Virus record (IMG/VR): IMGVR_UViG_3300025364_000003
Location: 124,001 to 188,000 of that record
Origin: a virus
Length of the DNA: 64,000 nt
Direction: 5' to 3' (one strand)
Shown here in pieces: positions 1 to 64,000 of the stretch. The position numbers and the translations under genes were made by a program. The notes beneath the pieces were generated by a model. That model worked only from the letters and a program-made list of their open reading frames with translations. It was not told the origin of the DNA and did no database searches. How positions within the stretch are numbered: position 1 is the first letter of the stretch; each line of letters begins with the position of its first letter.

Positions 1-2
1 TA

Positions 3-203
3 TCAGGCAAGGGTCCCAATGCATTATTGTTTGAAAATTCAGTTGCATATTTTCAAGGGTACGATTTTGGTCAACGATTAAGAACAGAAATTTTAGAAGA
101 GGCGAAAAAAAGATTTCCTTCTCCTGTCGATGGCCCGAAAGCAAAAGTAGGCTTATATGCAAATGCGTTAATTAAAAAAAATACGGAGATAAAAGAACTA
201 TGA
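3..203 (+). CDS. 3' end of an unidentified gene (partial)
   Basis: An open frame runs from the left edge of the window to a TGA at 201-203 and gives 66 C-terminal residues, beginning SGKGPNALLFENSV and ending NTEIKEL. The stop overlaps the ATG of the next gene (ATGA at 200-203), a typical translationally coupled phage junction, which supports it being real. The visible part is mixed in character with a lysine/glutamate-rich end. I recognise no domain, and the N-terminus lies outside the window. Confidence 0.7.
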   Translation, partial: SGKGPNALLFENSVAYFQGYDFGQRLRTEILEEAKKRFPSPVDGPKAKVGLYANALIKKNTEIKEL

Positions 204-553
204 AAGGTGATAGAGTAAGAATTGTAAATTCGAGTCACGTCCACGAGGATGAGAGTGGAGCATTGGCTTACGTTTATGGAGTGGTTCTTGATGATCAAGG
301 TCGTCCAGTTCACAACCATGATGGAACTGTTCAGGTTTTTAGTCAAGGAGGCGTAAAGAATGGCTCAACTGGCGTGGTAGTTGGTCATCCAGAAAAATGT
401 CACAGAACCCAACTCAAAGAACAGGGACAAGCTGTAGGGCTTGGTGCAAATGATTTCGTCAACATCATTCCAGTTATGCTTGACACCTACCAAAAGCTTG
501 GTTGGTTTCCAGCAGATAAAGTTCGTGTTGTTGCAGGTGGAGTTGCACAATAA
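200..553 (+). CDS. hypothetical protein, possible SH3-like fold
   Basis: This 117-residue protein begins MKGDRVRIVNSSHVHEDE and overlaps the upstream gene by ATGA. The opening 'GDRVRIV' followed by a short turn and 'GVVLDDQG' resembles small SH3/KOW-like beta-barrels, but this is only a pattern impression. It ends 'FPADKVRVVAGG', which again reads like a beta strand. The following gene encodes a possible virion protein, so the pair may belong to a structural operon. Function is unknown. Confidence 0.7.
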   Translation: MKGDRVRIVNSSHVHEDESGALAYVYGVVLDDQGRPVHNHDGTVQVFSQGGVKNGSTGVVVGHPEKCHRTQLKEQGQAVGLGANDFVNIIPVMLDTYQKLGWFPADKVRVVAGGVAQ

Positions 554-556
554 TAC

Positions 557-564
557 CTACTTAA
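557..564 (+). promoter_or_regulatory. CTACTTAA junction motif
   Basis: One of about eleven CTAYTTA octamers found in the short gaps just upstream of gene starts; here 17 bases before the ATG at 581. It may be the AT-rich core of a phage promoter. No transcript evidence is available. Confidence 0.3.
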
Positions 565-580
565 AGCGTAGGAGTAAAGA

Positions 581-1036
581 ATGACAGTACCACCAAACCC
601 ATTACAGGCTCACGAGACTTTCCAATACAGAAAAGCAGGCCAAGCAAGTGTTCTTGAATATATGGCTAGCGGATTGCCTTATGTGACGCAATCTAGCGTG
701 GGAACAACTCCTGAAAAAATTGAGTTTCCTTTTGTTACAAAGTTTTTTACTGTGAAGAATACTAGTGCAAATGACCTTCATGTTGGCTTCACAGAAAATG
801 GAGTTCAGGGCACGAATAGATTCACCCTTTCTACCAGTGAGTCTTTTACTGGCGATATTCGAATCAGAGATCTGTATCTGCAATCAGCTGGTGGCACAGC
901 CGATTTCGAGATCATTGCCGGACTAACCGGTATTCTACGCAGAGATTTCTTTATTTTAACCGGTTCTTTCGTTGGTTTTAGTGGAAGTCAGCAAGATTTT
1001 GGTTATCGTGCATTTGGTTATGACGGAATAGGATAA
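581..1036 (+). CDS. putative small virion/structural protein
   Basis: This 151-residue protein starts with an ATG preceded by TAGGAG. The sequence is rich in Ser, Thr, Gly and Phe with alternating hydrophobic residues, as in beta-rich phage structural proteins ('FFTVKNTSANDLHVGFTEN'). It lacks a signal peptide, membrane segment or catalytic motif that I can see. The resemblance to structural proteins is compositional only. A CTACTTAA motif lies 17-24 bases upstream of the start (557-564), as at several other gene starts in the window. Confidence 0.65.
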   Translation: MTVPPNPLQAHETFQYRKAGQASVLEYMASGLPYVTQSSVGTTPEKIEFPFVTKFFTVKNTSANDLHVGFTENGVQGTNRFTLSTSESFTGDIRIRDLYLQSAGGTADFEIIAGLTGILRRDFFILTGSFVGFSGSQQDFGYRAFGYDGIG

Positions 1037-1085
1037 TTTAAACATATGACCTCTGATTGTCTAAACTTATCTAAGGAGTTTAGAC

Positions 1086-1931
1086 ATGAAGAAGACATAT
1101 GGTGGAAATGCTAATAAAAGTGGGATCTATAAAATCATCAACCATTCTAATGGACGATTTTACATTGGTTCCTGTAAGCGCTTTAAGCAAAGAGCATCCG
1201 AACATCACGGAGATTTAAGAACCAATCGACACTCGAATAAATTTTTGCAAAATGATTGGAATAAATGCGGGCCCGATTGTTTTGAATTTTTAGTGTTTGA
1301 GACTATAGAGAAACCAGAAGAAGAACGTCGTTTGCGAGAACAAGCGCTGTTGGACGAATTTTACGATGATCAAGTTCTTTGTTATAATATTGCAAAAACA
1401 ACTGTGGCAATTCCTCGACGAGTTTTTTCAAACGACCCTGATATCACCAAAAAGGTTCTTTCCCAAAAATCTAAGGCAATGTGGGCCGATTCTGAGTTTA
1501 GGGCTAAGATGAAAAAAATATATTCTGACCCTGGATTCCGCAAGAAGCAGTCTGAAAATCAGAAAAAAGTTTCACAAGACCCAAGCAATGGAAATTCGGC
1601 CGAAACTCTTCGAAAAAACATGTCGAATCCAGAAACGAAAGCGAAGTTATCTAAGAAGTTGAAAGAAGCTTGGGCTAGTGATGATGGAAGTCGTCGCAAA
1701 AAGGCTTCTAAAATTGCCAAGAAAGTGTATGAAGCAAACAAAGAAAAAATTACTAAAGCTAGGGTGAAAGCTAGAGCAAAATATTACGGCAAGGTTGTTT
1801 CTCCAGAAGGTGAAGTGTTTGAAATATACAACGCCAAGTCTTTTATAAGAGAGCAGGGTTTTTCGCAGACGTTTTATGACTTTTTAAATGGAAGGTACGA
1901 AGCCTATAAGGGTTGGAAGCGAGTGGAATAG
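1086..1931 (+). CDS. GIY-YIG homing endonuclease (Seg-like), free-standing
   Basis: This 281-residue protein has an N-terminal GIY-YIG nuclease domain: 'SGIYKIINHSNGRFYIGSC' at residues 12-30 carries the GIY and YIG triads, followed by a conserved Arg (FKQRASEH) and the domain glutamate further on. The C-terminal half is a basic array of NUMOD-like DNA-binding repeats (VLSQKSKAMWAD, RKKQSENQKK, AKLSKKLKEAW) and ends in a YKGW motif. Such proteins cut DNA sequence-specifically and drive their own spread into phage genomes. The start is set by AAGGAG nine bases upstream. It stands alone between a structural gene and convergent genes, with a strong terminator just after it. A decayed relative lies at 25662-26141. 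Confidence 0.93.
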   Translation: MKKTYGGNANKSGIYKIINHSNGRFYIGSCKRFKQRASEHHGDLRTNRHSNKFLQNDWNKCGPDCFEFLVFETIEKPEEERRLREQALLDEFYDDQVLCYNIAKTTVAIPRRVFSNDPDITKKVLSQKSKAMWADSEFRAKMKKIYSDPGFRKKQSENQKKVSQDPSNGNSAETLRKNMSNPETKAKLSKKLKEAWASDDGSRRKKASKIAKKVYEANKEKITKARVKARAKYYGKVVSPEGEVFEIYNAKSFIREQGFSQTFYDFLNGRYEAYKGWKRVE

Positions 1932-1933
1932 AA

Positions 1934-3619
1934 TTAACGAATTCCGCTTCCCTCTTCAGCTTCAAGCTCGTTAGGTTTTCTAACGAGCTTTTTCTTTTCT
2001 ATATCATGACCCTTCACTTGTCCGACGTCTCTTAAATCGAACCCTGGCATTAGTGCAATTTTTTGCTTTGGAAAGCTTCCTCTTGCATTTGCATAACATG
2101 CTTGTCCAACAATCTCGGTAAAGGCTGCTGGAATTGCTTTTTTGGGCAAGAGTTTAGCATGTGCATTGAAAGCGGCCACTTCCCCTTTGTCACTAAAATC
2201 CACATTAGCCAAGATGTGAACAATATAATCATGAACAGCTCTAAACTTCAGATTTTGTTCAGGTGTAAACACATCATGTTGATTATAATCAGTTGATATT
2301 TTCAAAACGCCAGTTTTTTTAACTTCTTCGGACATTTCTTTCTGCGAATTATAAGGTTGCCCAGGAACAAACTCAACCTTTACCTTGGAAAGCATTCTCT
2401 GATACATTTTCTCAATATGTGAGATTAGTGCTTTATACGATGCAACAGCCTCAGGATCATAATCTGGGAGTTCATCATATGCATCTGCTACTAACTCACA
2501 ATATTTCTTGTAATTTGATAGAACCATTTTTTCTTGCAGGTGTCGGTCAAATCTTGCCTGGCTTTCATTTAGAGAATTGTGGACAACTTTGCCTGAGCGC
2601 TTATCAACAACCTTGAAATTGGGACTCCAAAATTTGGAGTAATCTGAAATGAATTGCTGCGGAAGGTTCCCATAGACAAGCTCAAGCACTTGTCCACGTC
2701 CTAAAACGATGGCAACAATTTTGTTTCGACCACTGAAACCAACTGGTTCTGTAATTCTTAAGGTTGTTTGCAGGCGCCACTCATCTTCTTTTGGAGGGAG
2801 CGCAAATTTTCTATATCTTTGTGAAAGCTTATCAAGAGCTTGTAAAAACTTCTTTTCTCCTTCTATAACATTAAATGTAGGGATTTCATTTTTCTGGTAC
2901 ATTTCTTGTGCAATTTCTCTAGCCTTTTCCCAATCCATCTTTTGTTCTAGGGCGTATTCATACGATTCAATATAGGCTTGCTTCGCCCTACCTTTCTTCA
3001 TGTCAACGTGACCCAAAACTCTTTCCATGGCTGCATCGAAAGTGTCTTGCATCATCGCCTTGTCCATTGGCATTTTTTCACTTGTCTTGAGTTTGTTATG
3101 CAAATTTGTGGCGAAGTCGGACATAAGTTCTTTATAAAAATTTGGGTCAGCATCAATGGTGCCTTTGGCCATTGGCACCGCTAAATCTAAATCTCTAGCA
3201 CCAAAATGTGAGCGTAACGCTTCTGCGAATGCTCGTTGTACAGGCATACGAACATCGTCTTCATCTGCTTTGGCAGATTGGGGCACGAGCTGAGCTACAA
3301 CAATCATCATTCGGCTTTCGCCACCAGTTGACATGGCATCTCTAGCAGAGCTATAGGCAGTTACAATGTTGTCAGTCCAATAGCTACCTTTCAGGGAATG
3401 CATTGACGGGCTTAGAATGGAACTCGCTTCAAGTTCTTCTTCGCCTTTCCAGCGACCTTCGGTTGGGTCTGGAATCATTCCGAGTTGGTAAATTTTTGGC
3501 AGATGTTTTGAACTTGTCCCGTGATACATTATCACGGGTTTTGCCCTCTTCCGCTCAAGAAGAAAATCAACTTCTTCTTTTACCAGTTTTTTGATGATAT
3601 TTTTGAGGTTATCGTTCAC
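1934..3619 (-). CDS. ADP-ribosyltransferase-like protein with N-terminal packaging-type tag
   Basis: This 561-residue protein begins with the shared amphipathic tag (NLKNIIKKLVKEEVDFLLE, residues 4-22). It continues with an ART-like core: 'VIMYHGTSSKHL' near residue 30, where YHGT matches the NAD-binding His strand of ART/PARP/KptA folds, then 'GSYWTDNIVTAYSSARDAM' near 80-100, the usual Y-x-T-x-x-x-x-A-x-x-(Y/S)-A segment. Candidate catalytic glutamates occur in 'GQVLELVYG'. The long C-terminal part is helical and unidentified. In T4, Alt is an ADP-ribosyltransferase packaged in the head through a similar tag, so an ejected enzyme modifying host proteins is a reasonable inference. The full catalytic triad cannot be confirmed by eye. 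Confidence 0.65.
   Translation of the reverse strand: MNDNLKNIIKKLVKEEVDFLLERKRAKPVIMYHGTSSKHLPKIYQLGMIPDPTEGRWKGEEELEASSILSPSMHSLKGSYWTDNIVTAYSSARDAMSTGGESRMMIVVAQLVPQSAKADEDDVRMPVQRAFAEALRSHFGARDLDLAVPMAKGTIDADPNFYKELMSDFATNLHNKLKTSEKMPMDKAMMQDTFDAAMERVLGHVDMKKGRAKQAYIESYEYALEQKMDWEKAREIAQEMYQKNEIPTFNVIEGEKKFLQALDKLSQRYRKFALPPKEDEWRLQTTLRITEPVGFSGRNKIVAIVLGRGQVLELVYGNLPQQFISDYSKFWSPNFKVVDKRSGKVVHNSLNESQARFDRHLQEKMVLSNYKKYCELVADAYDELPDYDPEAVASYKALISHIEKMYQRMLSKVKVEFVPGQPYNSQKEMSEEVKKTGVLKISTDYNQHDVFTPEQNLKFRAVHDYIVHILANVDFSDKGEVAAFNAHAKLLPKKAIPAAFTEIVGQACYANARGSFPKQKIALMPGFDLRDVGQVKGHDIEKKKLVRKPNELEAEEGSGIR
1964..1998 (+). terminator. Rho-independent terminator embedded in the opposing gene
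   Basis: A perfect 11-bp stem (AAGCTCGTTAG at 1964-1974, CTAACGAGCTT at 1980-1990) with a 5-base loop is followed by TTTTCTTTT on the + strand. It would stop transcripts of the GIY-YIG gene. It lies within the 3' coding end of the minus-strand gene at 1934-3619, so the last codons of that protein are shared with the hairpin. Confidence 0.8.
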
Positions 3620-3634
3620 CCTGATAAATATGAA

Positions 3635-3868
3635 CTATGTTTTAGTTTCGTTATCAACTTCGGACTTCATTTTATTGTCAATTTGATTTATAGAAGCTTG
3701 TGTATGATAAGAAGCAACATCATCAGCTAGCTCTGCTGTCCACTTTACCTTTAGTTTTCTGGCGTTGGGCACAATGGCTGTTGTTTGTACATGAATCCAA
3801 TTTGGCAACTGGCTACGATAAATCTTTTCAGCTCGATAGAATTTGATCAAGTAAACTAAGTTCCTCAT
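3635..3868 (-). CDS. hypothetical protein, 77 aa
   Basis: A small basic protein (MRNLVYLIKFYRAEKIYRSQ...) whose start overlaps the stop of the upstream gene by ATGA (3865-3868). It is the third gene in a minus-strand run starting with peptide deformylase. The N-terminus resembles that of the preceding 72-residue protein in having an aliphatic strand followed by YRAE/YRSE, so the two may be distant paralogues. No domain recognised. Confidence 0.65.
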   Translation of the reverse strand: MRNLVYLIKFYRAEKIYRSQLPNWIHVQTTAIVPNARKLKVKWTAELADDVASYHTQASINQIDNKMKSEVDNETKT

Positions 3869-4083
3869 TTTTCAATTAACTTTTGTAAAATTTGAAACAC
3901 TTCAAGGTCTTCAATAGTCTTATCAATGTCACATGAGAATCCATCAAATGGAATATTGGGTCCACCAAATGCTTTTAGCAATGTCAGGGTCTTTTTGGCA
4001 GCTTCTTTTCTTCTTATGGCTTCATGGTATTGTCTTTCGGACCGGTAGATGCAAACAAGAGCAGTAAATTGAAGTTCCTTCAT
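3865..4083 (-). CDS. hypothetical protein, 72 aa
   Basis: Begins MKELQFTALVCIYRSERQYHEA and is predominantly helical, with a Lys/Glu-rich middle and an amphipathic C-terminus (IEDLEVFQILQKLIEK). It overlaps the deformylase gene upstream and the 77-residue gene downstream by ATGA at each end, so the three are translationally coupled. The opening pattern (hydrophobic strand, then I-Y-R-S-E) recurs in the next protein. Function unknown. Confidence 0.7.
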   Translation of the reverse strand: MKELQFTALVCIYRSERQYHEAIRRKEAAKKTLTLLKAFGGPNIPFDGFSCDIDKTIEDLEVFQILQKLIEK

Positions 4084-4646
4084 TTACGACGCTTTCCTTT
4101 TTGGGGTTTTTTGTTTTTTTCATTCTGAATTTGGTAACGCTGCGGAATTGAAACACCGTTGAGATGATCGAATTCATGTTGAAATAACCTGGCTGCCCAT
4201 CCTTCTAGTTGTTTTTCTTTCTCGACGAATTCGCCCTTCTCATTAGGTTCTACCCATTTAGCTGTGATCGTTTTCCAGCGAGTAATTTTGTATCCTTTTC
4301 CTGGTACAGAAAGACAATATTCAGCCATGTCCCATTTGCCATCATCGAGACGAGGCTCAAAGTTTGGGTTAACGTAAAGACGAAACTCGGAACGAAATTT
4401 GTAATCCCAGCCATCGCCATCCATTTCACGGCACAACATCACTTTTTTGAAAAGTCCCACTTGTGGAGCTGCCAAACCAATGCCATCCTCTAACATGCAG
4501 GTCTGTACCATTTTCCAGCCAAGCTCTTCAAAACCATCAAATTTTCCTGATTCGATCTCTTTAGCTTTTATTTTTTTTATTCGTTCCCAATGAAGAATTT
4601 CCATTGGCTTTGTTTTTGACGGGATTTCGTTTAAATCAAAAAGCAT
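4080..4646 (-). CDS. def: peptide deformylase
   Basis: This 188-residue protein has all three deformylase motifs: 'GIGLAAPQVG' (motif I), 'EYCLSVPG' (motif II, with Tyr replacing the usual Gly before the metal-binding Cys) and 'FQHEFDHLNG' (motif III, HExxH). The enzyme removes the formyl group from nascent bacterial-type proteins. Phage deformylases of this kind, known from marine phages, are usually shorter than bacterial ones; this one is near full length with a Lys-rich tail. It is first in a minus-strand run of three overlapping genes. AAGGAG lies just upstream of the ATG, and both sit in a predicted hairpin (4643-4674). Confidence 0.95.
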   Translation of the reverse strand: MLFDLNEIPSKTKPMEILHWERIKKIKAKEIESGKFDGFEELGWKMVQTCMLEDGIGLAAPQVGLFKKVMLCREMDGDGWDYKFRSEFRLYVNPNFEPRLDDGKWDMAEYCLSVPGKGYKITRWKTITAKWVEPNEKGEFVEKEKQLEGWAARLFQHEFDHLNGVSIPQRYQIQNEKNKKPQKGKRRK

Positions 4647-4674
4647 GCTAACTCCTTGGTTTAATATAGCATGC
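4643..4674 (-). promoter_or_regulatory. hairpin sequestering the start codon of def
   Basis: On the minus strand, GCATGCTA (4674-4667) and TAGCATGC (4650-4643) form a perfect 8-bp stem around a 16-base loop. The second arm contains the ATG of the deformylase gene, and the loop holds its AAGGAG ribosome binding site. Folding would hide the AUG while displaying the Shine-Dalgarno, a plausible translational switch. This is visible base pairing; the regulatory role is inference. Confidence 0.45.
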
Positions 4675-4711
4675 CTTGTTTAAAAACAAATCGATAAACT
4701 ATAGAGTAATT

Positions 4712-5011
4712 CTACTTAGGTTTTGGTCCTTTGAAAGCTTGGAAAGGTACTTGATAGAGTGCTCTTCCGATCATCGATAAAGTAAGATCAAAGTCTTCTC
4801 TTAGTTTTTGAATTTCTTGATCGACGATTCCTTCATATTGGTCTTGACTTTCTATTTGATCGGCATAAGCACGTATGCCATTCTGAACGACTTGCATAAG
4901 TTGCTCTTTGAACCTATAGGCTTTGCCCATATGAACTTTACCATCGCTTTCAACAATCAATGATTCACGTACCGTTTCACGGATTAGTTTTTTGAGTTCT
5001 TCAAGTTTCAT
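4712..5011 (-). CDS. small tagged protein, unknown function
   Basis: A 99-residue protein when started at the ATG at 5011 (a TTG at 5029 would add six residues). It opens with the shared tag (MKLEELKKLIRETVRESLIVE), ending in I-V-E followed by S, a match to the [LI]-x-E cleavage pattern of T4-type prohead protease. The remainder is helical (FKEQLMQVVQNGIRAYADQI) without a recognised domain. The ATG is preferred because other tagged proteins also begin MK. It is divergent from the SLOG gene, only 11 bases away. Confidence 0.75.
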   Translation of the reverse strand: MKLEELKKLIRETVRESLIVESDGKVHMGKAYRFKEQLMQVVQNGIRAYADQIESQDQYEGIVDQEIQKLREDFDLTLSMIGRALYQVPFQAFKGPKPK

Positions 5012-5022
5012 CAGAGGTAAAT

Positions 5023-5493
5023 ATGACAAAGCAGGTGATTATTATAGGAGTTACGGGCCATCGAAAGCTTGATCACGATAAAGATGTTGTTAAAGAAGTG
5101 ATACGTGAAAAGTTACATCAATATGAGGCTGATGCAGTTGTCACTGGAATGGCACTTGGGTTTGATATGTTAGTAGCTGAAGTGTGCCTAGAAGAAACTA
5201 TTCCATTTGTTGCGGCTATACCATGCAAAGACCAAACAAAATTATGGCCGCCACATGAGAAAATACGTTGGACCGAGTTGATGAAAAAAGCTTGGAAATA
5301 TAAAATTGTTTCACCTGGGCCTTTTGAGACTTGGAAACTTTTTGAAAGAAATCGTTGGATTGTTGATCGTTCAAATATTATGTTGAGCTATTGGAATGGG
5401 GTACCCAAAGGAGGAACAGCGGCAACAGTTAAAGAAACCAAGAAATCTAAACGCCCTCACGAGAACCTGTATCCTCTTTGTGAATCCAGGTAA
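5023..5493 (+). CDS. SLOG-fold nucleotide-binding protein (YpsA/DUF1273-like)
   Basis: This 156-residue protein has the SLOG/LOG Rossmann-type pattern: 'VIIIGVTGHRKLD' at the N-terminus, 'VVTGMALGFDMLVAEVC' near residue 40, and 'RNRWIVDRSNIMLSYWNG' with 'PKGGTAATVK' near 110-130. Members bind nucleotides or nucleotide-derived ligands; some act in cytokinin activation, DNA processing or nucleotide sensing in phage defence. The length fits YpsA-like proteins. The start has GAGG upstream. The 3' end overlaps a convergent gene by 47 bases. Confidence 0.8.
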   Translation: MTKQVIIIGVTGHRKLDHDKDVVKEVIREKLHQYEADAVVTGMALGFDMLVAEVCLEETIPFVAAIPCKDQTKLWPPHEKIRWTELMKKAWKYKIVSPGPFETWKLFERNRWIVDRSNIMLSYWNGVPKGGTAATVKETKKSKRPHENLYPLCESR

Positions 5494-5863
5494 AGAAATC
5501 AAGACAACGCTCATGAAGATAAACAGTTTGGACTGTGTTGTCATAGGAAAACAACACTTTGTAGTATTTCCAGGCATTGTCAACCAAAGACAATATTTTG
5601 AAGTCTTCGCCAGTAGAAATCACTTCATCAGGAACTAATGATTCAGACAAATACATTGCGACACAAACAACATCTTTCGTCTTTTCAACAAGGCACCAAC
5701 TGGCTTCGAAAACAGTACGTTTAATTTTGGGGTACCTATCTTTATATTCTTGTATTTTATCAACGGCAACAGTTAGGTACACATAATTTTTATCTACAAA
5801 TCTAGAAGAAGTAGGGTCAAATATCTCTTTCGTTAGAATGCCTAAACTACCGAGCTTCATCAA
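5447..5863 (-). CDS. hypothetical protein, 138 aa
   Basis: Starts MMKLGSLGILTKEIFDP and has a regular alternation of beta-like stretches (VYLTVAVDKIQEY, RTVFEASWCLVEK, VVCVAMYLSE), suggesting a compact globular protein. No family recognised. Its 3' end overlaps the convergent SLOG gene by 47 bases. On its own strand the motif CTATTTAT lies 12-19 bases before the start (complement of 5875-5882), similar to the motif seen before other genes. Confidence 0.7.
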   Translation of the reverse strand: MMKLGSLGILTKEIFDPTSSRFVDKNYVYLTVAVDKIQEYKDRYPKIKRTVFEASWCLVEKTKDVVCVAMYLSESLVPDEVISTGEDFKILSLVDNAWKYYKVLFSYDNTVQTVYLHERCLDFFTWIHKEDTGSREGV

Positions 5864-5932
5864 TTATTCTTATAATAAATAGTCGTTTGTTTTAGAGTCC
5901 CACCTCTAATTAAAAGAGGAGCGGTGGCACAC

Positions 5933-6610
5933 ATGAGAACTACTGAAGAATGGGCGAAACTTTATCTTGACGAAGTTGGTAGTAAGTACGCAAAAAAAAT
6001 ACATCTTAAATCAAAAGCTAATCCAAATTGGCTTTTGAAATTGATTGCACCTATTGTTAAAGTTTTTAACAAAACATTTATGACTGATTACATCACGACT
6101 CTCGGAAATACCATTTGGTATCCTGAGGGATGGTTGGAAAGAGGAGACGTAAAAAGTCGTTTAGCGATAATTGCACACGAGTGCATTCACATCAAACAAA
6201 GTTCTAAGCAAGGAAATTTTGTTCATGGTTTCCTCTACCTATTTCCCCAAAGTCTTGTAGTGTTTTCACTGTTTGCCTTATTGGCAATACCATTTAGCCT
6301 TTGGTGGCTTTTATGTCTCCTGTTTTTACTTTTCTTGGCGCCAATTCCGGCTCCATTTAGATACATGAAGGAGCTTGAAGCTTATCGAGTAAAACTTATA
6401 TTTTTTGAATATGTGTGGAACAGTAATGAAGAAATGATGAAGCTAGCCAAAAACCACGTGGTAAAACATATGACAGGTTCAGATTATTACTTTTGTTGGC
6501 CGTTTCCAAATTGGATCTTGAAAGACTTAGATAAAGAATCAGCATTAGAAGAAGAGCAATATCAAGAAATAGTAAAATTTCTCGAACGCCACAACCTGTT
6601 GGCAGGGTAA
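5933..6610 (+). CDS. membrane-anchored HExxH metallopeptidase-like protein
   Basis: A protein of 225 residues from the ATG at 5933 (a GTG at 5924 is only two bases from GAGGAG, so the ATG is preferred). It carries 'IAHECIHIKQ', an HExxH zinc motif, followed by two adjoining hydrophobic segments (YLFPQSLVVFSLFALLAIPF and LWWLLCLLFLLFLAPI) and then 'KELEAYRVK', where the Glu could be the third metal ligand. This arrangement resembles small integral-membrane gluzincin-like proteins found in phages. The substrate is unknown; a role in the envelope at lysis or entry is possible. The ribosome binding site lies in the arm of a short hairpin (CCTCT/AGAGG). Confidence 0.7.
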   Translation: MRTTEEWAKLYLDEVGSKYAKKIHLKSKANPNWLLKLIAPIVKVFNKTFMTDYITTLGNTIWYPEGWLERGDVKSRLAIIAHECIHIKQSSKQGNFVHGFLYLFPQSLVVFSLFALLAIPFSLWWLLCLLFLLFLAPIPAPFRYMKELEAYRVKLIFFEYVWNSNEEMMKLAKNHVVKHMTGSDYYFCWPFPNWILKDLDKESALEEEQYQEIVKFLERHNLLAG

Positions 6611-6619
6611 AGCCTTCAG

Positions 6620-6853
6620 CTAGCCTTTGAGAACCCCATTGTCGTTAACTTTCAAGGCACGAGCTAATAGGTCCTTCAGGAGATCAACCTCGTGCTCCAA
6701 CTTCCTGACACGATTGTTGAGTTCATTTTTAGCTTCTTGTTCTGGATCGACCAAAATGCCGTCCTTGTCCATTGCATCAAATAGGGCATCGACGGCTTTT
6801 TGGCCTTCTATTTTATTTTTGTATTCTTGATTTTTTTGTTCTTTTTTGCTCAT
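6620..6853 (-). CDS. hypothetical coiled-coil protein, 77 aa
   Basis: A charged, helical protein (MSKKEQKNQEYKNKIEG...). Residues 40-68 form clear heptads (LNNRVRKLEHEVDLLKDLLA), so it probably dimerises. It is convergent with the upstream metallopeptidase gene with a gap of nine bases. No domain beyond the coiled coil. Confidence 0.65.
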   Translation of the reverse strand: MSKKEQKNQEYKNKIEGQKAVDALFDAMDKDGILVDPEQEAKNELNNRVRKLEHEVDLLKDLLARALKVNDNGVLKG

Positions 6854-6897
6854 AACAAATACCAGCGGTGAGAATAGACTAATTACTTCAGGTTACA

Positions 6898-7560
6898 ATG
6901 TCCATCTACGAAAAATATATCAAACAACTTATCGAAGAAGAGATCAATCGAAGTCTTCTTGAACAGGATTTGCCAGTTGAAGAACCGGCAGACACGCCTG
7001 CTGATGTTCCGGCACCCGATGCTGGTGCAGCGGGCGAAGCCGGGGCTCCAGAGGCCGGTGGAGAGGAAATTGATTTAGACATTGGTGCTGAAGGCGGCGA
7101 TATAGATTTGGACGTTGGAGGCGCTGCTGGGGGGCTCGAAGGAGGAGAACTGGGTGGCGATCTTGAGGACACTGAAGGCGTCGAGGGAGAAGAAGGGCTT
7201 GATGTAGCAGGTGGTGGTTTTGGAGGAGGCTTTGGCGGTGGTGGATTCTCTTTTGGAAGCGATGGCGAACCAGGACTGACTCCCGATGATGAAGAGGAGG
7301 CAGACACCGTTACAACTGTTGGTCCAGAAGATGTTGAAATCCCAGATGACCCATATATGGCCATTACTGACGAGGCAATCAATTTACTAAAAACAACTCG
7401 TCAGCCTGAGGTTATTCTAAAATCAGTTAAATCATCAATTCAGAGATATTTTGATGAATTTGATGATGCAACACCAGTAATTAAAACATTGTGGGATACT
7501 GAAGACATTACTCTTCGAGACGTTGCGAGAAGATTGCTTCTATTTATCAAAGGAAAATAG
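6898..7560 (+). CDS. tagged acidic Gly-rich protein
   Basis: This 220-residue protein begins with the shared tag (YIKQLIEEEINRSLLE then Q), followed by a highly acidic low-complexity region of Pro, Ala, Gly, Asp and Glu (residues 25-145) that includes a Gly/Phe patch (GGGFGGGFGGGGFSFG). A folded C-terminal domain of about 75 residues follows (AITDEAINLLKTTRQPEVIL... RDVARRLLLFIKGK). The highly acidic linker suggests a capsid-interior or scaffold-type protein, but this is inference. It is the first of three consecutive tagged genes. Confidence 0.8.
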   Translation: MSIYEKYIKQLIEEEINRSLLEQDLPVEEPADTPADVPAPDAGAAGEAGAPEAGGEEIDLDIGAEGGDIDLDVGGAAGGLEGGELGGDLEDTEGVEGEEGLDVAGGGFGGGFGGGGFSFGSDGEPGLTPDDEEEADTVTTVGPEDVEIPDDPYMAITDEAINLLKTTRQPEVILKSVKSSIQRYFDEFDDATPVIKTLWDTEDITLRDVARRLLLFIKGK

Positions 7561-7574
7561 AAAAAGAGGATAAG

Positions 7575-7895
7575 ATGAAAATTACTGATGACGAACTTAG
7601 ATTGATGGTCCGTGAAGCTGTGCAAAAGAAAGTTGCGAAGCTTAAAGAGGCTAGTGATTTTACAGCACGAAGACAAATCGTTCACTCGGCTGAGAAGGCT
7701 TCAATGGATTTCGAAAAGGAAATTGTTGGACTTCTCAATCTTGTAAAACCAGATGAGATGCCACCTGCGCTTCAAAAACAATATTTCTACATTGTGGAGC
7801 AAATGAAGGACGAAATTAAATCTGCGGTTATGAAAGCAACACGTGATCTTGCCAAACTCCCGAAGACAGAAATGGGAACGCAGAAGAAACGCTAA
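7575..7895 (+). CDS. small tagged protein, 106 aa
   Basis: Begins MKITDDELRLMVREAV and the tag runs to 'AKLKE|AS', an excellent match to the L-x-E|A/G cleavage pattern of the T4 prohead protease. The remaining 80 residues are helical and end in basic residues (TEMGTQKKR). Strong ribosome binding site (AAAGAGGATAAG). It is the second of three tandem tagged genes and presumably goes into the capsid. Function unknown. Confidence 0.8.
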   Translation: MKITDDELRLMVREAVQKKVAKLKEASDFTARRQIVHSAEKASMDFEKEIVGLLNLVKPDEMPPALQKQYFYIVEQMKDEIKSAVMKATRDLAKLPKTEMGTQKKR

Positions 7896-7901
7896 ACTTT
7901 A

Positions 7902-7909
7902 CTATTTAT
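7902..7909 (+). promoter_or_regulatory. CTATTTAT junction motif
   Basis: Lies in the 33-base gap before the tagged gene at 7929, 19 bases upstream of its start. Same family of CTAYTTA motifs as at 8313, 19737, 26928 and 54075. A promoter core is possible but unproven. Confidence 0.3.
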
Positions 7910-7928
7910 CCTCACAAAGGAACTGACA

Positions 7929-8252
7929 ATGAAAAAGATTAGAAAAAGCGAATTAAAGGGCATGGTCAAAGAGGCCGTCAGAAAAGGTCTGCAAGAGAAA
8001 TTTGATTTTACAAACGACCTTGTTCCTGATGATGTTGCAGGATATTCACGAAAAGTTGATGAGTTCCTTAAAGACACTATCAAAAAGGCAAGAGAATTGC
8101 ATGACGAAGGCGAAGAAATGATGCGGGCCAATATTCTTTCGTCGTACGGGGTTCAGGAAAGAAATCGTTTTCTTCTTTACAACGTAGGTTTTTTAAATAA
8201 CCTTGTTGCAAGTTTGATTGCAAGACTTGAACACAAGTATCGTCAAGGGTAA
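7929..8252 (+). CDS. small tagged protein, 107 aa
   Basis: Begins with the shared tag (SELKGMVKEAVRKGLQE then K). The mature part is helical with a short conserved-looking middle (NDLVPDDVAGYSRKVDEFLK) and a C-terminal helix (NNLVASLIARLEHKYRQ). AAAGGA precedes the ATG. A terminator follows at 8274, so this is the last gene of the three-gene tagged group at 6898-8252. Confidence 0.8.
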   Translation: MKKIRKSELKGMVKEAVRKGLQEKFDFTNDLVPDDVAGYSRKVDEFLKDTIKKARELHDEGEEMMRANILSSYGVQERNRFLLYNVGFLNNLVASLIARLEHKYRQG

Positions 8253-8273
8253 TCAAATAAAAATCTGTTATTA

Positions 8274-8307
8274 AAGCTCGGGGTTTGTAATTCCGAGCTT
8301 TTTTTTA
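8274..8307 (+). terminator. Rho-independent terminator
   Basis: AAGCTCGG (8274-8281) pairs with CCGAGCTT (8293-8300) around an 11-base loop and is followed by a run of T. It separates the tagged genes from the first fibre cluster. Confidence 0.85.
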
Positions 8308-8312
8308 TTGAC

Positions 8313-8320
8313 CTACTTAT
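8313..8320 (+). promoter_or_regulatory. CTACTTAT junction motif
   Basis: Lies immediately after the terminator and seven bases before the ATG at 8328, where a promoter for the fibre cluster would be expected. If it is a promoter core, the transcript would start at or near the start codon. Role unproven. Confidence 0.3.
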
Positions 8321-8327
8321 AGCTGTT

Positions 8328-8528
8328 ATGAGTAGTTTTTTTGATGCAACGCCAGAAATCATTCTGATTGATAAAGAAGAGAGGAAGTTGGCCATTACTC
8401 AAAGCCAACCAATCTCAGGTTCTGGCATTACAACACCATTCTTAATTTTCGCAGGGTTGACTTCTTCAGGTTCTGCGACCTTTTTAAGAACAGATTCTTT
8501 TGGAAATTTAAAGGTAAAAGCAGAATAA
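8328..8528 (+). CDS. stand-alone fibre N-terminal module, 66 aa
   Basis: The whole protein (MSSFFDATPEIILIDKEE...) corresponds to the N-terminal module of the next gene and of the protein at 44014: 'ATPEIILID', then 'KLAITQSQ', then a Gly-rich turn, 'GSATFLRTDSFGNLKVKA'. In the large proteins this segment probably anchors the fibre to the virion. A free module of 66 residues may be an adaptor or cap, or the remnant of a truncated fibre gene. It ends seven bases before the 903-residue fibre gene. Confidence 0.7.
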   Translation: MSSFFDATPEIILIDKEERKLAITQSQPISGSGITTPFLIFAGLTSSGSATFLRTDSFGNLKVKAE

Positions 8529-8535
8529 TTCAACC

Positions 8536-11247
8536 ATGCCAGCATTCGATTCAACACCAGAAGGCATTTTGATTAATGAGGACGGCACAAAACTTGCTGT
8601 CTCTGAAAGTCAAACCATCAACACTTCATCGCAACCTGCGTTGTTGTTGGGCGCTCTTCGCCCAGATGGAACAGCAACTTTTGTTAATCTAGCAGATGAT
8701 GGCGCACTCAAAATTTCTATTTCGGGCTCCGGATTGCTACCTTCCATTTCAAGCTCTACAGACAATGCAGTTGTTCGTTGGGATGGAACTACTGGCACCG
8801 CTATTCAAAATTCAAATGCAACTTTGTCAGATGCAGGAACCCTTTCTCTGGTTGGAGATTTGAACATTGCTGGCAACCTGAATGCAGTGGTCGGAGGAGA
8901 TTTAACAGGTTCTTTACCAACACCACAAGTCATTGCCTTTACTTCAGGCGCTACGCAGATCACGTTTGACAACATAATGGACGGTGAAATACTTCAACGA
9001 GTCGGTGATTTGATTGTTAGTATCTCGACTTCTTCATTTGGCGGTGGCGCAGTTGATTCGGTTTTTGGTAGAACTGGTGCAGTTGTTGCGGTTGCTGGGG
9101 ACTACAGCGGCTCACAAGTTACCTTTGTGCCTTCTGGCGACATTGCCGCAACGGATGTTCAAGCAGCAATTGTGGAGGTAAGAGACGACACTGATACCAA
9201 GCTTGCTGGAAAGGTAGACACAAGTACACAAATTATTGCAGGTGCTGGGCTAACAGGCGGTGGCGATCTTACAACAGATCGCACACTGGATGTGGTGGCA
9301 AATGGTGATGGCAGCATTGTCGTTAACGCCAATGATATTCAGGTCGGTGTTGTTTCTGATGCACAACATGGTAGCAGGGGTGGCGGTACGCTACATTCAG
9401 AAGCTACAACTTCTGTAGCTGGTTTTTTTGCTGCGGCAGATAAAGAAGCTCTGAACATAGTTGTAACATCATCATTGAACTTTGTCACCGGACCAGCATC
9501 TGCAACAGACAATGCTCTTGTTAGATGGGATGGAACAACAGGCAAACTTGTTCAAAACTCAAATGCCATTTTGACAGACGGCGGCTCTCTTTCAATTGTT
9601 GGCGATGTAAATGTTACTGGTAATTTAAATGCTTCTGTAAGTGGAGACTTGCAGGGTACACTTCCAAGTCCTCAGGTCATCGCCTTTACTTCTGGTTCAA
9701 CACAAATTTCTTATGACAATATTCCTGAGGGAACATTCTTGAGAAGAAGTGGCTCGTTTGTCATTGGAGATACGGTTACCTCAATTATTACTTCCTCTTC
9801 AGGCATTTCCGTTGTTGATTCTGTTGGCGGAACTGCACTTGCATCAACCCCGTCTTGGACTGACGTTCCATTAAACTTTACCAACGCAAAATCAGATGAT
9901 TTCAGCCACACGGAACCATCTTCAACCGTTCTTGTTAATACGACTGGAAGCTATCTTGTAGGTGGACATGTTACCATCTTCCAAAATGGCGGCAATGGGC
10001 GTTCCGCTGCTGAAATTAGGCTGGTAAAAAACACTGGCGATGGTTTTACCGAGGTAAGTGGAACACGTGGTGCAATTTATAGCAGATTAAATTCTCAAGG
10101 CGAAGGAACAGCTGGATTTACCGTGTTTTTGAATTTGCCGACTACGGCAAGTTTCAAGTTGCAAGCTAGAAAAATAAGCGGAGCGGGCAATCTCTTTTTA
10201 AGAGAAGATGGTTCTGGCCTTACCATTGTAAATACCCGTGGTGTAAAAGGAGAAAGAGGAGAAAAAGGATCGGCAGGTTCGGGAACTACAATAAATGTCA
10301 ACAATCAAGGCTCCCCAGTTTCTGGAACTCCGTTTGACCTTCTTAATTTTAATTTTGGGTTTACTGTTGCAGATGGTGGTGGAGGCGAGGTAGATATCGA
10401 GGTGGATGATTCTGGCACGCTTTCAAGCGTTGAAGCTGGTGATACATCGATAGATGGCACAGCTGATGGCTTTGCTCGCAAAGATCACCAACATGCAGTT
10501 TCTACTGGAACACCAAGTACAATTATTCCTGATCAGGCCAACGCAGAAGGAATCTCAACAAATCTTGCAAGAGCCGACCACATACACAATGTTCCAGCAG
10601 CAGTGCCAGTAGACATCACTCCCGAAGCTGGCAACTCCGAAGGGGTTGCCTCCAGCTTCGCTCGGTCTGACCACGTTCACAACATTCCTTCAGGAACACC
10701 TTCAACAATTACACCAGATCTGCCCAATGCAGAAGGTACGGCAAATTCTTTTGCAAGAACAGATCACATTCATAATGTCCCTACTGATACAGCTGTGGAC
10801 ATAGGTGCAGGTGGAACCTCTATCGAGGGCACGAGCAATTCATTTGCTCGTGCAGATCACGTTCACAGGATCATTGATCCAAGTAGCGAGGCTAGTGCCA
10901 CTGGCAACATTTCAACAACAAGCGCTTCGCCTACAACTGCTGCTGGTATGTCTATTACACCAGGTGCTGGCACTTATTTGGTTTGGTTCAGCACTTGGGG
11001 TTTACACAGCAGAAATTTCGCTGAACTGGCAATTGGAATCGCTGTTGCTGGGACTGATGTTGCAGCAAGTGAGCGAAGATGGGGTAACACCAACCAGAGC
11101 GATGGAGGCAGCGCCACTTTAGCAACGCAGGCTAGAGTAACTATAACAGCAGGCCAGGCTATCCAAGGTAGGTTTTGGAGGGCAAGCGGAGGGGGAAGTG
11201 TTGAAATAAATGATAGAACATTGACAATTCTAAAGGTGGACGGATAA
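8536..11247 (+). CDS. tail fibre-like protein with duplicated module, collagen-like stretch and HxH repeats
   Basis: This 903-residue protein shows the following order: the shared N-terminal module (residues 1-65); a module of about 94 residues beginning 'TDNAVVRWDGTTG' that occurs twice (about 75-168 and 317-410); a 'GAGLTGGGDLTTDRTL' segment typical of fibre shafts; a collagen-like 'GVKGERGEKGSAGS' near 570; and five repeats of about 31 residues, each ending in (A/T/S)-D-H-x-H, at about 635-778. The C-terminal 125 residues look like a beta-sandwich tip. HxH motifs coordinate iron in the T4 long tail fibre tip, so metal-stabilised trimerisation is plausible. It probably binds host receptors. 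The repeats make it prone to recombination. Confidence 0.8.
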   Translation: MPAFDSTPEGILINEDGTKLAVSESQTINTSSQPALLLGALRPDGTATFVNLADDGALKISISGSGLLPSISSSTDNAVVRWDGTTGTAIQNSNATLSDAGTLSLVGDLNIAGNLNAVVGGDLTGSLPTPQVIAFTSGATQITFDNIMDGEILQRVGDLIVSISTSSFGGGAVDSVFGRTGAVVAVAGDYSGSQVTFVPSGDIAATDVQAAIVEVRDDTDTKLAGKVDTSTQIIAGAGLTGGGDLTTDRTLDVVANGDGSIVVNANDIQVGVVSDAQHGSRGGGTLHSEATTSVAGFFAAADKEALNIVVTSSLNFVTGPASATDNALVRWDGTTGKLVQNSNAILTDGGSLSIVGDVNVTGNLNASVSGDLQGTLPSPQVIAFTSGSTQISYDNIPEGTFLRRSGSFVIGDTVTSIITSSSGISVVDSVGGTALASTPSWTDVPLNFTNAKSDDFSHTEPSSTVLVNTTGSYLVGGHVTIFQNGGNGRSAAEIRLVKNTGDGFTEVSGTRGAIYSRLNSQGEGTAGFTVFLNLPTTASFKLQARKISGAGNLFLREDGSGLTIVNTRGVKGERGEKGSAGSGTTINVNNQGSPVSGTPFDLLNFNFGFTVADGGGGEVDIEVDDSGTLSSVEAGDTSIDGTADGFARKDHQHAVSTGTPSTIIPDQANAEGISTNLARADHIHNVPAAVPVDITPEAGNSEGVASSFARSDHVHNIPSGTPSTITPDLPNAEGTANSFARTDHIHNVPTDTAVDIGAGGTSIEGTSNSFARADHVHRIIDPSSEASATGNISTTSASPTTAAGMSITPGAGTYLVWFSTWGLHSRNFAELAIGIAVAGTDVAASERRWGNTNQSDGGSATLATQARVTITAGQAIQGRFWRASGGGSVEINDRTLTILKVDG
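10623..10660 (+). repeat. hairpin within fibre coding sequence
   Basis: GGCAAC pairs with GTTGCC and, after a three-base bulge, CGAAGCT pairs with AGCTTCG, giving 13 base pairs within the HxH-repeat region of the fibre gene. No T-run follows, so it is not a simple terminator. It may be a chance product of codon choice. Confidence 0.45.
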
Positions 11248-11867
11248 TGGCAAATATTATCTATAACTTTAACTTTTCAGATTTTCCAAGTGGTTCAATC
11301 GCCCCTGGAAAACTTTATGATCAAATGAATTCAACATACACAGCATCGAGATTTGACATGTCAACGGATGCAACAGCAGAAACAGTAGTTTTTACATTTG
11401 ATGATAATTTTTTTGTACCAACTTCTAGTTCTATTTCTGAAAATGTTATAAATAGTCATGATGGAAAACGTTGGCCTAACTTTACATTGAAAACACTTAC
11501 AGGGTTTGACAGAATAACAACAACTTCACGTGACTGGACCCCCATCAAACCAATGATAATTAAACCAGGCGCTCCTGGGAATTTTTTTGTAATATTTGAT
11601 GTAAATGCAAGACACACAACAGATGATACAAAAACAGAATATGCCATATTCTATAATGACACCATGTTATCAGGATCCAAGAAAGAACTTGAAGTAGCTT
11701 CGGGTTTATTTTCTTTTCTTGATACTCATGTCGAGGCTTTCTCAATAACAGGACAAGCGTTTATCTCTGGAGCAATGCCTGATTGCACCATAAGTGTTAG
11801 ATGGAAAACTACCGATCCGACAGCTGTGATTTTGGGAAGAAGCATGACCGTGCAAAGGATTAACTGA
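11247..11867 (+). CDS. putative appendage protein, 206 aa
   Basis: Begins MANIIYNFNFSDFPSGSIAPGKL; its ATG overlaps the TAA of the fibre gene (TAATG). The N-terminus shares a pattern with the following gene, which starts MTLYDYTYSISGSFPSGSVA: an aromatic beta strand, then F-P-S-G-S-(I/V)-A and a helix. The rest is beta-rich. A fibre accessory or connector is the best guess from its position between fibre genes; no family recognised. Confidence 0.65.
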   Translation: MANIIYNFNFSDFPSGSIAPGKLYDQMNSTYTASRFDMSTDATAETVVFTFDDNFFVPTSSSISENVINSHDGKRWPNFTLKTLTGFDRITTTSRDWTPIKPMIIKPGAPGNFFVIFDVNARHTTDDTKTEYAIFYNDTMLSGSKKELEVASGLFSFLDTHVEAFSITGQAFISGAMPDCTISVRWKTTDPTAVILGRSMTVQRIN

Positions 11868-11868
11868 A

Positions 11869-13089
11869 ATGACACTATATGACTACACGTACTCAATATC
11901 AGGTAGCTTCCCAAGTGGAAGTGTTGCTTCTGATCGACTTGAGAAAGAAATTAGAGACAGTTCAATTACCAAGGCTCTAAGTCACATTGATACTGCTGGC
12001 GATGATTGTGATATTTGGTTTAAGGCTTTGCTCACTACGGGTTCCAACAGTGAAAAAGAAACACTCGACGGCCTTGTTGCAGTCCATAGTGGGCAGCCTC
12101 TCATGGTAAAAACCATTAACACCTCTTCCCAAGGTTCGGTTGTATTTTCTCTAGAAAAAAGACAAAAAGACGAGGCGCCTCTTGTTGCATTGCAAGGTAG
12201 AATTGGCTCTGAAACTATATATGCGACGCACAATTTCTGTGATGAAACAACCTGGTATAATGGAAGTGTGCGTGTAACCAGTGCTTCTTTGGTTCAATCA
12301 GGCTCAATTTGGTATCACTCAGGCGTAGGATTTGGTACGCCATGGATTGACATGTACCACGGTAAAGTTTATGACGAAGAGGGCCTAGCCGAAGATCAGT
12401 TTATTTTCGCCTCTGCCAATGGTGAGGTTGGCCATGGGTACACTGTGCATGTGCTTGTAGACGGCACAGAAAAACAACAAAGAGCAGCATTTCACGCATC
12501 TGGTGGCGAATATACAGTAAATTATGCCTCTGGAGCAATTATGCCAGTATCCGGGCAGAATTGGTCTGGTTCGAATGTTGTGGCTTGTTTTTCACACAGA
12601 AACAGTTCCGCATGGTATCTTGAGCCTCTACCAAATAAAACTCTGGTGCTTGAAAAGGCCGAGGTTCAGTTTTCACACGATCTTGAGTTTAATTCCTCAT
12701 TCTTAATGACGACAGAGGGATATGCGGCAGTATTTGCACCGCACTTAATACAATCAAATGGCGGACCACTGCCAGATAATGCTCGCATACCGATAGACAA
12801 GACTCAATACAAAACGCCTGATCAAGTTATTGACGAAGCCATCATGGCATTTCCACAAGTTCCGCCAATTAGCACGAATACAAATAGAGGTTTCAAATTC
12901 CCAAGAAACATATTTCAATTTCATTATGGAGCTGTCAAAAAGTTATATTCGTCGCTAGGAATGCGAATAGGAATTTCGGTAGAGAATGATCAACCTTGGG
13001 GTGGTGAAAGAGCAACGGCTACATTTTATTGTATTTCTGAAACAGATCCTGGTCAACTTGAAGCACTTGCAATTTTAGGTTTGATATAA
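11869..13089 (+). CDS. putative appendage/tail-associated protein, 406 aa
   Basis: Shares the N-terminal 'YSISGSFPSGSVASDRLEKEI' type of opening with the preceding protein, which suggests that both attach to the same partner. The remainder is beta-rich with a Trp- and Gly-containing middle (WYHSGVGFGTPWIDMY). The C-terminal 100 residues differ, with a 'PDQVIDEAIMAFPQVPPIS' segment. No catalytic motif found. It begins one base after the previous stop. Confidence 0.65.
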   Translation: MTLYDYTYSISGSFPSGSVASDRLEKEIRDSSITKALSHIDTAGDDCDIWFKALLTTGSNSEKETLDGLVAVHSGQPLMVKTINTSSQGSVVFSLEKRQKDEAPLVALQGRIGSETIYATHNFCDETTWYNGSVRVTSASLVQSGSIWYHSGVGFGTPWIDMYHGKVYDEEGLAEDQFIFASANGEVGHGYTVHVLVDGTEKQQRAAFHASGGEYTVNYASGAIMPVSGQNWSGSNVVACFSHRNSSAWYLEPLPNKTLVLEKAEVQFSHDLEFNSSFLMTTEGYAAVFAPHLIQSNGGPLPDNARIPIDKTQYKTPDQVIDEAIMAFPQVPPISTNTNRGFKFPRNIFQFHYGAVKKLYSSLGMRIGISVENDQPWGGERATATFYCISETDPGQLEALAILGLI

Positions 13090-13092
13090 AAT

Positions 13093-13215
13093 ATGGTTAA
13101 GTTTGATAAAGACGGAAGACTTAGGATTTATGTTGAAGGCGTTGAAGTTGGTAATGTTACTGGTAGCCCTGTTTCACTTTCTGTTTTTGTTGTCGGTAGA
13201 GGTTTGGGCGTGTAG
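13093..13215 (+). CDS. small hypothetical protein, 40 aa
   Basis: ATG at 13093 to TAG at 13213-13215 encodes MVKFDKDGRLRIYVEGVEVG and a further 20 residues ending VVGRGLGV. It follows the 406-residue gene by three bases. The first half reads like a beta hairpin. Length and lack of homology make it uncertain, but it fills an otherwise empty 180-base gap in a densely coded region. Confidence 0.4.
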   Translation: MVKFDKDGRLRIYVEGVEVGNVTGSPVSLSVFVVGRGLGV

Positions 13216-13271
13216 TTGTTTACCTCTATTTACAATTGCTTGTCTGTGATGCAGGTGCAAGGAGATAAATT

Positions 13272-14138
13272 GTGGGAAAACGAGGATTGGTATTAAGTGG
13301 TGGTGGTTCCAAAGGAGCTTACCAGGTGGGTGTTCTAAAAGCTCTTATGGAAGAAGGTAGGCAATATGATGTAGTATCGGGCGTGTCTGTTGGTGCACTT
13401 ATTGGAGCACATATGGCAATGTATCCGCCAGAAAAACAAGCAGAAAATTTTGAAGGTCTTTTCAAAATATGGACAGAGAGCGTCAAGGGAAACAAAAGTG
13501 TTTATAAACCCTGGGCTCCTTGGGTGTTGACTTATTTGTGGTCCTTTTGGAAGGGCGGTATCTATAGCATGAAACCACTTAGGGACATCTTAGCCAAGGA
13601 AATGAACACCGAAGAAATGAGAAAAAGTGGGGTTGAATTTGAAGTAGGCGTTGTTTCCCTTCAATCTGGGAAATATCGCTCAGTCAATCTTACGAGTGAT
13701 CCTGGAAACAATCAATTAGCTGTAGATTGGGTATGGGCAAGCTGCATTTTTCCTGTTCTGTTCCCAGCTGTAGAAATTGGTGGAGAACAATGGGTTGATG
13801 GTGGCCTAAGAAATACAATTCCAATTCTAGATGTCTTGAAATACTCAGACGTAACCGAAATTGATGTTGTTCTAACAGGTCCTCGTGATGGTTTTATTCC
13901 GTCTGAAGATAAAAAATATAACTCTGCTCTTGACGTGGGGTTGCGTACCGCTGGGTTTTTAGCTGATGAAGTGTTTGCTACGGACCTTGATGAGGTTTGT
14001 TGCATAAATAAAGTAAAACTTAACATTTACGATCCTGTAGATCTAGTAAACGAAGATAGCTTCAAATTTGACCCGGACGAAATTGCTCGGTTGATCGAAA
14101 GAGGATACCGTGAAACTAAAACAAAACTAGGCAAATAG
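13272..14138 (+). CDS. patatin-like phospholipase
   Basis: This 288-residue protein has the patatin fold signatures: the oxyanion loop 'GLVLSGGGSKGAYQVGVLKAL' at residues 5-25, the nucleophile elbow 'GVSVG' (G-x-S-x-G) near residue 44, and the dyad aspartate in 'WVDGGLRNTIPI' near 175. The family hydrolyses acyl chains of phospholipids. The start is a GTG with AAGGAG seven bases upstream. There is no signal peptide, so it acts in the infected cell's cytoplasm on the inner membrane, or on lipids once the membrane is breached; a role in lysis or in phage-phage competition is conjecture. Confidence 0.92.
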   Translation: MGKRGLVLSGGGSKGAYQVGVLKALMEEGRQYDVVSGVSVGALIGAHMAMYPPEKQAENFEGLFKIWTESVKGNKSVYKPWAPWVLTYLWSFWKGGIYSMKPLRDILAKEMNTEEMRKSGVEFEVGVVSLQSGKYRSVNLTSDPGNNQLAVDWVWASCIFPVLFPAVEIGGEQWVDGGLRNTIPILDVLKYSDVTEIDVVLTGPRDGFIPSEDKKYNSALDVGLRTAGFLADEVFATDLDEVCCINKVKLNIYDPVDLVNEDSFKFDPDEIARLIERGYRETKTKLGK

Positions 14139-14147
14139 GAGGCGCTT

Positions 14148-14690
14148 ATGTCTAGCGTACCTACCGTTGTAGTACCACCAGGCCCATATCTTTACGACGA
14201 CCCAAGATTCATTTACAACGAACCGTGTATGTTTTACGACGGTGGGTTCGACTTACAATGTTTAATTGATCGGCAACGTGTAGTTCTTCCCAAAAAGGTG
14301 GGAAAAAGCACTGCTGCCGTAGCAAGAAGGCGCAAGCCACAACTTCCACCAGAAGATTGTCGCACGATACTCGATTTTATCATTAGAGCCGAGGTTGAAA
14401 AGGTAAACAATAAGCCGGTGGAACATAGAGAAGTTGAAAAAAAATATCACCTCGAATACGACCCAATTAAAGTTGAAGTACAAGAATTGAAGCATCGAGC
14501 AGATGATTTTGAGGTCTGGGCCTATGCTTTAACATCATCTATAGTCCAACCTAAAATCTGTCCAACAGATAAAGTAAAACTTATCCCAATTAAAACCATT
14601 GTATCAAGTTCACTCGAAGCACGATTAAGGAAGTCGAAGATTCTAATTAAGGGTGAAGTTATTGATAGAAAGAATAAAAACAAGAAATGA
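14148..14690 (+). CDS. hypothetical protein, 180 aa
   Basis: The N-terminal 60 residues are rich in Pro, Tyr and aromatic residues (VVVPPGPYLYDDPRFIYNEP), followed by a basic helix-forming middle and a Lys-rich C-terminus (EVIDRKNKNKK). GGAGG precedes the ATG. It overlaps the next gene by ATGA. No domain recognised; the sequence is not typical of an enzyme. Confidence 0.7.
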   Translation: MSSVPTVVVPPGPYLYDDPRFIYNEPCMFYDGGFDLQCLIDRQRVVLPKKVGKSTAAVARRRKPQLPPEDCRTILDFIIRAEVEKVNNKPVEHREVEKKYHLEYDPIKVEVQELKHRADDFEVWAYALTSSIVQPKICPTDKVKLIPIKTIVSSSLEARLRKSKILIKGEVIDRKNKNKK

Positions 14691-15361
14691 CCATTCCAAA
14701 ACTCAACCTCAATCTAAATGAAGAAAATGAGCTAGCTTTCAAAATCTCTATCGAAGGCTCTTCATCTGACATTGGAGCTACCAAGCCTAGGTTTAGACTT
14801 CTTGTGACCGAATCCGAAAATGGTCATGGAATGGTTTATCCGGCCGAACAAGGTGATGACGGCAACGTCATAGTTCGTCTTCCAAGCACTGAAACTTTTC
14901 TTGAGGAGACTAACTACCGTGGAAAACTTGAAGTGATTTTAGGCAATCATTACTTCGTTCCAACGGAGGTCGACATCGAGTTCATTAGGCCACTCAAAGT
15001 AGAAGCTGTTGTTGTAACAAACAAGGGCGGCTCTCTAAGGGAAGAAAAAGCTAAGCACGAATCTGCCGAGCCTTCCGTTTCCGTTTCTACGGTTGAGGTT
15101 AGAAACAAAAAGTCCATTAGAGAAACTCCTAACCCAGAATCGACGATGCAGAAGCCTAAAAAGCGCACTTGGAATGAGCTAACCGAAGCTGAAAAAAAGA
15201 AAGTCATTGCTTTCCGCAAAGAACAAAAACTCAAGAAGTTAAGAGAACAAAAAAGATTACAGGAAAAGAAAATTAGAGCAAAGAAATTTGCCGAACAAAA
15301 GGCTGAAGCACAATTGAAAGCTCAATTAAAAACTCTAATGTCGGATTCGCTTGAAGAATAA
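14687..15361 (+). CDS. hypothetical protein with beta domain and basic coiled coil
   Basis: A 224-residue protein in two parts. Residues 1-105 look like a beta-sandwich (LAFKISIEGSSSDI, FRLLVTESENGHGMVYPAEQ, GKLEVILGNHYFVPTEV). Residues 155-220 form a strongly basic helix with Lys/Arg/Gln-rich heptads (KKLREQKRLQEKKIRAKKFA). The whole reads like a structural or nucleic-acid-associated protein with a charged rod. It is coupled to the upstream gene by ATGA. Confidence 0.7.
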   Translation: MTIPKLNLNLNEENELAFKISIEGSSSDIGATKPRFRLLVTESENGHGMVYPAEQGDDGNVIVRLPSTETFLEETNYRGKLEVILGNHYFVPTEVDIEFIRPLKVEAVVVTNKGGSLREEKAKHESAEPSVSVSTVEVRNKKSIRETPNPESTMQKPKKRTWNELTEAEKKKVIAFRKEQKLKKLREQKRLQEKKIRAKKFAEQKAEAQLKAQLKTLMSDSLEE

Positions 15362-15362
15362 T

Positions 15363-15524
15363 TTACCCTTTTGTGATTTTTTGACGCCTTTGTTGCATCA
15401 CTTTTCGATACATTCTCATTTTCCTAACTCGATTCATTAATTGTTTATTTTCCAAAGCAAGTTTGTAATTGAGAATTAGGTCAAAAAGATCAACACCTTC
15501 AATTTTTATTCCAATCTTACTCAA
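15363..15524 (-). CDS. small hypothetical protein, 53 aa
   Basis: Open frame in the minus-strand block of small genes, started at TTG (15524) so that it overlaps the upstream gene by only eight bases; a longer TTG start at 15569 would overlap it by 53. The product (SKIGIKIEGVDLFDLILNYK...) ends in a basic helix (RMYRKVMQQRRQKITKG). GGAAAG precedes the chosen start. No homology recognised. Confidence 0.45.
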   Translation of the reverse strand: MSKIGIKIEGVDLFDLILNYKLALENKQLMNRVRKMRMYRKVMQQRRQKITKG

Positions 15525-15666
15525 GATTGCTTTCCAAGCCAGGGAAAATGTTTGGGAATACAAGATCAAATACTTCTTGTTGCCACTTTGACTTATTTTC
15601 TCTCACATATCGTTCTTTTCGATAAGTAAAAATAAGCTTTTGTAGTTTTTTGTTTGTTTGGTTCAT
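15517..15666 (-). CDS. small hypothetical protein, 49 aa
   Basis: ATG at 15666 to TAA at 15517 encodes MNQTNKKLQKLIFTYRKERY followed by a short acidic end. It lies in the minus-strand block of small genes between 16139 and 15363 and has the same Lys/Arg-rich helical character as its neighbours. Too short to assign. Confidence 0.5.
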   Translation of the reverse strand: MNQTNKKLQKLIFTYRKERYVRENKSKWQQEVFDLVFPNIFPGLESNLE

Positions 15667-15675
15667 TAAATTTAT

Positions 15676-15837
15676 TTATTTTTTAACAAGCGGGATTTTG
15701 TTTGCCCTGGGAGCATTAGCCTTTATGTCTTGCATTAATTGTTTAATAATTTGTTCAGCTCTTTCAGCTCGATATTTCCTCAGAAGTTGTTCGAGCGTTT
15801 GACCGCAAATAACGATTGACTTAGAAGAGAAGCTCAT
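15676..15837 (-). CDS. small hypothetical protein, 53 aa
   Basis: Its ATG (15837) overlaps the TGA of the 101-residue gene upstream (ATGA), strong support for a real coupled gene. The product starts MSFSSKSIVICGQTLEQLLR and is mostly an amphipathic helix (RKYRAERAEQIIKQLMQDIK). Not recognised. Confidence 0.6.
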   Translation of the reverse strand: MSFSSKSIVICGQTLEQLLRKYRAERAEQIIKQLMQDIKANAPRANKIPLVKK

Positions 15838-16139
15838 GTTTCGATAATTAGTTTCTTCTCTTCGGTCAAATCTTTTCTACCCACCTTACAAGCTTCAACA
15901 ATTGTTTTCATTGTTTCTTGATTTTCTATTTCAAGTGCAAGAAGATAAACAAGATAAAGTAATTGACGTTGTCCAGTTACCCCAAATCTTTTAATTTCTT
16001 GTACAATTTGTCGGCATTCATTTCTTTTTTGTGGAGAAAGAGTTAGTTCAAGATCTGGTTTGATGTATTCCACACCTTCTTCTGCTTCGTCTTCGTCGGT
16101 TAAGAATTTATCAAAACCTTCCTTTTCATTATTTGTCAT
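15834..16139 (-). CDS. hypothetical protein, 101 aa
   Basis: First gene of a four-gene minus-strand block. It begins MTNNEKEGFDKFLTDEDEAE, an acidic stretch, followed by a helical domain (CRQIVQEIKRFGVTGQRQLL, LYLVYLLALEIENQETMK). A CTACTTAAG-type sequence lies in the divergent gap upstream and is partly palindromic (GCTTAAGTAGC). No family recognised. Confidence 0.65.
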   Translation of the reverse strand: MTNNEKEGFDKFLTDEDEAEEGVEYIKPDLELTLSPQKRNECRQIVQEIKRFGVTGQRQLLYLVYLLALEIENQETMKTIVEACKVGRKDLTEEKKLIIET

Positions 16140-16205
16140 TTTTGAACCTCATCTGCTACTTAAGCATGGTAAAATATTTTCAGAAAGTGTAATCGGAGTT
16201 CTATA

Positions 16206-17276
16206 ATGCCAGCAAAATCACAAGATCAGCAGCAGGCCGCCGGAATTGCATTGCAGGCCAAAAGAGAAGGCACTGTGGACGAGCTACCCAGCGGTTCAGC
16301 TTCCAAAGAAATGGCCAAATCGATGACTAAAAAGGAATTGGAAAAACTGGCTGGAACAAAACATAAAGGGTTGCCAAAAGACATAGACGAGTCCAAAACA
16401 TGGGCCGGCTCGTCGTTAGTAGCTGTTTTCAAGGAGGAAATGCAAGGCGTTTCTGACCAAGACGATGAAGAAGAACAAATCACAACACAAAAATCCAAGG
16501 TAGAACGTTTGAATGATCGAGAAATTGGCACCGGCAAAGGCACAGAAGATACTTGGACTTCTACTGCTGGAGGAACTGCACCAGCCATTGCCAATAACGC
16601 TCGTAGTCCGATGACTTCAAATACTGCCGGTGCACGTGTTGCCGAGCAAGTAAAACTTTCAACCGGCAAGGAAACATGTCCAGCATGTGACGGCACTGGC
16701 CTGAAGGATGGCAGAGATAACAGACCAGCTCCTATGTGGCAACCGGATCTCTGTCCTGTTTGCCTTGGAAAAGGCGAGGTAGAAACAGGAAAAGAACTTG
16801 AAGAAATTCATGCTTCAAACAAAATAAATGAAACAATTAATCTCAGCAGGTGGCAACAGCTTGCAGGACTTAAAGTTGTTTCTGAACTTTTAACAGAAAA
16901 AAAAGAAAAGCGGGTGCAAAAAGCCGTGGACTCAAAAGCAGGTCAGGCAAAGCCTAATAAAGCTGCTAAATCCGTAGCAAAAGAAAGCACTTCATTTGAA
17001 GAAGTGTTAAAATCTCTTTTTAAAGAAGGAACGACTACAGAACAGAGATATTTTGATACCAATCAGGACGAAATTGGTGAAGGCAGAAACCCAAATAGCC
17101 TTGACATCGTTTTTGAAATGGACACAGCTCAGGCAAAAAATTATGTTAGTCGATTAGCAAAACATGGCTGGTCCTGGGACAAGGTTGCAGAACAACTAAA
17201 AAACCAATATGGAGTCAGGCCATATGAGATCGACAAAGTGTTGTTTCCTCATTGGAAAGAAGTAACTGGTCAATGA
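16206..17276 (+). CDS. DUF3008-like protein with DnaJ-type zinc finger
   Basis: This 356-residue protein starts MPAKSQDQQQAAGIALQAKR and continues with 'MTKKELEKLAGTKHKGLP' near residue 37. This matches the small DUF3008 family found in phages. Near residues 157-190 there are two C-x-x-C-x-G-x-G elements (CPACDGTG and CPVCLGKG), as in the DnaJ zinc-binding domain. The rest is charged linker plus a C-terminal domain (AQAKNYVSRLAKHGWSWDKV). Two segments resemble the shared tag ends (VVSELLTE and SLFKE|GT). A virion-associated role is possible. Confidence 0.75.
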   Translation: MPAKSQDQQQAAGIALQAKREGTVDELPSGSASKEMAKSMTKKELEKLAGTKHKGLPKDIDESKTWAGSSLVAVFKEEMQGVSDQDDEEEQITTQKSKVERLNDREIGTGKGTEDTWTSTAGGTAPAIANNARSPMTSNTAGARVAEQVKLSTGKETCPACDGTGLKDGRDNRPAPMWQPDLCPVCLGKGEVETGKELEEIHASNKINETINLSRWQQLAGLKVVSELLTEKKEKRVQKAVDSKAGQAKPNKAAKSVAKESTSFEEVLKSLFKEGTTTEQRYFDTNQDEIGEGRNPNSLDIVFEMDTAQAKNYVSRLAKHGWSWDKVAEQLKNQYGVRPYEIDKVLFPHWKEVTGQ

Positions 17277-17491
17277 CAAAAATTAGCAAACGTCGTTTGA
17301 TGGAATTAGCGGGGTTGGACATTGCCCCTTCGCCAACGAGTGTCAATGCATTTCATGCTCCGGGTCACATGGCAAAAGTAAACCAAGCACAAGAAATAAG
17401 AGATGTGCTTGGCCAAGATGAAGAAGATACTGTGCCCTCTGATGATATTGAAGAAGTAGAAAGTGAACTACTTGCTGTCGATTTTGACTAA
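17273..17491 (+). CDS. hypothetical protein, 72 aa
   Basis: Started at the ATG at 17273, which overlaps the upstream TGA (ATGA). Its opening 'ISKRRLMELAGLDIA' resembles 'LSRWQQLAGLKV' inside the preceding protein, suggesting a shared targeting or interaction segment. The C-terminus is strongly acidic (DEEDTVPSDDIEEVESE). No domain known. Confidence 0.65.
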   Translation: MTKISKRRLMELAGLDIAPSPTSVNAFHAPGHMAKVNQAQEIRDVLGQDEEDTVPSDDIEEVESELLAVDFD

Positions 17492-17950
17492 TCCATCAAA
17501 ACGCTCAAAAGGTTCAATCTTTTGAAGACTGTCTGACAATATTGTCATCACTTTTCCAAAAATTAGGTCACCCTCACGTTCTTTTGCTAAAATAACTGTT
17601 CTACCCCATAGTTGGTTCTCAACGATGAATTGAACTTCTTGCCAGGTTGGTAGATCACATTCATGTCTTTCGAGAATGGTGACAAGTTTTTGTGGCATTG
17701 TCAGTTTGATGTCATCTATGGTTGAAATACTGCGGATTGAGTCTTTATTTAGAATTTTACTAAGGCCAACTTCATTAACTCGATGCACCGCTCCGCAGTT
17801 AGGGCACTGTGCATATGAAGGCTTTACTTTTGCAGTTACTTCTTCGAGTACGCTGAACACTACAAATTTGTGAAATGGCGGCTCTGCCATTCGTTTAAAT
17901 TGCGGCAAGATACACTTGCATTCAACGAGATGTTTTACATACTCTGGCAT
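17468..17950 (-). CDS. zinc-ribbon-containing hypothetical protein, 160 aa
   Basis: Contains C-x-C near the N-terminus (VECKCILPQ) and 'CPNCGAVHRVNEVG' near residue 48, together a likely four-cysteine zinc site. The C-terminal 70 residues are helical then beta. It converges on and overlaps the upstream + gene by 24 bases. It could bind nucleic acid, but nothing beyond the zinc motif supports this. Confidence 0.65.
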   Translation of the reverse strand: MPEYVKHLVECKCILPQFKRMAEPPFHKFVVFSVLEEVTAKVKPSYAQCPNCGAVHRVNEVGLSKILNKDSIRSISTIDDIKLTMPQKLVTILERHECDLPTWQEVQFIVENQLWGRTVILAKEREGDLIFGKVMTILSDSLQKIEPFERFDGLVKIDSK

Positions 17951-17958
17951 TTGGTTAA

Positions 17959-18048
17959 CTATAGGAATAAAAATAGCTTAACTATTATCGCAAAAAAAGC
18001 GCAGGTAGCCACTAAGCCAATGGCAACCCACGACTTTTTCTTCTTCAG
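17959..18048 (-). CDS. possible small membrane protein lacking a canonical start
   Basis: An open minus-strand frame, open from 18096, ends with TAG at 17959. It encodes KKKKSWVAIGLVATCAFFAI followed by VKLFLFL, a clear single membrane segment after a basic patch. No ATG, GTG or TTG lies upstream in frame before a stop; the only candidate is a CTG at 18048 with no ribosome binding site. It may be a real holin-like or signal peptide-sized protein using a rare start, or a chance hydrophobic frame. Confidence 0.3.
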   Translation of the reverse strand: MKKKKSWVAIGLVATCAFFAIIVKLFLFL

Positions 18049-18092
18049 GAGAGAGAGAGACTTTTGTCGTTTTTCGACTTTTTTAGCCTGCT

Positions 18093-18368
18093 CTACTCTC
18101 CTGAAGACGGCAAAGGGTTTTCTTCATCCGTGTATTTTGAAAGAGAAGTATCCAAACCTTTCATGAATCTATCAACATTACGTTGAAAGCCATCCATAAT
18201 TGCCTGATCAACGATGTCGAGAACACGAGCCATTGACTCTGGGTCAATATTTTGGCCAGTGCGACGCACGGTTAGTACCGTATGATCTCGGGTATGTTCC
18301 CTGATTGTACGGACGAGGTGAAATACTTCTTTTTCGATTGCTGTTTCGAGCTTTTTTCTGTCAGTCAT
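18093..18368 (-). CDS. hypothetical protein, 91 aa
   Basis: Helical protein (KLETAIEKEVFHLVRTIREH...) with a short acidic end. Its start lies two bases after the stop of the YkuK-like gene, so the two are probably cotranscribed. No domain recognised. Confidence 0.65.
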   Translation of the reverse strand: MTDRKKLETAIEKEVFHLVRTIREHTRDHTVLTVRRTGQNIDPESMARVLDIVDQAIMDGFQRNVDRFMKGLDTSLSKYTDEENPLPSSGE

Positions 18369-18370
18369 GC

Positions 18371-18934
18371 TTATCGCCTCTTTTGCTTACGTTCCTGACG
18401 CCTACGCTTTCGTGACTTCTTTTTTGTGTGCTTGTCAGCGATTGCGTGAGCAACATAAGACTCTGGCTTCAGCATGCACTCAAAACCCATTGATTGTACA
18501 TATCCCTTAAGCTGATCTGAGAATTTTGCAGTAAATTCTTCACGCTTGTGAGAGGGGCTTGCGTCAATGTGCACCTCCGGCGAAACAGAAATTGCTTCCT
18601 GCATTGCCAAGCCAATCATGCATGATCGAGTAACCTCGTCAAACATTCTCATCTTTTGCACACCAACAGGAAACTTTGCACGAGGCACAAATTCCTTAGT
18701 ATAAAAGTACAAACCACCCTTACCGACTCTGTGAACAGAGATTACGGAAATGAATTGGAATGCATGGCCAATCATCTGAGAGTCGGTACCAACGGCAACA
18801 ACATAATCGTATCCCTTGTGATTTGGATCACGCATGAAGGAGCCAATGTGCTTAAACACTTCTTCAGTGCTTCGCTTTTCCTTGGAACCAGGCTCGTTCC
18901 ATTGGACTGTCATTACTTGCTCTTGGTCATACAT
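18371..18934 (-). CDS. RNase H-like YkuK/DUF458 family protein
   Basis: This 187-residue protein carries 'YVVAVGTDSQMIG' near residue 45, with the strand and Asp typical of an RNase H-like fold, then 'VHRVGKGGLYFY', an internal Glu-rich helix, 'EVHIDASPSHK' and 'GFECMLKPESYVAHAIADKH', all of which follow the YkuK pattern. The extreme C-terminus is very basic (KKKSRKRRRQERKQKRR), suiting nucleic-acid binding. The biochemical role of the family is poorly known. Neighbours are a zinc protein upstream and a small helical protein downstream on the same strand. Confidence 0.8.
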   Translation of the reverse strand: MYDQEQVMTVQWNEPGSKEKRSTEEVFKHIGSFMRDPNHKGYDYVVAVGTDSQMIGHAFQFISVISVHRVGKGGLYFYTKEFVPRAKFPVGVQKMRMFDEVTRSCMIGLAMQEAISVSPEVHIDASPSHKREEFTAKFSDQLKGYVQSMGFECMLKPESYVAHAIADKHTKKKSRKRRRQERKQKRR

Positions 18935-18945
18935 TTTAGAGTTAC

Positions 18946-19725
18946 CTATTCCTTTTCTAGGTCAGTGCGCAATGCGCCACAACGATTACAATTTTTTGAG
19001 CTTTTGCGGTTACGTGCTCCGCACTCTGCACAATCCCACCTTTGATCATCCAACTGCTTATATGTGTTGGGAGACTCCTTGGTTCTCACCAAAAAATTCT
19101 TTTTTACGTACTGACAATAATAACCCCTGCACATGTCAGGTCGCTTCTCATAAATTCCGCACATTCCATTGTCCGGATTTAAAAATTTACAACCAAATCT
19201 AGGACCCATCGCCTGAATCCTCATCATTGGATACGAGGTAGGTTTTTGAAAAATGGGGTGACCATTGAAAAATTTTTCCCCAATAAGCTTACCTTCCTCG
19301 TAATCTATAACTACGTCGCTACGCTTGTAGTTCCACCCCTTCTTCTTAGCATATCTCAGAAAAGATTTAACCCATTTCTCCTTAACGGGACCAAGAACAT
19401 GTTCTAAGTCGTCCGGATCAAGCCTGCAACATGCTGAAAATACTCCGGGAACTCCACAACAATTGGAAAGACAGGTTTCTGTTGCTACCTCATCTGTAAA
19501 TAACTTTCGTTCACTTTTTGGTTTTGATTGCCACATATCGGCATGATTTAGCGACAACACAGGAAGGTAGTATTTATTTTCTTTTCTTGCTTGTGATAAT
19601 TCTTCTTTTGTGTGTTTAATAGGCTTATCTTCATCTAATTCAGAAAATGGGTTAAGATCGATACGATCTTTGTCCATCGAAATAAGCTCATCCAAGCTCA
19701 AAGTTTTTCTATTTTGTTCTGACAC
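18946..19725 (-). CDS. YkgJ-type cysteine-cluster protein with C-terminal RanBP2-type zinc finger
   Basis: This 259-residue protein has a cysteine cluster characteristic of YkgJ-like proteins: 'CLSNCCGVPGVFSACC' near 88-105, 'GCKFLNPDNGMCGIYEKRP' and 'CRGYYC' near 175-200. At the extreme C-terminus 'WDCAECGARNRKSSKNCNRC' is a RanBP2-type zinc finger (W-x-C-x2-C-x10-C-x2-C), which in other proteins binds RNA or ubiquitin. A fusion of the two modules is unusual. It is first in a minus-strand run with the YkuK-like gene. Confidence 0.75.
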   Translation of the reverse strand: MSEQNRKTLSLDELISMDKDRIDLNPFSELDEDKPIKHTKEELSQARKENKYYLPVLSLNHADMWQSKPKSERKLFTDEVATETCLSNCCGVPGVFSACCRLDPDDLEHVLGPVKEKWVKSFLRYAKKKGWNYKRSDVVIDYEEGKLIGEKFFNGHPIFQKPTSYPMMRIQAMGPRFGCKFLNPDNGMCGIYEKRPDMCRGYYCQYVKKNFLVRTKESPNTYKQLDDQRWDCAECGARNRKSSKNCNRCGALRTDLEKE

Positions 19726-19736
19726 GATTATCTATA

Positions 19737-19744
19737 CTATTTAA
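19737..19744 (+). promoter_or_regulatory. CTATTTAA junction motif
   Basis: Lies in the divergent gap between the minus-strand zinc protein and the + gene at 19776, 31 bases before its start. One of the CTAYTTA set; possible promoter core. Confidence 0.3.
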
Positions 19745-19775
19745 CTGTGAAATTGCAACTCAGGCCGGAGAAAAT

Positions 19776-21071
19776 ATGTCCTCGCTTAGACAAGAGTATA
19801 ACAAAAGTAAAACTCGCAAAGAAAAGATTGTCTCGGAAGCAGCTATTAATTGGCTGTCAGAAAATGTTATCATTATAAATGAAAAAATTGATAGAACTAC
19901 TGTTTCTAGATTGATTGACAGCATCCAAAAGTTTGAAGAAACTTTTGGCAAATTTGCCGCTCGACTTCCGACAATCAACCAATACCTTAGCGCAGCCGAA
20001 GCTGGTTTGCAACAGGTTATCACTGGAAAGGCTAATGATCGTAAAGCCTCAACAATGTTAAAGAAATTGACCATTCTTTATTTCACCTTCAGCGATTTCT
20101 TTTCAAGAGATTTGCCAATTCTTCTTAGGGCAAAGATTTTTGATGCTGCAAAGGAACAGCCGGATGTTCGACTTGATATGCTCAGAAATCGAAATGGCGC
20201 AACGTACGATCCACATCTTGTAAGAGATGCGCTTGCAAATGCTCTGAAACCAACAAAAGAAGAAAAAAAGCTTCTTGCAAAAATTTATCGTTCATCGCTT
20301 CTTCCAAAACTTAATGCCGAAGAAATTGCTGGACAAATGATGACTCTAACCTTTAACGAACTTCAAGAATTAACACAGGTCGGCAGAGTGCCAATGGCAG
20401 CTACTCCAGAAGAAATGACTGGTGGACAAGCTGGTTTGCCTGGGGAAGAAATCCCGCCAGCCGAAGTTCCCGTACCTGAAGGTGCCGTGGGAAAAGGAGA
20501 GGTGCTTACCGAGCAGGCCCTTAGAGAAGCTGCCGGATTGCTCAGTGAAGCAAAAATTGACGAATTGCGAGGAGCTGTTGCAAGTTTAAAACAACTTGTA
20601 GACTCAGCCGGACTCAGCAAATTATCGCCAAAGGTAGATAAGCTACAGTCAGATTTGCTTAGGGCAATGAATTCTGATGCATTCGTTAGTTATTGGGAAA
20701 CTGTTAAGCAAGCAGGTAGCGCAGGCGGCGCCAGGGGCCTGGCATCACAGCTTGGTGCTTTGTTTAAGCAAAGCCCTCAAGCCCAAGAAATTGCTAAATT
20801 AATTGGCAGAACGAACGCAACGGTAGAAATTTTTAAGTCTATCGCCCAAGCATGGCCTTCTATTGAGAAAGCAATTGCGAACAAAGAATCTTTAAATGCT
20901 GCGGATGTTGCCAACATCAGAAAGATACTCATTGGTGCAGCACCAAAGCAAAAGGCAGGATTGGTTGGCATGGTTGGCAATGCTCTCAATAGGCTCGTTG
21001 GCAAAGACGCAACTGAACCATATATTAGCGTCGAAGAAATTGTTGAAGCACTCGTTGGAGAATTGCAATGA
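19776..21071 (+). CDS. hypothetical helical protein, 431 aa (possible structural/scaffold)
   Basis: Almost wholly helical, with a Pro/Gly/Glu-rich linker at about residues 215-245 separating two halves. The linker ends in 'EQALREAAGLLSE|AK', an L-x-E|A site like those of the shared tag. No catalytic motif. It overlaps the next gene by ATGA. GGAG precedes the start. The size, helical content and acidic hinge resemble internal capsid or scaffold proteins, but I cannot assign it to a family. Confidence 0.7.
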   Translation: MSSLRQEYNKSKTRKEKIVSEAAINWLSENVIIINEKIDRTTVSRLIDSIQKFEETFGKFAARLPTINQYLSAAEAGLQQVITGKANDRKASTMLKKLTILYFTFSDFFSRDLPILLRAKIFDAAKEQPDVRLDMLRNRNGATYDPHLVRDALANALKPTKEEKKLLAKIYRSSLLPKLNAEEIAGQMMTLTFNELQELTQVGRVPMAATPEEMTGGQAGLPGEEIPPAEVPVPEGAVGKGEVLTEQALREAAGLLSEAKIDELRGAVASLKQLVDSAGLSKLSPKVDKLQSDLLRAMNSDAFVSYWETVKQAGSAGGARGLASQLGALFKQSPQAQEIAKLIGRTNATVEIFKSIAQAWPSIEKAIANKESLNAADVANIRKILIGAAPKQKAGLVGMVGNALNRLVGKDATEPYISVEEIVEALVGELQ

Positions 21072-21556
21072 CGAAAAATAAAAGACTCTCTGTGCAAGAA
21101 CAAGACCAAACTGGAGTTGACGCTGCGGTCGCCCGTGGACAAAATCAAGTTCCTGATGATAAGTTTGAAGAGTTCAAAACCACGATGTCGAGGTTGTACC
21201 AGGCGACACAACAAATTGGTGGAGGCACTGCCGGCTCGGCGCCGACAGCGGCGGCTGGACAGACACAACCACCAAGACAAACTGGCGCTCCGTCAGCAAC
21301 AGGTACGCCTGGTCAGACCCAAAGGGGTGGTTCACAACCTCAAGGTCGTCAAACACCTTTGGAACAACAAATACAACAAAGTATTAGCCAGCCTGCCAAC
21401 GTTCAAGGATTTGTCGAAATAAAAAGAGACGCATCTGATGCGGCATTGACCCATATAGCAAGGCAATTAGGCGTAGAAGAAGATCGGCTCAAGAAACTTG
21501 CAATTGATGCAGACGTTAGGTTGTTAATCAATCCTGATCTTCTTAGGGTCCAGTGA
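21068..21556 (+). CDS. Gln/Pro/Thr-rich protein, 162 aa
   Basis: Residues 50-105 are a low-complexity Gln-, Pro-, Thr- and Gly-rich stretch (GQTQPPRQTGAPSATGTPGQ). The C-terminal 55 residues look folded (DAALTHIARQLGVEEDRLKK). It is translationally coupled to the upstream gene by ATGA and converges on the chaperonin gene with a 14-base overlap. Possibly a partner of the preceding protein. Function unknown. Confidence 0.7.
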   Translation: MTKNKRLSVQEQDQTGVDAAVARGQNQVPDDKFEEFKTTMSRLYQATQQIGGGTAGSAPTAAAGQTQPPRQTGAPSATGTPGQTQRGGSQPQGRQTPLEQQIQQSISQPANVQGFVEIKRDASDAALTHIARQLGVEEDRLKKLAIDADVRLLINPDLLRVQ

Positions 21557-22985
21557 ATTTTACAAAGCCTGAACTTGTCATAAGGAGCATAATAGCTTTG
21601 CCGGCGAGCATTATACCACCGATGCTGCTAATTGCAGGAACTTTTTGAACCTTTTCTTGTTTGAGCCTCTCGCTAAAGTTTGCGAACACCTTTTTAAAGA
21701 AATGTTCAATTTCTTCATCGTTAATGGGTGCCGTTGTGAATTCCTCACAAAAATATTTTAATTCATTAACTAAATTTACTGTACCATAATGAAGCATTGT
21801 TTTGATCTGTCTCAAAGCAATATCAATTTTAACTCTTTGTTCATCATTTTTTGTAGATGATAAATTTGGCAAGTGAACCAAAACAGAATTTGATACCAGT
21901 GAACGGAGTCGTTTGTCAAACAACTCTTGCACTTCTTCGTGCAAAAAATAATTCTGCCTTTTTTGAAGGATAGATTGAGCTTGGGAAGCAACTGCTGCTC
22001 TCGTGCTTCCGTTTTCGATTGTGCATTCGTTCGAATCTAATCTCACTCGTTCTACCAAGGGCAGTTCATCATATTTTGTAAAAACAACAAGGTCACCTTT
22101 CATGGATGAAACAGGTAAAGAACCACAAACTACCGCAATATCATTGACAATGTTTAGCGAATCAATATCGGAAGGCACTCGCACAGGTTGCACGTCAAGT
22201 AATCCTCGCTCCTGGTTTGCTTTTAAAGTTGCGACGACCTCTTCAGAAAAACCATGAGCAATTATTACCATTGGTATTTTTGTTTCCAAACACTTTGTTA
22301 GTAGATGATCGATTTCTGAAACTTTCTCGACTAATCCATCTACAACTAAAAGCTTACAATTACGGCGTTCCCAGGTATTTTTTTCGAGCATAAATTTGAA
22401 TGGCTTCAATTGAAAAGTGTAGCCTTCTTTTAGTTCAATAAAAAAGTTATCTTGCCGACCATTTTCTACGAAAATGCGACCTTCAAGACCAGCAAGATTT
22501 AAAGCTTCCCAAATGGCTTGAGCCAGAACTTTGTCGGACCCGCAAATTTTATCAACAACATCACGAATGTTGTTAGGGCTAGGAATCGAGGAGTTTTTTT
22601 CAACCTGATTTTTAAATTGATCTACAACTTTATCGAATTGCTGTAGCAAAATTTGGGCATTGGTTTTTTCCATTGAAGTTTTGATCATTTCATTGACAAG
22701 CGTCACTCCGAACAAATAAGCTATATTCGCTCCACCGGCCGAAAGAAGTTCAGACTGGTAACATGACTTGAAAAGTGTAGAAGCCAATGCACGGGTTGTT
22801 CTGTCCGCTGGAGCGAGCTTTTTAAGAAGCTTTCCAATGAAATGGTAGCTGTCCTTTTCAAGAGGGTACAAGTCTTCATGGAGAATTAAATTTATTTTTG
22901 AGTATAACGAATCAATATTGTTGATTCCTGAAAATAACTCTCTGTGAACTTGTTCCTGTGGAATAAATGTGGTTGCTGTCTTCAT
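21543..22985 (-). CDS. divergent GroEL-like chaperonin
   Basis: A 480-residue protein from the ATG at 22985 (a TTG would add 13 residues). The GroEL apical domain is recognisable: 'CKLLVVDGLVEKVSEIDHL' near 210, 'CLETKIPMVIIAHGFSEEVV' and 'TLKANQERGLLDVQPVRVP', matching GroEL's ILLVDG, PLLIIAED and VVNKIRGTLKVAAVKAP segments. 'PADRTTRALASTLF' near 60 corresponds to the GDGTTTATVLA ATP-site motif with only the Asp and TT retained. The N-terminal equatorial part is about 30 residues short, so the phosphate-binding GPKGRNV loop is not evident. Phage chaperonins are known from phages such as EL and OBP. ATPase activity is uncertain; the fold assignment is good. Confidence 0.8.
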   Translation of the reverse strand: MKTATTFIPQEQVHRELFSGINNIDSLYSKINLILHEDLYPLEKDSYHFIGKLLKKLAPADRTTRALASTLFKSCYQSELLSAGGANIAYLFGVTLVNEMIKTSMEKTNAQILLQQFDKVVDQFKNQVEKNSSIPSPNNIRDVVDKICGSDKVLAQAIWEALNLAGLEGRIFVENGRQDNFFIELKEGYTFQLKPFKFMLEKNTWERRNCKLLVVDGLVEKVSEIDHLLTKCLETKIPMVIIAHGFSEEVVATLKANQERGLLDVQPVRVPSDIDSLNIVNDIAVVCGSLPVSSMKGDLVVFTKYDELPLVERVRLDSNECTIENGSTRAAVASQAQSILQKRQNYFLHEEVQELFDKRLRSLVSNSVLVHLPNLSSTKNDEQRVKIDIALRQIKTMLHYGTVNLVNELKYFCEEFTTAPINDEEIEHFFKKVFANFSERLKQEKVQKVPAISSIGGIMLAGKAIMLLMTSSGFVKFTGP

Positions 22986-23030
22986 ATTTAATAAATGTAA
23001 ACTCTTTAGAGTAGAAGGTATCAAAAATAA

Positions 23031-23552
23031 ATGTCTGACTCAGAACGTGATGAAAAAATTGATAAACTTTTAGAGTTGCTTATAGAAGCTCCAGCGCTAA
23101 ATGGCGGATTCGCCAAATTATCTGATGCTGTTAAAAATATAAAAGATACCAACACTAAAGTTTTATATGAATTGCAATTGGTAAAAACAAACCAAAACGT
23201 TCACACGAAAAAAATTGAAGATATGCATGAATCACTTTATGATCCAGACAATGGTCTTTTTTCAAGAGTTACTGCCGCAATTAAAGACAATAAAGCACAG
23301 GAAGCTGGCATTGAATTTATTAAACAAAAAACAGAACACCTAGAAACGGCTCATACTGATTTTGCGAAAAAAATTGCCTTGCTTGAAGAAAAGCATGATG
23401 CAATAGAAAGAATTGCCGGAAAAGATTTACAAGAGCTTCATTCGACCATATCTATCAGAAAGAACATGTTGCGAGCGTTTTGGATATTTATAACAGGAAC
23501 GATTGCAGGACTGGCAAAATTTTTATGGGACATATTCCCAGTATTGTTTTGA
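23031..23552 (+). CDS. coiled-coil protein with C-terminal membrane anchor
   Basis: This 173-residue protein is charged and helical (residues 1-140, with heptads around IEDMHESLYD and FIKQKTEHLETAHTDFAKKI) and ends with one hydrophobic segment (RAFWIFITGTIAGLAKFLWD). The layout resembles XhlA/haemolysin-type phage proteins, which assist holins, but similarity is only in architecture. It is divergent from the chaperonin gene. Single-pass membrane topology is likely. Confidence 0.7.
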   Translation: MSDSERDEKIDKLLELLIEAPALNGGFAKLSDAVKNIKDTNTKVLYELQLVKTNQNVHTKKIEDMHESLYDPDNGLFSRVTAAIKDNKAQEAGIEFIKQKTEHLETAHTDFAKKIALLEEKHDAIERIAGKDLQELHSTISIRKNMLRAFWIFITGTIAGLAKFLWDIFPVLF

Positions 23553-23617
23553 TTTTTAGACACTTGTTTGATGAAAGAAAATAATTCAAGAATCAGGTGT
23601 TATAAAAGGAGATAAAG

Positions 23618-23830
23618 ATGAGTGATGTAAAAACAGCTGAAGAACTCAAGGAGCTTTGGGCAGACCTTTGTCATTGTGTGGAGTCCATGGAAAAGGACTT
23701 AGAAAAAAATCTAAACAAAGGAAATTCTGCTGCGGGCCGACGAGTACGAGCACAGCTTAGAGATCTTAAGAAGAAGTCCGCAGAGTTGATCAGGGAGCTT
23801 GTAAAGCTCGATAAATCATCAAAGGACTGA
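23618..23830 (+). CDS. histone H1-like (Hc1-like) protein
   Basis: A 70-residue protein with the Hc1 pattern: an acidic helix (ELKELWADLCHCVESMEKDL) followed by 'GNSAAGRRVRAQLRDLKKKS' and another basic-amphipathic helix. Chlamydial Hc1 and related small proteins start this way before a long Lys-rich tail; here the basic tail may be supplied by the next gene. AAGGAG precedes the ATG. Likely a DNA-associated protein within an operon with a basic protein and PIN-PhoH. Confidence 0.75.
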   Translation: MSDVKTAEELKELWADLCHCVESMEKDLEKNLNKGNSAAGRRVRAQLRDLKKKSAELIRELVKLDKSSKD

Positions 23831-23831
23831 T

Positions 23832-24269
23832 ATGGGTTTCAGAAAAGCAATTTATGATGTTGAGGAAAAGGGACTGGATCCTACCGTTCCTCATAACCAA
23901 ATTGGTGATGATGGAAGATTGTTGTCTGACGTTGAACCAAGCGAACCTGCTGCTGCGAGTTCTCCAAAAAAAGAATCGCCAAAGGAGAAGTCCACCCAGA
24001 AACCATCTAAGGGAGTAGCAGCAAAAAGTCGTAAAAGGAAAGAGGTGGAGACTCCCGACAGCAAGGTTTCTGTAGAAATCGAGTTCAAGGATGAACCTCT
24101 TCAGGCGGCAGAGGAATTATCGGACAACGAACCAAAAATTGAAACCAAAAAGAGGAATAAGAAAACTTCAGCAAAAACCAAATCCAGAACAAGAGCCAAA
24201 AAAAAGACCTCTTCGCCCACCAAGAAGAAGATAAGCAAAGAAAGGGCTGGAGGTAAGAAGGAATCCTAA
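23832..24269 (+). CDS. Lys-rich histone-like basic protein
   Basis: A 145-residue protein: about 35 mixed residues, then alternating acidic and strongly basic segments (KPSKGVAAKSRKRKEVE; KTSAKTKSRTRAKKKTSSPT). The C-terminal half is nearly all Lys, Arg, Ser, Thr and Ala, like the tails of histone H1. It starts two bases after the Hc1-like gene and ends three bases before the PhoH gene. I infer DNA or RNA binding, with the pair reconstructing a split H1-type protein. Confidence 0.7.
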   Translation: MGFRKAIYDVEEKGLDPTVPHNQIGDDGRLLSDVEPSEPAAASSPKKESPKEKSTQKPSKGVAAKSRKRKEVETPDSKVSVEIEFKDEPLQAAEELSDNEPKIETKKRNKKTSAKTKSRTRAKKKTSSPTKKKISKERAGGKKES

Positions 24270-24272
24270 TAG

Positions 24273-25610
24273 ATGGCCAAGAAAACATTCGTACTTGACA
24301 CAAACATTCTTTTAGCCGACCCAAACGCAATTTTTTCTTTTGAAGAAAACGAAGTTATTTTACCTTTTGTTGTTCTGGAGGAACTTGATAAGCATAAGTC
24401 CAACCAAGGAGAGATTGGCCTCAGCGCACGTGAAGTAAGTCGTCAATTGCATGACTTATTAAAGGTTGCCGATAGACAAACTATGAAACGTGGCATTTCG
24501 CTACCTAATGGTGGCAAGTTGAAAGTTGTTTCTTCCTCAGGACAATCCGATCTTTTTGACAAAGAGCTTGCAGCAGATAAAGCAGACAATCATATTCTAG
24601 CGGTTTGTCTTGGACTGAAAAACAAAAAAGTTATTTTAGTCACGAACGACATGCTTCTTAGGGTAAAGGCAGATGCCTATGGCATTGCCAATGAAAATTA
24701 TAGAAAAAATGTCATAGCCAAAAACATTGAAAGCATGTATTCAGGCATCAGAGAACTGAATGTCACGAAATCTGTATTGCATGAACTTTGGCAAAAATAT
24801 AGAGACAAGGACAGTTTAACGAATTTTATCAATGATAAAATTGATAACTTAAAACCAAATGAATTTGTTCATATAACAAACGGTGGATCAAATAAGCCAT
24901 TTTTAATTCGAAAGCAAAACGATTCAATCAGGTTCGTACCCGAAGGCTTTGAATTGTCGAAAGTGAAACCTCGCAATCTAGAACAGAGACTTGCTTTTGA
25001 TCTTCTTATGGACAATTCTGTCAACCTTGTTTCTATCGTAGGAAGCGCAGGAACAGGCAAGACATTAATTACTCTTGCGGCAGGACTCGAACAAGTTGTA
25101 GACAAAAAGAAATACAAATCATTGCTTGTGTGTCGGCCAGTTCAACCTCTTGGAAAAGACATTGGTTATCTTCCAGGAAGCAAAGAAGAAAAGATGGAGC
25201 CATGGATTGCCCCCATAAAAGACAATCTTCGTTTTCTTCTTACAAGTGATGGAAGAAAGTCTAGGAATAGCGAGAACAGTCTAAATTACTACTTCGATAT
25301 GGGAATCATCGAGGTTGAGGCAATGACCTACATTCGAGGTCGCTCTATTGCCAATGCATATATGATCATTGATGAAGCACAGAATTTGTCAGCTCATGAA
25401 TTGAAAACAATCATTACACGAGTGGGCGAAGGTACCAAGATTGTACTAACTGGCGACATTGAACAGATTGACAACATGTACGTTGATTCTGTTTCAAACG
25501 GACTTGCTGTTGCCGTTGAGAGGTTCAAGGAACATGACATAGCTGGTCATATTACCTTGAAGAAGGGCGAACGAAGCAAGTTGGCAACTTTAGGTTCAAA
25601 AATATTGTGA
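24273..25610 (+). CDS. phoH: PIN-PhoH family ribonuclease/ATPase (PhoH2-like)
   Basis: A 445-residue protein. An N-terminal PIN domain (residues 1-150) shows 'FVLDTNILLADP' with the first catalytic Asp, 'VVLEELDKHK' with a Glu, 'KADNHILAVCL' with an Asp, and 'VTNDMLLR'. A C-terminal PhoH ATPase follows: Walker A 'GSAGTGKT' near 257, 'LVCRPVQPLGKDIGYLPG', Walker B 'MIIDEAQNL' near 364 and 'VLTGDIEQID'. Such PhoH2 proteins unwind and cut RNA. The gene is cotranscribed with the histone-like pair. Full length and all motifs intact. Confidence 0.94.
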   Translation: MAKKTFVLDTNILLADPNAIFSFEENEVILPFVVLEELDKHKSNQGEIGLSAREVSRQLHDLLKVADRQTMKRGISLPNGGKLKVVSSSGQSDLFDKELAADKADNHILAVCLGLKNKKVILVTNDMLLRVKADAYGIANENYRKNVIAKNIESMYSGIRELNVTKSVLHELWQKYRDKDSLTNFINDKIDNLKPNEFVHITNGGSNKPFLIRKQNDSIRFVPEGFELSKVKPRNLEQRLAFDLLMDNSVNLVSIVGSAGTGKTLITLAAGLEQVVDKKKYKSLLVCRPVQPLGKDIGYLPGSKEEKMEPWIAPIKDNLRFLLTSDGRKSRNSENSLNYYFDMGIIEVEAMTYIRGRSIANAYMIIDEAQNLSAHELKTIITRVGEGTKIVLTGDIEQIDNMYVDSVSNGLAVAVERFKEHDIAGHITLKKGERSKLATLGSKIL

Positions 25611-25661
25611 ATCGTCAAAACGAGTCCTCTGATTTATACTAACTTTGATTGAAAGTTGTGT

Positions 25662-26141
25662 ATGAAAAGGAAATTTAATGGCAATTCTGACAAAGGTAGA
25701 ATTTATCGGATTGCCAATACTAAAAACGGTAAATTTATATTGGTTCTACAATTCTGCAAAAACTTTAAAAGCGTGCTTATCAACACGTTTTTTCTTTGAA
25801 AAACAACAAACACCAAAAAATGAAGCATGCATGGAAGGTAATGCTGCCGAAAAAAGAAAGCAACGTTCTCAAAAAATTTCCAAAGCATTGTCCGGAATCA
25901 AACGTTCACCACAAGAACATAAAAGAAAAATAAGTTATTCCTTGAAAGGAAATATAAAGGAGATAAAAGTCCACTTCTCAGGTGATGCGAAAACATTAGA
26001 CTTGTTTCTCCAAGAGGTGAACAATTCGACTACATTGTCAATCTAAATAAGTTCTGTATTCAGAATGACTTGAATTATAAATGTATGTGGAAATTCCTCA
26101 ACAGGAAGATGAAAAGTTATAAAGGTTGGCATCTTGAATAA
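25662..26141 (+). pseudogene. decayed GIY-YIG homing endonuclease
   Basis: Reading across frames recovers a homologue of the endonuclease at 1086. From the ATG at 25662, 'GRIYRIANTKNGKF' is the GIY half; a frameshift then gives 'YIGST' in another frame, with a stop shortly after, then a basic NUMOD-like stretch (AAEKRKQRSQKISKALSGIK) in a third. Finally 'RLVSPRGEQFD' and 'YKCMWKFLNRKMKSYKGWHL' with TAA at 26139-26141 match the 1086 protein's VVSPEGEVFE and FLNGRYEAYKGW end. At least three frame changes separate the parts, so the gene is dead. A 122-residue open frame at 25678-26046 is a by-product. Confidence 0.85.
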
Positions 26142-26191
26142 ATGTTAGTGATGATAAGACTAAAAGAAGCCTTGAATGGTAATTACCGAGT

Positions 26192-26923
26192 GTGATAGAC
26201 GATAGCAACAAATACGGTCGAAATAGGAATCTATGGCGCAGGGTTTATAGTTTTAGGAGACGCAAACCTGTCAACACTCAATTGGTTGATGCTGAAACAG
26301 GTGTGACTTTCTCCTATGATCTTCAGCAAATCTTGCGGCATAGAGATTATTTTATTATTAAGACCACTGCCACTGCTTCAGCTGTTATTCCGCCCATACC
26401 ACCTCCGTTACTCCTGGGAGAATACGATGAGGGTTTGGTGTTCTTCAACAATACAGATTCGGCAGTTGCTTCGTTTGATACTTGTTTTTCTGACACCCCC
26501 GATGCGGTTGTTCTTTCGGTAGAGCCAAGCCCTAATAATGATGATTTTATAATTCCGTATGGTATTACTTTTAATTCATGTTCAATGAGTATTGGGTTGT
26601 CGGCGCCTTATAGTGGTGCGGTTAGATATCGAGCAGTTTATTCTTCAACAGGTTACCCCATCAATGTCACCAGTTCGCTTGTGCCAGCCTCGGGTACATT
26701 TCAAGTTTCAGCTGGACACATTACAGCTTCGCAGGCAACGGAATTTACGGCAAGTCATCCTTCGGGCGGAAGCTTGGACTTTTTTGCCAAAACAGCCTGG
26801 GACTTTTTTGGCAACTTTGACAATAACGTATTTATATCAGAAGACAATGCAACCAGCACATCAACTTCAGGATCAATATCAGCGCCACTTAGCAATCCAA
26901 TATATTTCATAGCATTCTTTTGA
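26192..26923 (+). CDS. putative fibre-associated protein, 243 aa
   Basis: Starts at GTG without a clear ribosome binding site (MIDDSNKYGRNRNLWRRVYS), has a Pro run (IPPIPPPLLLGEYDEG) near residue 68 and a beta-rich Ser/Thr-rich remainder. No family recognised. It directly precedes the giant fibre gene and is likely part of the same appendage. The upstream 14-codon frame ATGATAAGACTAAAAGAAGC, ending at the overlapping TGA, may help translation initiation by coupling. Confidence 0.6.
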   Translation: MIDDSNKYGRNRNLWRRVYSFRRRKPVNTQLVDAETGVTFSYDLQQILRHRDYFIIKTTATASAVIPPIPPPLLLGEYDEGLVFFNNTDSAVASFDTCFSDTPDAVVLSVEPSPNNDDFIIPYGITFNSCSMSIGLSAPYSGAVRYRAVYSSTGYPINVTSSLVPASGTFQVSAGHITASQATEFTASHPSGGSLDFFAKTAWDFFGNFDNNVFISEDNATSTSTSGSISAPLSNPIYFIAFF

Positions 26924-26927
26924 AGAA

Positions 26928-26935
26928 CTATTTAC
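26928..26935 (+). promoter_or_regulatory. CTATTTAC junction motif
   Basis: Lies 20 bases before the ATG of the giant fibre gene at 26956. Same motif type as at 54075. Possible late promoter core. Confidence 0.35.
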
Positions 26936-26955
26936 CCTAGTCAAGGAACGTAATA

Positions 26956-29900
26956 ATGGCAAAAGACTTTCGAGCCAGTCAAGTACAAACAACCCAAATA
27001 ATCTCTTCGGGATCTTCCGGCACAAATGCAAGAATTGTTGTCTACCCCGTGGAGAAGCAGTCGGGTGCTAGCCCAAATCAGGGCATAATCGATCCTGACA
27101 AGTTTTCAACTGGTTCTATTGGAGTAGATACATTTATTTTTGTTTCTGGCGGCATCGGCGAGCGGAACACAATCAATAATTCTATTGCTGTATTCGGTGG
27201 TGACGTTCATATTTCTGGTAATCTTACTTCAGATCAACAAATTTTTGGCGAAGGAGAGAGCCTTTTTAGGTTGGGTGTTGTTGATTATGCTACAACTGAA
27301 AACACCTCTTCGAATCCGTTAGTTGCTGGACAAGTTGCATTTCCTGGTAATGAATTTTCCGGGTCTTCATTAACTCTTAGAGCAATCCTTGCCAATACAA
27401 CTGGTTCTGGCATTGCAGCTGTAAAACTTTTTAACCTTGATTCACTAACTTTTGTTGATATTAATGGACCTTCCCAGCAAGAGCTTGCGGTAACTGGTAC
27501 TACGCCAACTCTTGTTGAATCTGTCAATCTATTGAGTGCCTCAGGATTTACGACCGGGTCGTTGGCTCTTTACGAACTTCAGCTGTTTTCAAACAGCAGT
27601 ACAAACACTGCGCAAGTGGGTGGAGGTGAACTTCGTCCTTCGGGCTCATTTACCGCCAACACAATTATAACAAGCAGCGTAACCGTCATATCTGGAAATT
27701 GGATAGATGACAATAGTCGTTTGAGAACCACTGCTTCCGTAGCTATTGATAGTGATGGAAATTTTGCCAATGAGAAAGGTTCCGATAATTATTTTTATGT
27801 TTCAGGAACTATAAATTCTTGGACTACAGCTTCGCTGTTTGGCAATCGCAGCATTTCTGTTTTTGGGGGAGATGTAAGAATCTCTGGTTCTGTAATCGGA
27901 GGTTCGGGTTCAGTAATACAAGACAATTTCCCCGGAGGGACAACTGGAAGTAATTCACCGTTCAACTTTATAGGCGGTGGTGTCAACCACACAATCACTC
28001 CGTTCTCAAACGGCCAGGAGACTAGCACAGCTGGGACAACTGCAAGAAACTTCATTGGTGCAGGTACGGCAAATACTATCACTCAATCTAGCGATTCCGC
28101 TATTGTGGGTGGAAAAAGAAACCAAATTTCCGAAGGGGTTCTTTCGGGTGCATTTATTGGTGCCGGCAGTTCCAACAGTGTTAACGGCAATGATGCTACA
28201 CAAGTAGCCGGTTTTGACAATTCAGTTGGTGGCGATAGAGCATTTGGTGGCGCCGGCGACTCAAATGTTTCAAGTGCTGACGATGGTTTTGTAGGTGCGG
28301 GCGCAAACAACGTTGTCGCACTTGGAGCTAACCGCTCAGCAATCGTAGGCGGAAGCACTAACAATATTCAAAATGGTGATACCGATTCCTTCATTGGGGC
28401 AGGTACTTTTAACACTATTGATGCAAAAAACTCGGCTATTGTAGCTGGCACAAACAACATTGTTGATTTTGATGCAAACCATTCTTTCATTGGCGCAGGT
28501 CAAAATAACCGAATTGATACTCTCGGTGCTACATTATGGGAGGCGATCCTTGTTGGCTCTGGGAACAGAATCCAAGGATTTAGCGCAAATGCTACAAATT
28601 ACTCTGTTATTCTTGGCGGTCAAAGCAATTTGATTGTCAACAGCGCTTCCCTTCTTTATGGATTTGATCTTACAAGTAGTTTTTCTGAGGGGAACACAAT
28701 CCAGTTTGGTAGCCGAATTTCAGGCAAACGCCCATATAGATTTGTAGTTTCGGCTTCCAAAGGTTCCGTTTTTCACGGTGGATTGTCAGGTTCGCTTACA
28801 ACACTAACCGATGGCAGCCCTTATCTTATTGCTGGAACCAATATTACACTCTCAACTGGTTCCAGTGGAGCCGTAACTATCAATTCTACCGGTGGTGGAG
28901 GCGGCGCCGACTCAGATTGGACTTTAACAGGTTCAACACTCTATACAACTTCATCAATTGTAGTTGGTCAACAAACCACTACCAATCCAATTGGAGAAGA
29001 TGTATTTTTCTTTGTTTCAGGCACCTTTGGATCTGGTTCTGCTGTCGATGCAGTTTCCGTATTCGGCGGCGATGTTAGGATTTCTGGTACGTTAGCAGTT
29101 GGAACTGGTTCTGTTTTCATTAAGGATGACTCCATTTTCTTTGGTTCGGCCTCCATTAGAAATGTTGGAGGTCAACTCCAATTCTTTGATGATAATAATT
29201 TAGCTGGACAAACCTTGCAGCAGCTCGCAACTGGTAGTGGGGGAGGAGAAACATCATCTCTACAACAAGCTTATAATCTAAACAATGTTGTTACTACAAG
29301 TGTAGCAAGTGGTTCATTTACATTGTTCGCAAATGACGACACTCATTCTCCATTTGTGATTAGTGCCAGCGCACACTCCACTGGCGATCCTCCGATTATT
29401 GATATAAGAACTGGCACAGGAAGTCCAGAATTTTTCCGAGTCATCGATACGGCCAATAAAGAATTCATGACCATTGAAAAGGCTGGAAATTTTGATAGCC
29501 GTATTAATATGAGGTCAGAGGGTTCTTTTGGTATTTCATATGGCTGGCTCAACAACACAAACGCTGGAATCGGTCTTAACACAGACAATATACGGTTCCA
29601 GGTTAGCTCTGGCGATTCTTTTGAATTCGTTTCCACTGAAGGCGTCGTCGCCTTTACAATTAGTGCTGGAGGCAGCATTGCTGCATCTTCGATTGTTGCT
29701 GGAGTAAGTGTAGCTGTTTCAAGCACGCTCGGTGTTACAGATACCATTCGTGCCAGAGGCGGGCTTGCGGTTGATCCAGGCGCAAACATTAGCGAAACTA
29801 CATATGGCACAGATGCTATCATGGTTGTTTCTGGAGTTGTTGGCGGCAAGGATTCTACTGCAAATTCCACTGCTTTGTTTCTTGGTGATGTTCATATTTC

Positions 29901-31347
29901 TGGCAACCTTACTGTAGATGGTACAGCACCTGGTGGTGGCGGAAGTTCTTTCTTCTATTCAGATACGGCTAACGTTATTGAACAATCAGGCTCGCTTGAA
30001 ATGTCAGGCTCTGGGCTTTTCAAGTCTGGCCTAACTGGTGCCTTAAACGTGCTTCCAGACGGTTCACCGTTTATTGTTGGGGGTGGAGATGTTTCGGTAT
30101 CTTCGGCTTCCAATGGAAGAATTACAGTAAGTGCAAATCTGTCAACATCAAGCAGCCTAATCCAGCTTTCTGTTGTCGATTACACAACTACGACTGCCAC
30201 ATCAAGCAATCCAGCAGCTCTTGGACAAATCATTTTTGACCCAAGTGATTATACGGGTAACATTATTCTAAAATCAGTTCTTTCAGCAGCTTCTTCATCA
30301 GTCACTGCTTCTGTCAGACTTTTCAATGTAACCTCTGGTGCTCTTGTTCACATTGGAGGAGCAGGTCAGACCGAAATTACCTCGGTTGGCACAACTCCAA
30401 CAATCGTTGAATCAGTCAACTTGCGTAATGCAACCAACTTCTCTGCCGGGGCGGCCATTTACGAATTCCAAGCATTCACCTCGGATGAGTCTCAGCTTGT
30501 TACAGTTGGTGGTGGCGAAATCAGGACCAATGGTTTGGTTGATAAGAGCATTCCTATTACTGGTAGCTTGTTGTCATTTGGTATTGCCGACTATGCTACT
30601 ACCAATAGCACTTCCTCCAACCCAGAGGCCGTAGGACAGCTTGTATTTGATCCATCGGAATACACCGGCCCAATTAAACTTAGAGCGGTTCTAGCGTCAA
30701 CCACAGGCTCTGTGACAGCTTCTATGCGACTGTTTAACGTAACTTCGGGCTCGTTGGTTCATATTGGTGGTTCAGGCGTTACAGTGTTGGAAACAACAAG
30801 CGTGACACCGGAGTTAGTTGAATCTGTTAATTTGCGTGACGCCACAAACTTTTCAACAAACCAGGCCATTTATGAACTTCAGCTTTACACAACAACTGGT
30901 TCGCAATCTGCCATTGTTGGTAGTGCTGAGTTTAGAGTGACCGGCTCAGTTACTGCGCCTCCAACAAGACTTAGCCTTGGAAGCTATACTACTACAACAG
31001 CAACTTCATCAAATCCACAAGCTGTTGGTGGTGGTTACTTCGTACCTTCAGAGCATAATACCAACTTGTGTGTTTTCCGAGCTGTTCTTTCTACTACAAC
31101 AGCTTCAAATACCGCATTTGCACAGCTTTATAATATAACATCAGGGGCGTTGGTTCATGTGGGCGGACCAGGAATAACAGAACTTTCTTCGTCGGCCAAT
31201 TCGCCAACCAATGTTGAATCCGTGAACCTGTTTAACGCAACAAACTTTAACCCAGACACAAGCTCTGTATATGAGGTTCGTGTTTATGGAAGTGGCTCGT
31301 CGTCGCCAACAACGACGCTAGTAAATTCAGAACTGGTGTGTTCTTAA
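26956..31347 (+). CDS. giant tail fibre/adhesin with YadA-like beta-roll and fourfold repeated domain
   Basis: This 1,463-residue protein is a modular fibre. 'VF-G-GDV-x-ISG' strands recur four times (near residues 82, 303, 703 and 977). A YadA-head-like left-handed beta-roll of about 14-residue turns (FIGAGxxNxI alternating with AIVGGxxNxI) occupies about residues 335-575. A domain of about 120 residues containing 'TSSNP', 'LFNVTSG', and 'ESVNL' occurs once near residue 100 and three times in tandem at the C-terminus (1072-1463). YadA-like heads bind host surfaces, and the repeated C-terminal domains look like tip units for receptor binding. Repeats differ enough to have diverged. Stop overlaps next start (TAATG). 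Confidence 0.85.
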   Translation: MAKDFRASQVQTTQIISSGSSGTNARIVVYPVEKQSGASPNQGIIDPDKFSTGSIGVDTFIFVSGGIGERNTINNSIAVFGGDVHISGNLTSDQQIFGEGESLFRLGVVDYATTENTSSNPLVAGQVAFPGNEFSGSSLTLRAILANTTGSGIAAVKLFNLDSLTFVDINGPSQQELAVTGTTPTLVESVNLLSASGFTTGSLALYELQLFSNSSTNTAQVGGGELRPSGSFTANTIITSSVTVISGNWIDDNSRLRTTASVAIDSDGNFANEKGSDNYFYVSGTINSWTTASLFGNRSISVFGGDVRISGSVIGGSGSVIQDNFPGGTTGSNSPFNFIGGGVNHTITPFSNGQETSTAGTTARNFIGAGTANTITQSSDSAIVGGKRNQISEGVLSGAFIGAGSSNSVNGNDATQVAGFDNSVGGDRAFGGAGDSNVSSADDGFVGAGANNVVALGANRSAIVGGSTNNIQNGDTDSFIGAGTFNTIDAKNSAIVAGTNNIVDFDANHSFIGAGQNNRIDTLGATLWEAILVGSGNRIQGFSANATNYSVILGGQSNLIVNSASLLYGFDLTSSFSEGNTIQFGSRISGKRPYRFVVSASKGSVFHGGLSGSLTTLTDGSPYLIAGTNITLSTGSSGAVTINSTGGGGGADSDWTLTGSTLYTTSSIVVGQQTTTNPIGEDVFFFVSGTFGSGSAVDAVSVFGGDVRISGTLAVGTGSVFIKDDSIFFGSASIRNVGGQLQFFDDNNLAGQTLQQLATGSGGGETSSLQQAYNLNNVVTTSVASGSFTLFANDDTHSPFVISASAHSTGDPPIIDIRTGTGSPEFFRVIDTANKEFMTIEKAGNFDSRINMRSEGSFGISYGWLNNTNAGIGLNTDNIRFQVSSGDSFEFVSTEGVVAFTISAGGSIAASSIVAGVSVAVSSTLGVTDTIRARGGLAVDPGANISETTYGTDAIMVVSGVVGGKDSTANSTALFLGDVHISGNLTVDGTAPGGGGSSFFYSDTANVIEQSGSLEMSGSGLFKSGLTGALNVLPDGSPFIVGGGDVSVSSASNGRITVSANLSTSSSLIQLSVVDYTTTTATSSNPAALGQIIFDPSDYTGNIILKSVLSAASSSVTASVRLFNVTSGALVHIGGAGQTEITSVGTTPTIVESVNLRNATNFSAGAAIYEFQAFTSDESQLVTVGGGEIRTNGLVDKSIPITGSLLSFGIADYATTNSTSSNPEAVGQLVFDPSEYTGPIKLRAVLASTTGSVTASMRLFNVTSGSLVHIGGSGVTVLETTSVTPELVESVNLRDATNFSTNQAIYELQLYTTTGSQSAIVGSAEFRVTGSVTAPPTRLSLGSYTTTTATSSNPQAVGGGYFVPSEHNTNLCVFRAVLSTTTASNTAFAQLYNITSGALVHVGGPGITELSSSANSPTNVESVNLFNATNFNPDTSSVYEVRVYGSGSSSPTTTLVNSELVCS

Positions 31348-32627
31348 TGGCTGGTAATAAAATCATAGTTCCTGACATTTTTGTATCTTCAAGAACTGAA
31401 GACACAAATTCAAATGCTTATAGCACCTTTCAAGGCGCCTTTAAAGCATGTTGGGATCACCTAAAATACCTCGAAACTTTAGGAATAACTACGGAAATTG
31501 CACGAAATCATGGGACTGCTGTAAATGGTCGTGGACCAGGAACCGGCTGGTGGGACGAACCAACACGTTTTGGTAACAACGGGTGGTCATGTTTTAGATG
31601 GAATTCAAACACTAATAGAAGCTGGGAATGGTACATGTTTATTCAAAATTGCGATACCGTTGGTCCGACTGGCCCTGGATTACCTGGCTATAGTATTCCT
31701 GGAGCTGGTAGTACTCGTGGATTTCATGTAGCAGCCGCTATTACAATTTCTGGTTCTGTTACATCTAACCCTTGGGGTGGAACCACTGGTTCTCTTGGTT
31801 CTGATGCCAAAGGCAGCCCAGTTTGGATATCTGGTTCAAATAATCACAAGCTTTTTGTTTTTCCTGAAGCCAATGGCGTTAGTGGTGTTTTGGGAGATGG
31901 AAGAACCAGCACCGATCGTGAAGGACTCGCTGTGGATAGCGACGCAGGTGGAAATGCCTCACATCGTAGAATAAGCTTTATTACAGATGATGATTCGTTT
32001 TTATATATCAGAAACAACGGTCAGGCTGATTATTCGATTGGATATTTGGGACTCTACGAGGCTTTTAATCGACAAAATGCTGAAGGAGTTGAGGATACTA
32101 CAACGCCAAACTTTGTTTGTTATTGGGATTTCTCTCCGTCAGACCCATGGGAAGCGTCTAAAGACATTGGAAGTTTGACAGTTGAACCAGGCGACAATGA
32201 ACAAGGGGCTTGTATTTTGCCGCACGAGCAAGATAGCCAAATGAGAGGAATACGACTTTTGACTATACCAGATAGTACAGTTGATGGTGTTCATGTTTTG
32301 AAATACGGACAAAGGCTGACCAAGCCAACGGTTGCATTGCACGATGCAACATTTTCTCTGCGGTCCGCTGGGGTTTTTGAGGCTTCGACACTATATCAAG
32401 GAACAGTCGGTAGGTTTGATCCGACTATGTTACAGGTTTCGAAAGGAATACCAAATTTTGCTCGTATTACAAATACAAGCATACCCAAAATGGCAATAAA
32501 CCCACTTCAAAATAGTTCAAATCTTGCAACATCTTGGATAATTCCATGGCATCCAGATGCTCCATATCTGGAGAGGCGTGATCGATTTGGTGATAGAAGA
32601 AGATACGTTATAACGAGTAGCGGTTAA
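31347..32627 (+). CDS. fibre-cluster paralogue 1 of 3, 426 aa
   Basis: Started at the ATG at 31347 (MAGNKIIVPDIF), overlapping the giant fibre's TAA by one base. It is paralogous to genes at 32629 and 34124: all three share a helix (FKACWDHLKYLETLGI here), 'FRWNSNTNRSWEWYMFIQ' and 'NPWGGTTGSLGSDAKGSPVW'. The aromatic-rich core suggests a globular protein with a conserved partner, perhaps alternative tail tips or adhesins. Family unknown. Conserved segments alternate with divergent ones, as expected for receptor-binding diversification. Confidence 0.7.
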   Translation: MAGNKIIVPDIFVSSRTEDTNSNAYSTFQGAFKACWDHLKYLETLGITTEIARNHGTAVNGRGPGTGWWDEPTRFGNNGWSCFRWNSNTNRSWEWYMFIQNCDTVGPTGPGLPGYSIPGAGSTRGFHVAAAITISGSVTSNPWGGTTGSLGSDAKGSPVWISGSNNHKLFVFPEANGVSGVLGDGRTSTDREGLAVDSDAGGNASHRRISFITDDDSFLYIRNNGQADYSIGYLGLYEAFNRQNAEGVEDTTTPNFVCYWDFSPSDPWEASKDIGSLTVEPGDNEQGACILPHEQDSQMRGIRLLTIPDSTVDGVHVLKYGQRLTKPTVALHDATFSLRSAGVFEASTLYQGTVGRFDPTMLQVSKGIPNFARITNTSIPKMAINPLQNSSNLATSWIIPWHPDAPYLERRDRFGDRRRYVITSSG

Positions 32628-32628
32628 A

Positions 32629-33867
32629 ATGGCAGGAACAATTAGAGCAAAACTTGACGGATATTTCTTTGGCGAATCCGACGACAACAATGCTAAAGCT
32701 GCGTTTAAGTTTGTTTGGGACCATCTAAAGGAGCTTGAAACACTAGGCATTGTGACCGAAGTCGCTAGAAACAATGGAACTAGCGCAGGCGTAGGCGATA
32801 CTGGCTGGTGGAACGATAGCAATTCATTTGGCAACGATTGCTGGGCCGTATTTCGATGGAACGCAAGTTCCAATCGTTCATGGGAATGGTACTTCTATAT
32901 GCAAGCTGCTGTTAGCTATACAGCGGGAGTGGGTGCACCAGCGTTAGTTCAAGGTGGTACAAGCATTGATGGTTTAGTGATGGCTGCGGCAATTTCTGCC
33001 AATACCGCATCGGGTGTCACGTCTAACCCCTGGGGCGGAACCACTGGTTCTCTTGGTTCTGATACCAAAGGTGATCCCGTCTGGACTACAGGTTCTGTTG
33101 GCGATGGTCTTTTTGTTTTTCCTCGTTCGAATAATTTAAGTGGTTCGCACAATACAAGCAAGCAAAATTTATGGCTAGCTTCTTCTGAAGCTAGCCATAT
33201 GCGGGCTCATGTTATTACTGACGAAGATAGTTTTCTTGGCATTTTTGGCAACCCGGACGCAGAATCTGACTACTCTTCATATTCTATGAGCTTTATCGGA
33301 CCATACAAGCCAAACCAAATTATATCTTCAAGCGTAACCACGCCATTAACTGTTGTACAGGCAACAGAAGATACGCTTGGCATGTTTAATCCAGGCGTAG
33401 AACATGGCGGCACAGCGGGATCTGCTGTTAATTGTGGCGGAGGTATAATTGCAGCAGATAAAATTTCAGTACGAAGTCTTAGAGTTGATTTTCCAAGACC
33501 TAATATAGGCAGTGCATTTTTACCCACTGATCAGTGGGGTTCAGAGATACAAGGACACGTTTCTGGTTCCGATGATGCGAAATGGATTCCTTTAGACCCA
33601 TTTTTATTTGTTCATAATAATGAACCTGATTATCAGGGTTACGTTGGTCAACTTAACAATCAACTAATTAAACTGGTTCGGTATGCACACCTAACACATC
33701 GCTCATCAGATGGAACTAAAATAACCTTTTCTACAAACAGAAACTGGTTTGTTGATTCCATTGGAACTGTTGCAGATAATGTTGTTCTTGTTCCTTGGAC
33801 TGGCTCTGTTGATGTAGGAAAAAATCTTGGGATTCGTGATGGTGTATTTAGTGGGAGCATTGGCTAA
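32629..33867 (+). CDS. fibre-cluster paralogue 2 of 3, 412 aa
   Basis: Begins MAGTIRAKLDGYFFGESD and keeps the shared 'FKFVWDHLKELETLGI', 'FRWNASSNRSWEWYFYMQ' and 'NPWGGTTGSLGSDTKGDPVW' blocks. It is most similar to paralogue 1. A perfect 12-bp inverted repeat occurs within its coding region (33171-33198). It is one base downstream of paralogue 1, and its stop overlaps the next ATG (TAATG). Probable virion appendage. Confidence 0.7.
   Translation: MAGTIRAKLDGYFFGESDDNNAKAAFKFVWDHLKELETLGIVTEVARNNGTSAGVGDTGWWNDSNSFGNDCWAVFRWNASSNRSWEWYFYMQAAVSYTAGVGAPALVQGGTSIDGLVMAAAISANTASGVTSNPWGGTTGSLGSDTKGDPVWTTGSVGDGLFVFPRSNNLSGSHNTSKQNLWLASSEASHMRAHVITDEDSFLGIFGNPDAESDYSSYSMSFIGPYKPNQIISSSVTTPLTVVQATEDTLGMFNPGVEHGGTAGSAVNCGGGIIAADKISVRSLRVDFPRPNIGSAFLPTDQWGSEIQGHVSGSDDAKWIPLDPFLFVHNNEPDYQGYVGQLNNQLIKLVRYAHLTHRSSDGTKITFSTNRNWFVDSIGTVADNVVLVPWTGSVDVGKNLGIRDGVFSGSIG
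33171..33198. repeat. perfect 12-bp inverted repeat inside coding sequence
   Basis: ATGGCTAGCTTC (33171-33182) and GAAGCTAGCCAT (33187-33198) flank a four-base TTCT loop. It encodes WLASSEASHM in the protein and is not followed by a T-run. A random 12-bp perfect stem with a short loop is rare at this window size. Confidence 0.75.
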
Positions 33868-34121
33868 TGGCTGACTACGAAGGTATAGACACAACTGATT
33901 ATGAAGCTGAAGTATTTCAAGCTTATTCTTCGCAACCAGTTAGCTTAAGAAAACGTGACATTTGGGTGGCCGCAGAAACAGCAAGGCAGCCAACTACTAC
34001 GACAGGTGCTAACGTTGTTAGACTATTTCGTGGGATAGTCGGAGGACAATTTGTATTTAGCACAGGTAGTCCTCCGACAGGGGCAACAGACGTCGTTGTA
34101 ATTACTGAGGTTATAGAATAA
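33867..34121 (+). CDS. hypothetical protein, 84 aa
   Basis: Small protein between paralogues 2 and 3 starting MADYEGIDTTDYEAEVFQAY and ending in a beta-like 'ATDVVVITEVIE'. Its ATG overlaps the upstream stop and it ends two bases before the next gene. Its position suggests that it is part of the same appendage. The 3' half contains two overlapping inverted repeats (34021-34040 and 34038-34078). Confidence 0.65.
   Translation: MADYEGIDTTDYEAEVFQAYSSQPVSLRKRDIWVAAETARQPTTTTGANVVRLFRGIVGGQFVFSTGSPPTGATDVVVITEVIE
34038..34078. repeat. inverted repeat GTCGGAGGAC...GTCCTCCGAC
   Basis: A perfect 10-bp stem with a 21-base loop inside the 84-residue gene. Its left arm shares three bases with a second hairpin (GACTAT 34021-34026 with ATAGTC 34035-34040), so the two structures are mutually exclusive. 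Confidence 0.55.
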
Positions 34122-34123
34122 AC

Positions 34124-35386
34124 ATGGCCGGAACAATCAAAGGAAGGTTGCTTGTATCTTTGTCTAGTAGCGGAGCTGGCGCTGATCAGAAAAACATCGC
34201 CTTATTTTACCGCTCTGTTTATGATTTTCTTAAGGTTCAAGTTGAAACAGAAGGCTATGTTACAGAAATAGCCAATGGCGGAAGCAGCGGAAGTAATATT
34301 AGCCCAGGAGCCTTTTCTGTTTGGCGTTGGAATACCAGTTCTAACAGAAATTGGGAATGGTACATGCTTATTCAGTTTACTTCTGGAAGCACTGTACCTT
34401 CAAGTCGTTTGCCAGTTAATATTGAAGGTTTCGGTAGCACATTTAACAACATGGGTTTTGGCGCCGCTGTTGGCATAAATCACATATCTGGTAGTTATAC
34501 ATTCTTTAATCCATGGAATGGAACTACTGGTTCTTTTGGCTCTGACAGTAAAGGCAACCCTGTTTGGGGTACGACCGCTTCAAATCCTTTGGCAGACGTA
34601 CATCTTTCTGTTATGCCGAGGAGCAATATTAGTGGTAGTAGGATTATCAGTAACGCAGGAGCAACTACCTTTTGGGACGAACGTTCTGATTTAGCTGGAT
34701 TTGCGAGTGGCTTTACGGGTCAGTACAACAATGGACTGATGTTAAACATGTTTGCTGACGAAGACAGCATCATGGTTTTGGTAAAAGATGATGATTCAAA
34801 CGATCACGGTCATATATACATTGGCCCATATGATCCGCTACCAAGTTTGTCTGCTTCAGTTCCCGCCCCACTGATGATGTATAGGAAACTTTGGGCAGAG
34901 TCTAGTGACTTATTTGACAACAGTGACACTATTTGGAGCAATATAAGAGCTGGAACAGCATGTACTGTTTTCCCAATGAGCAACACTCTATCAAGCTCAG
35001 AGCTTTTCCTCCCAACTTGTGGGATAATGCCCACCTTTGCCCCCTTGTTTGGAACTATTCAGCCGAACAAGCAAGCTCAAATTGCTTTGAATACCACTTC
35101 AAGCTTTTATGAGTCAACACCAATTTTTATTCATAGACTCGAACGTCCATTTGGAATGGTTGGTATGTTTAGAAGTCAATTGTTGCGCCTTATTTCTGGG
35201 GTGGGAGGGGATACTTTTCGGTATGCCACTAGTAATAGTGGTTCCAGTGCGCTAAGAAGAGCATTTTTTCCCGTTGATAACATAAGTGAGGAAGCTGGCA
35301 CATATTCGACACCTTGGTCGGGCTCATTGTTGCCCAACACTGGGTCAGGTGTTTTTACAACCATTTCTGGCGGATTCATATTTTAG
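34124..35386 (+). CDS. fibre-cluster paralogue 3 of 3, 420 aa
   Basis: Begins MAGTIKGRLLVSLSSSGAGA and shares 'WRWNTSSNRNWEWYMLIQ' and 'NPWNGTTGSFGSDSKGNPVW' with paralogues 1 and 2, but is more diverged in the helix (FYRSVYDFLKVQVETEGYVT) and throughout the C-terminal half. It is likely an older duplicate that took a different ligand or position. It is convergent with the matrixin gene, with one base between the stops. Confidence 0.7.
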   Translation: MAGTIKGRLLVSLSSSGAGADQKNIALFYRSVYDFLKVQVETEGYVTEIANGGSSGSNISPGAFSVWRWNTSSNRNWEWYMLIQFTSGSTVPSSRLPVNIEGFGSTFNNMGFGAAVGINHISGSYTFFNPWNGTTGSFGSDSKGNPVWGTTASNPLADVHLSVMPRSNISGSRIISNAGATTFWDERSDLAGFASGFTGQYNNGLMLNMFADEDSIMVLVKDDDSNDHGHIYIGPYDPLPSLSASVPAPLMMYRKLWAESSDLFDNSDTIWSNIRAGTACTVFPMSNTLSSSELFLPTCGIMPTFAPLFGTIQPNKQAQIALNTTSSFYESTPIFIHRLERPFGMVGMFRSQLLRLISGVGGDTFRYATSNSGSSALRRAFFPVDNISEEAGTYSTPWSGSLLPNTGSGVFTTISGGFIF

Positions 35387-35387
35387 T

Positions 35388-36047
35388 TTATAAATTGAAA
35401 ATAATGAACGGTTCTGGCCTGGGTCCTAGCACCATCATTCTTACATGTTCTATGTCTTCTTCAGTAATTGAACCTCTTCGTCCATTGTTGTGAGGATACA
35501 TCACTGACTGAATTTCTCTATCATGATGCAGTCCAAGTGCATGACCAAATTCATGTATAGCGGTACTTAAAACCCTGTCGTCGGGTATTCCAACGTGTAG
35601 TTGAATTTTGCTTCTTGCAATTGACATTTTTATTCCAAAAAAATCATGTCGAAAATAACGATGAGCCAAACCAAAAAGTTGGTAACCACATTCATTTTGC
35701 GGTAGCGGTTCTTCATTTATCCAAATTGTATTTTCTTCCATTGTTTCCATTGGAACACTTTCTTCATACGAAAATATATTTAATTCGGTTTCTCGATTCC
35801 AGGTTGCAATGGCCTGTTGCACAACTCTTTTTCGTTTTTCTCTCATAGAATAATCAACAATGACTCGTATTGGGAAAGCTTCTTGATTCCATAAAACTGG
35901 TTGTCCGAAGTCGTTTTCAATGACATTGGCAAAATCAGCAGATGGCACATTATGATTTTCATTGCAGTGCGAAGGTGTCGTTTCGGCATGTGTCGGAACG
36001 CAACCAGATGCTAAAGCAATAAATAAAAATGCAAAGTTTTTCAACAT
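35388..36047 (-). CDS. matrixin-type metzincin protease, lipoprotein
   Basis: A 219-residue protein from the ATG at 36047 (a TTG would add 12 residues). It has a lipoprotein signal peptide (MLKNFAFLFIALASGC, lipobox L-A-S-G-C) and, near the C-terminus, 'AIHEFGHALGLHHDRE', the complete metzincin zinc motif HExxHxxGxxH, followed by the Met-turn 'SVMYP'. The family cleaves proteins outside the cytoplasm. In a phage, an exported lipid-anchored protease could alter the host envelope or exclude other phages; this is inference. It is an isolated minus-strand gene between + structural genes, consistent with a moron. Confidence 0.9.
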   Translation of the reverse strand: MLKNFAFLFIALASGCVPTHAETTPSHCNENHNVPSADFANVIENDFGQPVLWNQEAFPIRVIVDYSMREKRKRVVQQAIATWNRETELNIFSYEESVPMETMEENTIWINEEPLPQNECGYQLFGLAHRYFRHDFFGIKMSIARSKIQLHVGIPDDRVLSTAIHEFGHALGLHHDREIQSVMYPHNNGRRGSITEEDIEHVRMMVLGPRPEPFIIFNL

Positions 36048-36066
36048 GTTCTTAAATATATAAAAC

Positions 36067-36074
36067 CTACTTAA
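36067..36074 (+). promoter_or_regulatory. CTACTTAA junction motif
   Basis: Its last base is the A of the ATG at 36074. Found in the 26-base divergent gap between the matrixin and the multidomain ART-like gene. If the motif were a -10-type element the first start codon would be too close, so either the start is further in or the motif has another role. Confidence 0.25.
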
Positions 36075-38617
36075 TGAAAGCAATGTCTTCCAAGAACAAA
36101 AATAATAATTGGGAAAAGCAATTCCGTGAACTTGAAAAAAGGGCGGTTAGACATGAACAAATTTTACAAGAGGCTGGTTATGCTGGAGGCCCGAGTTCCG
36201 TTGATGGGTCTGCAACTTTCAGGGGAGGCCCATACGGTTTTGGAGGCGTAAATCAACTGGCTGCTGGTTTGTCTGAGCCGGTAAAGAAGTTGAAAAAACA
36301 AAGAGATGAGGAAGCGGTTTATAACATTGCAAGCCAACAAAGAATAAATCGTGGGTACCCGGCACCACAATCCGTCACAGGATTTCCCGGTGGTGAATCT
36401 AATTCCGGCATTCGCTCTGGACAGCATTTCCCCACAGAAATTGAACCAATAGCAGTTTCTTCCGACGACCTTTCAAAAATGGCTGCTGACGAAGATCCAA
36501 CAGATGACTATTTTGGCTTTGATGATGATGAATTAGAAGACATGAAAGATAGGTCAGACAGAGGGCTGAAAGAATTTGGAGTATCAGGTGCTCAAGGAGC
36601 TATGAGAGGTGTTCCTTCAGACAAGAATTATCGTGACCTTCCTGGGTGGCCACGTCACAATTCGCTTGAGAAACCCGGCAACTTCGTTCCAGAAATTGAA
36701 GGAGACGAAGATGGGGATGGCGAAGAAGATGACTACTTGACCGATGAGGAATACGTCAATGACGTGCTGCGTTTGAATGGCATGGGGGTTAAACCCGGTC
36801 ATCTCAAAAAATTGTTTGGTCAGGGTGGGCTTGAGGAATCAGCTCTCTATGAGCGCACGCTTTATCATGGAACTGTGATTGATCACAAGGACAGCATAGA
36901 GCAGTATGGCCTCACGGGTGAACTTGGAGACTGGGTAAAAGATGCTTACGGTTTGGAACTGGATGAAGAAGACTGGGAAGAACAACTTGGTGGTATAACT
37001 TTCGCTGCTCAAAAGAGCGACATGAGCATGGCTGTTGGAGCGATGCGTTTTCACATTGGCAAGAAGCTGGGAAAGTCACTGAGGGATGTAACAATTGAAG
37101 ATATTCGTCGCTGGGGTATGTTGGTTGTCATAAAAGATGTCGAAGAAGAAGACGATTCATATGGCGACGGGTGGAAACAGCGTCCACCACATGGGCAAGA
37201 AGGCTATTATGATGAATATCCTGTTTCTGTAGAGCCTGGTGATTGGTTTACTAAAGAACAAGTGTACATCGATCATGTTCTTACAGGTGGTAAACTAATT
37301 GACTTCCTTCGTCGACATGGAGCACTCAGACATGTTACTTCGCAAGTAAAAGAAGACAAAGAAGCAGCTGCACGAAGAGAGTTGATCAAACTTGCAGTTG
37401 CTTATCATGATCCCAAGTATCGGGATGATATTGTAAATAAAGTAAAGCAGCTGTCTGGGAAAATGCTGCAAAAGCAACTTGAAAACTACAGAGATATTGA
37501 AGAAGCACATGAAACCATTGCTCAAAAGAGAGCGCAAAGATACGGCGGGACTGCGCAAAAGCAGCGAGGACAACAGCTAAAATTTGATTTTGGGGAAGCG
37601 CTAAGTTTGAAAAATGTATTTCTAGAAACGTATGTTGCTCCCCCCTATGGTCCAGAACCCGACAAAGGAACAGAGCATTACAAGCGTGGGAATTGGGAAG
37701 AAACTCCAATAGGAGATGATTGGCTTATTAATCCAGTCGATCATTCTGGTGGTCATGCTGAAATGCCAGCAGCAAAACATAGTCCTGGCAGACAAGCTTA
37801 TGGACAAATAGGTTCTCCTAAAGACTTTGTACCTGAAGACTGGGAGCAGAGACATTCCAAAACAAAAGAGGAACCAATGGATCCAGAAGAACTGAAAAAA
37901 TTTATCGAATCTGTTGTTAAGGAAGCAATCAGAGAAGAAAGAGTGAACGAAGAAGACTTGGTTGAAGGTTCGAAAAATGAACCAACCAATCCAGAACTTT
38001 GGTCTAGGGCAAAAGTAGCAGCAAAGCGTAAGTATGATGTATATCCGAGCGCTTATGCTAACGCTTACGCTAGTAAATGGTATAAAGACAAAGGTGGTGG
38101 CTGGCGCAAAAAGAAAAAACCCAAGAAAGAATCTCTTGAGAATATCATTCGAAATCTCGTTAAAGAAGAAATGGGCGTTCAAGAAAAAGTTCACAAAGAT
38201 AGCGGTCTTGGAAAATGGTTTGGAGAAAAGTGGGTTGATATCTCCAGAAAGAAAAAAAGCGGTGGACATCCTGAATGTGGCGCCTCGGCTGACAAGGGTA
38301 AAAGAAAAAGTGATAGTTCAAAAGCATACCCAAAGTGCGTGAAGAAGTCAAAGGCGCAATCCATGACCAAAAAGGAAAAAGAAAGTGCTACTCGCCGTAA
38401 AAGAGCAAAGCCTAACAAACCTGGAAAGCCTGACAACACAGCCACAGACAAGACAAAAAAAGAAGCATACACTGGCATTGACGACAAAACAGGTCGTGGA
38501 GAACCAAAAGGTGGCAGTAAGGCTTTTCAAAAAAGTCGTAAAAAAGTTTTTGACTACGATGAAGAACACAAACCCAAGGGAATTGAGGATTTGAAAAATT
38601 ATCACATGGATGATTAA
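36074..38617 (+). CDS. multidomain virion protein: ART-like domain, two internal tags, DUF5872-type C-terminus
   Basis: This 847-residue protein has an acidic N-terminal third, an ADP-ribosyltransferase-like core near residues 258-420 ('TLYHGTVIDHKDSIEQYGL', 'GGITFAAQKSDMSMAVGAMR' and an 'EYPVSVEPGDWF' strand with a candidate Glu), a helical region, then two copies of the shared tag placed internally ('LKKFIESVVKEAIREE' near 610 and 'LENIIRNLVKEEMG' near 685). Between them lies 'LWSRAKVAAKRKYDVYPSAY', a segment seen in marine phage proteins. The end is a Lys-rich DUF5872-type region ('WFGEKWVDISRKKKSGGH', 'YPKCVKKSKAQSM'). Tags before each domain suggest proteolytic separation in the capsid. 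The ART catalytic triad is not proven. Confidence 0.75.
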   Translation: MKAMSSKNKNNNWEKQFRELEKRAVRHEQILQEAGYAGGPSSVDGSATFRGGPYGFGGVNQLAAGLSEPVKKLKKQRDEEAVYNIASQQRINRGYPAPQSVTGFPGGESNSGIRSGQHFPTEIEPIAVSSDDLSKMAADEDPTDDYFGFDDDELEDMKDRSDRGLKEFGVSGAQGAMRGVPSDKNYRDLPGWPRHNSLEKPGNFVPEIEGDEDGDGEEDDYLTDEEYVNDVLRLNGMGVKPGHLKKLFGQGGLEESALYERTLYHGTVIDHKDSIEQYGLTGELGDWVKDAYGLELDEEDWEEQLGGITFAAQKSDMSMAVGAMRFHIGKKLGKSLRDVTIEDIRRWGMLVVIKDVEEEDDSYGDGWKQRPPHGQEGYYDEYPVSVEPGDWFTKEQVYIDHVLTGGKLIDFLRRHGALRHVTSQVKEDKEAAARRELIKLAVAYHDPKYRDDIVNKVKQLSGKMLQKQLENYRDIEEAHETIAQKRAQRYGGTAQKQRGQQLKFDFGEALSLKNVFLETYVAPPYGPEPDKGTEHYKRGNWEETPIGDDWLINPVDHSGGHAEMPAAKHSPGRQAYGQIGSPKDFVPEDWEQRHSKTKEEPMDPEELKKFIESVVKEAIREERVNEEDLVEGSKNEPTNPELWSRAKVAAKRKYDVYPSAYANAYASKWYKDKGGGWRKKKKPKKESLENIIRNLVKEEMGVQEKVHKDSGLGKWFGEKWVDISRKKKSGGHPECGASADKGKRKSDSSKAYPKCVKKSKAQSMTKKEKESATRRKRAKPNKPGKPDNTATDKTKKEAYTGIDDKTGRGEPKGGSKAFQKSRKKVFDYDEEHKPKGIEDLKNYHMDD

Positions 38618-38668
38618 AAAGTTAATCGCAAGATGTTGACAGTCTTCACTGAGTGTTTACCTTACAGC

Positions 38669-38684
38669 TGTCACAAGAGTGACA
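38669..38684. promoter_or_regulatory. inverted repeat upstream of hsp20
   Basis: TGTCAC-AAGA-GTGACA, a perfect 6-bp inverted repeat 21 bases upstream of the Hsp20 start, could be an operator or an RNA thermosensor-like hairpin. A TTGACA lies 29-34 bases further upstream without a convincing partner -10. Confidence 0.4.
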
Positions 38685-38705
38685 ACATTTTTAGGAGGAA
38701 ACATT

Positions 38706-39134
38706 ATGGGACTTTTAGCAAGAAAAAACCTTAATTCTGTTAACCCAATTTTTAATGATAGCTTTTTTGATGATTTCTTTAGAGATCCTTGGGGTGTTTC
38801 CCTTGCTCGCCCCAACTATTCAAACGTTGCTCGATACCCAATTAGGCGTCTAAGAACTGACAATGGAACGTTTAAAGTAGAATTTGATGTTCCAGGCGCC
38901 GGAAAAGATGACATCGAAATTCATTATGATGAAGAAACTGGTATTCTCACCGTCTCCTCTAAGACAGAGGAAAATTCCAAAGAGTTGGAAACGAGTCGCA
39001 CATTTAGCTACCAAGTTTCGGCCTATGATCTAGATACCGAAACCATAGAAGCTACCTGCGACAAAGGAATATTGACTATAATAGGCAAGCCTATAACAAA
39101 GCAGCTGACCCGAAAGCGAATTGAGATCAAGTAA
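38706..39134 (+). CDS. small heat shock protein (Hsp20/alpha-crystallin)
   Basis: A 142-residue protein, started at the ATG preceded by AGGAGG. The alpha-crystallin domain covers residues 45-135: 'FKVEFDVPGAGKDDIEIHYD', 'GILTVSSKTEEN', 'FSYQVSAYDLDTETIEATCD', 'KGILTIIGKP', with the final G-x-L motif and a C-terminal I-x-I-like tail. Holdase chaperones of this type are common in large myophages. With the GroEL-like protein at 21543, it forms a phage chaperone set. A strong bidirectional terminator follows. Confidence 0.93.
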   Translation: MGLLARKNLNSVNPIFNDSFFDDFFRDPWGVSLARPNYSNVARYPIRRLRTDNGTFKVEFDVPGAGKDDIEIHYDEETGILTVSSKTEENSKELETSRTFSYQVSAYDLDTETIEATCDKGILTIIGKPITKQLTRKRIEIK

Positions 39135-39166
39135 AAAAAAGCCCCCGATTACGGGGGCTTTTTTTA
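39134..39166. terminator. bidirectional Rho-independent terminator
   Basis: A-rich arm, GCCCCCG-ATTA-CGGGGGC stem, T-rich arm. It lies between the Hsp20 gene (+) and the convergent gene at 39191 (-) and can act for both strands. Confidence 0.92.
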
Positions 39167-39190
39167 TTTATACACCTGTCTCTGTTGTGA

Positions 39191-39691
39191 TTACCAGTTG
39201 ATTTTGAAAGACTGCCAACCTCTGTTAGGAACACGAGCTGGCTTTGACTTTTCATTTAAGCCAAGAACTGCCTTCTCTTCCTCGGTTAGCTTTGCAAGGG
39301 CATTTTTCCTGAGCTTTTCTTTTCTTTCTTTTTCGGCTCTAATCTTAGCCTGGCGTTCTTTTTCAGCTTTCTCTTTTGCTCTCTTTTCGGCTGTAGTGTC
39401 AAGTTCAGCTAGCTTTATGATCCGAAACCCAAACTTTCCTTCTTTTTTCAATTTTTTCAGACGGTTGTAAACCCCTTTTTCAACATCTTTGACAAAAGGG
39501 TCGCCATATGGTCGAGAATAACATTCGGGAGTTACACCAGAAGGGTTTCTCCTTCTCACTTCTGCCCAGTAATTTTCGACGAAAGTTTTAGAATCATCAA
39601 CTGAAAGATGAACGGTATAGCCATCAGGGCGCTGCCCCCATCCACTTTCAGACTCAAGCCATTCTTGAAGAACAACGGGGAAAGTAGTCAT
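39191..39691 (-). CDS. hypothetical protein with basic coiled coil, 166 aa
   Basis: The N-terminal 90 residues look globular (WLESESGWGQRPDGYTVHLS; PYGDPFVKDVEKGVYNRLKK). Residues 95-135 form a Lys/Glu/Ala-rich helix (EKRAKEKAEKERQAKIRAEK), probably a coiled coil. The C-terminus 'NRGWQSFKINW' is unlike the rest. No family identified. Confidence 0.65.
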   Translation of the reverse strand: MTTFPVVLQEWLESESGWGQRPDGYTVHLSVDDSKTFVENYWAEVRRRNPSGVTPECYSRPYGDPFVKDVEKGVYNRLKKLKKEGKFGFRIIKLAELDTTAEKRAKEKAEKERQAKIRAEKERKEKLRKNALAKLTEEEKAVLGLNEKSKPARVPNRGWQSFKINW

Positions 39692-39711
39692 ATCTGCCTC
39701 CTAATTTTAGT

Positions 39712-40038
39712 TTAGCTGCACCAGACAGGTCTGTAAACTACTCGAAACCATTTCTTAAATTCTTTTAGCGTTGCTTCAACATAAATGTACTCTTCTTTAA
39801 GAATTTTGAATCTGAAATGATCACGTCCACGTCGTGACGGCTGAACATCCAAATACATAAACAACTCCCCCTTTAAAAGGGCCGCTTCTTTTCCAGAACC
39901 AAGCTCTACTCCAATTAGGTCGTTTTCTATTTGAATCAACGCACCTGGACTTAATAGCAACGGGTCACGCACTGGCAAAAGAAAACAATCCACAAATATA
40001 ACTATTTCTTTAGATGTGAACCAATTATATATCAACAT
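39712..40038 (-). CDS. hypothetical protein, 108 aa
   Basis: Started at the ATG at 40038, which gives MLIYNWFTSKEIVIFVDCFL; a start at 40095 would add 19 residues in a low-quality stretch. It is mostly beta, with a conserved-looking 'IENDLIGVELGSGKEA' and 'WFRVVYRPVWCS' end. Minus-strand, probably cotranscribed with the gene at 39191. Not recognised. Confidence 0.55.
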   Translation of the reverse strand: MLIYNWFTSKEIVIFVDCFLLPVRDPLLLSPGALIQIENDLIGVELGSGKEAALLKGELFMYLDVQPSRRGRDHFRFKILKEEYIYVEATLKEFKKWFRVVYRPVWCS

Positions 40039-40098
40039 AAGTGATAAATTGAGATGATTGTTTCTCAAGCTATTACAAACTAACATTAGGAGCAATTA

Positions 40099-40617
40099 AT
40101 GGAAGATTGGGAAAAAAAATATTGGGCACAAAAAATGCAACAGCTCCAAAAAAATCCTCAGGAACTACCACATCATGAGCCGGCACACATAGCTCAAGAT
40201 AGACAAAGGGCGCAACAAGCTGGAAATCATTGGAGAGAAATTGATCCTCTTACGGCCATGTATGCTAATCAACAGGGCATGACGTCTAGGGGAATGGGTC
40301 CTCAGGTGCAAGTTGTTCATTTACGTGAAGGGGTAGTCTACTACAAGAAAGTAGATGTAGAAGGATTTGGCACTACAATGCCAATGGTTCGCTCATGTGG
40401 ACCAGCAGTAGGCGTTGTTGGAAGGGAATTTGAAATGCGCCAAGAATGTCATTGTTATCTTATTGACAATCTTGAAGTTGTTGATCTTGGAAATGTAAAC
40501 CCACAAAAGATGTTAAAATTAGTTGAGGTTCGGGCACCATTCATTGGAACTATTTTGGTTGAAAGTAGTGCAGTTGTTGCACCTGGAGACAGGGGACCAA
40601 AAATTCTCAAAGGATAA
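40099..40617 (+). CDS. hypothetical protein, 172 aa
   Basis: Begins MEDWEKKYWAQKMQQLQKNP, with AGGAG upstream. The first 60 residues are polar and Gln/His-rich; the C-terminal 100 residues look globular and beta-rich (VQVVHLREGVVYYKKVDVEG, APFIGTILVESSAVVAPGDR). No motif identified. Confidence 0.65.
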   Translation: MEDWEKKYWAQKMQQLQKNPQELPHHEPAHIAQDRQRAQQAGNHWREIDPLTAMYANQQGMTSRGMGPQVQVVHLREGVVYYKKVDVEGFGTTMPMVRSCGPAVGVVGREFEMRQECHCYLIDNLEVVDLGNVNPQKMLKLVEVRAPFIGTILVESSAVVAPGDRGPKILKG

Positions 40618-40753
40618 CAAGGATTATGTCTATCTTTCGTATCTGATGTGAAGTCAAGCTCCGGAAACATCATTATAGAGTAAAAGAAGCACTGTTCCTT
40701 GCGAGTGAAATTCGTTGGGAGAATATAGAACGTTGGTCAATTTGAAGTTGTAT

Positions 40754-40767
40754 GTATTTGCAAATAC
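40754..40767. promoter_or_regulatory. 14-bp perfect palindrome
   Basis: GTATTTG followed directly by CAAATAC with no spacer, inside the 306-base non-coding gap and 156 bases upstream of the fibre gene at 40924. It has the form of a dimeric repressor operator. Confidence 0.45.
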
Positions 40768-40889
40768 AAATAAGTGATGTCTTTTAATAAAAATCCCGGA
40801 TTGTCTCTATAGAATACAAGATCCATTTTTGGCTGTAAACCAAATAATATCAAGAAAGACCGACAATAATCCTGCAAAATTTGAGATTA

Positions 40890-40897
40890 CTACTTAT
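40890..40897 (+). promoter_or_regulatory. CTACTTAT junction motif
   Basis: Lies 26 bases before the start at 40924, at the end of the 306-base gap. One of the CTAYTTA set. Confidence 0.35.
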
Positions 40898-40923
40898 GCT
40901 TAAGTTTACCAGGACCGGAACCA

Positions 40924-42894
40924 ATGACATCAAATTTTCCAATTTTATTAGATGATTTTCCAAATCCGTCAGGCAGTACATTTTTGTCTGCTACGGGTGC
41001 ATTGGGTCACGCTGCACAACATACCAATATGAATGATGCCATTGAGGCCATTCAAACACGTATTGGTGTAACGGGTTCAACGGTAAACACGAGTCTTGAC
41101 TATGAAGTTCACAATGTCGATCACGGTCATGATCATGATGGTATCAACTCAAGACCAATTGCTTTAGGCACCAGCGGTTCAGGTTGTACATTTGAAGATG
41201 GTTTGTTTGATTTTACAGTTTTCACACGAGCCGGTGAGGCAATTTGTAAAATAAACGAAATTCTAAAATCACTTGCGCCATCACCAGCACCCAATCTTGA
41301 TGATCTTGGAGTTGTGGATACGGGCACGGCTGGCATTTTATCGTTTGGCAATACCCAAGGGGTGTCTGGATATGCGAATGTAACTGGAACTGGTTCTTTG
41401 CCAGCTGTCGATATCAACGATTTATATTCCGTGTCTTCTTTTTCGGGTGATCTTAGACGTGGATTGTTCAACAATTCTACGACGATAAATGGAATTTTGA
41501 ATGATGACGTCGCCGCCGATCTTCCAAACTATCCTGGCAATGCTTTTGGAAACGCCGACCAAGGGATACTTCGGCTTGTTCTAAACGGAGCAACCTTGGT
41601 AACCATGAGTCTAACCTCTACTTCTTCATCCATAACATCCTCTACAGCCGATGGAAGTTTTTTAGCCGTCTCTTCATTGCAGACAGGAAGTTTTTCCAAT
41701 GGTGACCCTTTTACACTATTCAAACATAGAACAGGTGTGTGGTCAGTTGATCCTGGCGACCAAAGAAACGGATGGAATGTTGCTCGTGTTTTTCATGAAA
41801 TTGGTGGGACCTCTACCGAAACAAACAGGGTGGCCTGGGTTGTTGACGACAATCCTGCTGCTCCCACTGCACCGTCAGGTTCCTTACATACGTTGAACCT
41901 TACAGGGTTAAAATATCTCACAGGGGTAAAATACTTTACTGGTGGATCAGCTCTTTACAACACAGCTATTTCTGGAGCGTATAGAAATGCATACTCTTCA
42001 GGAAACGCTGTTACTTTTACCAATTCTACCAATATATCTTTTAGTTCACAACCTTTGTCTTCTATTGTTGTCGGTCTCGAAGATGAAAACAAAGTAGAGG
42101 TAATCACAAACAAGGCTGGCACAATCACAGCAGCCAAACTCTTACCAGGAACCATTACTGCGAGAGTTAACTGCACCAAGCCTATTGGTCCAAATCTCAC
42201 AAACGGGGGAGTTTCGAGCATAGGTGAAATATTCTTAAACAGTCAAGCTGCAAACAGCACCGTTTTAAGAGATAGATTTAGAGATGAAAATTTTAGACTT
42301 GAGGTTGCTGATTACGATCTTCAAGCAGATATTCCAGCTTCTGGTTGGGATAGCACCACCAATCGTTCTGGTTCTTCAGCTCTTCCGTTAGTCGTTTTCG
42401 ATGAGTGCTTAAGAGCACTTCCCGGTCTTCCGGACAGTGGCGGAGGGAATGGAGATTTCAGTGGGTTTGCCAATGGCCCATCGGCCAATGTGGACTATAG
42501 TGATTTCTCTGGTTCCCTAACATATTACCGTGAGTTTATAAACAACACTGGTGGTTCAAGATCAAATTTTGATTTACAAATAACTGGCTCTGGCACTTGG
42601 AGCACTGGAAGTGCAGTTTTGGGTGCTAATAATAGATTTTTGGTGGAGGTAAAATTACCAGAGAAAACAGGTTGGAACGTCTATACTCCGTTTCAAAAGG
42701 TTGGTGATCCGCAGATTCCAAATGATGGAGCAGGAATTTTAAATGGATCGTTTGATGAAACACTTCCTGCTGCAAACAAAGGAACGTTTGGCACCATATT
42801 TGTAGCGGACGGCAACTACATCGTTGTAAGAATAACCGCCAATGCACAGTGGTCTGGAGAAATCTGTGACATGAGATTGGTGTGGACGTCATAA
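40924..42894 (+). CDS. putative tail fibre/appendage protein, 656 aa
   Basis: Near the N-terminus 'HAAQHTNMNDAIEAIQTRIG' resembles the anchor helix of phage fibre proteins (H-x-x-x-(L/M)-N-D-A-I-x-x-x-Q), followed by 'NVDHGHDHDGINSRPI', an HxH-rich stretch. The body is Ser/Thr/Gly-rich and beta-like without clear long repeats. The C-terminus looks like a beta-sandwich tip. A virion role is well supported by composition and position in a fibre cluster; the exact part is unknown. Confidence 0.65.
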   Translation: MTSNFPILLDDFPNPSGSTFLSATGALGHAAQHTNMNDAIEAIQTRIGVTGSTVNTSLDYEVHNVDHGHDHDGINSRPIALGTSGSGCTFEDGLFDFTVFTRAGEAICKINEILKSLAPSPAPNLDDLGVVDTGTAGILSFGNTQGVSGYANVTGTGSLPAVDINDLYSVSSFSGDLRRGLFNNSTTINGILNDDVAADLPNYPGNAFGNADQGILRLVLNGATLVTMSLTSTSSSITSSTADGSFLAVSSLQTGSFSNGDPFTLFKHRTGVWSVDPGDQRNGWNVARVFHEIGGTSTETNRVAWVVDDNPAAPTAPSGSLHTLNLTGLKYLTGVKYFTGGSALYNTAISGAYRNAYSSGNAVTFTNSTNISFSSQPLSSIVVGLEDENKVEVITNKAGTITAAKLLPGTITARVNCTKPIGPNLTNGGVSSIGEIFLNSQAANSTVLRDRFRDENFRLEVADYDLQADIPASGWDSTTNRSGSSALPLVVFDECLRALPGLPDSGGGNGDFSGFANGPSANVDYSDFSGSLTYYREFINNTGGSRSNFDLQITGSGTWSTGSAVLGANNRFLVEVKLPEKTGWNVYTPFQKVGDPQIPNDGAGILNGSFDETLPAANKGTFGTIFVADGNYIVVRITANAQWSGEICDMRLVWTS

Positions 42895-42910
42895 AAGGTA
42901 AGGTATCTAA

Positions 42911-43975
42911 ATGTCTCTAAACCAGGCACTGATTGCTTTCAAGAAGCTCTTCAATAGGCCACATACGTCCAATGATAAACAATTGCTGGCTAACGAAGGT
43001 TATTTTGTAGGCTTTCAACAAGACACTTCTACCATTTTTGCAGAGCGACCTCCGGCAAACCCGCCGGGTAGTCCTTTCCAAGTAAACACAGGTTCGTTTT
43101 ATGCTAATGATGGCACCACTGAAAAGGTTAGACTAACTTTAGAATTTGTTTCGGGAACTGACACTTCTAATGGTAGACACGGTTTCCAGGCAAAATTACC
43201 TTCCGACTATGAAACCAGTTCTTCCAATCCAAAAGCTGGAACCGGTTTTTTTGTTAATAATCAAGTTCTACAGTTCACAACCGGTTCTGTGCAAATTGTT
43301 ACAGAATTTGTTGGTGGTTCAGGGTACCAGGCACTTCTACGAAATAAAAATTTGCAACAAATTCCGTTGCTTGATCCCAGAGAATGGATTCTTTATGAGT
43401 TTGGTGGTTTAATTTATCAAGAAACGCCGCCAGCCGTTGGTCCGACAAATGAAAACCCAGGGTTTTTAGATTGTTGGATTTATATCGGCGACATGGCTTC
43501 AGATGTAACCAGTTCGGTTTCTGCATCTGGAATTACAACTAGAATTAATGGCACGAACCTCACTACCAATACGCAAGTTATTAATATAAGCGGCTCAATT
43601 GTTTCTGCATCGGTCACAGGCGGAACTGATGTAACTTATGCTTTTGATGCTCTAAAAGCTGATGACAGAGTTCACATACTTTTGTCTGACGGTGGACCTT
43701 TTGAAAAGTATCTTTCCGGTTCCTTCAGGGAGGCAATTTATATTAATAAAATTTTCCCTTCAGCTTCTGTTTGGTATGAGGATAGCTCTAAAACAAAAAA
43801 AATTGTTGAGAAGATTTGGTCATATAATTCAAACAAAACTGTGAATACGATAGTCAGGAACGTATATGCTACTGATGGTACAACAATTCTAACAACCGCT
43901 ACCGACGCAATTACCTATGGCAGTGGCTCTGTTCCACCTATTGCAGAAGTAAGTCGCATAAGAAATATTACATAG
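42911..43975 (+). CDS. putative appendage protein, 354 aa
   Basis: Begins MSLNQALIAFKKLFNRPHTS, then a beta-rich region with many Gly, Ser and Thr and a C-terminal 120 residues more typical of a globular domain (ADDRVHILLSDGGPFEKYLS). AAGGTAAGG precedes the ATG. It lies between two fibre-like genes, and I infer a virion component. No family recognised. Confidence 0.6.
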   Translation: MSLNQALIAFKKLFNRPHTSNDKQLLANEGYFVGFQQDTSTIFAERPPANPPGSPFQVNTGSFYANDGTTEKVRLTLEFVSGTDTSNGRHGFQAKLPSDYETSSSNPKAGTGFFVNNQVLQFTTGSVQIVTEFVGGSGYQALLRNKNLQQIPLLDPREWILYEFGGLIYQETPPAVGPTNENPGFLDCWIYIGDMASDVTSSVSASGITTRINGTNLTTNTQVINISGSIVSASVTGGTDVTYAFDALKADDRVHILLSDGGPFEKYLSGSFREAIYINKIFPSASVWYEDSSKTKKIVEKIWSYNSNKTVNTIVRNVYATDGTTILTTATDAITYGSGSVPPIAEVSRIRNIT

Positions 43976-44013
43976 AACAATATACTTAAGACCAACGCAG
44001 TAAAGGTAAAAAC

Positions 44014-44871
44014 ATGAGTCTAGAATCACCATTTTCAGTTTTGTTTGATTCCGAAGGAACAGAGCTTGCGGTAACCGCAAGTCAGTCTGGTTCATTCTTG
44101 GACGGCACACAGCCAGGATTTTTGGTTATGGGTTCTGGTTCCAATGGAGCACAGTTCCTCAGACTGGCAAGCGATGGTGCTCTTTTTATTACTGGTCAAG
44201 TAACTGACACAGTCGATATTACAGGTGCGTTGCTTATTACAGGTGCAGTTGCACAGGGCGACGCCGGCTCTATACCTGAATCGTGGTACGTTAGAATCAC
44301 TGACGGCACTCAGGTTATTGGCGATAGTTTTTCTACTCCGATTTTTGTTACCGGATCTGTTCTTGCTGAATTGGATGGAGCTACTTTTGACGGAGGCGCT
44401 CTTCTTGTTACTGGTAATCTTGCACTGGATCCAAATTCTGTCGTTGTTGTTTCTGGTAACAACTATGATGCAGATGGCAATCTTCTTGTTGCTCTTTCAG
44501 GCGTTGCAGTTTTCAATGAACATCTACAGGTCACAGGTACTGTAAATGTCGTAGAACCTGTAACAGTTACCGGCTCCGTTTCCACAACACCTGTAAAGTG
44601 TCCCAACACGACAGTTACAGGATTTGATGCTAATACTACATCAGTTACAGTTCTTGCAACAAATACTGCCCGCTGTGGTGCAACATTCTTCATGGATGGA
44701 AACTCTCGGGCATTTATCAAGCTCGGCACAGGCGCCTCTACAACCGATTTCTCGATTCTGCTAAGAAATAATGGTTATTTTGAACTTCCAGCGAGTTACA
44801 CCGGAGAAGTTTCAGCAGTTTTCAACAATAACGCAAACAACACATTGAGGATTACAGAAATCACAGAATGA
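44014..44871 (+). CDS. fibre-like protein sharing the N-terminal anchor module
   Basis: Residues 1-60 (SPFSVLFDSEGTELAVTASQ... GAQFLRLASDGALFITG) are homologous to the 66-residue protein at 8328 and the first 65 residues of the 903-residue fibre at 8536. The middle has several beta strands ending in (I/V)-TG, and the C-terminus (FDANTTSVTVLATNTARCGA) looks like a globular tip. The shared module probably docks to the same virion site, giving the phage at least two alternative appendages at one position. Confidence 0.75.
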   Translation: MSLESPFSVLFDSEGTELAVTASQSGSFLDGTQPGFLVMGSGSNGAQFLRLASDGALFITGQVTDTVDITGALLITGAVAQGDAGSIPESWYVRITDGTQVIGDSFSTPIFVTGSVLAELDGATFDGGALLVTGNLALDPNSVVVVSGNNYDADGNLLVALSGVAVFNEHLQVTGTVNVVEPVTVTGSVSTTPVKCPNTTVTGFDANTTSVTVLATNTARCGATFFMDGNSRAFIKLGTGASTTDFSILLRNNGYFELPASYTGEVSAVFNNNANNTLRITEITE

Positions 44872-44891
44872 TAGCACTATAAGTTTGAAAC

Positions 44892-44919
44892 AAAAAGCCA
44901 CGTCTAACGTGGCTTTTTT
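44892..44919. terminator. bidirectional Rho-independent terminator
   Basis: A perfect 12-bp stem (AAAAAGCCACGT / ACGTGGCTTTTT) with a CTA loop lies between the fibre gene (+) and the convergent HAD-like gene (-), whose stop codon touches its end. Confidence 0.92.
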
Positions 44920-45517
44920 ATTTAACTAATTCAATTTCTATTTGAACCTCTGGAAATTCTTCCACAAGTTTTTCCGCAGCTTGTACATTAAACAGATTGT
45001 CATCGAAGAATCGTAGAATTTTTATATTTCCTTGTTGAAGCTTACCCCTCAGATATGCTTGTTTTCTTGCAGCGTTTAGCTCACCAACATCACCCGTAGG
45101 CGTGAAATCTCCAACTGCTACAACTTCAACGTCCGGCATTCCTTGTTGGGATATGAATTCAATAATTTCATTGGCCGCTGGTCGTGCAGTACAAATAGAA
45201 ACCCCGTAAGGTCCTAGACGCTTGTAGTCGGCTTTCATTCGATCAAAATGAGGTAAAGTAACAGGATTTAAAATAACTCCAAAGTCTGATAAATCAAATT
45301 CTTCATCATCCTTAAGATGATATTCATGAAATTCGTGCGGCGATAGTTCTCTTGTTTTACCAGTTGTCTTATTTATTAAGTGAACAGTGCCTTCTGTACT
45401 GCAAAGTGTATCGTCAAAATCATAAACATTTAGCTCATTTGGTGCGTTATCAAATATTTCTCTCAATATTTTACTTGCATATTCTTTGATCAATATTTCT
45501 AATCTGGGCTTTGACAT
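44918..45517 (-). CDS. tagged HAD-fold hydrolase-like protein
   Basis: A 199-residue protein. Residues 4-24 are a variant of the shared tag (LEILIKEYASKILREIFD, with L-R-E). The HAD core follows: 'LNVYDFDDTLCST' (motif I, D-x-D-x-T), 'GVSICTARP' (motif II, Thr), and 'ILRFFDDNLFNV' (motif IV, two Asp). A conserved Lys is less clear ('ARKQAYLRGK'). The pattern resembles phage HADs similar to polynucleotide phosphatase/RNA repair proteins. Substrate unknown. If the tag means packaging, it is an ejected phosphatase. Confidence 0.75.
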   Translation of the reverse strand: MSKPRLEILIKEYASKILREIFDNAPNELNVYDFDDTLCSTEGTVHLINKTTGKTRELSPHEFHEYHLKDDEEFDLSDFGVILNPVTLPHFDRMKADYKRLGPYGVSICTARPAANEIIEFISQQGMPDVEVVAVGDFTPTGDVGELNAARKQAYLRGKLQQGNIKILRFFDDNLFNVQAAEKLVEEFPEVQIEIELVK

Positions 45518-45544
45518 ATTTTCATCCTAATTATCTCTGATGCT

Positions 45545-46828
45545 ATGTCCACTTTCACAACAATAATCAGACCAACACCTTTCGGCTTTTACGACTCAGA
45601 TCCAATTTATCAATTGGATGCTGATAAAATCATTTTTTATGTGCTGAGGAAACTGGGTGAGGATGTTCTTTCGGTTGAGCTCACCAAGAAGATGATATGG
45701 GCTTGTTTCGAGGAGGCCACATTAGCTTTTAACGCTCACATTATAGAATACCAAGCTAAGTCAAATCTTTCAAGTCTATTAGGACAAGCCACAGGTTCTG
45801 TTGATCCTAATAATCCTACAAATAACACAGCAGAACTAAACATCAACCTTACGGACAATTACGTTCGTCCAAATCTTGATTTCCTTGTTCGCCAAGCGGA
45901 GCCATACGCCGCTGAAATAGGCTATGGACAATCTTTAGATACTTTCAGCGGGTCTATCGATCTTCAAACTGGCAGACAAGACTATGATCTTTATACGGAA
46001 TTAAAAAGCACCGCTGGGACACCACTTCTTCAGCTTATGCCAACAGGTTCTCGTGGAAGAATGAAAGTAGTCGAAGTTTTCCATTTTGGTCCTATCCAGT
46101 TTGTATATAACTCCAATCTTGCTTCCAATTTCATTGCTTCTGGACTTCCGGTGGAGTCCTATGTTCCAGATACACGTTTTTATGTTCTTCCCTTGTTTGA
46201 AGATATTCTCAGAGCAGGCATGCTTGAAACAGCTCAGAGAGTTAGACGTTCTCACTATCGTTACAGAATTGATGGTAGAAATCTCAGAATCTTCCCAGCA
46301 CCAAGTCACCTCATACCCGGATTTAGCGATAAGCTTTGGGTCCGTGTAGCATTTCCTCCATCAGTAGCGCCAGGCATTGTTCCCGGAGGCGGTGTTTCAA
46401 GTTCAATAGGTGGTGACGTAAACGGTGAACTATTGCCTCCGCTTCCTGATGATACACTTTTTGGCGTTTCTCACCCAGCTAACGTACCATTTGGATTGAT
46501 CAAATATCGTTCTCTAAACCCTTGGGCCAAACATTGGATTTTCCAATACACTCTTGCTCTTTGCAAAGAGTTACTTGGCTTGATCAGAGACAAATTCAAA
46601 AACTTCCCTATCCCAAATGCCGAACTTACTTTGAATGGTGCCGATCTCATTCAGCAAGCACGTGAGGACAAACAAAACCTCCTTACTGGTGATGGTGGGT
46701 TGCTAAGTGTTCTCGACGGTCTCACCTATGACAAGTTGGCTGAAATGAAAGCAAACACAGCAGAATTTGAAATGAAACAATTGCAAATGTTACCATTTCC
46801 GCCCAAATATGTTATTAGCTTCGGGTAG
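45545..46828 (+). CDS. neck protein, T4 gp13-like
   Basis: A 427-residue protein. The C-terminal region 'KYRSLNPWAKHWIFQYTLAL' then 'CKELLGLIRDKF' and 'IPNAELTLNGADLIQQARED' resembles gp13-type neck proteins of T4-like phages as I remember them. The N-terminal half (FGFYDSDPIYQLDADKIIFY) is longer than T4 gp13 (309 residues). In T4, gp13 joins the portal and the tail connector after DNA packaging. The order with the gp14-like, gp4-like and gp15-like genes downstream supports the call. Confidence 0.7.
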   Translation: MSTFTTIIRPTPFGFYDSDPIYQLDADKIIFYVLRKLGEDVLSVELTKKMIWACFEEATLAFNAHIIEYQAKSNLSSLLGQATGSVDPNNPTNNTAELNINLTDNYVRPNLDFLVRQAEPYAAEIGYGQSLDTFSGSIDLQTGRQDYDLYTELKSTAGTPLLQLMPTGSRGRMKVVEVFHFGPIQFVYNSNLASNFIASGLPVESYVPDTRFYVLPLFEDILRAGMLETAQRVRRSHYRYRIDGRNLRIFPAPSHLIPGFSDKLWVRVAFPPSVAPGIVPGGGVSSSIGGDVNGELLPPLPDDTLFGVSHPANVPFGLIKYRSLNPWAKHWIFQYTLALCKELLGLIRDKFKNFPIPNAELTLNGADLIQQAREDKQNLLTGDGGLLSVLDGLTYDKLAEMKANTAEFEMKQLQMLPFPPKYVISFG

Positions 46829-46939
46829 GGGACAAACGTATCCTTTCATATAACCTATGAGTGCAAAGCTCAAAAATATAAAGGGTTACAAAGTTGATTT
46901 GGAAGGCAAGAATTAATTTCTTGCATTGGGTTAGTAGCT

Positions 46940-46947
46940 CTACTTAT
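46940..46947 (+). promoter_or_regulatory. CTACTTAT junction motif
   Basis: Lies in the 154-base gap between the gp13-like gene and the tagged gene at 46983, 35 bases before the start. One of the CTAYTTA set. Confidence 0.35.
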
Positions 46948-46982
46948 CAGTAGTTTATTATGATTAATGTTTGGATTAATAA

Positions 46983-47444
46983 ATGAAAATTTCCAAGAAA
47001 CAAATAAGAACCTTGGTTCGTGAAGCAGTACGAGTGCAGCTTGATGAAATTTATGGCATTTCACAGTATGAACGTATGCTTGAGCTAAAACATCAATATG
47101 AAGACGACATTAAAGTTCTTGATAAGATTGGTCCCGAATTATATCAAAAGATCATTGATTTTAGAGAACAGGCAAGTGATTTCAATGAATTCAAAAGGCT
47201 TGTGAGGGGCATGCCCGTTCACATGGCAAAGAAGTTTTGGGATCGCCAAATGGGCAAAGTTTCAACAGAGCGACTTGTGGAACTGCGTGATGAATGGGAA
47301 GAACTTAAAGATCGTTTCAAAGAGATAGATGCAACAACAGAAGCTGACCGAGCTTATGGACGCAAGCGAACAAAAATTATTGATACAGAAACTGGTGAGG
47401 TCATTGGGACCGAAACGGACAAACGAGGCAGTCTGGGTTCCTGA
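46983..47444 (+). CDS. tagged helical protein, 153 aa
   Basis: Begins MKISKKQIRTLVREAVRVQL with D-E following (L-D-E), one of the best copies of the shared tag. The remainder is a long helical protein (ERMLELKHQYEDDIKVLDKI, TERLVELRDEWEELKDRFKE) ending in a basic, Gly-containing tail. It is placed inside the neck gene block, so it is presumably made late and packaged. Function unknown. Confidence 0.8.
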   Translation: MKISKKQIRTLVREAVRVQLDEIYGISQYERMLELKHQYEDDIKVLDKIGPELYQKIIDFREQASDFNEFKRLVRGMPVHMAKKFWDRQMGKVSTERLVELRDEWEELKDRFKEIDATTEADRAYGRKRTKIIDTETGEVIGTETDKRGSLGS

Positions 47445-47453
47445 GGAGTTTCA

Positions 47454-47765
47454 ATGAATGCTCAGCTCGAAAAGCTTATTTGCGATATTCTAATTTTAGA
47501 ATTTGCAGATCATATAAATGAAATAAAAGCAACAATCAACAGCGAACCTCCCACGTTTGAGCGTTGGTTGCAACATGTCGGCGGACTTGATTTTCTCGAA
47601 GATGAATTTCATGAATTTCGCAATGTAGATGAATTGGAAGACTCGGAAGCATATGAAGACGCTTTAAGATTTGCCGAGGAGGAGTATGAACATCTTTTTG
47701 ATAAATTTATCAACTTCTCCAATCCAGAAACACTATACCGTTGCATTAGTGCTCCAACCATATAG
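47454..47765 (+). CDS. hypothetical acidic protein, 103 aa
   Basis: Starts MNAQLEKLICDILILEFADH, vaguely like a degenerate tag, followed by an acidic helical protein (DEFHEFRNVDELEDSEAYED). It follows the tagged gene by nine bases. Not recognised. Confidence 0.6.
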   Translation: MNAQLEKLICDILILEFADHINEIKATINSEPPTFERWLQHVGGLDFLEDEFHEFRNVDELEDSEAYEDALRFAEEEYEHLFDKFINFSNPETLYRCISAPTI

Positions 47766-47774
47766 GATATAAAT

Positions 47775-48041
47775 TTGTCAAAATTAGGAGAGTATTGGTC
47801 AGTTTTTCCTTCGCATCAAAGTTGTTATCTTAGTAAAAATAAAAAGCACCCAAAATGGGTGGTAGCTGCAAATGTTCCATTGAATGGGATAAATTGGTAT
47901 GAAACCATGACAGCTAACATGGGAACATTTGCCGCCGAACAGGAAGTGACTTTATACAAGCATGCAGAAGTAGAGGTGCTTTACATCCTTGACAATAATG
48001 GCAAAAAACATAAGCCAAAACAAAAAATTGGAATAATCTAA
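47775..48041 (+). CDS. hypothetical protein, 88 aa (TTG start)
   Basis: Starts at TTG after TAGGATATAAAT and ends with TAA overlapping the next ATG (TAATG). The product (MSKLGEYWSVFPSHQSCYLS...) has beta-like features and a Trp-rich first half. Too little to assign. Confidence 0.55.
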   Translation: MSKLGEYWSVFPSHQSCYLSKNKKHPKWVVAANVPLNGINWYETMTANMGTFAAEQEVTLYKHAEVEVLYILDNNGKKHKPKQKIGII

Positions 48042-48442
48042 TGACCTACCACAGCAAAAAGCATATTCAACAAATTATTGAAAGTGTTTTAGAAGAACAG
48101 TGGGGAGCAATTACATCCAATAGAATTTATGGACGACAAAGGAATGGCGGGAATGTTAATCCACCAGAATGGAATGACAGTACGCCCAAGGTTGTTGAAT
48201 ACAGAAACAAACTTCGAGACTTAGAACCAGTCATTCGTCAAAGTCAACAGTACAAACAATTTCTTGAAGATTTAGGCCACACCAACCCAAATGATCAATC
48301 TTCATTGTTTGGCATGTATGAGAACTTCTTGAGATATTTTGCTATTGATAAGCACGTCTTTCAAGATGGCGATAATGATGATTGGACAGCGGCAAAAGCT
48401 GTAGCCGAGTATTTCAAATATCATCCTGACCGTCTGAGTTGA
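48041..48442 (+). CDS. tagged protein, 133 aa
   Basis: Begins with the shared tag in the form HIQQIIESVLEEQWG (L-E-E ending). The mature portion is helical (PKVVEYRNKLRDLEPVIRQS; FGMYENFLRYFAIDK). It is coupled to the preceding gene by TAATG and converges on a minus-strand gene with a 29-base overlap. Function unknown. Confidence 0.75.
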   Translation: MTYHSKKHIQQIIESVLEEQWGAITSNRIYGRQRNGGNVNPPEWNDSTPKVVEYRNKLRDLEPVIRQSQQYKQFLEDLGHTNPNDQSSLFGMYENFLRYFAIDKHVFQDGDNDDWTAAKAVAEYFKYHPDRLS

Positions 48443-48854
48443 CTGGAATTAGTTTCCAATCAATTTTCATTGGACAGAACACTATTCTTTTATACACCTT
48501 GTCACTGACAAGCAAAGTAATAAAATCCTTTTGATCAAATTCGGTAGACGCATCCTCAAGAAACATAACTGGTTTGTCAAAAGAGTGAACTTCGTACTCT
48601 TTAGAAAAGAAAGGTTTCTTTTTCACTTCTCTAAGGACCAGATAGTGCGCATTCCAATATGAATCCAGATCTTTTTTGGTATCTTTGTTGTTGGACGGAC
48701 GAATTACGTAGCCTTCGAATATGTCTGATGACACATCTTCTATTGACGTGCACTCTTTGGGGATAACCCAGTACAGTTTTCCCGGAATAAGATTGGGAAC
48801 ATCCAAACTTCGCTGCATCTCAGATAAAATGCTGTTGAGTGCATCAATGTTCAT
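48414..48854 (-). CDS. hypothetical protein, 146 aa
   Basis: Begins MNIDALNSILSEMQRSLDVP, then a likely beta-rich domain ('PGKLYWVIPKECTSIE', 'FEGYVIRPSNN', 'HYLVLREVKKKPFFSKEYEV'). A lone minus-strand gene inside the neck region, and so a candidate moron. Not recognised. Confidence 0.65.
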   Translation of the reverse strand: MNIDALNSILSEMQRSLDVPNLIPGKLYWVIPKECTSIEDVSSDIFEGYVIRPSNNKDTKKDLDSYWNAHYLVLREVKKKPFFSKEYEVHSFDKPVMFLEDASTEFDQKDFITLLVSDKVYKRIVFCPMKIDWKLIPVNSDGQDDI

Positions 48855-48905
48855 ATTCTAAATAACCTCTTGGCCTACCTAATTATTGCTGAGAGGTAGG
48901 TCACC

Positions 48906-49610
48906 ATCGCACGCTTATTCATTACGCCCCGTGAGCAGCAGCTAATCAACGACTGGACTAAAGAGTTCGTGAAAGACGTTGTTGGTCAGTACATTTGGTA
49001 CTATCCAATTTCAATTCTTAAATCGGACGTTCATCCGGTGTATGATGAAGCGATCGTTAAAATATTTGATAATCCCATCAAGATTGATGCTTTGGTCGAT
49101 CAACCAGACAGGGGGCAATCCATTGGCAAATGGACAGTGGAAAGCACAACTACTATTTCTGTTTACGTTCAAGTCAGAGATTTGATTGACAAGGGTTTTT
49201 CACCAGACATTGGTGATTATTTTGTTTATGGTGAAGATGTTTTTGAAATTAATGTCATTATGCAAATGGGTGATGCTTTTGGTCAGGCAGAATATGATGT
49301 ATATTGGAAAATAGATGGCAAACTTGCTCGCTCGGGACGATTTGATCTTCCACAATTTAAAAAGCTTCTTGAAGATAGGAAAGTGTTTGAAGAATCGCAA
49401 GTTCAGAAAAGATTTGAGCAACAGCGTGGACTCAAGGAAAACACTGAGGACGGAGCAACTGGTGATGTCCGTCAGGTTAGAGAACGACTTGCTGACGACA
49501 TGGCACCTATCGCTCTCAATGAAGGCCCGAGAACTGTAAATCCTGAAGATGAAGAAGATACCTCCGATACTACTGGTAAGAAGGCTTCATCTTCTTTTTA
49601 TAATGAATAG
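48906..49610 (+). CDS. neck protein, T4 gp14-like (apparent ATC start)
   Basis: The frame is open from 48900, after an in-frame TAG at 48897. It encodes IARLFITPREQQLINDWTKE and continues 'DVVGQYIWYYPIS', 'VHPVYDEAIVKIFDNPIKID' and 'GDYFVYGEDVFEINVIMQMG', patterns typical of T4-like gp14. Only non-standard codons are available before a GTG at 48969, which would remove the conserved 'FITPRE...' region. ATC at 48906 sits five bases after AGG within GAGAGGTAGG, so it is my preferred start (234 residues); a substitution from ATG is the alternative. gp14 assembles with gp13 at the neck. Confidence 0.7.
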   Translation: MARLFITPREQQLINDWTKEFVKDVVGQYIWYYPISILKSDVHPVYDEAIVKIFDNPIKIDALVDQPDRGQSIGKWTVESTTTISVYVQVRDLIDKGFSPDIGDYFVYGEDVFEINVIMQMGDAFGQAEYDVYWKIDGKLARSGRFDLPQFKKLLEDRKVFEESQVQKRFEQQRGLKENTEDGATGDVRQVRERLADDMAPIALNEGPRTVNPEDEEDTSDTTGKKASSSFYNE

Positions 49611-49634
49611 TGTTCATTCACTATAAATTAAATT

Positions 49635-50126
49635 ATGGCACAAAATTCTATAAAGAAGCCGTCTAAGCCTCGACGTCGAAGAAGCAAAAAGAAAAGCGGT
49701 GGGAGGGGTCACTACAAAACCGGTTATCACACTTCTCCTAAGTGTTCCAATGGCCCAGCAAAATATCGCTCTGGTTGGGAGAAAGTTGTTTGCGAAAGCT
49801 TGGATGCAGATCCGGATGTTGTAGAATATCAATACGAACCTTTTGAGATCAAATACGTTTCTAATCACAGAACTGGAAGAATAAGAATCTACATTCCTGA
49901 TTTCTTAATCACATACTCTTCCGGAGATAGAAAATTGGTTGAAGTTAAGAGAGAGAAGCATCTTGAACGACCAACAGTCAAAAAGAAAGCGTTGGTTGCA
50001 AGAGCTTATGCAAGCCGTAACGGTATGGAGTATCAGTTTTGGACAGAAAAGAAAATCAAGGAACTCCAGAAGATGCTAAAGAGTTCGAAGACCTCTTTGA
50101 CGAAAGCGAAGACGAACGAGAAATAG
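49635..50126 (+). CDS. head-completion nuclease, T4 gp4-like
   Basis: A 163-residue protein. After a basic N-terminus (KPSKPRRRRSKKKSGGRG), 'AKYRSGWEKVVCESLDADPD' and 'EYQYEPFEIKY' match gp4's (Y)RS-x-W-E and following strand. 'YIPDFLITY' and 'KLVEVKREK' give the P-D-(x)n-E-x-K nuclease signature. In T4, gp4 trims or completes the packaged DNA end before neck joining. Its position next to the gp13/gp14-like genes fits. Confidence 0.85.
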   Translation: MAQNSIKKPSKPRRRRSKKKSGGRGHYKTGYHTSPKCSNGPAKYRSGWEKVVCESLDADPDVVEYQYEPFEIKYVSNHRTGRIRIYIPDFLITYSSGDRKLVEVKREKHLERPTVKKKALVARAYASRNGMEYQFWTEKKIKELQKMLKSSKTSLTKAKTNEK

Positions 50127-50707
50127 TAGACATAGGTCTCGATATTTCCACAAGTATTGTTGGTCTTGTAGTTTTGAATGCAACCACCAACGATCTTATC
50201 AAGATGGATGCAATTAAGCTCACCAGCAAAAAGTATTCAGATACCTGGGACAAGGGGACTCGTGTTGAAAAGGAACTTGCTAGGATTGTTGATCTAGAAA
50301 AGTATGTTGTCAACCACATTTTTGTGGAAGAAGCTCATATGAAGTTTACGCCAGGATTTTCTAGTGCAAAGACTTTGTTTTCCCTTGCATGCTTCAACGG
50401 TATTGTTTCATTTACAGCTTATAAGTTGTTTGGTGTGAAACCAAAAATGATCAATGTAAGAACTGCTCGTAAAAACCTTGGGATTAAGATCAACTATAAG
50501 GACAAGTCCAAGGACACTAAAACAAAGATATTTGAAGCGGTCAAAAAAATGAACCCGCATTTCCCGTGGGCTAAACATGTAGCTAAAGGTGGAAAGAAAA
50601 AAGGTCAAACTGTGTGGAGTAAACACAATTTTGATATGGCAGATGCTTGGATTATATGCGAAGGCGGTCGTCGAACAATAAACCCTTCTGGTAAAAAGAA
50701 ACGCTAA
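50039..50707 (+). CDS. RuvC-like Holliday junction resolvase
   Basis: A 222-residue protein with an RNase H-like resolvase fold: 'VDIGLDISTSIVGLVVL' with the first catalytic Asp at about residue 34, 'HIFVEEAHMKF' with a Glu near 97, and 'FDMADAWIICEGG' with two Asp near the C-terminus. It would cut branched DNA before packaging. The only workable start is TTG at 50039, with GGAG eight bases before it, giving an 88-base overlap with the gp4-like gene. No start codon exists in frame between there and the conserved Asp strand, so the overlap appears real. Confidence 0.85.
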   Translation: MDRKENQGTPEDAKEFEDLFDESEDEREIVDIGLDISTSIVGLVVLNATTNDLIKMDAIKLTSKKYSDTWDKGTRVEKELARIVDLEKYVVNHIFVEEAHMKFTPGFSSAKTLFSLACFNGIVSFTAYKLFGVKPKMINVRTARKNLGIKINYKDKSKDTKTKIFEAVKKMNPHFPWAKHVAKGGKKKGQTVWSKHNFDMADAWIICEGGRRTINPSGKKKR

Positions 50708-50709
50708 TA

Positions 50710-51091
50710 TGGAACCTGGTGATATCGTTGTAGCAAAACGGTTAATATACCATGAAGGAATCAATATCAAAGGTGTTTGGTCATCTCCTAGTAGTCATGA
50801 ATCAAATCTTGTTTTGGCGATAAAATTTCTGTTTATTCTCATAAAGAAGCTTATTTGTTTACCGTATTGAGTGAAGGGCGTACGTTAGAAAAACATTATT
50901 CGGGTTATGAAGAATTTTCTAAAGAAGTTCTTCATGTTTCTAAAATTAAAGGGATGGTAATTGACTTCGATCCATTGGGTTCAAAAAGACCCCATATTGA
51001 AGGAATAGCAGCAGTTTTAATTGAAGACAAGGTTTGGTGGATAGTTGCTGGCGATCTTCAAGTAGTAAAGTTAGGCAAGGGTAAGCAATGA
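50710..51091 (+). pseudogene. small gene split by an apparent frameshift
   Basis: An ATG at 50710 opens a frame MEPGDIVVAKRLIYHEGINI that closes with TGA near 50870. The next frame, 50855-51091 (TTG start), continues with 'GDKISVYSHKEAYLFTVLSE' if read back into the overlap, and joins naturally at a TTTT run near 50812. Restoring one T gives a single protein of about 127 residues ending 'AGDLQVVKLGKGKQ'. This is either a genuine frameshift mutation or a homopolymer sequencing error. The stop overlaps the methyltransferase start by ATGA. Confidence 0.55.
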
Positions 51092-51735
51092 GTGCAACCG
51101 GAAGAAAAAAACACAACTCTAAAGGGAAGGCCGAAGAACGTGATCCTTTCGATTATTATCCTACGCCAAATTGGTGCATAAAACGCTTTGTAGAAAAAGC
51201 ATCGCACAGGTTGCCAGTTGGTAATTGGATTGAACCAGCAGCTGGCGATGGCGCAATCATACGTTCTATCACCTCTTATGGTAAGGGATATGAGAAAGTT
51301 CAATGGACTTCGGTTGAAATTCAAGATAGATTTAAAGAATCGCTTGAGGAAGTATCTGATAAAGTTTGTATTGGAAATTTTGCGTCTTATTTACATCCAG
51401 GCTCAAAAGCCGACGTGTGCATTACCAATCCTCCATACAAACTTGCTGAGTCAATGATTAAACATGCACAGACTCAGGCTAAATCCGTTGTTATGTTGTT
51501 GCGAATTAACTTTTTGGCAAGTGAAAAAAGACGTGATTGGATGGAACAAGATACTCCTGACATTTATGTTATTCCAAATCGTCCTTCGTTTCGTGGTAAA
51601 GGTTCTGACGCTACTGAATATGCTTGGTTTGTGTGGGACGATAAATCGTGTGGTAGAATTTTCATACTCGATTCAACGCCTCGGGGCGTGCGACAAGCAG
51701 AAAAGAAGGCTTTGAGACAAAAGCAAACTATTTAA
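51088..51735 (+). CDS. N6-adenine DNA methyltransferase-like
   Basis: A 215-residue protein. 'FDYYPTPNWCIKRFVEK' leads into 'NWIEPAAGDGAIIRSI' near 47 (SAM-binding motif I, E-P-A-A-G-D-G), and 'VCITNPPYKLAESMIKHA' near 110 carries the NPPY catalytic motif IV. 'VWDDKSCGRIFIL' closes the fold. Without a target-recognition domain of obvious size, the target is unknown. Phages use such enzymes to evade restriction. Overlaps upstream by ATGA. Confidence 0.85.
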   Translation: MSATGRKKHNSKGKAEERDPFDYYPTPNWCIKRFVEKASHRLPVGNWIEPAAGDGAIIRSITSYGKGYEKVQWTSVEIQDRFKESLEEVSDKVCIGNFASYLHPGSKADVCITNPPYKLAESMIKHAQTQAKSVVMLLRINFLASEKRRDWMEQDTPDIYVIPNRPSFRGKGSDATEYAWFVWDDKSCGRIFILDSTPRGVRQAEKKALRQKQTI

Positions 51736-51742
51736 TGTTGCT

Positions 51743-52489
51743 GTGTTACTCAAAGAATATATAAACTATCAAGTTGCTAGTGTCTTGCTCGAAATCAGAG
51801 GCACGTTCAAGTGGAATGAATTTAAGGCACTTAGTACCCTAGACCAAAAACTTCAATACGCTCAACAACATCTCAAGGAGCTTGGAAGAGGTAGCAGCAG
51901 GGCTGCCTTCCTACTAAGCAATCGATATGTTTTAAAGATTGCCCTTCCTCAAGCGGCAGAAAAGGGAATGGGGCAGAACAAAGGCGAGCTTCAGGTCTTT
52001 GCTAATACGGCAAGCAAGAATTATGTAACCGCTATTCATGACGCTGGCGAAGATGGCCATTGGCTCGTTTCAGAAATTGCACGACCACTTGCAAGCACAG
52101 AAGAATTTCAGAAGCTCACAGGGGTTCCCTGGGAACAGTTTGTTTCTATACTGAAAAATCATGAAGATATCAAGAGTGAATTTAGCGAGATCGAACAGGG
52201 CATTCAAATGTGGTCTCGTCGTCTCAAAAATGCTCAATCGCAGGGTAATGAAGCGGGTATTGACAAGTTTACAAAGAACGTTCAAAACCTTCAGCAAAGA
52301 AAAACAAACCTTCAAAAAATGTTAAATTCACCAGTGGTACAAGGTGCTCTTGCTTTGATGAATCAAGCTGGTGTTATGCGTGGTGATATTCTTGAAGTGG
52401 ATCATTGGGGCAAAACCGCTGATGGTCGTGTAGTTCTATTAGACTACGGCTTTACAGAGGACTTGGTTGACCTTTACCGAGCTGCATGA
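51743..52489 (+). CDS. tagged protein-kinase-like protein 1
   Basis: A 248-residue protein, GTG start. Residues 1-20 are a variant of the shared tag (YINYQVASVLLE|IR). The kinase-like pattern follows: Gly-rich loop 'LGRGSSRAAFLL' at 47-58, 'YVLKIAL' with the probable ATP-binding Lys at 65, a Glu helix (GELQVF), hinge 'GHWLVSEIARPL', catalytic loop 'RGDILEVDHWGK' in the place of HRD-xxxx-N with Asp for Asn, and 'VVLLDYG' for DFG near 230. It is the first of three tandem paralogues. Substrate unknown; packaging with the DNA is inferred from the tag. Confidence 0.75.
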   Translation: MLLKEYINYQVASVLLEIRGTFKWNEFKALSTLDQKLQYAQQHLKELGRGSSRAAFLLSNRYVLKIALPQAAEKGMGQNKGELQVFANTASKNYVTAIHDAGEDGHWLVSEIARPLASTEEFQKLTGVPWEQFVSILKNHEDIKSEFSEIEQGIQMWSRRLKNAQSQGNEAGIDKFTKNVQNLQQRKTNLQKMLNSPVVQGALALMNQAGVMRGDILEVDHWGKTADGRVVLLDYGFTEDLVDLYRAA

Positions 52490-53283
52490 TGAGACTGAAA
52501 GAACAAATACGCTTCATGGTTTTTCAAACACTTCATGAAATTAGGAGTAATTTCAAGTGGTCTGAATTTAAAAAGATAGATGATCACTTTGACAGGGCCT
52601 TGTACCTTATAAACACTGGTACTCAAGTATTAGGGGAGGGAACTTCACGTCTTGTATTTTTGTTAAGCAATAGGTTTGTGCTCAAACTAGCCCAACTAGC
52701 CCAACCTCTTCCACGTTCTCCTCGTAGTTTTGAGAGAGGGAAGGCGCAAAACAAATATGAAGTAGATTTGTCTACCGATCCAGATGTAAAACCAATTGTG
52801 GCCGAAGTCTATGATGCGGCCGATGATTACTCGTGGATTGTTTCGGAGTTGGTTCGACCAATAAAAAATATAAATGAATTTAAAGATTTAACTGGGTTTT
52901 CGTTCACTGATTTTCGCCAGGTTCTTAAACTTGTTTTTGAGGGCGAACTTGAAAATACCATTGAGAAACATCGCAAATTGCGACAGAGGTATATCGAAGA
53001 GATCAATCGACTTGACTCTGAAGATACGGCCGATAAAACAAATATTGAATACTACAAAAGCCAACTTGAGGCTATTGAAAAAGTTATTGAATATCAAACT
53101 GAATTACCCGAACACCCAATGGTACAAGCTGCTATTGAATTAATTTCTGATAAGGGTGCAATGGCTGCCGATATGATCGTGTTAGACCACTGGGGCAAAA
53201 CTGCCGATGGCCGTGTAGTTTTGTTGGATTATGGTTATTCGAGAGATGTAGCTAGAAAACATTATGATGTTACGTGGATCTGA
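52486..53283 (+). CDS. tagged protein-kinase-like protein 2
   Basis: A 265-residue paralogue coupled to gene 1 by ATGA. Tag 'QIRFMVFQTLHE|IR' at the N-terminus, then 'FKWSEFKKIDDH', 'LGEGTSRLVFLLSNRFVLKL', 'YSWIVSELVRPIKNINEFKD', a longer insert helix, 'AADMIVLDHWGKTADGRVVL' and 'LDYG'. The HRD-type Asp and DYG are retained. The region from DHWGK to DYG is almost identical in all three copies, which suggests strong constraint on the active site. Confidence 0.75.
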   Translation: MMRLKEQIRFMVFQTLHEIRSNFKWSEFKKIDDHFDRALYLINTGTQVLGEGTSRLVFLLSNRFVLKLAQLAQPLPRSPRSFERGKAQNKYEVDLSTDPDVKPIVAEVYDAADDYSWIVSELVRPIKNINEFKDLTGFSFTDFRQVLKLVFEGELENTIEKHRKLRQRYIEEINRLDSEDTADKTNIEYYKSQLEAIEKVIEYQTELPEHPMVQAAIELISDKGAMAADMIVLDHWGKTADGRVVLLDYGYSRDVARKHYDVTWI

Positions 53284-53307
53284 ACAAACAAAATCATATA
53301 TATTGTT

Positions 53308-54017
53308 ATGTTAGTTGCAAATCTTAAAGAACAAATACATTTCATGGTGTCGCAAACTCTTTTAGAAATTAGGAGTAATTTCAAGTGGTCGGAGTTTAAA
53401 GAACTTGAAACTCCTAAGGGAATGGCATATTACCTAGAAAAAACAGGCACCGAAAAACTAGGCAGCGGGTCTTCTAGATGGGTTTACTTATTGAGCAACC
53501 GCTATGTCTTAAAATTAGCTGATCCTTTAAATCCTCGTAGGGGACTGGCCCAAAATCATGCAGAACTTGAAGTTGCAACCGACTCAGTGTAGCTCCATTC
53601 GTGTCGCAAATTTTTGATTATGATCCTGATGGTTTCTGGTTGGTATCTCAACTTGTTAGACCATTGAATAGCGATGAAGATTTTGAAAAACTAACTGGTG
53701 GAATCGACTGGGAAGCATTTCAGTATGCCGTACAAACTTTTTTGTATGAAGCTAGGGGGGATTTTAAAAAAGCTGCTGATGAACTTGAGTTTAGGGCATC
53801 AAGGAGAAATTCTGATCATTATGCAGAAGTATTACTCAAGGCTCTTTCATATCTTAAGACAAACAAGTGGGTGAGAAATTTTCTAAAAATGGCAAAAAAA
53901 TACGATTTGCTTCCAGAAGATTTAACATTTTTAGATCATTGGGGCAAAACCGCTGATGGACGTGTAGTGCTTCTTGACTATGGTTATACGGCATTAGTTC
54001 ATGATCTACACTACTGA
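53308..54017 (+). pseudogene. tagged kinase-like protein 3, frameshifted
   Basis: The third paralogue reads from ATG at 53308 through 'QIHFMVSQTLLE|IR', 'LGSGSSRWVYLLSNRYVLKL' and 'AQNHAELEVATD', then hits TAG at 53590. In the neighbouring frame the homology continues without a gap ('VAPFVSQIFDYDPDGFWLVS', 'LPEDLTFLDHWGK', 'VVLLDYG') to TGA at 54015. One missing base near 53588 explains it. The C-terminal part alone is open from 53601. I see no heptameric slippery site. The result is a recent inactivation or a sequence error; the rest is intact. Confidence 0.7.
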
Positions 54018-54074
54018 CAATTCTCTATTGTCTAAACAATTATTTCTAAAATGCGTTCGACGTGGGTTTACTTA

Positions 54075-54082
54075 CTATTTAC
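54075..54082 (+). promoter_or_regulatory. CTATTTAC junction motif
   Basis: Lies four bases before the preferred start (ATG 54087) of the gp15-like gene. Identical to the octamer before the giant fibre gene. Its closeness to the ATG means it cannot act as a distant promoter for this start. Confidence 0.3.
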
Positions 54083-54086
54083 CCAT

Positions 54087-55304
54087 ATGTCCGGCAATGA
54101 AACTCGACAGAATATCCCAAGAGATCCAAGGAATCCTGAACCACATGTAGATTCTGGATATGAGGGTGACGATACCTCGGATACGTTTTTGATTCCGCCA
54201 GTTGGAATTGAAGATGCGGACATGACTCTGTTCAGACTTTTTGACAAAGATATTGGATTTACTGTTCGATTAGTAGAGACGGCAAACAAAGATATCCAGA
54301 TTAAAAAGCCTTTTGTAATTTTCGCTACTGGTGAACGATTTGTGCTTGCAAAGCGATTGCGTCCACCAAGAGATAGAAACGACAAATTGATGCTTCCGGC
54401 CATTTCTATCCGAAGAACATCTATTGAACAAACATCGCTGGACATTACTGGCAGAGGTATCAATCAGTTTACTGGCAATCTTGTCATTAAGCGACGTCTT
54501 GAAAAGGGAGACAGGGATTACCAAAACTTTATTAATAAGCTGGGGTTTAAAAACTTAAAAAATTCTTATTCTACCGAAAGAGAAACAGGCGAACTGAAAA
54601 ACGACGTTTCGGTGCAGCAAGGCGGGCTTTTAGAACAGAGAACCAGTTTGAATAACATGTGGGAAATTATCACAGTACCACAGCCACAGTTTTTTACTGC
54701 AACATACGAAGTAACTTTTTGGACTTCGTTTACCCAACACATGAATTATATGATAGAAACGTTTATCTCATCGTTTCTACCAAACGATAGAATACACAAG
54801 TTGGTAACCGACAAGGGTTACTGGTTTCTTGCTTACACGCAAGAACAGTTTGCGAATCAAGAAAATATTGATGATTTCACTGAAGATGAAAGAATTTTGA
54901 GGTACTCTTTCAATGTTCAGGTTAAAGGTTATATTTTCGCACCACAGCATCCAACTAATGCTGTTCCAGTGAGAAGATGGATTTCATCGCCAACGGTAGT
55001 TTTCGACGTAAGTTCATATTCTACCGAAGTGTTGGAGAAGGAACATCTAAATCGTCCACCGCAAAAAAACAAGGACAATCCGGAAAATTTCACATTGACA
55101 GACATTGAACTGGATCCCCAAACAAAACAGACTCCAACAACAAATGAAAGATTCGCTGTTCGAAAAGATATAATCGACCCGATCACAGGAAAGAGGAAGC
55201 GTCGTTACGTATCTATTTTAGAGTCCAATGAAAAAAAGGGAGAGACAGTTTACAGGGCATCCGACGTTGAAACATTGGAAGAGTTTATCAAGACACTCAA
55301 ATAA
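54087..55304 (+). CDS. tail terminator/sheath stabiliser, T4 gp15-like
   Basis: A 405-residue protein when started at MSGNETRQNIP (54087); an ATG at 54051 would add 12 residues. The segment 'FTATYEVTFWTSFTQHMNYM' with 'IETFISSFLPNDR' and 'ERILRYSFNVQVKGYIFAP' parallels T4 gp15 ('YELSIFTRYEDDMFQIVEQI', 'RRIEWSLTFEVNGWMYPP'). The N-terminal third is an addition compared with T4. gp15 caps the sheath and tube and docks the tail to the neck. It stands directly before the sheath genes, as expected. Confidence 0.75.
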   Translation: MSGNETRQNIPRDPRNPEPHVDSGYEGDDTSDTFLIPPVGIEDADMTLFRLFDKDIGFTVRLVETANKDIQIKKPFVIFATGERFVLAKRLRPPRDRNDKLMLPAISIRRTSIEQTSLDITGRGINQFTGNLVIKRRLEKGDRDYQNFINKLGFKNLKNSYSTERETGELKNDVSVQQGGLLEQRTSLNNMWEIITVPQPQFFTATYEVTFWTSFTQHMNYMIETFISSFLPNDRIHKLVTDKGYWFLAYTQEQFANQENIDDFTEDERILRYSFNVQVKGYIFAPQHPTNAVPVRRWISSPTVVFDVSSYSTEVLEKEHLNRPPQKNKDNPENFTLTDIELDPQTKQTPTTNERFAVRKDIIDPITGKRKRRYVSILESNEKKGETVYRASDVETLEEFIKTLK

Positions 55305-55385
55305 GAAGATTTCTCCTCAGGTGGTGTCTAATTAGTTAGGAGTATACTGACAAATTGCCTCAGGTAATGGTAAAAGGAACGGAAC

Positions 55386-58300
55386 ATGGTTAGCCAAATT
55401 TTTAACTTTCCAGGCTTCTTCGATAGAGAAATCGATCTAACAGCCCAGATTCAGGAGCCAGTAGGCGTTCCAGCTGGTGTAATTGGTGGTGCCGAACGTG
55501 GTCCGGCATTCGTCCCATTCACTGTTGGATCATTTGCTGATTTCCGAACTCGCTTCGGCGATCTAAATCCAAGATATGCTGCGCCATACGCAGTCGATAG
55601 ATTCCTGGAAAACAGGACAGCACTTACCTTCATCAGAATTCTTGGTGCGGGTGCCAATGAGACGTCAAGTGATATCGAGACAACTCGTTTGCAAGGAACA
55701 GTCAAAAATGCTGGATTCCGTCTAAGTGGAACTCTCAGTTCCGTTAACCCAGCTACTACTAATGGTGCTGTTCAATTCCTCGTCGCTCGCCACGTTGTTA
55801 CTGCTTCAGAAGCACTCGGAATGCCGATGTTTTCTGACAATAATTCACTTCTTACCTCGGGTTCGAACGACGAGGTTTACCTTACTCGTGGTGTTATTTT
55901 CGCTGCGTCAGGTACTCGAATTCAAATTCTAAATGGAGATGACAGCAACGAGCAGTACAGCAGCTTTGTTGATGACGTTGCAACTGTAAACTCTGCAAGC
56001 AGAGAATTCAAAATTGTTATTTCTTCATCGGCTGGTGCGTCGTTTGGCAATGACGACGGATTCCCTGGCGTTAGAATTCTAACCGCTTCTCTGAATCCAA
56101 GTTCTGATAACTACTTTGCCAAGCTGATGAATACTGATCCAGAAAGGTTCAGCGACGAAAAACATGTGGTCTATGCTGATTATGCAGTCGATGCCGAACT
56201 CGCAAATGTTGGCACTGGAAGCGGCGATGTTGCTATTGCAAGCGGTAGCATTAACACTTCTTCTACTTCTGGCAACACCTCTCTTCCATTCCTAGAGGCG
56301 TTCGGTCGTTTTGACACCAGATTCACAACTCCAAAAACACCTTGGTTTATCTCGCAACCATATGGCAAAACTGAGTATGACCTCTTTTACATTGAAGCTG
56401 TTGATGATGGCGCATACGCAAATCAGCGTTTCAAGATTTCTATCACCAATCTTCTCAAGTCTTCAAATGTTCGTGATAAACACGGAACTTTCACACTTGT
56501 TGTAAGAACATTTGATGATACAGATGCCGAACCACAGATTCTTGAGCAGTTCAACAACCTTTCTCTTGATCCGGATTCGGACAACTACATTGCTAAGGTT
56601 ATTGGAGATAAGCGTGCTCGCTTCAACTTTGACGCTGAAGCTGAAGAAGATCGTCGCCTTCTCACCACTGGCAAGTTTGAAAACAGAAGCCGATACATTC
56701 GAGTATTTGTTTCTGACCAGGTAGCACAAAAGAAGATTCCTGAAGATGCTGTTCCATTCGGCTTCCGAGGAACTGCTCCATTGAGCACCAACTCACTTCT
56801 TTCTGATACTGCTGGGTCGGCGGCCCTAGCAAGACTTGCTTTGTCGGGTGCAACTGATCCACGTCTTGCGTGGTCTATAGTACCTCCTCTTCCATACCGT
56901 TATAAGGTAACAAGAGGAAATGCAGCAACCAATCCGGGTTTCGAAGGTGCTCCAGGAGCAACCGAATTAACTGATGCACGTTATTTTTGGGGGGTCAAGA
57001 CTTCTAGAAACACCAACGCACTGAATCCAAACATTGTCAATCTTCCAAACCAGTTGGTCAACAGCTACACTAAGTTTGCAGGTATTGAAAAACTTGATGT
57101 ACTTGTTACAGGTTCAGCTAAAGATGATTTCAACAACAATAAGTTTACGCTTGCTCGTGTTGCGCTAGGAAATGCATCACTCAATGATGTTACATCATCA
57201 GCCGCAATCCACATGAAAGAAGCTGCTTATCTTCGTAACAGAACGCCAGATGGGTTCGAATACAAGATAACTGATGAAATTTCTGGTCTGGATAGAATTA
57301 CATTTGCCACCCTTTACCAAAAGGGCACGTCTGCTGCCGACTTCAACAAGTTCACCAACTTTGCAAAGTTTACCTCTATTCTATATGGTGGTTTCGATGG
57401 CGTCAACATTCTTGATAAGAATGCAGCTACATTTAATGACCGTTCCACTTCAACAGAAACTGCTGGAAGCGAGGTTGGAAATGCAGCATCTACTTTCACT
57501 TCACCTGGACTTAACGAGAACGTAAACGGATTTGGTACTTCAAACCAGACTGTTTTCGCTTATCGAAGAGCTTCAGAGATTATCACTGATGCAATCGCAT
57601 CTAACATCAATCTGCTTACTATTCCAGGTCAGCGTGATCCGTTGGTCACAGACTTTGCTGCTGATGAAGTTCGTGACTTTGGTCTTGCTTTCTATGCCAT
57701 GGATTTACCAGCATATGACTCTGATGGTAACAGAATTTGGGACAATCAAACTTCAAGATTTATCGACATCGAACAGACTGCAAATAACTTTGAGCAGCGT
57801 GCTCTTGACAATGAGTTTGCAGGTGCTTACTTCCCAGATTTCGTACTTGAGGATGATGTAAACAGGCGCAGAGTAACCGTTCCAGCTTCTGTTGGAGCAC
57901 TTGCAGCACTTGGATTCAATGACCGTGTTGCTTATCCTTGGTTCGCACCAGCAGGCTTCAACAGAGCAGCTCTTGATTTTGTACAGCTTACAAAGACAAG
58001 AATTAAGCAACCAGAACGTGAACGTCTTTTTGACATTCACATTAACCCAATCGTCAAATTCCCTGGCGAATCTGGTTTCGTAATCTTCGCACAAAACACG
58101 CTTGAACAAGCCGAGTCTGCGCTCGGCAGTATCAATGTTGTTCGAATGTTGAATGAACTCAAGCGCAGGATAATCGAGATTGGCAACCGAGCAATCTTCG
58201 AACAGATTACTCCGGAAATTTACACTGAACTTGATAGGAGATTCCGCAGCGTTCTTAACCTCATTTCGGCTCGTGCTGGTATTGAGAGATTTGATGTCAT

Positions 58301-58445
58301 CGTTGATGGCAGAAACAATACAAACCTTGATCGTGAGAACAATAGAGTCAATGCTCGAATTGTGCTCGTTCCAACGAGGGCGGTTGAGTTCATTGCAATT
58401 GACTTCATCATTACTAGAAGCGGCGTGTCGTTCGATGCCGTATAA
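55386..58445 (+). CDS. tail sheath protein 1
   Basis: A 1,019-residue sheath protein (T4 gp18 is 659). The N-terminus 'GVPAGVIGGAERGPAFVPFT' with 'FADFRTRFGDLNPRY' and 'FLENRTALTFIRILGAG' is the classic sheath domain. The C-terminus 'DIHINPIVKFPGESGFVIFA', 'LEQAESALGSINVVRMLNEL' and 'VNARIVLVPTRAVEFIAIDF' is the conserved core that interlocks with the tube and neighbouring subunits. The middle holds large inserted domains. Contraction drives DNA ejection. GGAACGG precedes the ATG. Confidence 0.95.
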   Translation: MVSQIFNFPGFFDREIDLTAQIQEPVGVPAGVIGGAERGPAFVPFTVGSFADFRTRFGDLNPRYAAPYAVDRFLENRTALTFIRILGAGANETSSDIETTRLQGTVKNAGFRLSGTLSSVNPATTNGAVQFLVARHVVTASEALGMPMFSDNNSLLTSGSNDEVYLTRGVIFAASGTRIQILNGDDSNEQYSSFVDDVATVNSASREFKIVISSSAGASFGNDDGFPGVRILTASLNPSSDNYFAKLMNTDPERFSDEKHVVYADYAVDAELANVGTGSGDVAIASGSINTSSTSGNTSLPFLEAFGRFDTRFTTPKTPWFISQPYGKTEYDLFYIEAVDDGAYANQRFKISITNLLKSSNVRDKHGTFTLVVRTFDDTDAEPQILEQFNNLSLDPDSDNYIAKVIGDKRARFNFDAEAEEDRRLLTTGKFENRSRYIRVFVSDQVAQKKIPEDAVPFGFRGTAPLSTNSLLSDTAGSAALARLALSGATDPRLAWSIVPPLPYRYKVTRGNAATNPGFEGAPGATELTDARYFWGVKTSRNTNALNPNIVNLPNQLVNSYTKFAGIEKLDVLVTGSAKDDFNNNKFTLARVALGNASLNDVTSSAAIHMKEAAYLRNRTPDGFEYKITDEISGLDRITFATLYQKGTSAADFNKFTNFAKFTSILYGGFDGVNILDKNAATFNDRSTSTETAGSEVGNAASTFTSPGLNENVNGFGTSNQTVFAYRRASEIITDAIASNINLLTIPGQRDPLVTDFAADEVRDFGLAFYAMDLPAYDSDGNRIWDNQTSRFIDIEQTANNFEQRALDNEFAGAYFPDFVLEDDVNRRRVTVPASVGALAALGFNDRVAYPWFAPAGFNRAALDFVQLTKTRIKQPERERLFDIHINPIVKFPGESGFVIFAQNTLEQAESALGSINVVRMLNELKRRIIEIGNRAIFEQITPEIYTELDRRFRSVLNLISARAGIERFDVIVDGRNNTNLDRENNRVNARIVLVPTRAVEFIAIDFIITRSGVSFDAV

Positions 58446-58501
58446 GATGAGCCAGGCAAATAGTTACATAGAAAGATTAGTCGACTAATCGGAGAGAATT
58501 C

Positions 58502-61500
58502 ATGACTCAAATTAATTTCAAAAGTGCAGGAGTTTCAGCCAGGGTTATCAACCTTACTGGCCCAACAGCAATTCAACCTGTTGGAATCCCAGCTGGTGTG
58601 ATCGGAACTGCTGTAAAGGGACCTGCATTTGTTCCTGTAACTTTTGCAACAACGCAGGACTTTACGGTTGTATTCGGACTTCCAGAAGACAACAAGGCAA
58701 ATGGACCACTTGCTGTGGGCGAGTGGCTTCGTAATAGACAAGCAGCAACTTACCTTAGGGTTCTTGGTGCTGGTCAAGCCAAGAGAAGAGAACAATCTGG
58801 AGAGAATCAGGGTAAAGTTCAGGGTGCAGGTTTTGTTGTTGGTGACGAACAGCCACAAGCTGGTGGAGCATTGGATAACAACATGTACGCCAATGAAGGG
58901 GGACCTCTAGGGCGTTTGTATTTCCTAAACACCTTTATGTCAGAAGCAAACGGTTCGGGTTTTCTTACTGACGCTGGTCTCCCTGGTGAGGGAACGCCAA
59001 TCGTTAGGGCAGTTCTTTTAGCTGCTTCCGGTGTTATCATCACCCTTTCTTCGTCACTTTCTGCATCGACAATGGTTCCAGGAGCAGCTCCAGCGTCAAA
59101 CCTTGTTGCCACAGAAGAAAATAAGAGCGGTTCATTCCTAGGCTCCGTCAACCTCTCCGGCGGCAGACAGGAATTTGTGATGTTCTTGAATGGTCACAAG
59201 GGAACTGATCCTCTATTTCCCAATGTCATTACTGCATCTTTTGATGTTGACGCACCAAATTACCTTGGCAGTGCCCTTAACACCGATCCTTTCAACCTTG
59301 AAAAGGCAGGTTACTTGCTTTATGCCGATTACTCGGTTCATCCAAACCTTGCAACCGTTACTGGTTCTTCTGTGGTCGATACCACTACTGATGAAGTTGT
59401 AGGTGGAGGTTTGGCAGCTGGATTTGAACCAATCGCATTCTTGGCAACTGGTTCATTGTCTCGAAACTCCGGCTCAACCGTAGTACCAAGTTATGAAAAC
59501 TGGGAAGATAGATACACTACGCCAAAATCACCTTGGATTGTTTCACAGAGGCTTGGCGGCAAGCCAAGAAATCTCTTCAGAATTCATCTTTTGGATGACG
59601 GTGCTTGGGGCAACGATCAGGTCAAATGGTCTGTTGAAAACATTGTTCCGGCAATCAATGATGTAAACCCTTATGGAACTTTCGACCTTCTCATCCGTCG
59701 TTTCAACGACATCGATAAGAAACGTGAGGCAACTGAGGCTTGGAGAGGGCTTTCACTCAATCCAAGCTCCGACAATTACATTGCTAGAGTGATTGGTGAC
59801 CTCAACACCTTCTACAACTTTGATGCTGCCGAAGGTAACCAGAAGATTCAAACTACTGGCGAGTATCCAAACCAGTCCAAGGTTATCAGAGTAGAAGTCT
59901 CGCCAGACGTTGAAAACGTTGAGTTGGATGCTTCGGCTCTTCCGCTTGGTTTCAGAGGAATTCCACACTTGGTAACCTCGGGAACTGCACCATTGGCTCC
60001 ATTAGGCGAAGCACTTGCAGACAGCGTTCTTATTACTGGCTCTTCTGATCCAGCTCACAATGTCGTACAGATGCCAGTTCAGTTCCGCAGAAGCCTTAAC
60101 CTTGGTTCGGTTACCAGCCGTCGTGTAGACAAGGGCCTCTATTGGGGTATTCAGTTTACTCGTCAGCTTTCAGTTGAAGAGCCAAACTCAACAACCGAGC
60201 CAGAAAGAACTATTGCCAACTTCACCAAGTTCTTCCCTAAGCATCAGACTGATTGGTTGAATGTTGTCGTCAGCGACAATGAAGGAGTGGCAGATGCGGC
60301 AGAAACCGGTATTCTTGATGCGGATAGGTTCAATAACAACCTATTCTCTCTTGAGAACATCAGGATCGTAAGAGATCCGATCACGAATCTTGCTGACACT
60401 ACCCAGCTTGTAAGTTGGAGTTATGTAAGAGCCGGAAACGTAGCTACCTCTGGTTCGGTTAGAGCATTGACAGCTGACGATTTGTCGGATTCATCTGTAA
60501 GGCAGGTTGCTAAGTTCAGCGGAATTATCCAGGGCGGATTTGATGGTGTTAGAATCTTTGATGAAGACACTGCCAATCTTACCAACCTCGCAATTATCGA
60601 AGAAATGGACAACACAAACAGGGGAGTGTCGAATGGTCCTACCGTAAAGGCTTATGATACCGCTTTGGATATCATTGCCGACGACACCGAAACTGATATC
60701 CAACTTCTTACCATCCCAGGAATTAGACATCCACAGATCACCGATGACGCTCTACAGCTTATCGAGGAAAGATTTGATGCAATGTACATCATGGATCTTC
60801 CAGAGTATGACACCACAAATCAACTCGTTACTGCTTCCTCACAGGATTTGAGCGTTAGATTTACCGCAAATCAGCACCGTGATCGAGGTTTGAACACTTC
60901 CTTCGGAGCAGCTTACTTCCCAGACGTAATCTTGAGGGATACACTCAACAACACTATTCGACAGGTTCCGCCTTCGGTTGCTGTTCTTGGTGCATTCGGT
61001 CTCAATGATGCAGTCGGATTCCCATGGTTTGCCCCAGCAGGTTTTGCACGTGGCGCCCTACAGACAACTGAAGAATCTACGCTTCCATTGTCCCGTGACA
61101 ACATGGATGCGCTTCAAGATGTCAAGATTAACCCACTTGTATCCTTTGCAGGATCGGATGGTGTTGTAGTCTGGGGTCAGCGTACTCTACTTGCTCGTGA
61201 TTCTGCACTTGAGAGAGTCAATGTACGTAGACTTCTCATTCAACTTAGAAGAGATGTTCGCCGTGTTGCTCGACGCTTCGTATTCGAACCTGGTCGTGCC
61301 GAAACGCTTGCAAGATTTTCTCAGTTGGTAAACCCAATCTTGAAGAGGGTGCAGGACCAGAGAGGCGTGGAGAGATTCCTTGTAAGAATTGACACCACAA
61401 CTACTACACAAGCCGACATTGAAAACAGAACGGTTCGTGGAAAGATTTTCCTTGTTCCAACCAGAACTTTGGAATTCTTGTCCATCGACTTCGTCGTTAC

Positions 61501-61531
61501 CAATCAAGGCAATTTCGTTTCATCGCAATAA
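58502..61531 (+). CDS. tail sheath protein 2 (paralogue)
   Basis: A 1,009-residue sheath protein with the same architecture: 'GIPAGVIGTAVKGPAFVPVT', 'WLRNRQAATYLRVLGAGQA', 'YFPDVILRDTLNN', 'DVKINPLVSFAGSDGVVVWG' and 'VRGKIFLVPTRTLEFLSIDF'. It diverges from paralogue 1 mainly in the middle. Two complete, intact sheath genes suggest a mixed sheath or alternative segments rather than a failed duplication. GGAGAG precedes the ATG. Confidence 0.95.
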   Translation: MTQINFKSAGVSARVINLTGPTAIQPVGIPAGVIGTAVKGPAFVPVTFATTQDFTVVFGLPEDNKANGPLAVGEWLRNRQAATYLRVLGAGQAKRREQSGENQGKVQGAGFVVGDEQPQAGGALDNNMYANEGGPLGRLYFLNTFMSEANGSGFLTDAGLPGEGTPIVRAVLLAASGVIITLSSSLSASTMVPGAAPASNLVATEENKSGSFLGSVNLSGGRQEFVMFLNGHKGTDPLFPNVITASFDVDAPNYLGSALNTDPFNLEKAGYLLYADYSVHPNLATVTGSSVVDTTTDEVVGGGLAAGFEPIAFLATGSLSRNSGSTVVPSYENWEDRYTTPKSPWIVSQRLGGKPRNLFRIHLLDDGAWGNDQVKWSVENIVPAINDVNPYGTFDLLIRRFNDIDKKREATEAWRGLSLNPSSDNYIARVIGDLNTFYNFDAAEGNQKIQTTGEYPNQSKVIRVEVSPDVENVELDASALPLGFRGIPHLVTSGTAPLAPLGEALADSVLITGSSDPAHNVVQMPVQFRRSLNLGSVTSRRVDKGLYWGIQFTRQLSVEEPNSTTEPERTIANFTKFFPKHQTDWLNVVVSDNEGVADAAETGILDADRFNNNLFSLENIRIVRDPITNLADTTQLVSWSYVRAGNVATSGSVRALTADDLSDSSVRQVAKFSGIIQGGFDGVRIFDEDTANLTNLAIIEEMDNTNRGVSNGPTVKAYDTALDIIADDTETDIQLLTIPGIRHPQITDDALQLIEERFDAMYIMDLPEYDTTNQLVTASSQDLSVRFTANQHRDRGLNTSFGAAYFPDVILRDTLNNTIRQVPPSVAVLGAFGLNDAVGFPWFAPAGFARGALQTTEESTLPLSRDNMDALQDVKINPLVSFAGSDGVVVWGQRTLLARDSALERVNVRRLLIQLRRDVRRVARRFVFEPGRAETLARFSQLVNPILKRVQDQRGVERFLVRIDTTTTTQADIENRTVRGKIFLVPTRTLEFLSIDFVVTNQGNFVSSQ

Positions 61532-61563
61532 TTGAATAAATTTCCCCATAAGAGAGGTAAATA

Positions 61564-61668
61564 ATGAAGGGTCTACTCCACCGTTTAATAAATCTTTTCA
61601 ACTCTGAGCACTGTTGCTGCTGTTGTGGCTGCTGTCAGTGCCGGAACTGCAAGGGCAGCTGTAAGTGA
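61564..61668 (+). CDS. cysteine-rich mini-protein, 34 aa
   Basis: ATG at 61564, preceded by AGAGAGG, to TGA at 61666-61668. The product is MKGLLHRLINLFNSEH followed by 18 residues with ten cysteines, including five consecutive Cys and the pattern C-x-C-x-x-C-x-x-x-C. The stop overlaps the GTG of the next gene (GTGA). An amphipathic N-terminal helix plus a metal-binding or disulphide-rich tail is a plausible form. Its place straight after the sheath genes suggests a virion or assembly role. No family known to me. Confidence 0.7.
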   Translation: MKGLLHRLINLFNSEHCCCCCGCCQCRNCKGSCK

Positions 61669-62519
61669 ATGATAGGGATAGAATACAAGGATTCATTTCT
61701 GACTTAGTCAAAGAAGAATTGACTGAGGTATCTCCTGTATTTTATCCCACAATCAAAAAGGGAATAGAAGCTGGCCGTGAGGCTTCTCGTAGACAGGCTT
61801 CGGCCTACAGGGGAAGGCACGGCCAAACCTTTTCTGATGAACTTGCTCAAATACGTCGAGATTCCAAGCGTAAAAGGGATAGGCATCATAAGATGCTGTC
61901 GCTTTCCAAGCATCTGAAAAAAGTTTTCGGAAATAATGCATATGGTGGCTCTGCACTTGCCACTGTAGAAATTTCTAACGATTTTAAAGCTGATGTTAAA
62001 GCTGAATTTGTGAGCGTTATGGGAATTGATAATGTCAAGTTTGTAGTTTCAATAAAGAAAAACGGCAAAGAAATTCTTACCAAAGAATTTGTTGCTGGAT
62101 TAGGGGCAAAACAAAGTGTAGCAAGGTTCATTAAGAAATTTCAGGAAAAATTGCAAGAGGATGCAGCAATGAAGGTTACGAAAGCGCAACTAAAAGAAAT
62201 GGTCCGCAAGATCATTAGAAAAAAATTAACAGAAATGGATCTTGGTGAAAAAAGTCGATCTACTACAGGGGCTGACAGGAGGATGAGTCCATCTCAACTT
62301 GAAAAGCATCTTGAAAAGGAAAGAGAAAGATCAAAACAAGCCAAGGTTGTTAAAAAACGACAAGCAATGAAGCAATCGGCTCGTGGTATGGAATTAGAGA
62401 GTCGCATAGATATTGATCGAGATGTTGACAACGAAGAAATGGTTGATGCTAAAGAAGAAGAATATCTTACCAAGCTCGAAAAGTTAATTCTTCAAAGTGA
62501 AAAGGAAGGGCTTTGCTAA
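61665..62519 (+). CDS. doubly tagged protein, 284 aa
   Basis: GTG start overlapping the mini-protein's stop. The first tag is N-terminal (IQGFISDLVKEELTE|VS). A second complete tag, with its own Met, sits at about residues 169-189 (QLKEMVRKIIRKKLTE|MD). Between them lie a basic stretch and a small beta domain (FKADVKAEFVSVMGIDNVKF). After the second tag comes a charged helical tail. Either an internal start at the second Met yields a short form, or the protein is cut in two during head maturation. Confidence 0.75.
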   Translation: MNDRDRIQGFISDLVKEELTEVSPVFYPTIKKGIEAGREASRRQASAYRGRHGQTFSDELAQIRRDSKRKRDRHHKMLSLSKHLKKVFGNNAYGGSALATVEISNDFKADVKAEFVSVMGIDNVKFVVSIKKNGKEILTKEFVAGLGAKQSVARFIKKFQEKLQEDAAMKVTKAQLKEMVRKIIRKKLTEMDLGEKSRSTTGADRRMSPSQLEKHLEKERERSKQAKVVKKRQAMKQSARGMELESRIDIDRDVDNEEMVDAKEEEYLTKLEKLILQSEKEGLC

Positions 62520-62520
62520 A

Positions 62521-63078
62521 ATGACTACTATAAAACAAATAATTGAAGAAGCTGTCAAGGAAGCACTTGACCCAGTTGGGAAAACTGAAACGGGGAAAAA
62601 GGTAGGGGTCGGTCAAATTCGTGACATCGACAACGATGGTGATATTGATAGTTCTGATGCGTATCTTGCATATCGTCGAAAAAAAATTACACAGGCAATG
62701 AAAAAAGAAGATCGTGAACTCAATGAAAAAACAATGACTTGGGGTGATCTTCCATCGGAAGATGTTTTTGAAGATTTAATGGATGGCAAAGCTTTCAACA
62801 TGAAACTTCAGGGTGCCGACTCTCTTGCGTTTGAATATGCCATGACTCTATCTGATAATCCAGGAGCGGGAAGTACAGCATCTGCGGGCAGTCTTAGAGC
62901 TACCATAGAAGCCCTTATCAACGCTCCAGAGCCAGACGAACTTTCTGATGACCAATACGAAGAGGTTGAAAATGTTCTTGACGAATGGAACGACAGATAC
63001 GGGGATGTGAGCATTGAAGAAACTGCGTGGTCTTTGGCTTCTGGTATTATGGAAGTCCTTGGAATTGAATGGATTTGA
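62521..63078 (+). CDS. tagged protein with dockerin-like calcium motif
   Basis: A 185-residue protein from MTTIKQIIEEAVKEALDP (a degenerate tag lacking the final L-x-E). Residues 33-50 are 'IRDIDNDGDIDSSDAYLAY', a dockerin/EF-hand-type calcium loop (D-x-D-x-D-G-x-(I/V)-x-x-x-D). The C-terminal 110 residues are acidic and helical (LSDDQYEEVENVLDEWNDRY). Similar dockerin-tag combinations occur in marine phage proteins. Function unknown. Confidence 0.75.
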   Translation: MTTIKQIIEEAVKEALDPVGKTETGKKVGVGQIRDIDNDGDIDSSDAYLAYRRKKITQAMKKEDRELNEKTMTWGDLPSEDVFEDLMDGKAFNMKLQGADSLAFEYAMTLSDNPGAGSTASAGSLRATIEALINAPEPDELSDDQYEEVENVLDEWNDRYGDVSIEETAWSLASGIMEVLGIEWI

Positions 63079-63087
63079 TAGAGTAAA

Positions 63088-63582
63088 ATGCCAAAGAGTA
63101 AATATCCAAAAAGCGTACAAGATCTACCAGAAGACGACTACAGTCAGTGGACGGCAGTTTATCACAGTGCACGTGACGGGGGCGACAGCAAAGAAACCGC
63201 AGCAAAAAAAGCTTGGGGTGCTGTTAAGGAATCCGGCTTGCAAGAAAGTGGTGAAGATAATCCATGCTGGGATGGTTACGAAATGGTCGGTATGAAAACC
63301 CAAAACGGGAAAGAAGTACCTAACTGCGTTCCGAAAAATGAATCAAAAAAACCTGTACGTATTTCAAAAACGCAGCTTAAAGAAATGGTAAAGCGGGCCG
63401 TTAGAAATCAATTACAAGAGGCTTCCACTGTTCGAAAGCGTCAAATGATACTTGATCGGTTTAGAACCGAAGCAAACCTTTCAACTTATGAATTGCTAGA
63501 AGACGTCCTTGAATTCATTGATGAAAAGACTTGGCAGAAAGTATTGCAGGGCATTGGTAACAAATATGGTTATCGACTTTAA
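63088..63582 (+). CDS. ChaB-like protein with internal tag
   Basis: A 164-residue protein. Residues 7-50 follow the ChaB pattern ('SVQDLPEDDYSQWTAVYHSA', then 'ETAAKKAWGAVKE'). A small motif 'DNPCWDGYEMVGMKTQNG' and 'VPNCVP' follows, often seen in phage virion proteins. Then comes an excellent tag copy (TQLKEMVKRAVRNQLQE|AS) at about 92-108 and a helical C-terminal domain. If the prohead protease cuts after the tag, the protein becomes two pieces. Confidence 0.75.
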   Translation: MPKSKYPKSVQDLPEDDYSQWTAVYHSARDGGDSKETAAKKAWGAVKESGLQESGEDNPCWDGYEMVGMKTQNGKEVPNCVPKNESKKPVRISKTQLKEMVKRAVRNQLQEASTVRKRQMILDRFRTEANLSTYELLEDVLEFIDEKTWQKVLQGIGNKYGYRL

Positions 63583-63654
63583 CAGAATAAAACAAAGACA
63601 TAATAAATGAGCAGAATAATTTACCTATAGAGCCTTTATACGGGAACAGGTAAA

Positions 63655-64000
63655 ATGAAGCTTAATAGAACACAATTCAAGAAAATTTTAAAAGAGTGCA
63701 TCAGAGAATTAATAACAGAAGGTGCATTTGACAATGTAATCAAAGAAAATGTTCAACCAGTTGCTGCAACAGCTAGGGTTGCTCCAAATGATTTTGTAGG
63801 ACAGGTTACTAAAAATTCTACCACGGCGCAACCACCATTCTCTTCTGTTGGTCATATGACACCAAATGAAAGACTTAGGGAACTTTCTCGTATTGCAGCT
63901 ATGCAGACCGCTCAAGGTGACCCAAAACAAGCTGCAATGATGGAAAGTATTTTTGCAGACACGGCAATGACGACCCTACAATCGCAACTTGGAACAGAAA
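63655..64000 (+). CDS. tagged protein, partial (runs off the window)
   Basis: ATG at 63655 opens a frame that stays open to the window edge (115 codons). It begins MKLNRTQFKKILKECIREL then ITE|GA, a textbook [LI]-x-E|G cleavage site. The visible remainder is helical and Thr/Gln-rich (RELSRIAAMQTAQGDPKQAA). AACAGG upstream is a weak ribosome binding site. The C-terminus is not visible, so its function is not assignable. Confidence 0.8.
   Translation, partial: MKLNRTQFKKILKECIRELITEGAFDNVIKENVQPVAATARVAPNDFVGQVTKNSTTAQPPFSSVGHMTPNERLRELSRIAAMQTAQGDPKQAAMMESIFADTAMTTLQSQLGTE

Follow-up and report, generated by a model that had tools for sequence, protein, structure and literature searches.

Two short N-terminal labels as probable capsid-targeting signals on unrelated proteins of a marine T4-like phage

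The 206.5-kb genome of this marine T4-like phage (G000) encodes unrelated proteins that begin with one of two short labels, which we read, with a probability of roughly 0.8, as capsid-targeting labels: the labelled cargo would be packaged into the head, cut by an S77 prohead protease and presumably carried to the next host. Label A is an 18-residue helix with the consensus K-x-x-L-K-x-I-I-R-E-E-V-x-x-x-L-x-E, and label B has the form RWxxLAGLLxE. The best reading is that the system works like the capsid-targeting sequence (CTS) of T4, with two lineage-specific labels. The window analyzed here comprises 64,000 nucleotides, corresponding to genome positions 124001-188000, and coordinates refer to the window unless stated otherwise.

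Label A, a shared helical leader

A first-pass annotation had proposed a common helix on about 16 proteins in the window. Its literal consensus matched only once (at 7944) and a loosened form twice, and the literal expression was dropped as a search tool because it was too strict. A low-threshold iterated profile became contaminated with coiled-coil matches and was replaced by a profile trained on relatives only, without any G000 sequence, with which the whole 206.5-kb proteome was searched. This profile recovered seven N-terminal copies at E per genome <0.005, in the genes at 4712, 6898, 7575, 7929, 46983, 62497 (whose true start is likely 62521) and 63655. Internal copies at 61665 (residue 173, 42 bits) and 63088 (residue 94, 47 bits) also scored strongly, with a profile that had included both. 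Marginal values were obtained for 1934 (E per genome 0.09), 53308 (0.125), 52486 (0.14), 44918 (0.37) and the N-terminal copy of 36074 (1.2), and the internal 36074 copy (29 bits) appeared only in the iterated, contaminated scan. The genes at 48041 and 51743 and the first copy in 61665 were not recovered by the profile anywhere in the proteome search. The shared helix is thus real as a profile, with seven N-terminal and two strong internal copies, but about half of the copies originally listed fail individually. The label A copies, the last two of them marginal, are as follows:

4952-5005, minus strand: N-terminus of gene 4712-5029, LEELKKLIRETVRESLIV followed by E-S (E per genome <0.005)
6910-6963, plus strand: N-terminus of gene 6898-7560, EKYIKQLIEEEINRSLLE followed by Q; cargo acidic and Gly-rich
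7575-7649, plus strand: N-terminus of gene 7575-7895, ending in VREAVQKKVAKLKE followed by A; recovered by the profile
7944-7997, plus strand: N-terminus of gene 7929-8252, KSELKGMVKEAVRKGLQE followed by K; recovered by the profile
46995-47048, plus strand: N-terminus of gene 46983-47444, KKQIRTLVREAVRVQLDE followed by I; recovered by the profile
62181-62234, plus strand: internal in gene 61665-62519, KAQLKEMVRKIIRKKLTE followed by M; strong score
62521-62574, plus strand: N-terminus of gene 62521-63078, MTTIKQIIEEAVKEALDP, lacking L-x-E; EF-hand-like module behind it
63367-63420, plus strand: internal in gene 63088-63582, KTQLKEMVKRAVRNQLQE followed by A; ChaB-like/CWxGY part before it, short C-terminal cargo after it
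63655-64000, running on to 64146, plus strand: conserved head gene with label A, RTQFKKILKECIRELITE followed by G; shortly upstream of the scaffold and major capsid genes
1934-3619, minus strand: listed tagged protein, marginal label MNDNLKNIIKKLVKEEVDFLLE followed by R (E 0.09)
44918-45517, minus strand: HAD/PNK-phosphatase-like cargo, marginal label (E 0.37)

The same helix occurred in 82 related viral loci, with 54 matches compared to 2 in shuffled and 0 in reversed sequences, and 51 of the 54 lay within 30 amino acids of an N-terminus. In many records it stood ahead of unrelated ORFs. Label A on the orthologue of gene 63655 was conserved across relatives, and this gene behaves like a core-protein gene; a profile built from core-gene leaders only also matched the label of gene 7929-8252. 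A relative's protein (G001_31024) is acidic and tagged likewise to that of gene 6898-7560. Within gene 61665-62519, a Met codon at 62169, preceded by AGAGG, would allow a separate start, and the internal-label region aligned with a stand-alone gene of the relative G002. Distant relatives carried few labels, so that the wider family can evidently do without the system. A short-peptide tblastn of label A against isolates returned no match. The cultured Flavobacterium phage vB_FspM_immuto_2-6A, grown on Flavobacterium sp. LMO8, bears label A on gp114, gp080, gp094 and gp095, internal copies of it in gp071 and gp079, and label B on gp083.

Label B and the scaffold tail

A scaffold-like ORF lies directly upstream of the gp23-type major capsid gene of G000 (phrog_138 major head protein, E 2.8e-72), and four labelled genes directly precede this pair. 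Judged by sequence, label B copies the C-terminus of the scaffold protein encoded by the same phage, and this match hints at the way in which loading works. The label B motif was present in the last 30 amino acids of all 65 related scaffolds, 59 of which had an L-x-E-type site upstream of it, at the same spacing in 45. A scaffold-tail profile matched the N-termini of seven G000 genes, where chance would yield 0.09.

The first-pass annotation had missed label B, of which the six strong N-terminal copies in G000 lie to the right of the window. Two further occurrences fall inside it:

16845-16871, plus strand: internal label B (SRWQQLAGL) in gene 16206-17276, 27.2 bits
17291-17317, plus strand: N-terminus of gene 17252-17491, with a weak label B (RRLMELAGL), 12.7 bits, E 0.2

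Some label B matches found by DNA pattern lay in unrelated frames and were dismissed as chance. Label A or B together with S77 was found in 8 of 22 pattern-selected records compared to 3 of 26 random ones, a weak difference among mostly fragmentary records; none of the 22 contained an S78 protease.

The two labels were exchanged on related cargo: that of G000_202103 (label B) is homologous to G013_166058, which carries label A. G000_198231, a label B gene from the same cluster as G000_202103, is homologous to the gene adjoining G013_166058, whose leader is MKKKKLSE followed by S.

The cleavage-type site and the prohead protease

A gp21-type protease, which the first-pass annotation had named as something to look for, is encoded at genome positions 117183-117803 and is of the T4-type S77 family (PF03420, 78 bits, E 5.8e-23); a search of the genome for an S78 protease found none. 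S77 was also present in 22 of 26 relative records, and the four records without it were 33-67 kb long.

Bare [LI]xE was not enriched near N-termini genome-wide in G000 (22 observed, 21.8 expected), so the site alone proves nothing. Its position relative to the helix was determined with a profile lacking the cleavage site, so that L-x-E was not used to find the helix. L-x-E fell at one fixed offset in 27 of 28 core-gene-type leaders (the type of gene 63655) and in 29 of 75 other label A copies, whereas no other offset accounted for more than 8. The following residue (P1') was G in 26 core-gene-type leaders and mostly S or A in the other copies. Some label A copies lacked L-x-E or had it shifted. 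Cleavage after L-x-E is likely. The T4 late-promoter box TATAAAT was found upstream of neither the labelled genes nor the head genes, and is uninformative on expression class.

Cargo and homology to virion proteins

Most cargo sequences behind the labels had no detectable mutual similarity; paralogy was confined to some label B genes and a trio of kinase-like genes:

51743-52489, plus strand: cargo with a kinase fold, whose N-terminal helix (MLLKEYINYQVASVLLE followed by I) looks detachable; label weak by sequence
52486-53283, plus strand: second kinase-like paralogue, marginal leader MMRLKEQIRFMVFQTLHE followed by I
53308-54017, plus strand: third paralogue of the trio, spread over two ORFs (53308-53592 and 53601-54017), marginal leader

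The kinase-like fold proposed earlier was confirmed for the first of these by an AF2 model (pLDDT 90.6) and by Foldseek matches to APH, PRPK and protein kinases. The HAD-like assignment gained moderate support as HAD/PNK-phosphatase for the protein at 44918 (phrog_415, 2.7e-6), the ChaB-like match fell below the cut-off, and the ART-like assignment was supported by no library match, the protein at 1934-3619 matching no ART family in any library searched. Sequence searches against solved structures gave nothing useful for the 1934 and 44918 proteins, and Pfam gave no confident cargo function, aside from DUF7178 in a gene beyond the window. The term "effector cocktail" exceeds the evidence, since for most of the cargo no function is known; ejection into the host and effector function would be proposed roles of the cargo.

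Three cargo modules in the window matched cyanophage virion proteins detected by published mass spectrometry (MS) (PMC9602691, PMC10665884): the EF-hand-like module of gene 62521-63078 matched S-SCSM1_92 (E 7e-6), the N-terminal module of gene 16206-17276 matched S-SCSM1_93 (E 4e-5), and the CWxGY module of gene 63088-63582 matched S-CREM2 ORF160 (E 1.7e-4). Together with the S77 protease and the conserved tagged head gene, these homologies leave the original proposal of a cleavable, T4-CTS-like tag well supported, and the predicted packaging of labelled cargo is well supported.

Comparison with known systems

In T4, the CTS of IPI, IPII, IPIII and Alt is cut by gp21 (PMC9026906, PMC3012670), and in IPIII targeting and processing are set by positions 4, 7, 8 and 10 (PMC9026906). 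Common to T4 and the phage studied here are brief leaders at the N-termini of internal proteins that are otherwise unrelated, an L/I-x-E site, an S77 protease, a gp23-type capsid and a scaffold core. The sequences differ, T4 having MKTYQEFIAE followed by A in place of the 18-residue helix or RWxxLAGLLxE, and G000 has two labels, about 15 well-supported carriers and one label that copies the scaffold tail. Neither label was found in T4, and G000 contained no convincing carrier of a T4-CTS-type leader (aromatic 4, F7, I/L8, E10), indicating that the labels work like the T4 CTS and are not its sequence homologue.

In phage P1, an N-terminal stretch of DarB similarly directs the packaging of both a large protein and a reporter, but that study found no common consensus among the Dar proteins (PMC9024508), whereas here the label is shared, ends in a protease-type site and in one form matches the scaffold. 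N-terminal propeptides of SPN3US head proteins, including ejection proteins, are likewise removed by a gp21-like protease, but exceed 100 residues and are cut at A-x-E-type sites (PMC7411985), unlike the short shared helix here. T4-like cyanophage virions contain kinase, cytidylyltransferase/NMNAT, SAM hydrolase and Cas9-like enzymes (PMC10665884, PMC9602691) and share cargo modules with our phage, but the leader of their enzymes is T4-type (MKxFxxFLxE), neither label A nor B. In S-CREM2, six of seven carriers of this leader were detected by MS, compared to 46/212 (p 8e-4); the carriers are largely the MS-detected kinase, Cas9-like nuclease, SAM hydrolase and cytidylyltransferase, and these virion enzymes match the key positions of the T4 IPIII CTS. 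The S-CREM2 authors were unable to rule out contamination as the source of the virion enzymes, a question on which the leaders bear. Directly behind them stand ADEKQQQAPK in ORF154, EETEAHK in ORF14 and FDRDQESLEESSLSR in ORF6. ORF14 had no detectable homology to the window kinase profile.

Proposed mechanism and alternative explanations

During prohead assembly, cargo bearing label A or B would associate with the scaffold core within the shell. Cleavage after L-x-E by the S77 protease would then remove the label, and the mature cargo would be retained in the head alongside the DNA, presumably to enter the next host. Label A is the leader type of the conserved head gene (63655) beside the scaffold gene, and label B the C-terminal peptide of the scaffold, placed ahead of the cargo. 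Since label B is the scaffold's own C-terminal peptide, it would probably occupy the same partner site as the scaffold tail; the simplest candidate for this site is the major capsid protein's inner face. That this lineage reused pieces of head assembly as labels exchangeable on the same cargo, the scaffold tail as B and a head-gene leader as A, seems to us somewhat more likely than not.

The labels could instead be assembly signals of scaffold-like head-core proteins that are degraded or lost at maturation, with no delivery to a host. The four labelled genes directly upstream of the scaffold and capsid genes fit such a role, as do the core-protein-like behavior of gene 63655 and the T4 precedent of gp67 and gp68, core proteins cut into pieces by gp21 (PMC9026906). 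We nevertheless consider it unlikely, as a family of folded enzymes of kinase type is among the cargo (its label marginal in G000), homologues of cargo modules are still seen by MS in mature cyanophage virions, and labels are swapped between orthologous cargo.

The labels might also be generic amphipathic N-terminal helices, serving protein contact or membrane or portal docking, with L-x-E incidental and without a protease role; the frequency of L-x-E by chance and its loss or shift in some copies agree with this. The single preferred offset, followed mostly by G or by S/A, and the identity of label B with the scaffold tail make it quite improbable. Common ancestry through duplication of a small number of genes, in place of a transplanted label, would account for the kinase trio and some label B genes, but is very improbable for a label that precedes unrelated ORFs in many records, on cargo mostly without mutual similarity, and that is replaced by a different label on orthologous cargo.

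Significance

T4 internal proteins co-purify with gp22, and recognition of the CTS in the prohead is only partly understood (PMC9026906); a label of the scaffold-tail type offers a concrete, testable partner and mechanism for this recognition. The labels allow virion-borne phage proteins to be predicted from sequence, and the predicted inventory of injected proteins provides a route to functions in early host take-over and counter-defence. If pieces of head-assembly proteins have indeed been reused as labels in this lineage, T4-like phages in general would have, in natural scaffold mimicry, a means of loading host-acting proteins.

Head genes and recovery of label A

Open reading frames were called over the whole 206,528-base record (G000), in which genome coordinates are window coordinates plus 124000. 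Head genes were located as follows:

Genome 112972-116199, portal-like ORF with an intein-like insert
Genome 117183-117803, gp21-type prohead protease (PF03420 Peptidase_S77, E 5.8e-23)
Genome 188750-191011, scaffold-like ORF
Genome 191067-192989, major capsid protein

The first-pass annotation had placed a shared tag, cut by a gp21-type protease, on about 16 window proteins; such an S77 protease is present, and no S78 protease was found in the record. The nearest named isolates by capsid protein are Flavobacterium phage immuto and Microcystis phage Mel-JY01.

The helix (label A, K-x-x-L-K-x-I-I-R-E-E-V-x-x-x-L-x-E) is real as a profile. The literal consensus from the first-pass annotation had a single match only. 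A profile whose training set was 73 copies in relatives, with none from G000, recovered seven N-terminal copies; the proposed copies scored as follows:

Window 4712, 6898, 7575, 7929, 46983, 62521 and 63655, N-terminal (E per genome <0.005)
Window 1934 (E 0.09), 53308 (0.125), 52486 (0.14), 44918 (0.37) and 36074 (1.2), marginal
Window 61665 (42 bits) and 63088 (47 bits), internal, scored by a profile that included both

The relatives-only search of G000 did not recover 48041, 51743 or the first copy in 61665, so the proposed list stands for the seven N-terminal copies and, those internal copies apart, is otherwise marginal or unrecovered. Across 82 related loci an 11-seed profile gave 54 matches, 51 of them near the N terminus; shuffled proteins gave 2 and reversed proteins none.

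The reference carrier appears to be gene 63655, whose orthologues lie shortly upstream of the scaffold and capsid genes across relatives, with the leader MKLTRxELKxIVKECLVEILAE/G (/ marks the site) or a near variant. A profile built from these leaders alone, close relatives left out, also matched 7929 and the internal 63088 copy besides 63655 (0.04 expected by chance). Label A therefore corresponds to the leader type found on a conserved head gene, although most other copies have drifted from it.

When the L-x-E region was excluded from the search profile (13 columns), L-x-E lay at offset 15 in 27 of 28 core-gene-type (63655-type) leaders and in 29 of the remaining 75 copies, every other offset having at most 8; the proposed site behind the helix, followed by A, S or G, is thus at a fixed offset in these copies and not in all. 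The next residue was G in 26 core-gene-type leaders and mostly S or A elsewhere. Bare [LI]xE[ASGT] close to N-termini was not enriched across the G000 genome (22 observed, 21.8 expected; T4, 22 against 13.5), and the site therefore counts only jointly with the label.

Label B and the scaffold tail

Right of the window, six N-termini have the motif R-[WL]-x-x-L-A-G-[LIV] with an E-containing site behind it (label B):

Genome 194848, 198231, 201889, 202103, 202506 and 204230, N-terminal

The first-pass annotation could not see label B, whose strong N-terminal copies lie outside the window. The G000 scaffold ends in NRWQVLAGIKKVD. The ORF preceding the capsid gene was examined in 65 relatives; every one had the motif inside the last 30 residues, ending 2-7 residues before the C-terminus, and 59 had a [LIV]xE/[GSATN] site upstream of it, at spacing 5 in 45 of those 59; a typical tail is TLNE/GFEAERWAKLAGIK. 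A profile built only from relatives' scaffold tails, searched against the whole G000 proteome, picked out the scaffold itself plus seven N-terminal copies, one of them weak (0.09 N-terminal matches expected by chance), and one strong internal copy. N-terminal matches numbered 3, 5 and 5 in the close relatives G001, G002 and G006; in more distant relatives strong matches were scaffolds only, and T4 had none. We read label B as a scaffold C-terminal peptide that would have been transferred to the front of cargo. Scaffold C-termini have a general role in other tailed phages and in herpesviruses, and by this analogy we infer that the scaffold tail binds the capsid protein.

Cargo behind the labels

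Labels appear to have been exchanged on related cargo. The label B cargo of G000_202103 aligns with G013_166058, a label A carrier in a related virus (MKLTATKLKQIIAEEIKAA). Similarity is modest (BLAST E 4e-5, 64 residues), and homology is positionally supported because the gene adjoining G013_166058, with leader MKKKKLSE/S, is homologous to G000_198231, a label B gene of the same cluster. In relatives, kinase-like family leaders are A-like in some members and short (MKLFEILFAE/S or MKLFNFLFE/S) in others. The first-pass identification of kinase-like cargo agrees with a structure model (pLDDT 90.6) matching aminoglycoside phosphotransferases, PRPK and protein kinases (E about 2e-4), in which a leader helix (residues 3-18) precedes the domain; confidence falls to 57 at residues 11-20, as expected if this stretch is a detachable arm. 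The HAD-like assignment is moderately backed, 44918 resembling polynucleotide kinase-type HAD proteins (phrog_415, 2.7e-6), and an ART identity for 1934 found no match in any library searched.

A third kinase paralogue (window 53308-54017) consists of two separate ORFs and may be decaying. Adjoining the label B genes, a 417-aa protein (genome 196971-198224; L009:9971-11224) has two YHGT-type segments resembling ART and no family match. At genome 195224-196048 lies a DUF7178 protein whose orthologue G002_25092 ends in a label-A-like helix (RRSLAAIIQETIRAILQEV), which suggests that labels may also occupy C-termini.

Comparison with cyanophage virions

Published mass spectrometry (MS) of S-CREM2 reported 52 virion proteins (PMC10665884), and T4 genetics assigned positions 4 and 7 of the capsid targeting sequence (CTS) to targeting and 8 and 10 to processing (PMC9026906). 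Read from the genome, leaders of MS-detected S-CREM2 enzymes, and that of ORF136, agree with the CTS at those positions:

Kinase, MKRFDAFLTE
SAM hydrolase, MKDFDSFLEE
Cytidylyltransferase, MKNFSSFLTE
ORF136, MQTFSMFFSE

In the Cas9-like protein the leader core is slightly internal (FASFMAE), and the pattern scan of S-CREM2 did not pick two MS-detected endolysins. MS detected 6 of 7 leader carriers versus 46 of 212 other CDS (p 8e-4), or versus 22 of 188 without named structural proteins (p 3e-5), p-values that are optimistic since the regular expression was picked after these proteins had been viewed, although its register is that of T4. Orthologues in S-CRM01, S-B68 and, in part, S-N03 also bear T4-type leaders; in S-SCSM1 the MS-detected NMNAT begins with one, MKSFLQFLKE/A. 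The kinase-like window protein had no detectable homology to the S-CREM2 kinase. Modules of window genes 62521, 63088 and 16206 match the MS-detected virion proteins S-SCSM1_92 (E 7e-6), S-CREM2 ORF160 (1.7e-4) and S-SCSM1_93 (4e-5), respectively, in a small database, a homology of modules and not of labels.

Small modules (EGSMA..WVQ helix, CWxGY, EF-hand-like, DACYHKV..YASGAL) are combined as mosaics in hypothetical proteins of cyanophages (loci L222-L226) and in immuto gp079 (L148:7105-9630); certain of these modules occur in MS-detected virion proteins.

Other features of the record

Window 35388-36083 (-), protein with a lipoprotein-type signal sequence and a Matrixin-like zinc metalloprotease motif (HEFGHALGLHHD), unusual for a phage late region
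Window 13272-14138 (+), patatin-like phospholipase motifs GGGSKGAYQVG and GVSVGAL, amid tail-region genes
Window 55386-58445 and 58502-61531, adjoining large tail-sheath-like proteins, both matching the S-CREM2 sheath
Window 1086-1931, genome 112164-112985 and 193174-194067, GIY-YIG-type homing endonuclease-like genes
Genome 112972-116199, apparent intein in the portal ORF, with its own endonuclease-like part

A probable capsid-targeting system and a cultured relative

The central idea of a capsid-targeting-type tag holds, with a shorter list of certain carriers, and the mechanism as we read it, mimicry of the scaffold tail by label B, would go beyond that proposal. Packaging of labelled cargo is well supported and cleavage of the labels is likely; ejection into the host and an effector role may follow. 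The system functions in the manner of the T4 CTS, although by sequence the labels are not the T4 CTS. The immuto scaffold ends SRWQKLAGIIK, and label A gave 12 matches in this cultured phage, some overlapping, against 0.46 expected. Its labelled proteins are:

gp114, gp080, gp094, gp095 and, more weakly, gp084, label A, N-terminal
gp071 and gp079, label A, internal
gp083, label B

Immuto is the natural test system for the labels.

Follow-up and report, generated by a model that had tools for sequence, protein, structure and literature searches.

The window analyzed here is a stretch of 64,000 nucleotides, corresponding to positions 124001-188000 in a phage record of 206,528 bases. Positions 51743-54017 of the window hold three paralogous genes in tandem, of which the first two are intact and the third is split. 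P1 (51743..52489, + strand) begins with GTG and encodes 248 amino acids, and its stop is overlapped by the start of P2 (ATGA; 52486..53283, + strand, 265 amino acids). P3 consists of a first part with the N-terminal tag and the N-lobe (53308..53592, + strand, 94 amino acids) and a second part that contains the catalytic block and lies in another frame (53601..54017, + strand, 138 amino acids; this frame is open from 53571). Both halves of P3 are intact and collinear, and over their full length they can be aligned with P2 and the copies at locus L023 of another record, so that the split points either to a recent frameshift by loss of one base near 53,590 or to an error in sequencing or assembly. 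In profile searches all three paralogues matched PHROG 4301, a family of unassigned function, with E values of 3.6e-15 for P1, 1.2e-12 for P2, and 2.5e-8 and 0.035 for the first and second parts of P3. These matches, together with the mutual identity of 36-64%, indicate that the likeness of the three proteins is not due to chance. No further copy was found in the whole 206,528-base record.

The three genes are located in a neck-tail operon, and the source is a large phage of the T4 type. Directly upstream of P1 is a DNA methyltransferase-like gene (51088..51735, + strand; phrog_799, E 1.6e-44), which adjoins the kinase genes also in L023 and L059, and the neck module includes a head closure or endonuclease-like protein (49635..50126, + strand; phrog_218, E 1.3e-20). 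Directly downstream of P3 is a likely tail sheath stabilizer similar to T4 gp15 (54051..55304, + strand), named from a weak match to Pfam T4-gp15_tss that lies under the cut-off (E 0.0038), and then a tail sheath protein (55386..58445, + strand; phrog_23, E 9e-38). The sheath gene is itself one of a tandem pair (55386-58445 and 58502-61531), whose products have approximately 1,010 amino acids each and a mutual identity of only about 31%.

Synteny, divergence and distribution of the family

Homologues of the gp15-like protein that are 44-88% identical to it are encoded directly after a kinase gene in L023, L057, L058 and L059. Two kinase copies (L023 and L059) or one (L057 and L058) are immediately followed by the gp15-like and tail sheath genes in these loci, and the genes ahead of the kinases are also shared with the window. 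Copy number thus ranges from one to three across the syntenic loci, and tandem copies are also present in L084, L087 and L056. P1 and its L023 counterpart share 60% identity, and P2 and its orthologue there 54%, compared with 72-88% for the neighboring proteins; the kinases diverge faster than their flanking genes.

This setting bears on the reading that the proteins are neck or tail assembly factors, that is, late kinases that phosphorylate or scaffold tail or neck proteins, for which injection would not be needed and the N-terminal helix would be a docking helix. The position kept in all of these loci, between the head-closure, RuvC and methyltransferase genes and the sheath-stabilizer and sheath genes, is in agreement with such a role, and a neck-tail operon would also suit a structural protein. 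However, the varying copy number and the fast evolution relative to the neighbors argue against it, as do other members of the family that are encoded elsewhere in genomes, away from tail genes, and unrelated ORFs of the same phage that bear similar tags. An assembly role is considered unlikely.

A block of 17 residues, DHWGKTADGRVVLLDYG, which had been described as nearly identical among the paralogues, is fully identical as protein in P1 (52400..52450), P2 (53185..53235) and P3 (53934..53984; all + strand). In pairwise comparisons, synonymous changes were found in 6-10 of the 17 codons and non-synonymous changes in none. Since the residues are the same despite these changes, the block is under purifying selection in all three copies, P3 included, and recent gene conversion is ruled out as the cause of the identity. 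The result also bears on whether the genes are selfish or decaying duplicates without a function, as the frameshift in P3 and the variable copy number might suggest. Selection on the block in every copy and the presence of orthologues of both P1 and P2 in L023 disfavor this explanation, which is regarded as very improbable.

Divergence is uneven along the proteins. In most syntenic pairs the tag, the N-lobe and the catalytic part are 45-94% identical, and the middle arm 13-37%. The expectation that the active part would be conserved while the rest diverges was therefore supported, as the catalytic part is conserved and it is the middle part that changes fast. To judge from these alignments, conserved ends with a divergent arm would fit a fixed activity with changing targets; alternatively, the divergence of the arm may reflect relaxed constraint.

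Named relatives in PHROG 4301 include proteins of Rhodothermus phage RM378 (p074), Alishewanella phage Slicko01 and the Salmonella phage Munch group, in which CPT_Munch_046 has the database name 'putative protein kinase'. A search with the Munch protein returned 56 records, mostly from jumbo phages of Escherichia, Klebsiella and Salmonella, and some of the Salmonella and Escherichia jumbo-phage members are likewise annotated as putative protein kinases. Scans of IMG/VR added approximately 65 further loci with relatives; a candidate relative at L005 was rejected because the match spans just 22 residues and no family member is encoded there. Across 84,980 species genomes the tagged clade was not found, which argues against recent transfer from a cellular source, and another clade was found only in two contigs of Bacteroidota metagenome-assembled genomes, which may be phage. 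PHROG 4301 is, from this near-absence, mainly a phage family. The preliminary description had recognized no described family for these proteins. That statement does not hold for the family, which is PHROG 4301 with some members deposited as putative protein kinases, but it does hold for the tagged, tandem form without a C-lobe, of which no description was found in the material searched.

In some relatives from PHROG 4301 the domain forms part of a very large fusion protein of 820-2200 amino acids, and tRNA-nucleotidyltransferase and GNAT domains are present in some of these. The protein at L081:5926-11025, for example, has an N-terminal kinase-like domain followed in Pfam searches by GNAT and tRNA-nucleotidyltransferase matches, and the giant kinase-like fusions at L089:5926-10323 and L090:5911-11340 look like it by eye.

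Kinase fold and active site

Structure prediction and comparison with kinase folds had been proposed as a check on the kinase assignment; a kinase fold was predicted, and the assignment was thus not refuted by this check. The AlphaFold2 model of P1 (mean pLDDT 92.3, pTM 0.82) shows the N-lobe and the active site of a kinase, comprising beta1-beta3, helix C, beta4-beta5, helices, the catalytic loop and beta7-beta8; strands were placed at residues 45-49, 53-57 and 62-67 and a helix at residues 69-87. In Foldseek searches of solved structures the model matched APH(2'')-IIIa (E 4.9e-5), PRPK (E 2.3e-4), methylthioribose kinase (E 3.3e-4) and PknB (E 9.4e-4). Sixteen chains had E values below 1e-3 with a probability of approximately 1, and all of the matches listed were kinase folds. 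The TM-scores were low (0.3-0.4), perhaps because the helical arm is long and the C-terminal subdomain is missing. The relative at L026 matched the same classes of kinases more weakly. At the sequence level, the family profile matched the N-lobe of SteC (E 0.0026) among PDB sequences and the catalytic part of TP53RK at chance level (E 1.8), while phmmer with P1 alone against PDB sequences gave no usable match. No Pfam kinase family (Pkinase, APH) matched P1-P3 above the curated cut-off, and there was one Pkinase match (E 0.018) among 53 family members. Other Pfam matches of P1-P3 (SesA, Ufd2P_core, TUDOR, NPV_P10 and others) were set aside as noise, being under the cut-off and fitting the helical arm. 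That P1-P3 have a kinase fold is nearly certain.

The identity of the best structural matches raises the question of whether these proteins, like aminoglycoside phosphotransferases, phosphorylate a small molecule, either a metabolite or a signaling nucleotide. APH(2'') and methylthioribose kinase are indeed the top matches, but PRPK/Bud32 and PknB score nearly equally, the C-terminal substrate lobe of APH is not present, and the long, fast-diverging helical arm of the clade is better suited to protein targets. A small-molecule substrate is thus improbable.

In the numbering of P1, Gly50, Arg53, Lys65, Ala67, Gly75, Gln78, Asp234 and Gly236 are present in 53/53 aligned members, and Glu82 and Asp215 in 52/53 each. 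Lys65 is the nucleotide-binding lysine of beta-3, Glu82 the glutamate of helix alpha-C, Asp215 the catalytic aspartate and Asp234 the metal-binding aspartate, and their spacing is kinase-like (17 residues from Lys to Glu, 19 from Asp to Asp). The proteins of the window carry the Gly loop, the V-L-K lysine, the Q-N-x-x-E glutamate and D-Y-G. Most of the kinase motif set named in the preliminary description was therefore recovered, including the aspartate of the catalytic loop, but in this loop, described there as HRD-like, the window proteins have no His or Arg before D215. The position of the catalytic-loop Asn is occupied by His (H221) in these proteins, and in the 53 members by His (27), Ser (16), Asn (9) or Thr (1). 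The replacement of Asn by His and the missing His of HRD could mean that catalysis is altered or lost.

The C-terminal side also departs from canonical kinases. The chain stops approximately 12 residues past DYG, and the family median is 13 residues past DxG, the longer tails that were inspected being of low complexity. Because the chain ends so soon, there is no activation segment and there are no helices F-I; both the P1 model and the chain ends in the family indicate that the helical C-terminal subdomain is absent.

These departures would be expected if the proteins were packaged pseudokinases, nucleotide-binding folds that block a host protein or a defense component with no phosphotransfer. 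The missing HRD His, the His or Ser at the Asn position in 43/53 members and the missing subdomain all point in this direction. On the other hand, the Lys, the Glu, both Asps and the Gly loop are near-invariant even in very divergent members and strictly kept between the paralogues, whereas pseudokinases have usually lost one of these residues. A pseudokinase function is rather unlikely, and the residue conservation argues that the window kinases are probably catalytically active; with the HRD His missing and His in place of Asn, catalysis is probable and not certain.

N-terminal tags

Each paralogue opens with a helix of 17-20 residues that has L-x-E at its end and directly precedes the domain. 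The tag of P1 is MLLKEYINYQVASVLLE (51743..51793, + strand), ending L-L-E; that of P2 is MMRLKEQIRFMVFQTLHE (52486..52539, + strand), ending L-H-E; and that of P3 is MLVANLKEQIHFMVSQTLLE (53308..53367, + strand), ending L-L-E. The first 20 residues of the P1 model, which include this helix, have its lowest confidence (pLDDT 64). L/I-x-E occurs within the first 32 residues of 44/53 members, compared with 20.6 +/- 3.3 in shuffles, although the motif is short and the shuffle test ignores both the relatedness of the members, which inflates the result, and the composition of amphipathic helices. The leaders of divergent members differ and yet still end in L-x-E, such as MKTFNQFLIE (L095) and MKFADFLLE (L087, L091), which as sequences appear to resemble the propeptides of T4 internal proteins. 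In the member from Alishewanella phage Slicko01, MKIYNLYSTLLE precedes the domain. Against a packaging role, there is no tag in the relatives from jumbo coliphages or in L058 as called. The claim of a packaging-type tag is in line with the L-x-E N-termini of P1-P3 and with their enrichment among relatives.

An S77 prohead protease is encoded in the same record (L015:13183-13803; phrog_207 E 1.2e-44, PF03420 E 5.6e-22), and in 11/14 of the records longer than 100 kb that hold relatives. Similar leaders are also found on other ORFs of the phage. A HAD-like protein (44918..45517, - strand) carries the leader LEILIKEYASKILRE before VYDFDDTL, and an ADP-ribosyltransferase-like protein (1934..3619, - strand; PHROG 3170, function unassigned) carries the tag NIIKKLVKEEVDFLLE before VIMYHGTS, both being assigned by motif only. 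The tagged ORFs of the record were also counted by regular expression, but the pattern had been designed after the sequences were seen, and the count was not used as a test. Taken together, the tag, the protease and the leaders on other ORFs support packaging well, and the window kinases are probably packaged in the head.

The HAD-like protein shows the motifs VYDFDDTL, CTARP and FFDDN, and with these and a leader like that of the kinases it is a possible packaged phosphatase. A second protein, at L016:8971-10224 (+ strand), has two YHGT motifs of the ADP-ribosyltransferase type; like the protein at 1934-3619, it had no Pfam match. ORFs of L016 near the major head protein have a second type of leader, approximately RWxxLAGLxxES (record positions 194848, 198231, 202103, 202506 and 204230).

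Proposed action and related systems

Our preferred reading is that P1-P3 are injected kinases that act on host targets, and we give all of its steps together a probability of roughly one half. The first 17-20 residues would serve as a capsid-targeting propeptide, which the prohead core would bind and the S77 prohead protease of the phage would remove by cutting after L-x-E. According to the model and the conserved residues, the protein freed in this way would consist of the kinase N-lobe, the catalytic loop and the DYG metal site, and would lack the helical C-terminal subdomain. As their front ends resemble the head-loading tags of T4, the kinases are probably injected with the DNA; the injected protein would then spend ATP on the phosphorylation of host targets, most likely proteins, and this would precede phage gene expression. 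The fast-diverging helical arm, which lies between the N-lobe and catalytic loop, may set the target, in which case the tandem copies would differ in their targets. More tentatively, kinases without a C-lobe may be a family widespread in phages that, together with the tagged ADP-ribosyltransferase-like protein and the tagged HAD-like protein, forms a diversified set of head-delivered effectors, with the kinases directed by their arms and phosphorylating the host before transcription.

Early modification of host proteins has been proposed for the gp0.7 protein kinase of phage T7, which is an early gene product made after infection and not packaged. It is likened to the window kinases by description only, as a phage kinase with a proposed early action on the host. 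No characterized virion-packaged phage kinase and no virion proteomics of a PHROG 4301 member were found in the literature searched. Within PHROG 4301, the other members share with the window proteins the pattern of Gly loop, Lys, QNxxE, Asp and DxG. The Munch-type proteins have 196 amino acids, no tag and Asn in the catalytic loop, whereas the window proteins carry the L-x-E tag and have His in place of this Asn; their helical arm is longer, and their genes stand in tandem within the neck-tail operon.

The kinases of polyvalent proteins, which are predicted to be injected by phages, have lost the C-terminal subdomain and kept the active site (Iyer et al. 2017, PMC5512222). The window proteins are similar in that they lack this subdomain and retain the active-site residues, but they are stand-alone and tagged. 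The corresponding profile, PF18762 (Kinase-PolyVal), had no match in the record and none over the cut-off in seven relatives (none at all in six, and in the seventh a 61-residue, stop-containing match at another place). On these comparisons the window kinases would resemble the polyvalent-protein kinases, with membership of that group unsupported by PF18762.

In T4, gp21 cleaves after L/I-x-E, a stretch of ten IPIII residues is enough for targeting, and Alt is injected (PMC9026906). The window proteins are like IPI-III and Alt in having a short N-terminal propeptide ending L/I-x-E and an S77 protease in the genome; unlike these, they would have a kinase fold as the cargo, their tag sequence is different, and their packaging is a prediction. 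Alt is a precedent for a virion that brings a protein-modifying enzyme into the host. If the window kinases are packaged, then the orphan family PHROG 4301 would gain a role, short tags of this kind would be markers of injected effectors in T4-type phages, and the proteins would represent a natural minimal kinase without the C-terminal subdomain.

Several further features were observed in or next to the window. PADLOC gave a sub-threshold match only, and no defense system was therefore assigned. An ORF at 13272-14138 contains motifs of a patatin-like phospholipase (GGGSKGAYQVGVLKAL and GVSVGA). Just upstream of the window, the phage encodes a GroEL-like chaperonin (L015:18121-19788; phrog_5725, E 8.6e-149). 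The portal ORF (L015:8164-12199) includes, close to the N-terminus, a region of the HNH endonuclease type, and the ORF ahead of it begins with the same MARNESFFQRL; the portal gene looks like one that contains a mobile intron or an intein.

Follow-up and report, generated by a model that had tools for sequence, protein, structure and literature searches.

The site at which gp21 of phage T4 cuts takes the general form [LI]-x-E. The capsid targeting sequences of T4 guide cargo and are then cut off, and the logo of the gp21 site includes LIE-9 as an example (PMC9026906). Papers on T4 (PMC9026906), P1, and SPN3US (PMC10052503) describe targeting or processing at the N-terminus, with a few C-terminal cases. 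Polyvalent proteins form a further point of reference, as they have been compared with viral polyproteins and their embedded peptidases have been stressed (PMC5512222). The DNA analysed here, referred to as the window, is a stretch of 64,000 nucleotides that corresponds to positions 124001-188000 of the 206,528-base virus record IMGVR_UViG_3300025364_000003. In it, short peptide tags separate domains that other phages encode as individual genes, so that several packaged proteins may come from a single gene. Window features given below in the form start..end are on the + strand.

The genome yields roughly 306 proteins, called by a simple ORF search and not by a trained gene finder. Outside the window it encodes a gp21-type prohead protease (Peptidase_S77, PF03420, 78.6 bits against a cut-off of 27, E 6e-22), which also matches the head maturation protease PHROG 207 (E 1e-44), and a gp23-type major capsid protein (PF07068, 264.6 bits, E 2.5e-78); tail sheath genes are present inside the window. 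Among the phage-collection records with the nearest capsid proteins are Flavobacterium phage immuto, Microcystis phage Mel-JY01, Rhodothermus phage RM378, and two uncultured phages. Together, the protease, the capsid protein, and these records point to a T4-like phage, though a distant one, whose head maturation protease is of the T4 type. The capsid gene is preceded by a scaffold-like gene whose ends are common to immuto gp067 and a Mel-JY01 protein.

Ten distinct and otherwise unrelated genes of the genome carry an N-terminal tag scoring at least 22 bits, and N-terminal tags of the same type occur in the cultured relative immuto. A tag HMM seeded with N-terminal tags only was searched against the approximately 306 genome proteins from residue 36 to their ends, where internal matches of at least 10 bits were returned for 200910 (31.6 bits), 63088 (20.6), 61665 (15.9), and the first tag of 36074 (10.5). 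Protein 200910 was itself a seed of the profile, and its tag begins at an ATG, which suggests that its start was called too far upstream; with 200910 set aside, the proteins of the 206-kb record that hold genuine internal tags are exactly 61665, 63088, and 36074. The 63088 tag was not a seed. Sixty shuffled proteomes gave no match of 10 bits (the top shuffled score was 8.9), on which basis chance is rejected as the origin of the internal tags, and a wider set gave seven matches of at least 10 bits versus 0.1 expected. At 5 bits or more there are six real matches versus 0.35 expected; the second tag of 36074, at 5.5 bits, is marginal by score alone and is supported mainly by its position between two protein families. 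All 17 of 17 tags end in [LIVM]-x-E, versus 7.9 expected with shuffled tails, a sequence motif that agrees with the site cut by T4 gp21, although [LIV]-x-E is also common in E-rich proteins, which counts against reading it as a cleavage site. By eye, an [LIV]-x-E site directly before the CW domain looked frequent among 23 instances of that domain. Another viral locus, L014/L021, has the order DUF3008, tag, CW domain, indicating that tags between modules reach beyond the lineage of the window phage. The CW domain, internal elsewhere, comes straight after a T4-like N-terminus in L171; the cyanophage proteins L171:6459-6821 and L172:4400-5584 begin with such N-termini (MKTFNQFQAE and MKSLFQFLSE).

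The 284-aa ORF 61665 (61665..62519; identical in L010) is made up of two tagged modules. Its N-terminal tag, NDRDRIQGFISDLVKEELTE (residues 2-21, 61668..61727, found with the tag HMM), is followed by module A (residues 22-168, 61728..62168), the internal tag MKVTKAQLKEMVRKIIRKKLTE (residues 169-190, 62169..62234), and module B (residues 191-284, 62235..62516); both tags had been placed by the sequence-only reading, the second near residue 170, and the profile finds them there. One close relative was available for comparison for this ORF and for 63088, namely L011, a contig of IMG/VR 3300000478. Its gene order matches that of the window, with a tail sheath gene, a Cys-rich mini-ORF, and homologues of 62497, 63088, and 63655. 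The mini-ORF (34 aa, 61564..61668, from three-frame translation; MKGLLHRLINLFNSEHCCCCCGCC...; CCCCCGCC) ends in a TGA stop that overlaps the GTG start of 61665. The gene after 61665 (62497/62521-63078) has the N-terminal tag MTTIKQIIEEAVKEALDP (62521..62574, tag HMM), which is kept in L011, and the gene at 63655..64000, with the N-terminal tag MKLNRTQFKKILKECIRELITE, extends beyond the window end and is complete as L008:1655-2146. At the L011 locus, residues 1-168 of 61665, that is, the first tag and module A, are absent, and module B is a free-standing tagged gene (L011:4071-4421) that starts at the ATG of the internal tag and is 57% identical to the window copy, tag included. Searches of viral contigs, of the phage collection, and of the contigs of the relatives found no relative of module A. 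This comparison strongly supports the view that the internal tag of 61665 lies at a junction of joined genes.

The second example is 36074 (36074..38617), a multi-module ORF of 847 aa, for which two lineages of close relatives were compared, L090 (64%) and L091/L092 (37%). Profile scans with 36074, module B, and 63655 turned up no new lineages. Internal tag 1, MDPEELKKFIESVVKEAIREER followed by VNE (residues ~602-623, 37877..37942), precedes cargo module 1 (...PSAYANAYASKWYK..., 37970..38110), and internal tag 2, ESLENIIRNLVKEEMGVQE (residues 682-701, 38117..38176), precedes cargo module 2 (GLGKWFGEKW..., residues 711-796, 38186..38413). The modules match PHROG 27331 (over residues 643-685) and PHROG 23735 (over residues 711-796), respectively, nearly end to end, and in 45 other, distinct viral loci they are adjacent separate genes of ~60 and ~80 aa in different frames, so each of the two 36074 tags precedes an otherwise independent gene product. 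Alignment with L090 and L091 bounds the cargo slot by a conserved stretch ending KTKEEP and by the C-terminal domain EAYTG (EAYTGIDDKTGRGEP..., 38462..38614). Between these limits the window has tag, module 1, tag, and module 2; L090 has one tag, joined directly to the C-terminal domain, and no cargo; and L091 has a tag, a HicA-toxin domain (PF07927, 39.6 bits, cut-off 27), and another tag-like stretch. The L091 homologue (L091:4962-7553) also has a further insert (ADLWAGHSRGVDRL...) after SLKSVFFE. It is thus strongly supported that the internal tags of 36074 mark junctions between joined genes and that cargo in this slot has been swapped among relatives. The sequence-only reading had put tags near residues 610 and 685, of which the first is borne out by its score and the second by its location. 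Its domain labels fared less well: the ART-like domain has no Pfam match and no PDB sequence match, leaving a YHGT motif seen by eye, and the proposed DUF5872-type part has no Pfam match but matches PHROG 27331 nearly end to end, with PHROG 23735 matched by the part after it.

ORF 63088 (63088..63582, 164 aa) consists of a ChaB-like part, an LQE site, a CW domain (CWDGYE..PNCV), a tag, and a helical C-terminal domain. That its tag follows a ChaB-like domain had been proposed from the sequence and holds, with the tag, RISKTQLKEMVKRAVRNQLQE, at residues 91-111 (63358..63420) and the ChaB match (PF06150, E 8e-4, 20.4 bits) below the 27-bit cut-off. In L011, at 64-68% identity, the pattern of the internal tag is kept (LKVTKEELKRMVREAVREQLLE; aligned as KVTKEELKRMVREAVREQLLE) though the letters differ, and in both phages the LQE site separates the ChaB-like part from the CW domain. 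The occurrence of the 63088 parts as independent genes elsewhere is less clearly supported than for 61665 and 36074, and we regard them as probably joined. AlphaFold models of 36074 and 63088 (mean pLDDT 38 and 50) were too poor to use.

A second motif, R-[WLR]-x-x-L-A-G-[LIVMK], is found near the N-termini of several genes at 194-205 kb (genome 194848-205099) and also at the C-terminus of the scaffold-like protein that precedes the capsid gene (genome 188750-191011, equivalent to L008:2750-5011). The counterparts in immuto (gp067) and Mel-JY01 finish with related C-termini, SRWQKLAGIIK and VERMKKLAGIVK. A terminal motif common to cargo-like genes and a core protein suggests that these tags may act through the prohead core. 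A candidate for an internal tag of this second type is the ORF at 16206..17276, in which DUF3008 and a CxxCxGxG zinc-finger-like part are followed by the tag (SRWQQLAGLKVVSELLTE, residues ~205-233, with the motif at residue 215) and a C-terminal part. Two further observations concern tag-like stretches and similar N-termini. The 841-aa immuto protein gp079 (L180:14006-16531) has repeated ESVNE/ESLNE-like sites and, by eye, a tag-like stretch between domains, with EEG directly after it, that the tag HMM does not match. Tandem genes at 51743-54017 of the window have similar N-termini (LKEQIRFMV..TLHEIR and LKEQIHFMV..TLLEIR) and bodies (RVVLLDYG), apparently a duplicated family.

We suggest that the fused, internally tagged ORFs are cargo polyproteins in which each internal tag would serve as a head-targeting and protease signal for its module, a reading that we give a slightly better than even chance of being correct. 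The tags would be peptides that direct proteins to the head and finish with a site at which the gp21-type prohead protease of the phage itself cuts. Most cargo genes would bear a single N-terminal tag, while in 36074 and 61665, and probably in 63088, small tagged cargo modules would have been fused into a single reading frame, with the tag of each either retained or newly acquired. The tags would draw the fusion protein into the prohead core, where the protease would cut after the [L/I/V]-x-E of each tag and yield several separate packaged proteins; those of 36074 flank a slot where cargo changes between relatives. As no clear N-terminal tag of this type is present on 63088 or 36074, some other route would have to bring in their first parts. 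It is possible, though we put this a little short of an even chance, that the whole forms a head-packaged cargo system, in which effector modules such as the HicA toxin of the relative are each preceded by a tag, swapped in the slot, and freed by the prohead protease inside the capsid before injection. The sequence-only reading had already taken the internal tags as a sign of possible polyproteins. Its modular premise stands at the junctions of 61665 and 36074, the protease that it needs is encoded, and the [LIVM]-x-E motif ends every tag; a targeting role for the tags, cutting within the fusions, and entry of every product into the head are inferred.

Alternatively, the Met at a tag may be a second start codon, with one ORF giving a long product and a short tagged product and no cleavage between modules. 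We consider this unlikely as the full explanation, but at the second tag of 61665, where it had been raised as an alternative from the outset, it is realistic. There the internal tag starts at an ATG with AGAGGA upstream, and the module B gene of L011 begins at the equivalent ATG. Tag 1 of 36074 likewise has an ATG with AGAGGA upstream, in a DNA context that is the same in L090, and T4 gp21 has a functional internal start of its own (PMC9026906). Among 840 internal ATGs of the genome, AGAGGA precedes only these two, Met169 of 61665 and Met602 of 36074, but the motif was picked post hoc, and a ranking by anti-SD duplex energy puts the two sites 109th and 91st of 840, only in the top 11-13%. L091, moreover, has no Met at the position matching Met602. 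Neither the tag of 63088 nor tag 2 of 36074 has a start codon, so internal initiation is unable to explain these and is rejected there as the sole cause; of the four internal tags, it is plausible at the remaining two. Cleavage and internal initiation may also operate together.

The tags could also be docking helices that are never cut, several of which in one chain would bind the prohead core more tightly, so that the full-length fusion is packaged as a polyvalent effector. Conservation of the tag as a pattern more than as letters would fit such a role, and multi-domain polyvalent proteins can be delivered unprocessed (PMC5512222), but we think it rather improbable given the [LIVM]-x-E at the end of every tag and the presence of a gp21-type protease, and it leaves unexplained why a complete gene product that stands alone elsewhere should follow a tag. 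That the fusions are recent accidents (e.g., through loss of the stop codons that separated tagged neighbours) and the internal tags relics without a role is very improbable, for although close relatives differ in fusion state, L011 keeps the 63088 internal-tag pattern at 64-68% identity, tags between modules also occur in the separate lineage of L014/L021, and one tag-flanked slot holds different cargos.

If the cargo polyprotein reading is correct and internal tags are cut, a single phage gene would give rise to several packaged proteins. The tags would then amount to a rule for predicting injected proteins and their cut positions in uncultivated T4-like phages, and the arrangement would represent a cassette route to injected effectors, with cargo inserted beside an existing tag. 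A search by sequence string and keyword of the main text of openly available papers found no earlier description of internal tags between cargo domains. Of the known systems, the polyvalent proteins of phages and plasmids (Iyer et al. 2017, PMC5512222) likewise carry several unrelated effector-like domains per chain, a make-up seen here in the two PHROG families of 36074 and the HicA domain of L091. They differ in the peptidase, which is frequently, though not universally, embedded in polyvalent proteins: domain-profile searches found no peptidase domain in 36074, 61665, or 63088, whose processing is predicted to come from the prohead protease acting on repeated tags. The head proteins of SPN3US and phiKZ with long propeptides (PMC10052503) offer the precedent of one head protein cut several times by a prohead protease. 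The extra cuts in SPN3US, however, break up propeptides, and several packaged products per gene were not found reported in that work (PMC10052503). The nearest likeness is to the capsid targeting sequences of T4 IPI-III and Alt, which are cut by gp21 (PMC9026906): here too a short N-terminal peptide with an E-site is common to varied cargo that lies behind it, and the window phage has both a gp21-type protease and a gp23-type capsid protein. Unlike its T4 counterpart, the peptide of the window phage is longer, at about 20 residues, and also sits between domains within one protein.

Follow-up and report, generated by a model that had tools for sequence, protein, structure and literature searches.

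Small metallothioneins of bacteria and fungi are very short proteins with about 30% cysteine, CC, CxC and CxxC spacings, a constant number of cysteines and exchange between cysteine and histidine, and the phage microprotein studied here is alike in all of these features. What sets it apart is an amphipathic helix conserved at the N-terminus, a five-cysteine run and the lack of any match in Pfam, NCBIfam or PDB, and metal binding is putative in its case; a run of five adjacent cysteines is unusual among the known metallothioneins. Near-adjacent cysteines also form a run in the cysteine string protein CSP-alpha/DNAJC5, for which PMC4447612 describes membrane targeting by palmitoylation in eukaryotes. 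The likeness is taken as an analogy only, and the microprotein differs by its size and by having no DnaJ domain. Palmitoylation of such cysteine strings is not known from bacteria. Precursors of Cys-rich RiPPs of the methanobactin/bufferin type share with the microprotein a leader-like helix followed by a Cys-rich C-terminus. The small accessory ("moron"-like) genes of phages are likewise tiny, have their own ribosome-binding site, occupy many gene junctions and are patchy among relatives, whereas the microprotein stands apart by an unusually rigid sequence across very diverse phages.

The gene lies in a stretch of 64,000 nucleotides (the window), which is part of a 206,528-bp IMG/VR virus record, with the following features:

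55386 to 58445, + strand: tail sheath protein 1, 1019 aa (PHROG_23 tail sheath, E 9.3e-38)
58502 to 61531, + strand: tail sheath protein 2, 1009 aa (PHROG_23 tail sheath, E 1.3e-53)
61552 to 61558, + strand: ribosome-binding site GAGAGGT, its AGAGGT ending 5 bases before the microgene ATG
61564 to 61668, + strand: ten-cysteine microprotein gene of the HC5GCC family, 34 aa and stop
61564 to 61608, + strand: predicted N-terminal amphipathic cationic helix, residues 1-15, MKxxLHRLxNLFNxx (from family consensus, AF2 and dN/dS)
61609 to 61665, + strand: His16 with the cysteine string HCCCCCGCC and the tail CxxCxGxC, residues 16-34
61665 to 62519, + strand: next ORF, 284 aa, GTG start, with a 4-base overlap with the microgene stop

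The product, MKGLLHRLINLFNSEHCCCCCGCCQCRNCKGSCK (34 aa, 10 Cys), is read from the ATG at 61564 to the stop TGA at 61666-61668, and all ten cysteines fall within its last 18 residues (17-34). The initial annotation had placed here a 34-residue ORF with ten cysteines, an AGAGGT site and a GTGA overlap, and we find all of these as it described them. In the AF2 model residues 3-12 are predicted to be helical, at low confidence (pLDDT 64). No paralogue of the microgene was found in the same genome. The two adjoining sheath paralogues (55386-61531) are themselves very large (~1,010 aa), and their cultured relatives are only distant.

Cysteine makes up 29% of the microprotein, while every simulated ORF of 20-80 aa, obtained from 60 windows with the same dinucleotide make-up, reached at most 27%. 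The dN/dS of the helix, which was left unconstrained by the first search pattern, was ~0.17 (343 pairs, each 75% or more identical at the DNA level), and that of the Cys block was 0.02, the latter value being biased by the search pattern and the synonymous sites being near saturation. TGC and TGT interchange freely at every Cys codon while the cysteine itself is kept, and 68 of 78 family members have an RBS-like site in front of them, as compared with 7.4% of all ATGs. Since there is an identical copy in contig L006, a diverged in-frame orthologue in L001 and homologues on at least 84 contigs, the microgene is real beyond chance; a chance ORF is ruled out by the simulated windows, by the selection on the helix and by the frame and Cys count conserved across the family. 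With the frame preserved in relatives and changes that are mostly synonymous, this is a genuine, selected gene of large phages, usually present in a single copy. The earlier suggestion that it is translated is strongly supported by the conserved frame, the purifying selection and the RBS-like sites, and the missing or disrupted frame in close relatives, which had been named as grounds for giving it up, was not seen in the nearest of them, L006 and L001.

L006 is identical to the window phage over the microgene region. In L001, whose sheath is 84% identical, the orthologue MKAFVHRLVNLFNSKHCCCCCGCCNCAKGCCK holds the same place 3' of the sheath gene, and over 26 codons it differs from the window gene by 11 synonymous (~15 sites) and 7 non-synonymous differences (~63 sites). 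Sheath relatives at ~71% identity show no trace of the microgene at that place, which indicates that it was gained or lost whole and not through a decaying frame. It is also missing from 17 sheath-relative contigs, which may be incomplete, so these absences are soft. A position 3' of the sheath is found only in the window phage, in the identical L006 and in L001; the description of the gene as coming after the sheath genes is therefore right for the window, where it lies 3' of the second of two such genes, but does not carry over to the family. In the same way, the GTGA overlap with the next start is present here but not conserved, as in L001 the ATG of the next gene lies a few bases past the microgene stop. 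As for that next gene, residues 169-281 of the window ORF (61665-62519) match a short protein 3' of the L001 microgene (L001:9135-9485); the window ORF carries an extra N-terminal part of ~168 residues, while L001 has only the C-terminal ~115 residues, as a separate gene. Compared in this way, the two sequences appear to differ by a fusion or deletion on the microgene's 3' side.

The contigs encoding homologues (at least 84 in IMG/VR) are up to 289 kb long, and the family members have ~31-37 residues, rarely up to 49, with the consensus MKxxLHRLxNLFNxxHCCCCCGCCxCxxCxGxC. In the first scan of IMG/VR the pattern CAY(TGY)5GGN(TGY)2 was used, in which the Cys core is fixed, and at least 80 stretches were obtained. 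All but one of the matches listed hold a tiny ORF with the N-terminus MKxxLHRLxNLFNxx; as this consensus lies outside the pattern and yet occurs in almost every match, it was counted in favour of a family. In the second scan, meant to remove the Cys-core bias, the pattern required the helix but, of the cysteines, no more than the first two; it gave 63 loci, all of them family members and 60 with the exact HC5GCC (one of the 60, L185, ends mid-gene at the locus edge and was completed by L166), the variants being HCCCCGTC in L177, HCCCCCDCC in L180 and HCCCCCYCC in L184. Of these exact-core members, 59 of 60 had already been found by the first scan, and the exact-core family is therefore probably little larger in this collection. 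Of the 62 complete genes, 59 encode exactly ten cysteines, two encode nine and one eleven, and the tail spacing varies (CxxCxGxC, CxxGCC, CCC) at the constant ten. One cysteine is replaced by histidine in L111. Conservation is highest in the Cys core, the histidine before the string is invariant, and H6, L8, N10 and F12 of the helix are nearly so; the helix is amphipathic, with a mean moment of 0.60 and a mean net charge of ~+2.6. A profile search added the member L272, HCCCCCATCNCECCACC. In 20 large contigs there was one family match per contig, and one contig had a second, loose-pattern match.

The mechanism which we consider the best, with roughly even confidence, is a thiolate cluster for Zn/Cu/Fe-S carried by a peptide whose amphipathic helix docks on a membrane or a partner. 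Since the number of cysteines is constant while their spacing varies, and since L111 has histidine in place of one of them, putative metal ligands fit better than a fixed disulphide fold, and the invariant His before the string was counted in the same direction. In the reducing cytoplasm of the host, the ten thiols, His16 and perhaps His6 would wrap Zn(II), Cu(I) or Fe-S in a small thiolate cluster, and the helix would dock the peptide on the membrane or on a specific partner protein. During infection the peptide would then buffer or carry metal at its target site, or be an effector that depends on metal, in a mode likened to a metallothionein to which a targeting helix has been fused. The composition is that of a metallothionein, with 10 of 34 residues being Cys and with a Cys part that is free of aromatic residues in nearly all members (the exceptions are Phe in L117/L143 and Tyr in L184), although the sequence belongs to no metallothionein family in Pfam (0 matches to the microprotein), NCBIfam (0 of 36 family members matched) or PDB (0 matches in a profile search). 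Given how specific H6, L8, N10 and F12 are, the helix may have a protein, and not lipid, as its docking site; with His6, Asn10 and Phe12 conserved, a protein target could be equally possible, the cysteines then having another role.

The near-invariance of H6, L8, N10 and F12 exceeds the needs of a generic membrane anchor, and it would also suit a peptide guided by its helix to inhibit or modulate a host protein or a process at the membrane, in takeover or superinfection, with the Cys cluster as a compact, possibly zinc-stabilised fold. The patchy accessory distribution of the microgene and the other small genes that it adjoins point the same way, but the most conserved part is the Cys core and not the helix, and we regard such a modulator as unlikely. 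Within the metal-binding reading, we tentatively suggest that these are virus-specific, helix-targeted metal or Fe-S carriers, by which phages might seize, store or deliver host metal and whose single-gene cassette moves between phages; in the delivery variant of this equally tentative suggestion, the recipient of the metal during infection would be a specific enzyme of the phage or the host.

Genes for Fe-S and cysteine metabolism are found near some members: IscU lies 39 bp upstream of the microgene in L096, IscA (an A-type Fe-S carrier, IscA/ErpA-like) and IscU lie 1.5-2.5 kb away in L114 and L138, IscU, IscA and the cysteine synthase CysK stand close together near it in L131, and in L146 thioredoxin is upstream and CysK directly downstream. 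Such genes within ~2.5 kb in five loci, which may be related phages, are a hint of a metal role and suggestive only. Over whole contigs, IscU, IscA and CysK are not clearly commoner in carriers than in non-carriers, and genome-wide co-occurrence was therefore set aside as a signal. That marine phages bear iscU is already known (PMC9038755).

CysK directly downstream in L146, together with the runs of Cys codons and the position of a short ORF just 5' of other genes, would also be expected of a Cys-sensing leader peptide (attenuator) and not a working protein. Such a leader is very improbable, because the helix is conserved under purifying selection and the genes downstream fall into 37 clusters without relation to one another, often starting within a few bases; some members moreover have extra C-terminal tails. 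Upstream, the immediate neighbours fall into 38 clusters, and this lack of a constant neighbour enzyme bears on the RiPP comparison as well. A precursor with a leader helix and an enzymatically modified Cys-rich core would account for the leader/core-like layout, the short length and the variable core end, but the MNIO maturase (PF05114) was found in 0 and radical SAM (PF04055) in 2 of the 19 carrier phage contigs covered by the count, and neither is present in the genome of the window, which leaves a RiPP precursor a highly doubtful proposition.

A DnaG-like primase is directly upstream of the microgene in 12 loci, and an M50 (site-2-protease-like) membrane metalloprotease in L092, L101, L118, L151 and L152 (the L124 relative matches PF02163, E 2e-54). 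A tmRNA lies just downstream in L113, L121, L131 and L137 (ARAGORN), and in L103 and L180 one was recognised by its 5' sequence only; the phage tmRNA tags near the microgene include ANDNVANYALAA. The terminase region is also among the neighbours, with some members preceding terminase. As a clade marker the microgene was rejected, since carriers and non-carriers intermingle in the terminase tree. Of the 19 terminase relatives covered (contigs which may be incomplete), no more than 2 carry it, and the record of the window itself holds no detected relative of the carrier terminase. With its many addresses, the mixed terminase tree and the 2 of 19 relatives, the microgene behaves as an accessory cassette whose sequence is kept while its address changes.

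Five loci (L108, L129, L133/L150 and L140; four distinct sequences) carry an AT-hook-like C-terminal tail RRRGRPRK, and the RGRP motif is absent from the other neighbour ORFs of at least 40 aa in the carrier loci. The tail suggests, on the strength of its motif, DNA association for these tailed versions, and this and the 12 members directly 3' of the primase would fit a DNA-associated protein whose helix or Cys fold acts on replication or recombination complexes; most members, however, have no such tail, and the neighbours vary, so that we hold this to be quite unlikely for the family.

The gene that follows the microgene starts with MK(I/L)TKxQLxxIIKEE in 34 of 70 cases (strict pattern), as compared with a background of 12%, and about a dozen further downstream genes start with MKxLxENWxxYxxE. 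In the window, the ORFs 61665-62519, 62521-63078, 63088-63582 and 63655-64000 share the helix motif MK(I/L)TKxQLxxIIKEEL or MKxLxENWxxYxxE. Such motifs are N-terminal or internal in many small proteins of these phages and end in I/L-x-E. The prohead-protease sites of T4 are L/I-X-E (PMC9026906). The small proteins resemble the propeptides of the T4 prohead protease or capsid-targeting peptides, an analogy that would make them candidates for internal proteins packaged in the head.

That many members precede genes with such N-terminal I-x-E motifs, and that the gene is in the tail region 3' of the sheath genes in the window phage and L001, would be in line with a disulphide-bonded structural or virion peptide, the plug proposed by the initial annotation. 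The bacterial cytoplasm is reducing, which counts against it, as do the Cys-to-His exchange, the members with 9 or 11 cysteines and the sheath-adjacent position that is not kept in the family. No conserved place in a tail module was found, most relatives carrying the gene elsewhere (after primase, after the M50 protease, before tmRNA, before terminase); the plug is left unsupported, and a virion peptide of this kind is improbable.

The family of phage microproteins is apparently previously undescribed. In PHROGs there was no real match, the only one being phrog_13373, a 123-position profile with E 0.49 or worse, which we judged to be chance. Cultured phages and plasmids gave no tblastn match, which is a weak negative due to BLAST low-complexity masking, and the four nearest phage records were therefore searched with the family profile too. 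A collection of genomes from 84,980 species gave six matches, of which only L166 is a family member; being itself a phage contig (101,404 bp), it does not make the microgene a cellular one. The open-licence literature gave nothing relevant on the peptide motif or on phage metallothioneins. The microgene is strongly conserved, and the large phages that carry it are mostly uncultured; its absence from the family libraries searched is probably due to its length of only 31-37 codons. Should the peptide prove to bind metal, it would give direct access to the way in which phages control the zinc, copper, iron or redox state of the host, a question still open above all for ocean viruses. The motif, LHRLxNLFN and then HC5GCC, is simple enough to be sought in metaproteomes and newly isolated phages.

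The nearest cultured phages are Flavobacterium phage immuto (Baltic Sea) and Microcystis phage Mel-JY01, with a terminase 43% identical to that of a carrier, and we infer a marine or ocean origin partly from them. Besides its intact microgene, L113 has a second copy, partial and degenerate in appearance (MKKILNKKHCCCCCGCCKWPIP...), ~140 bases away.
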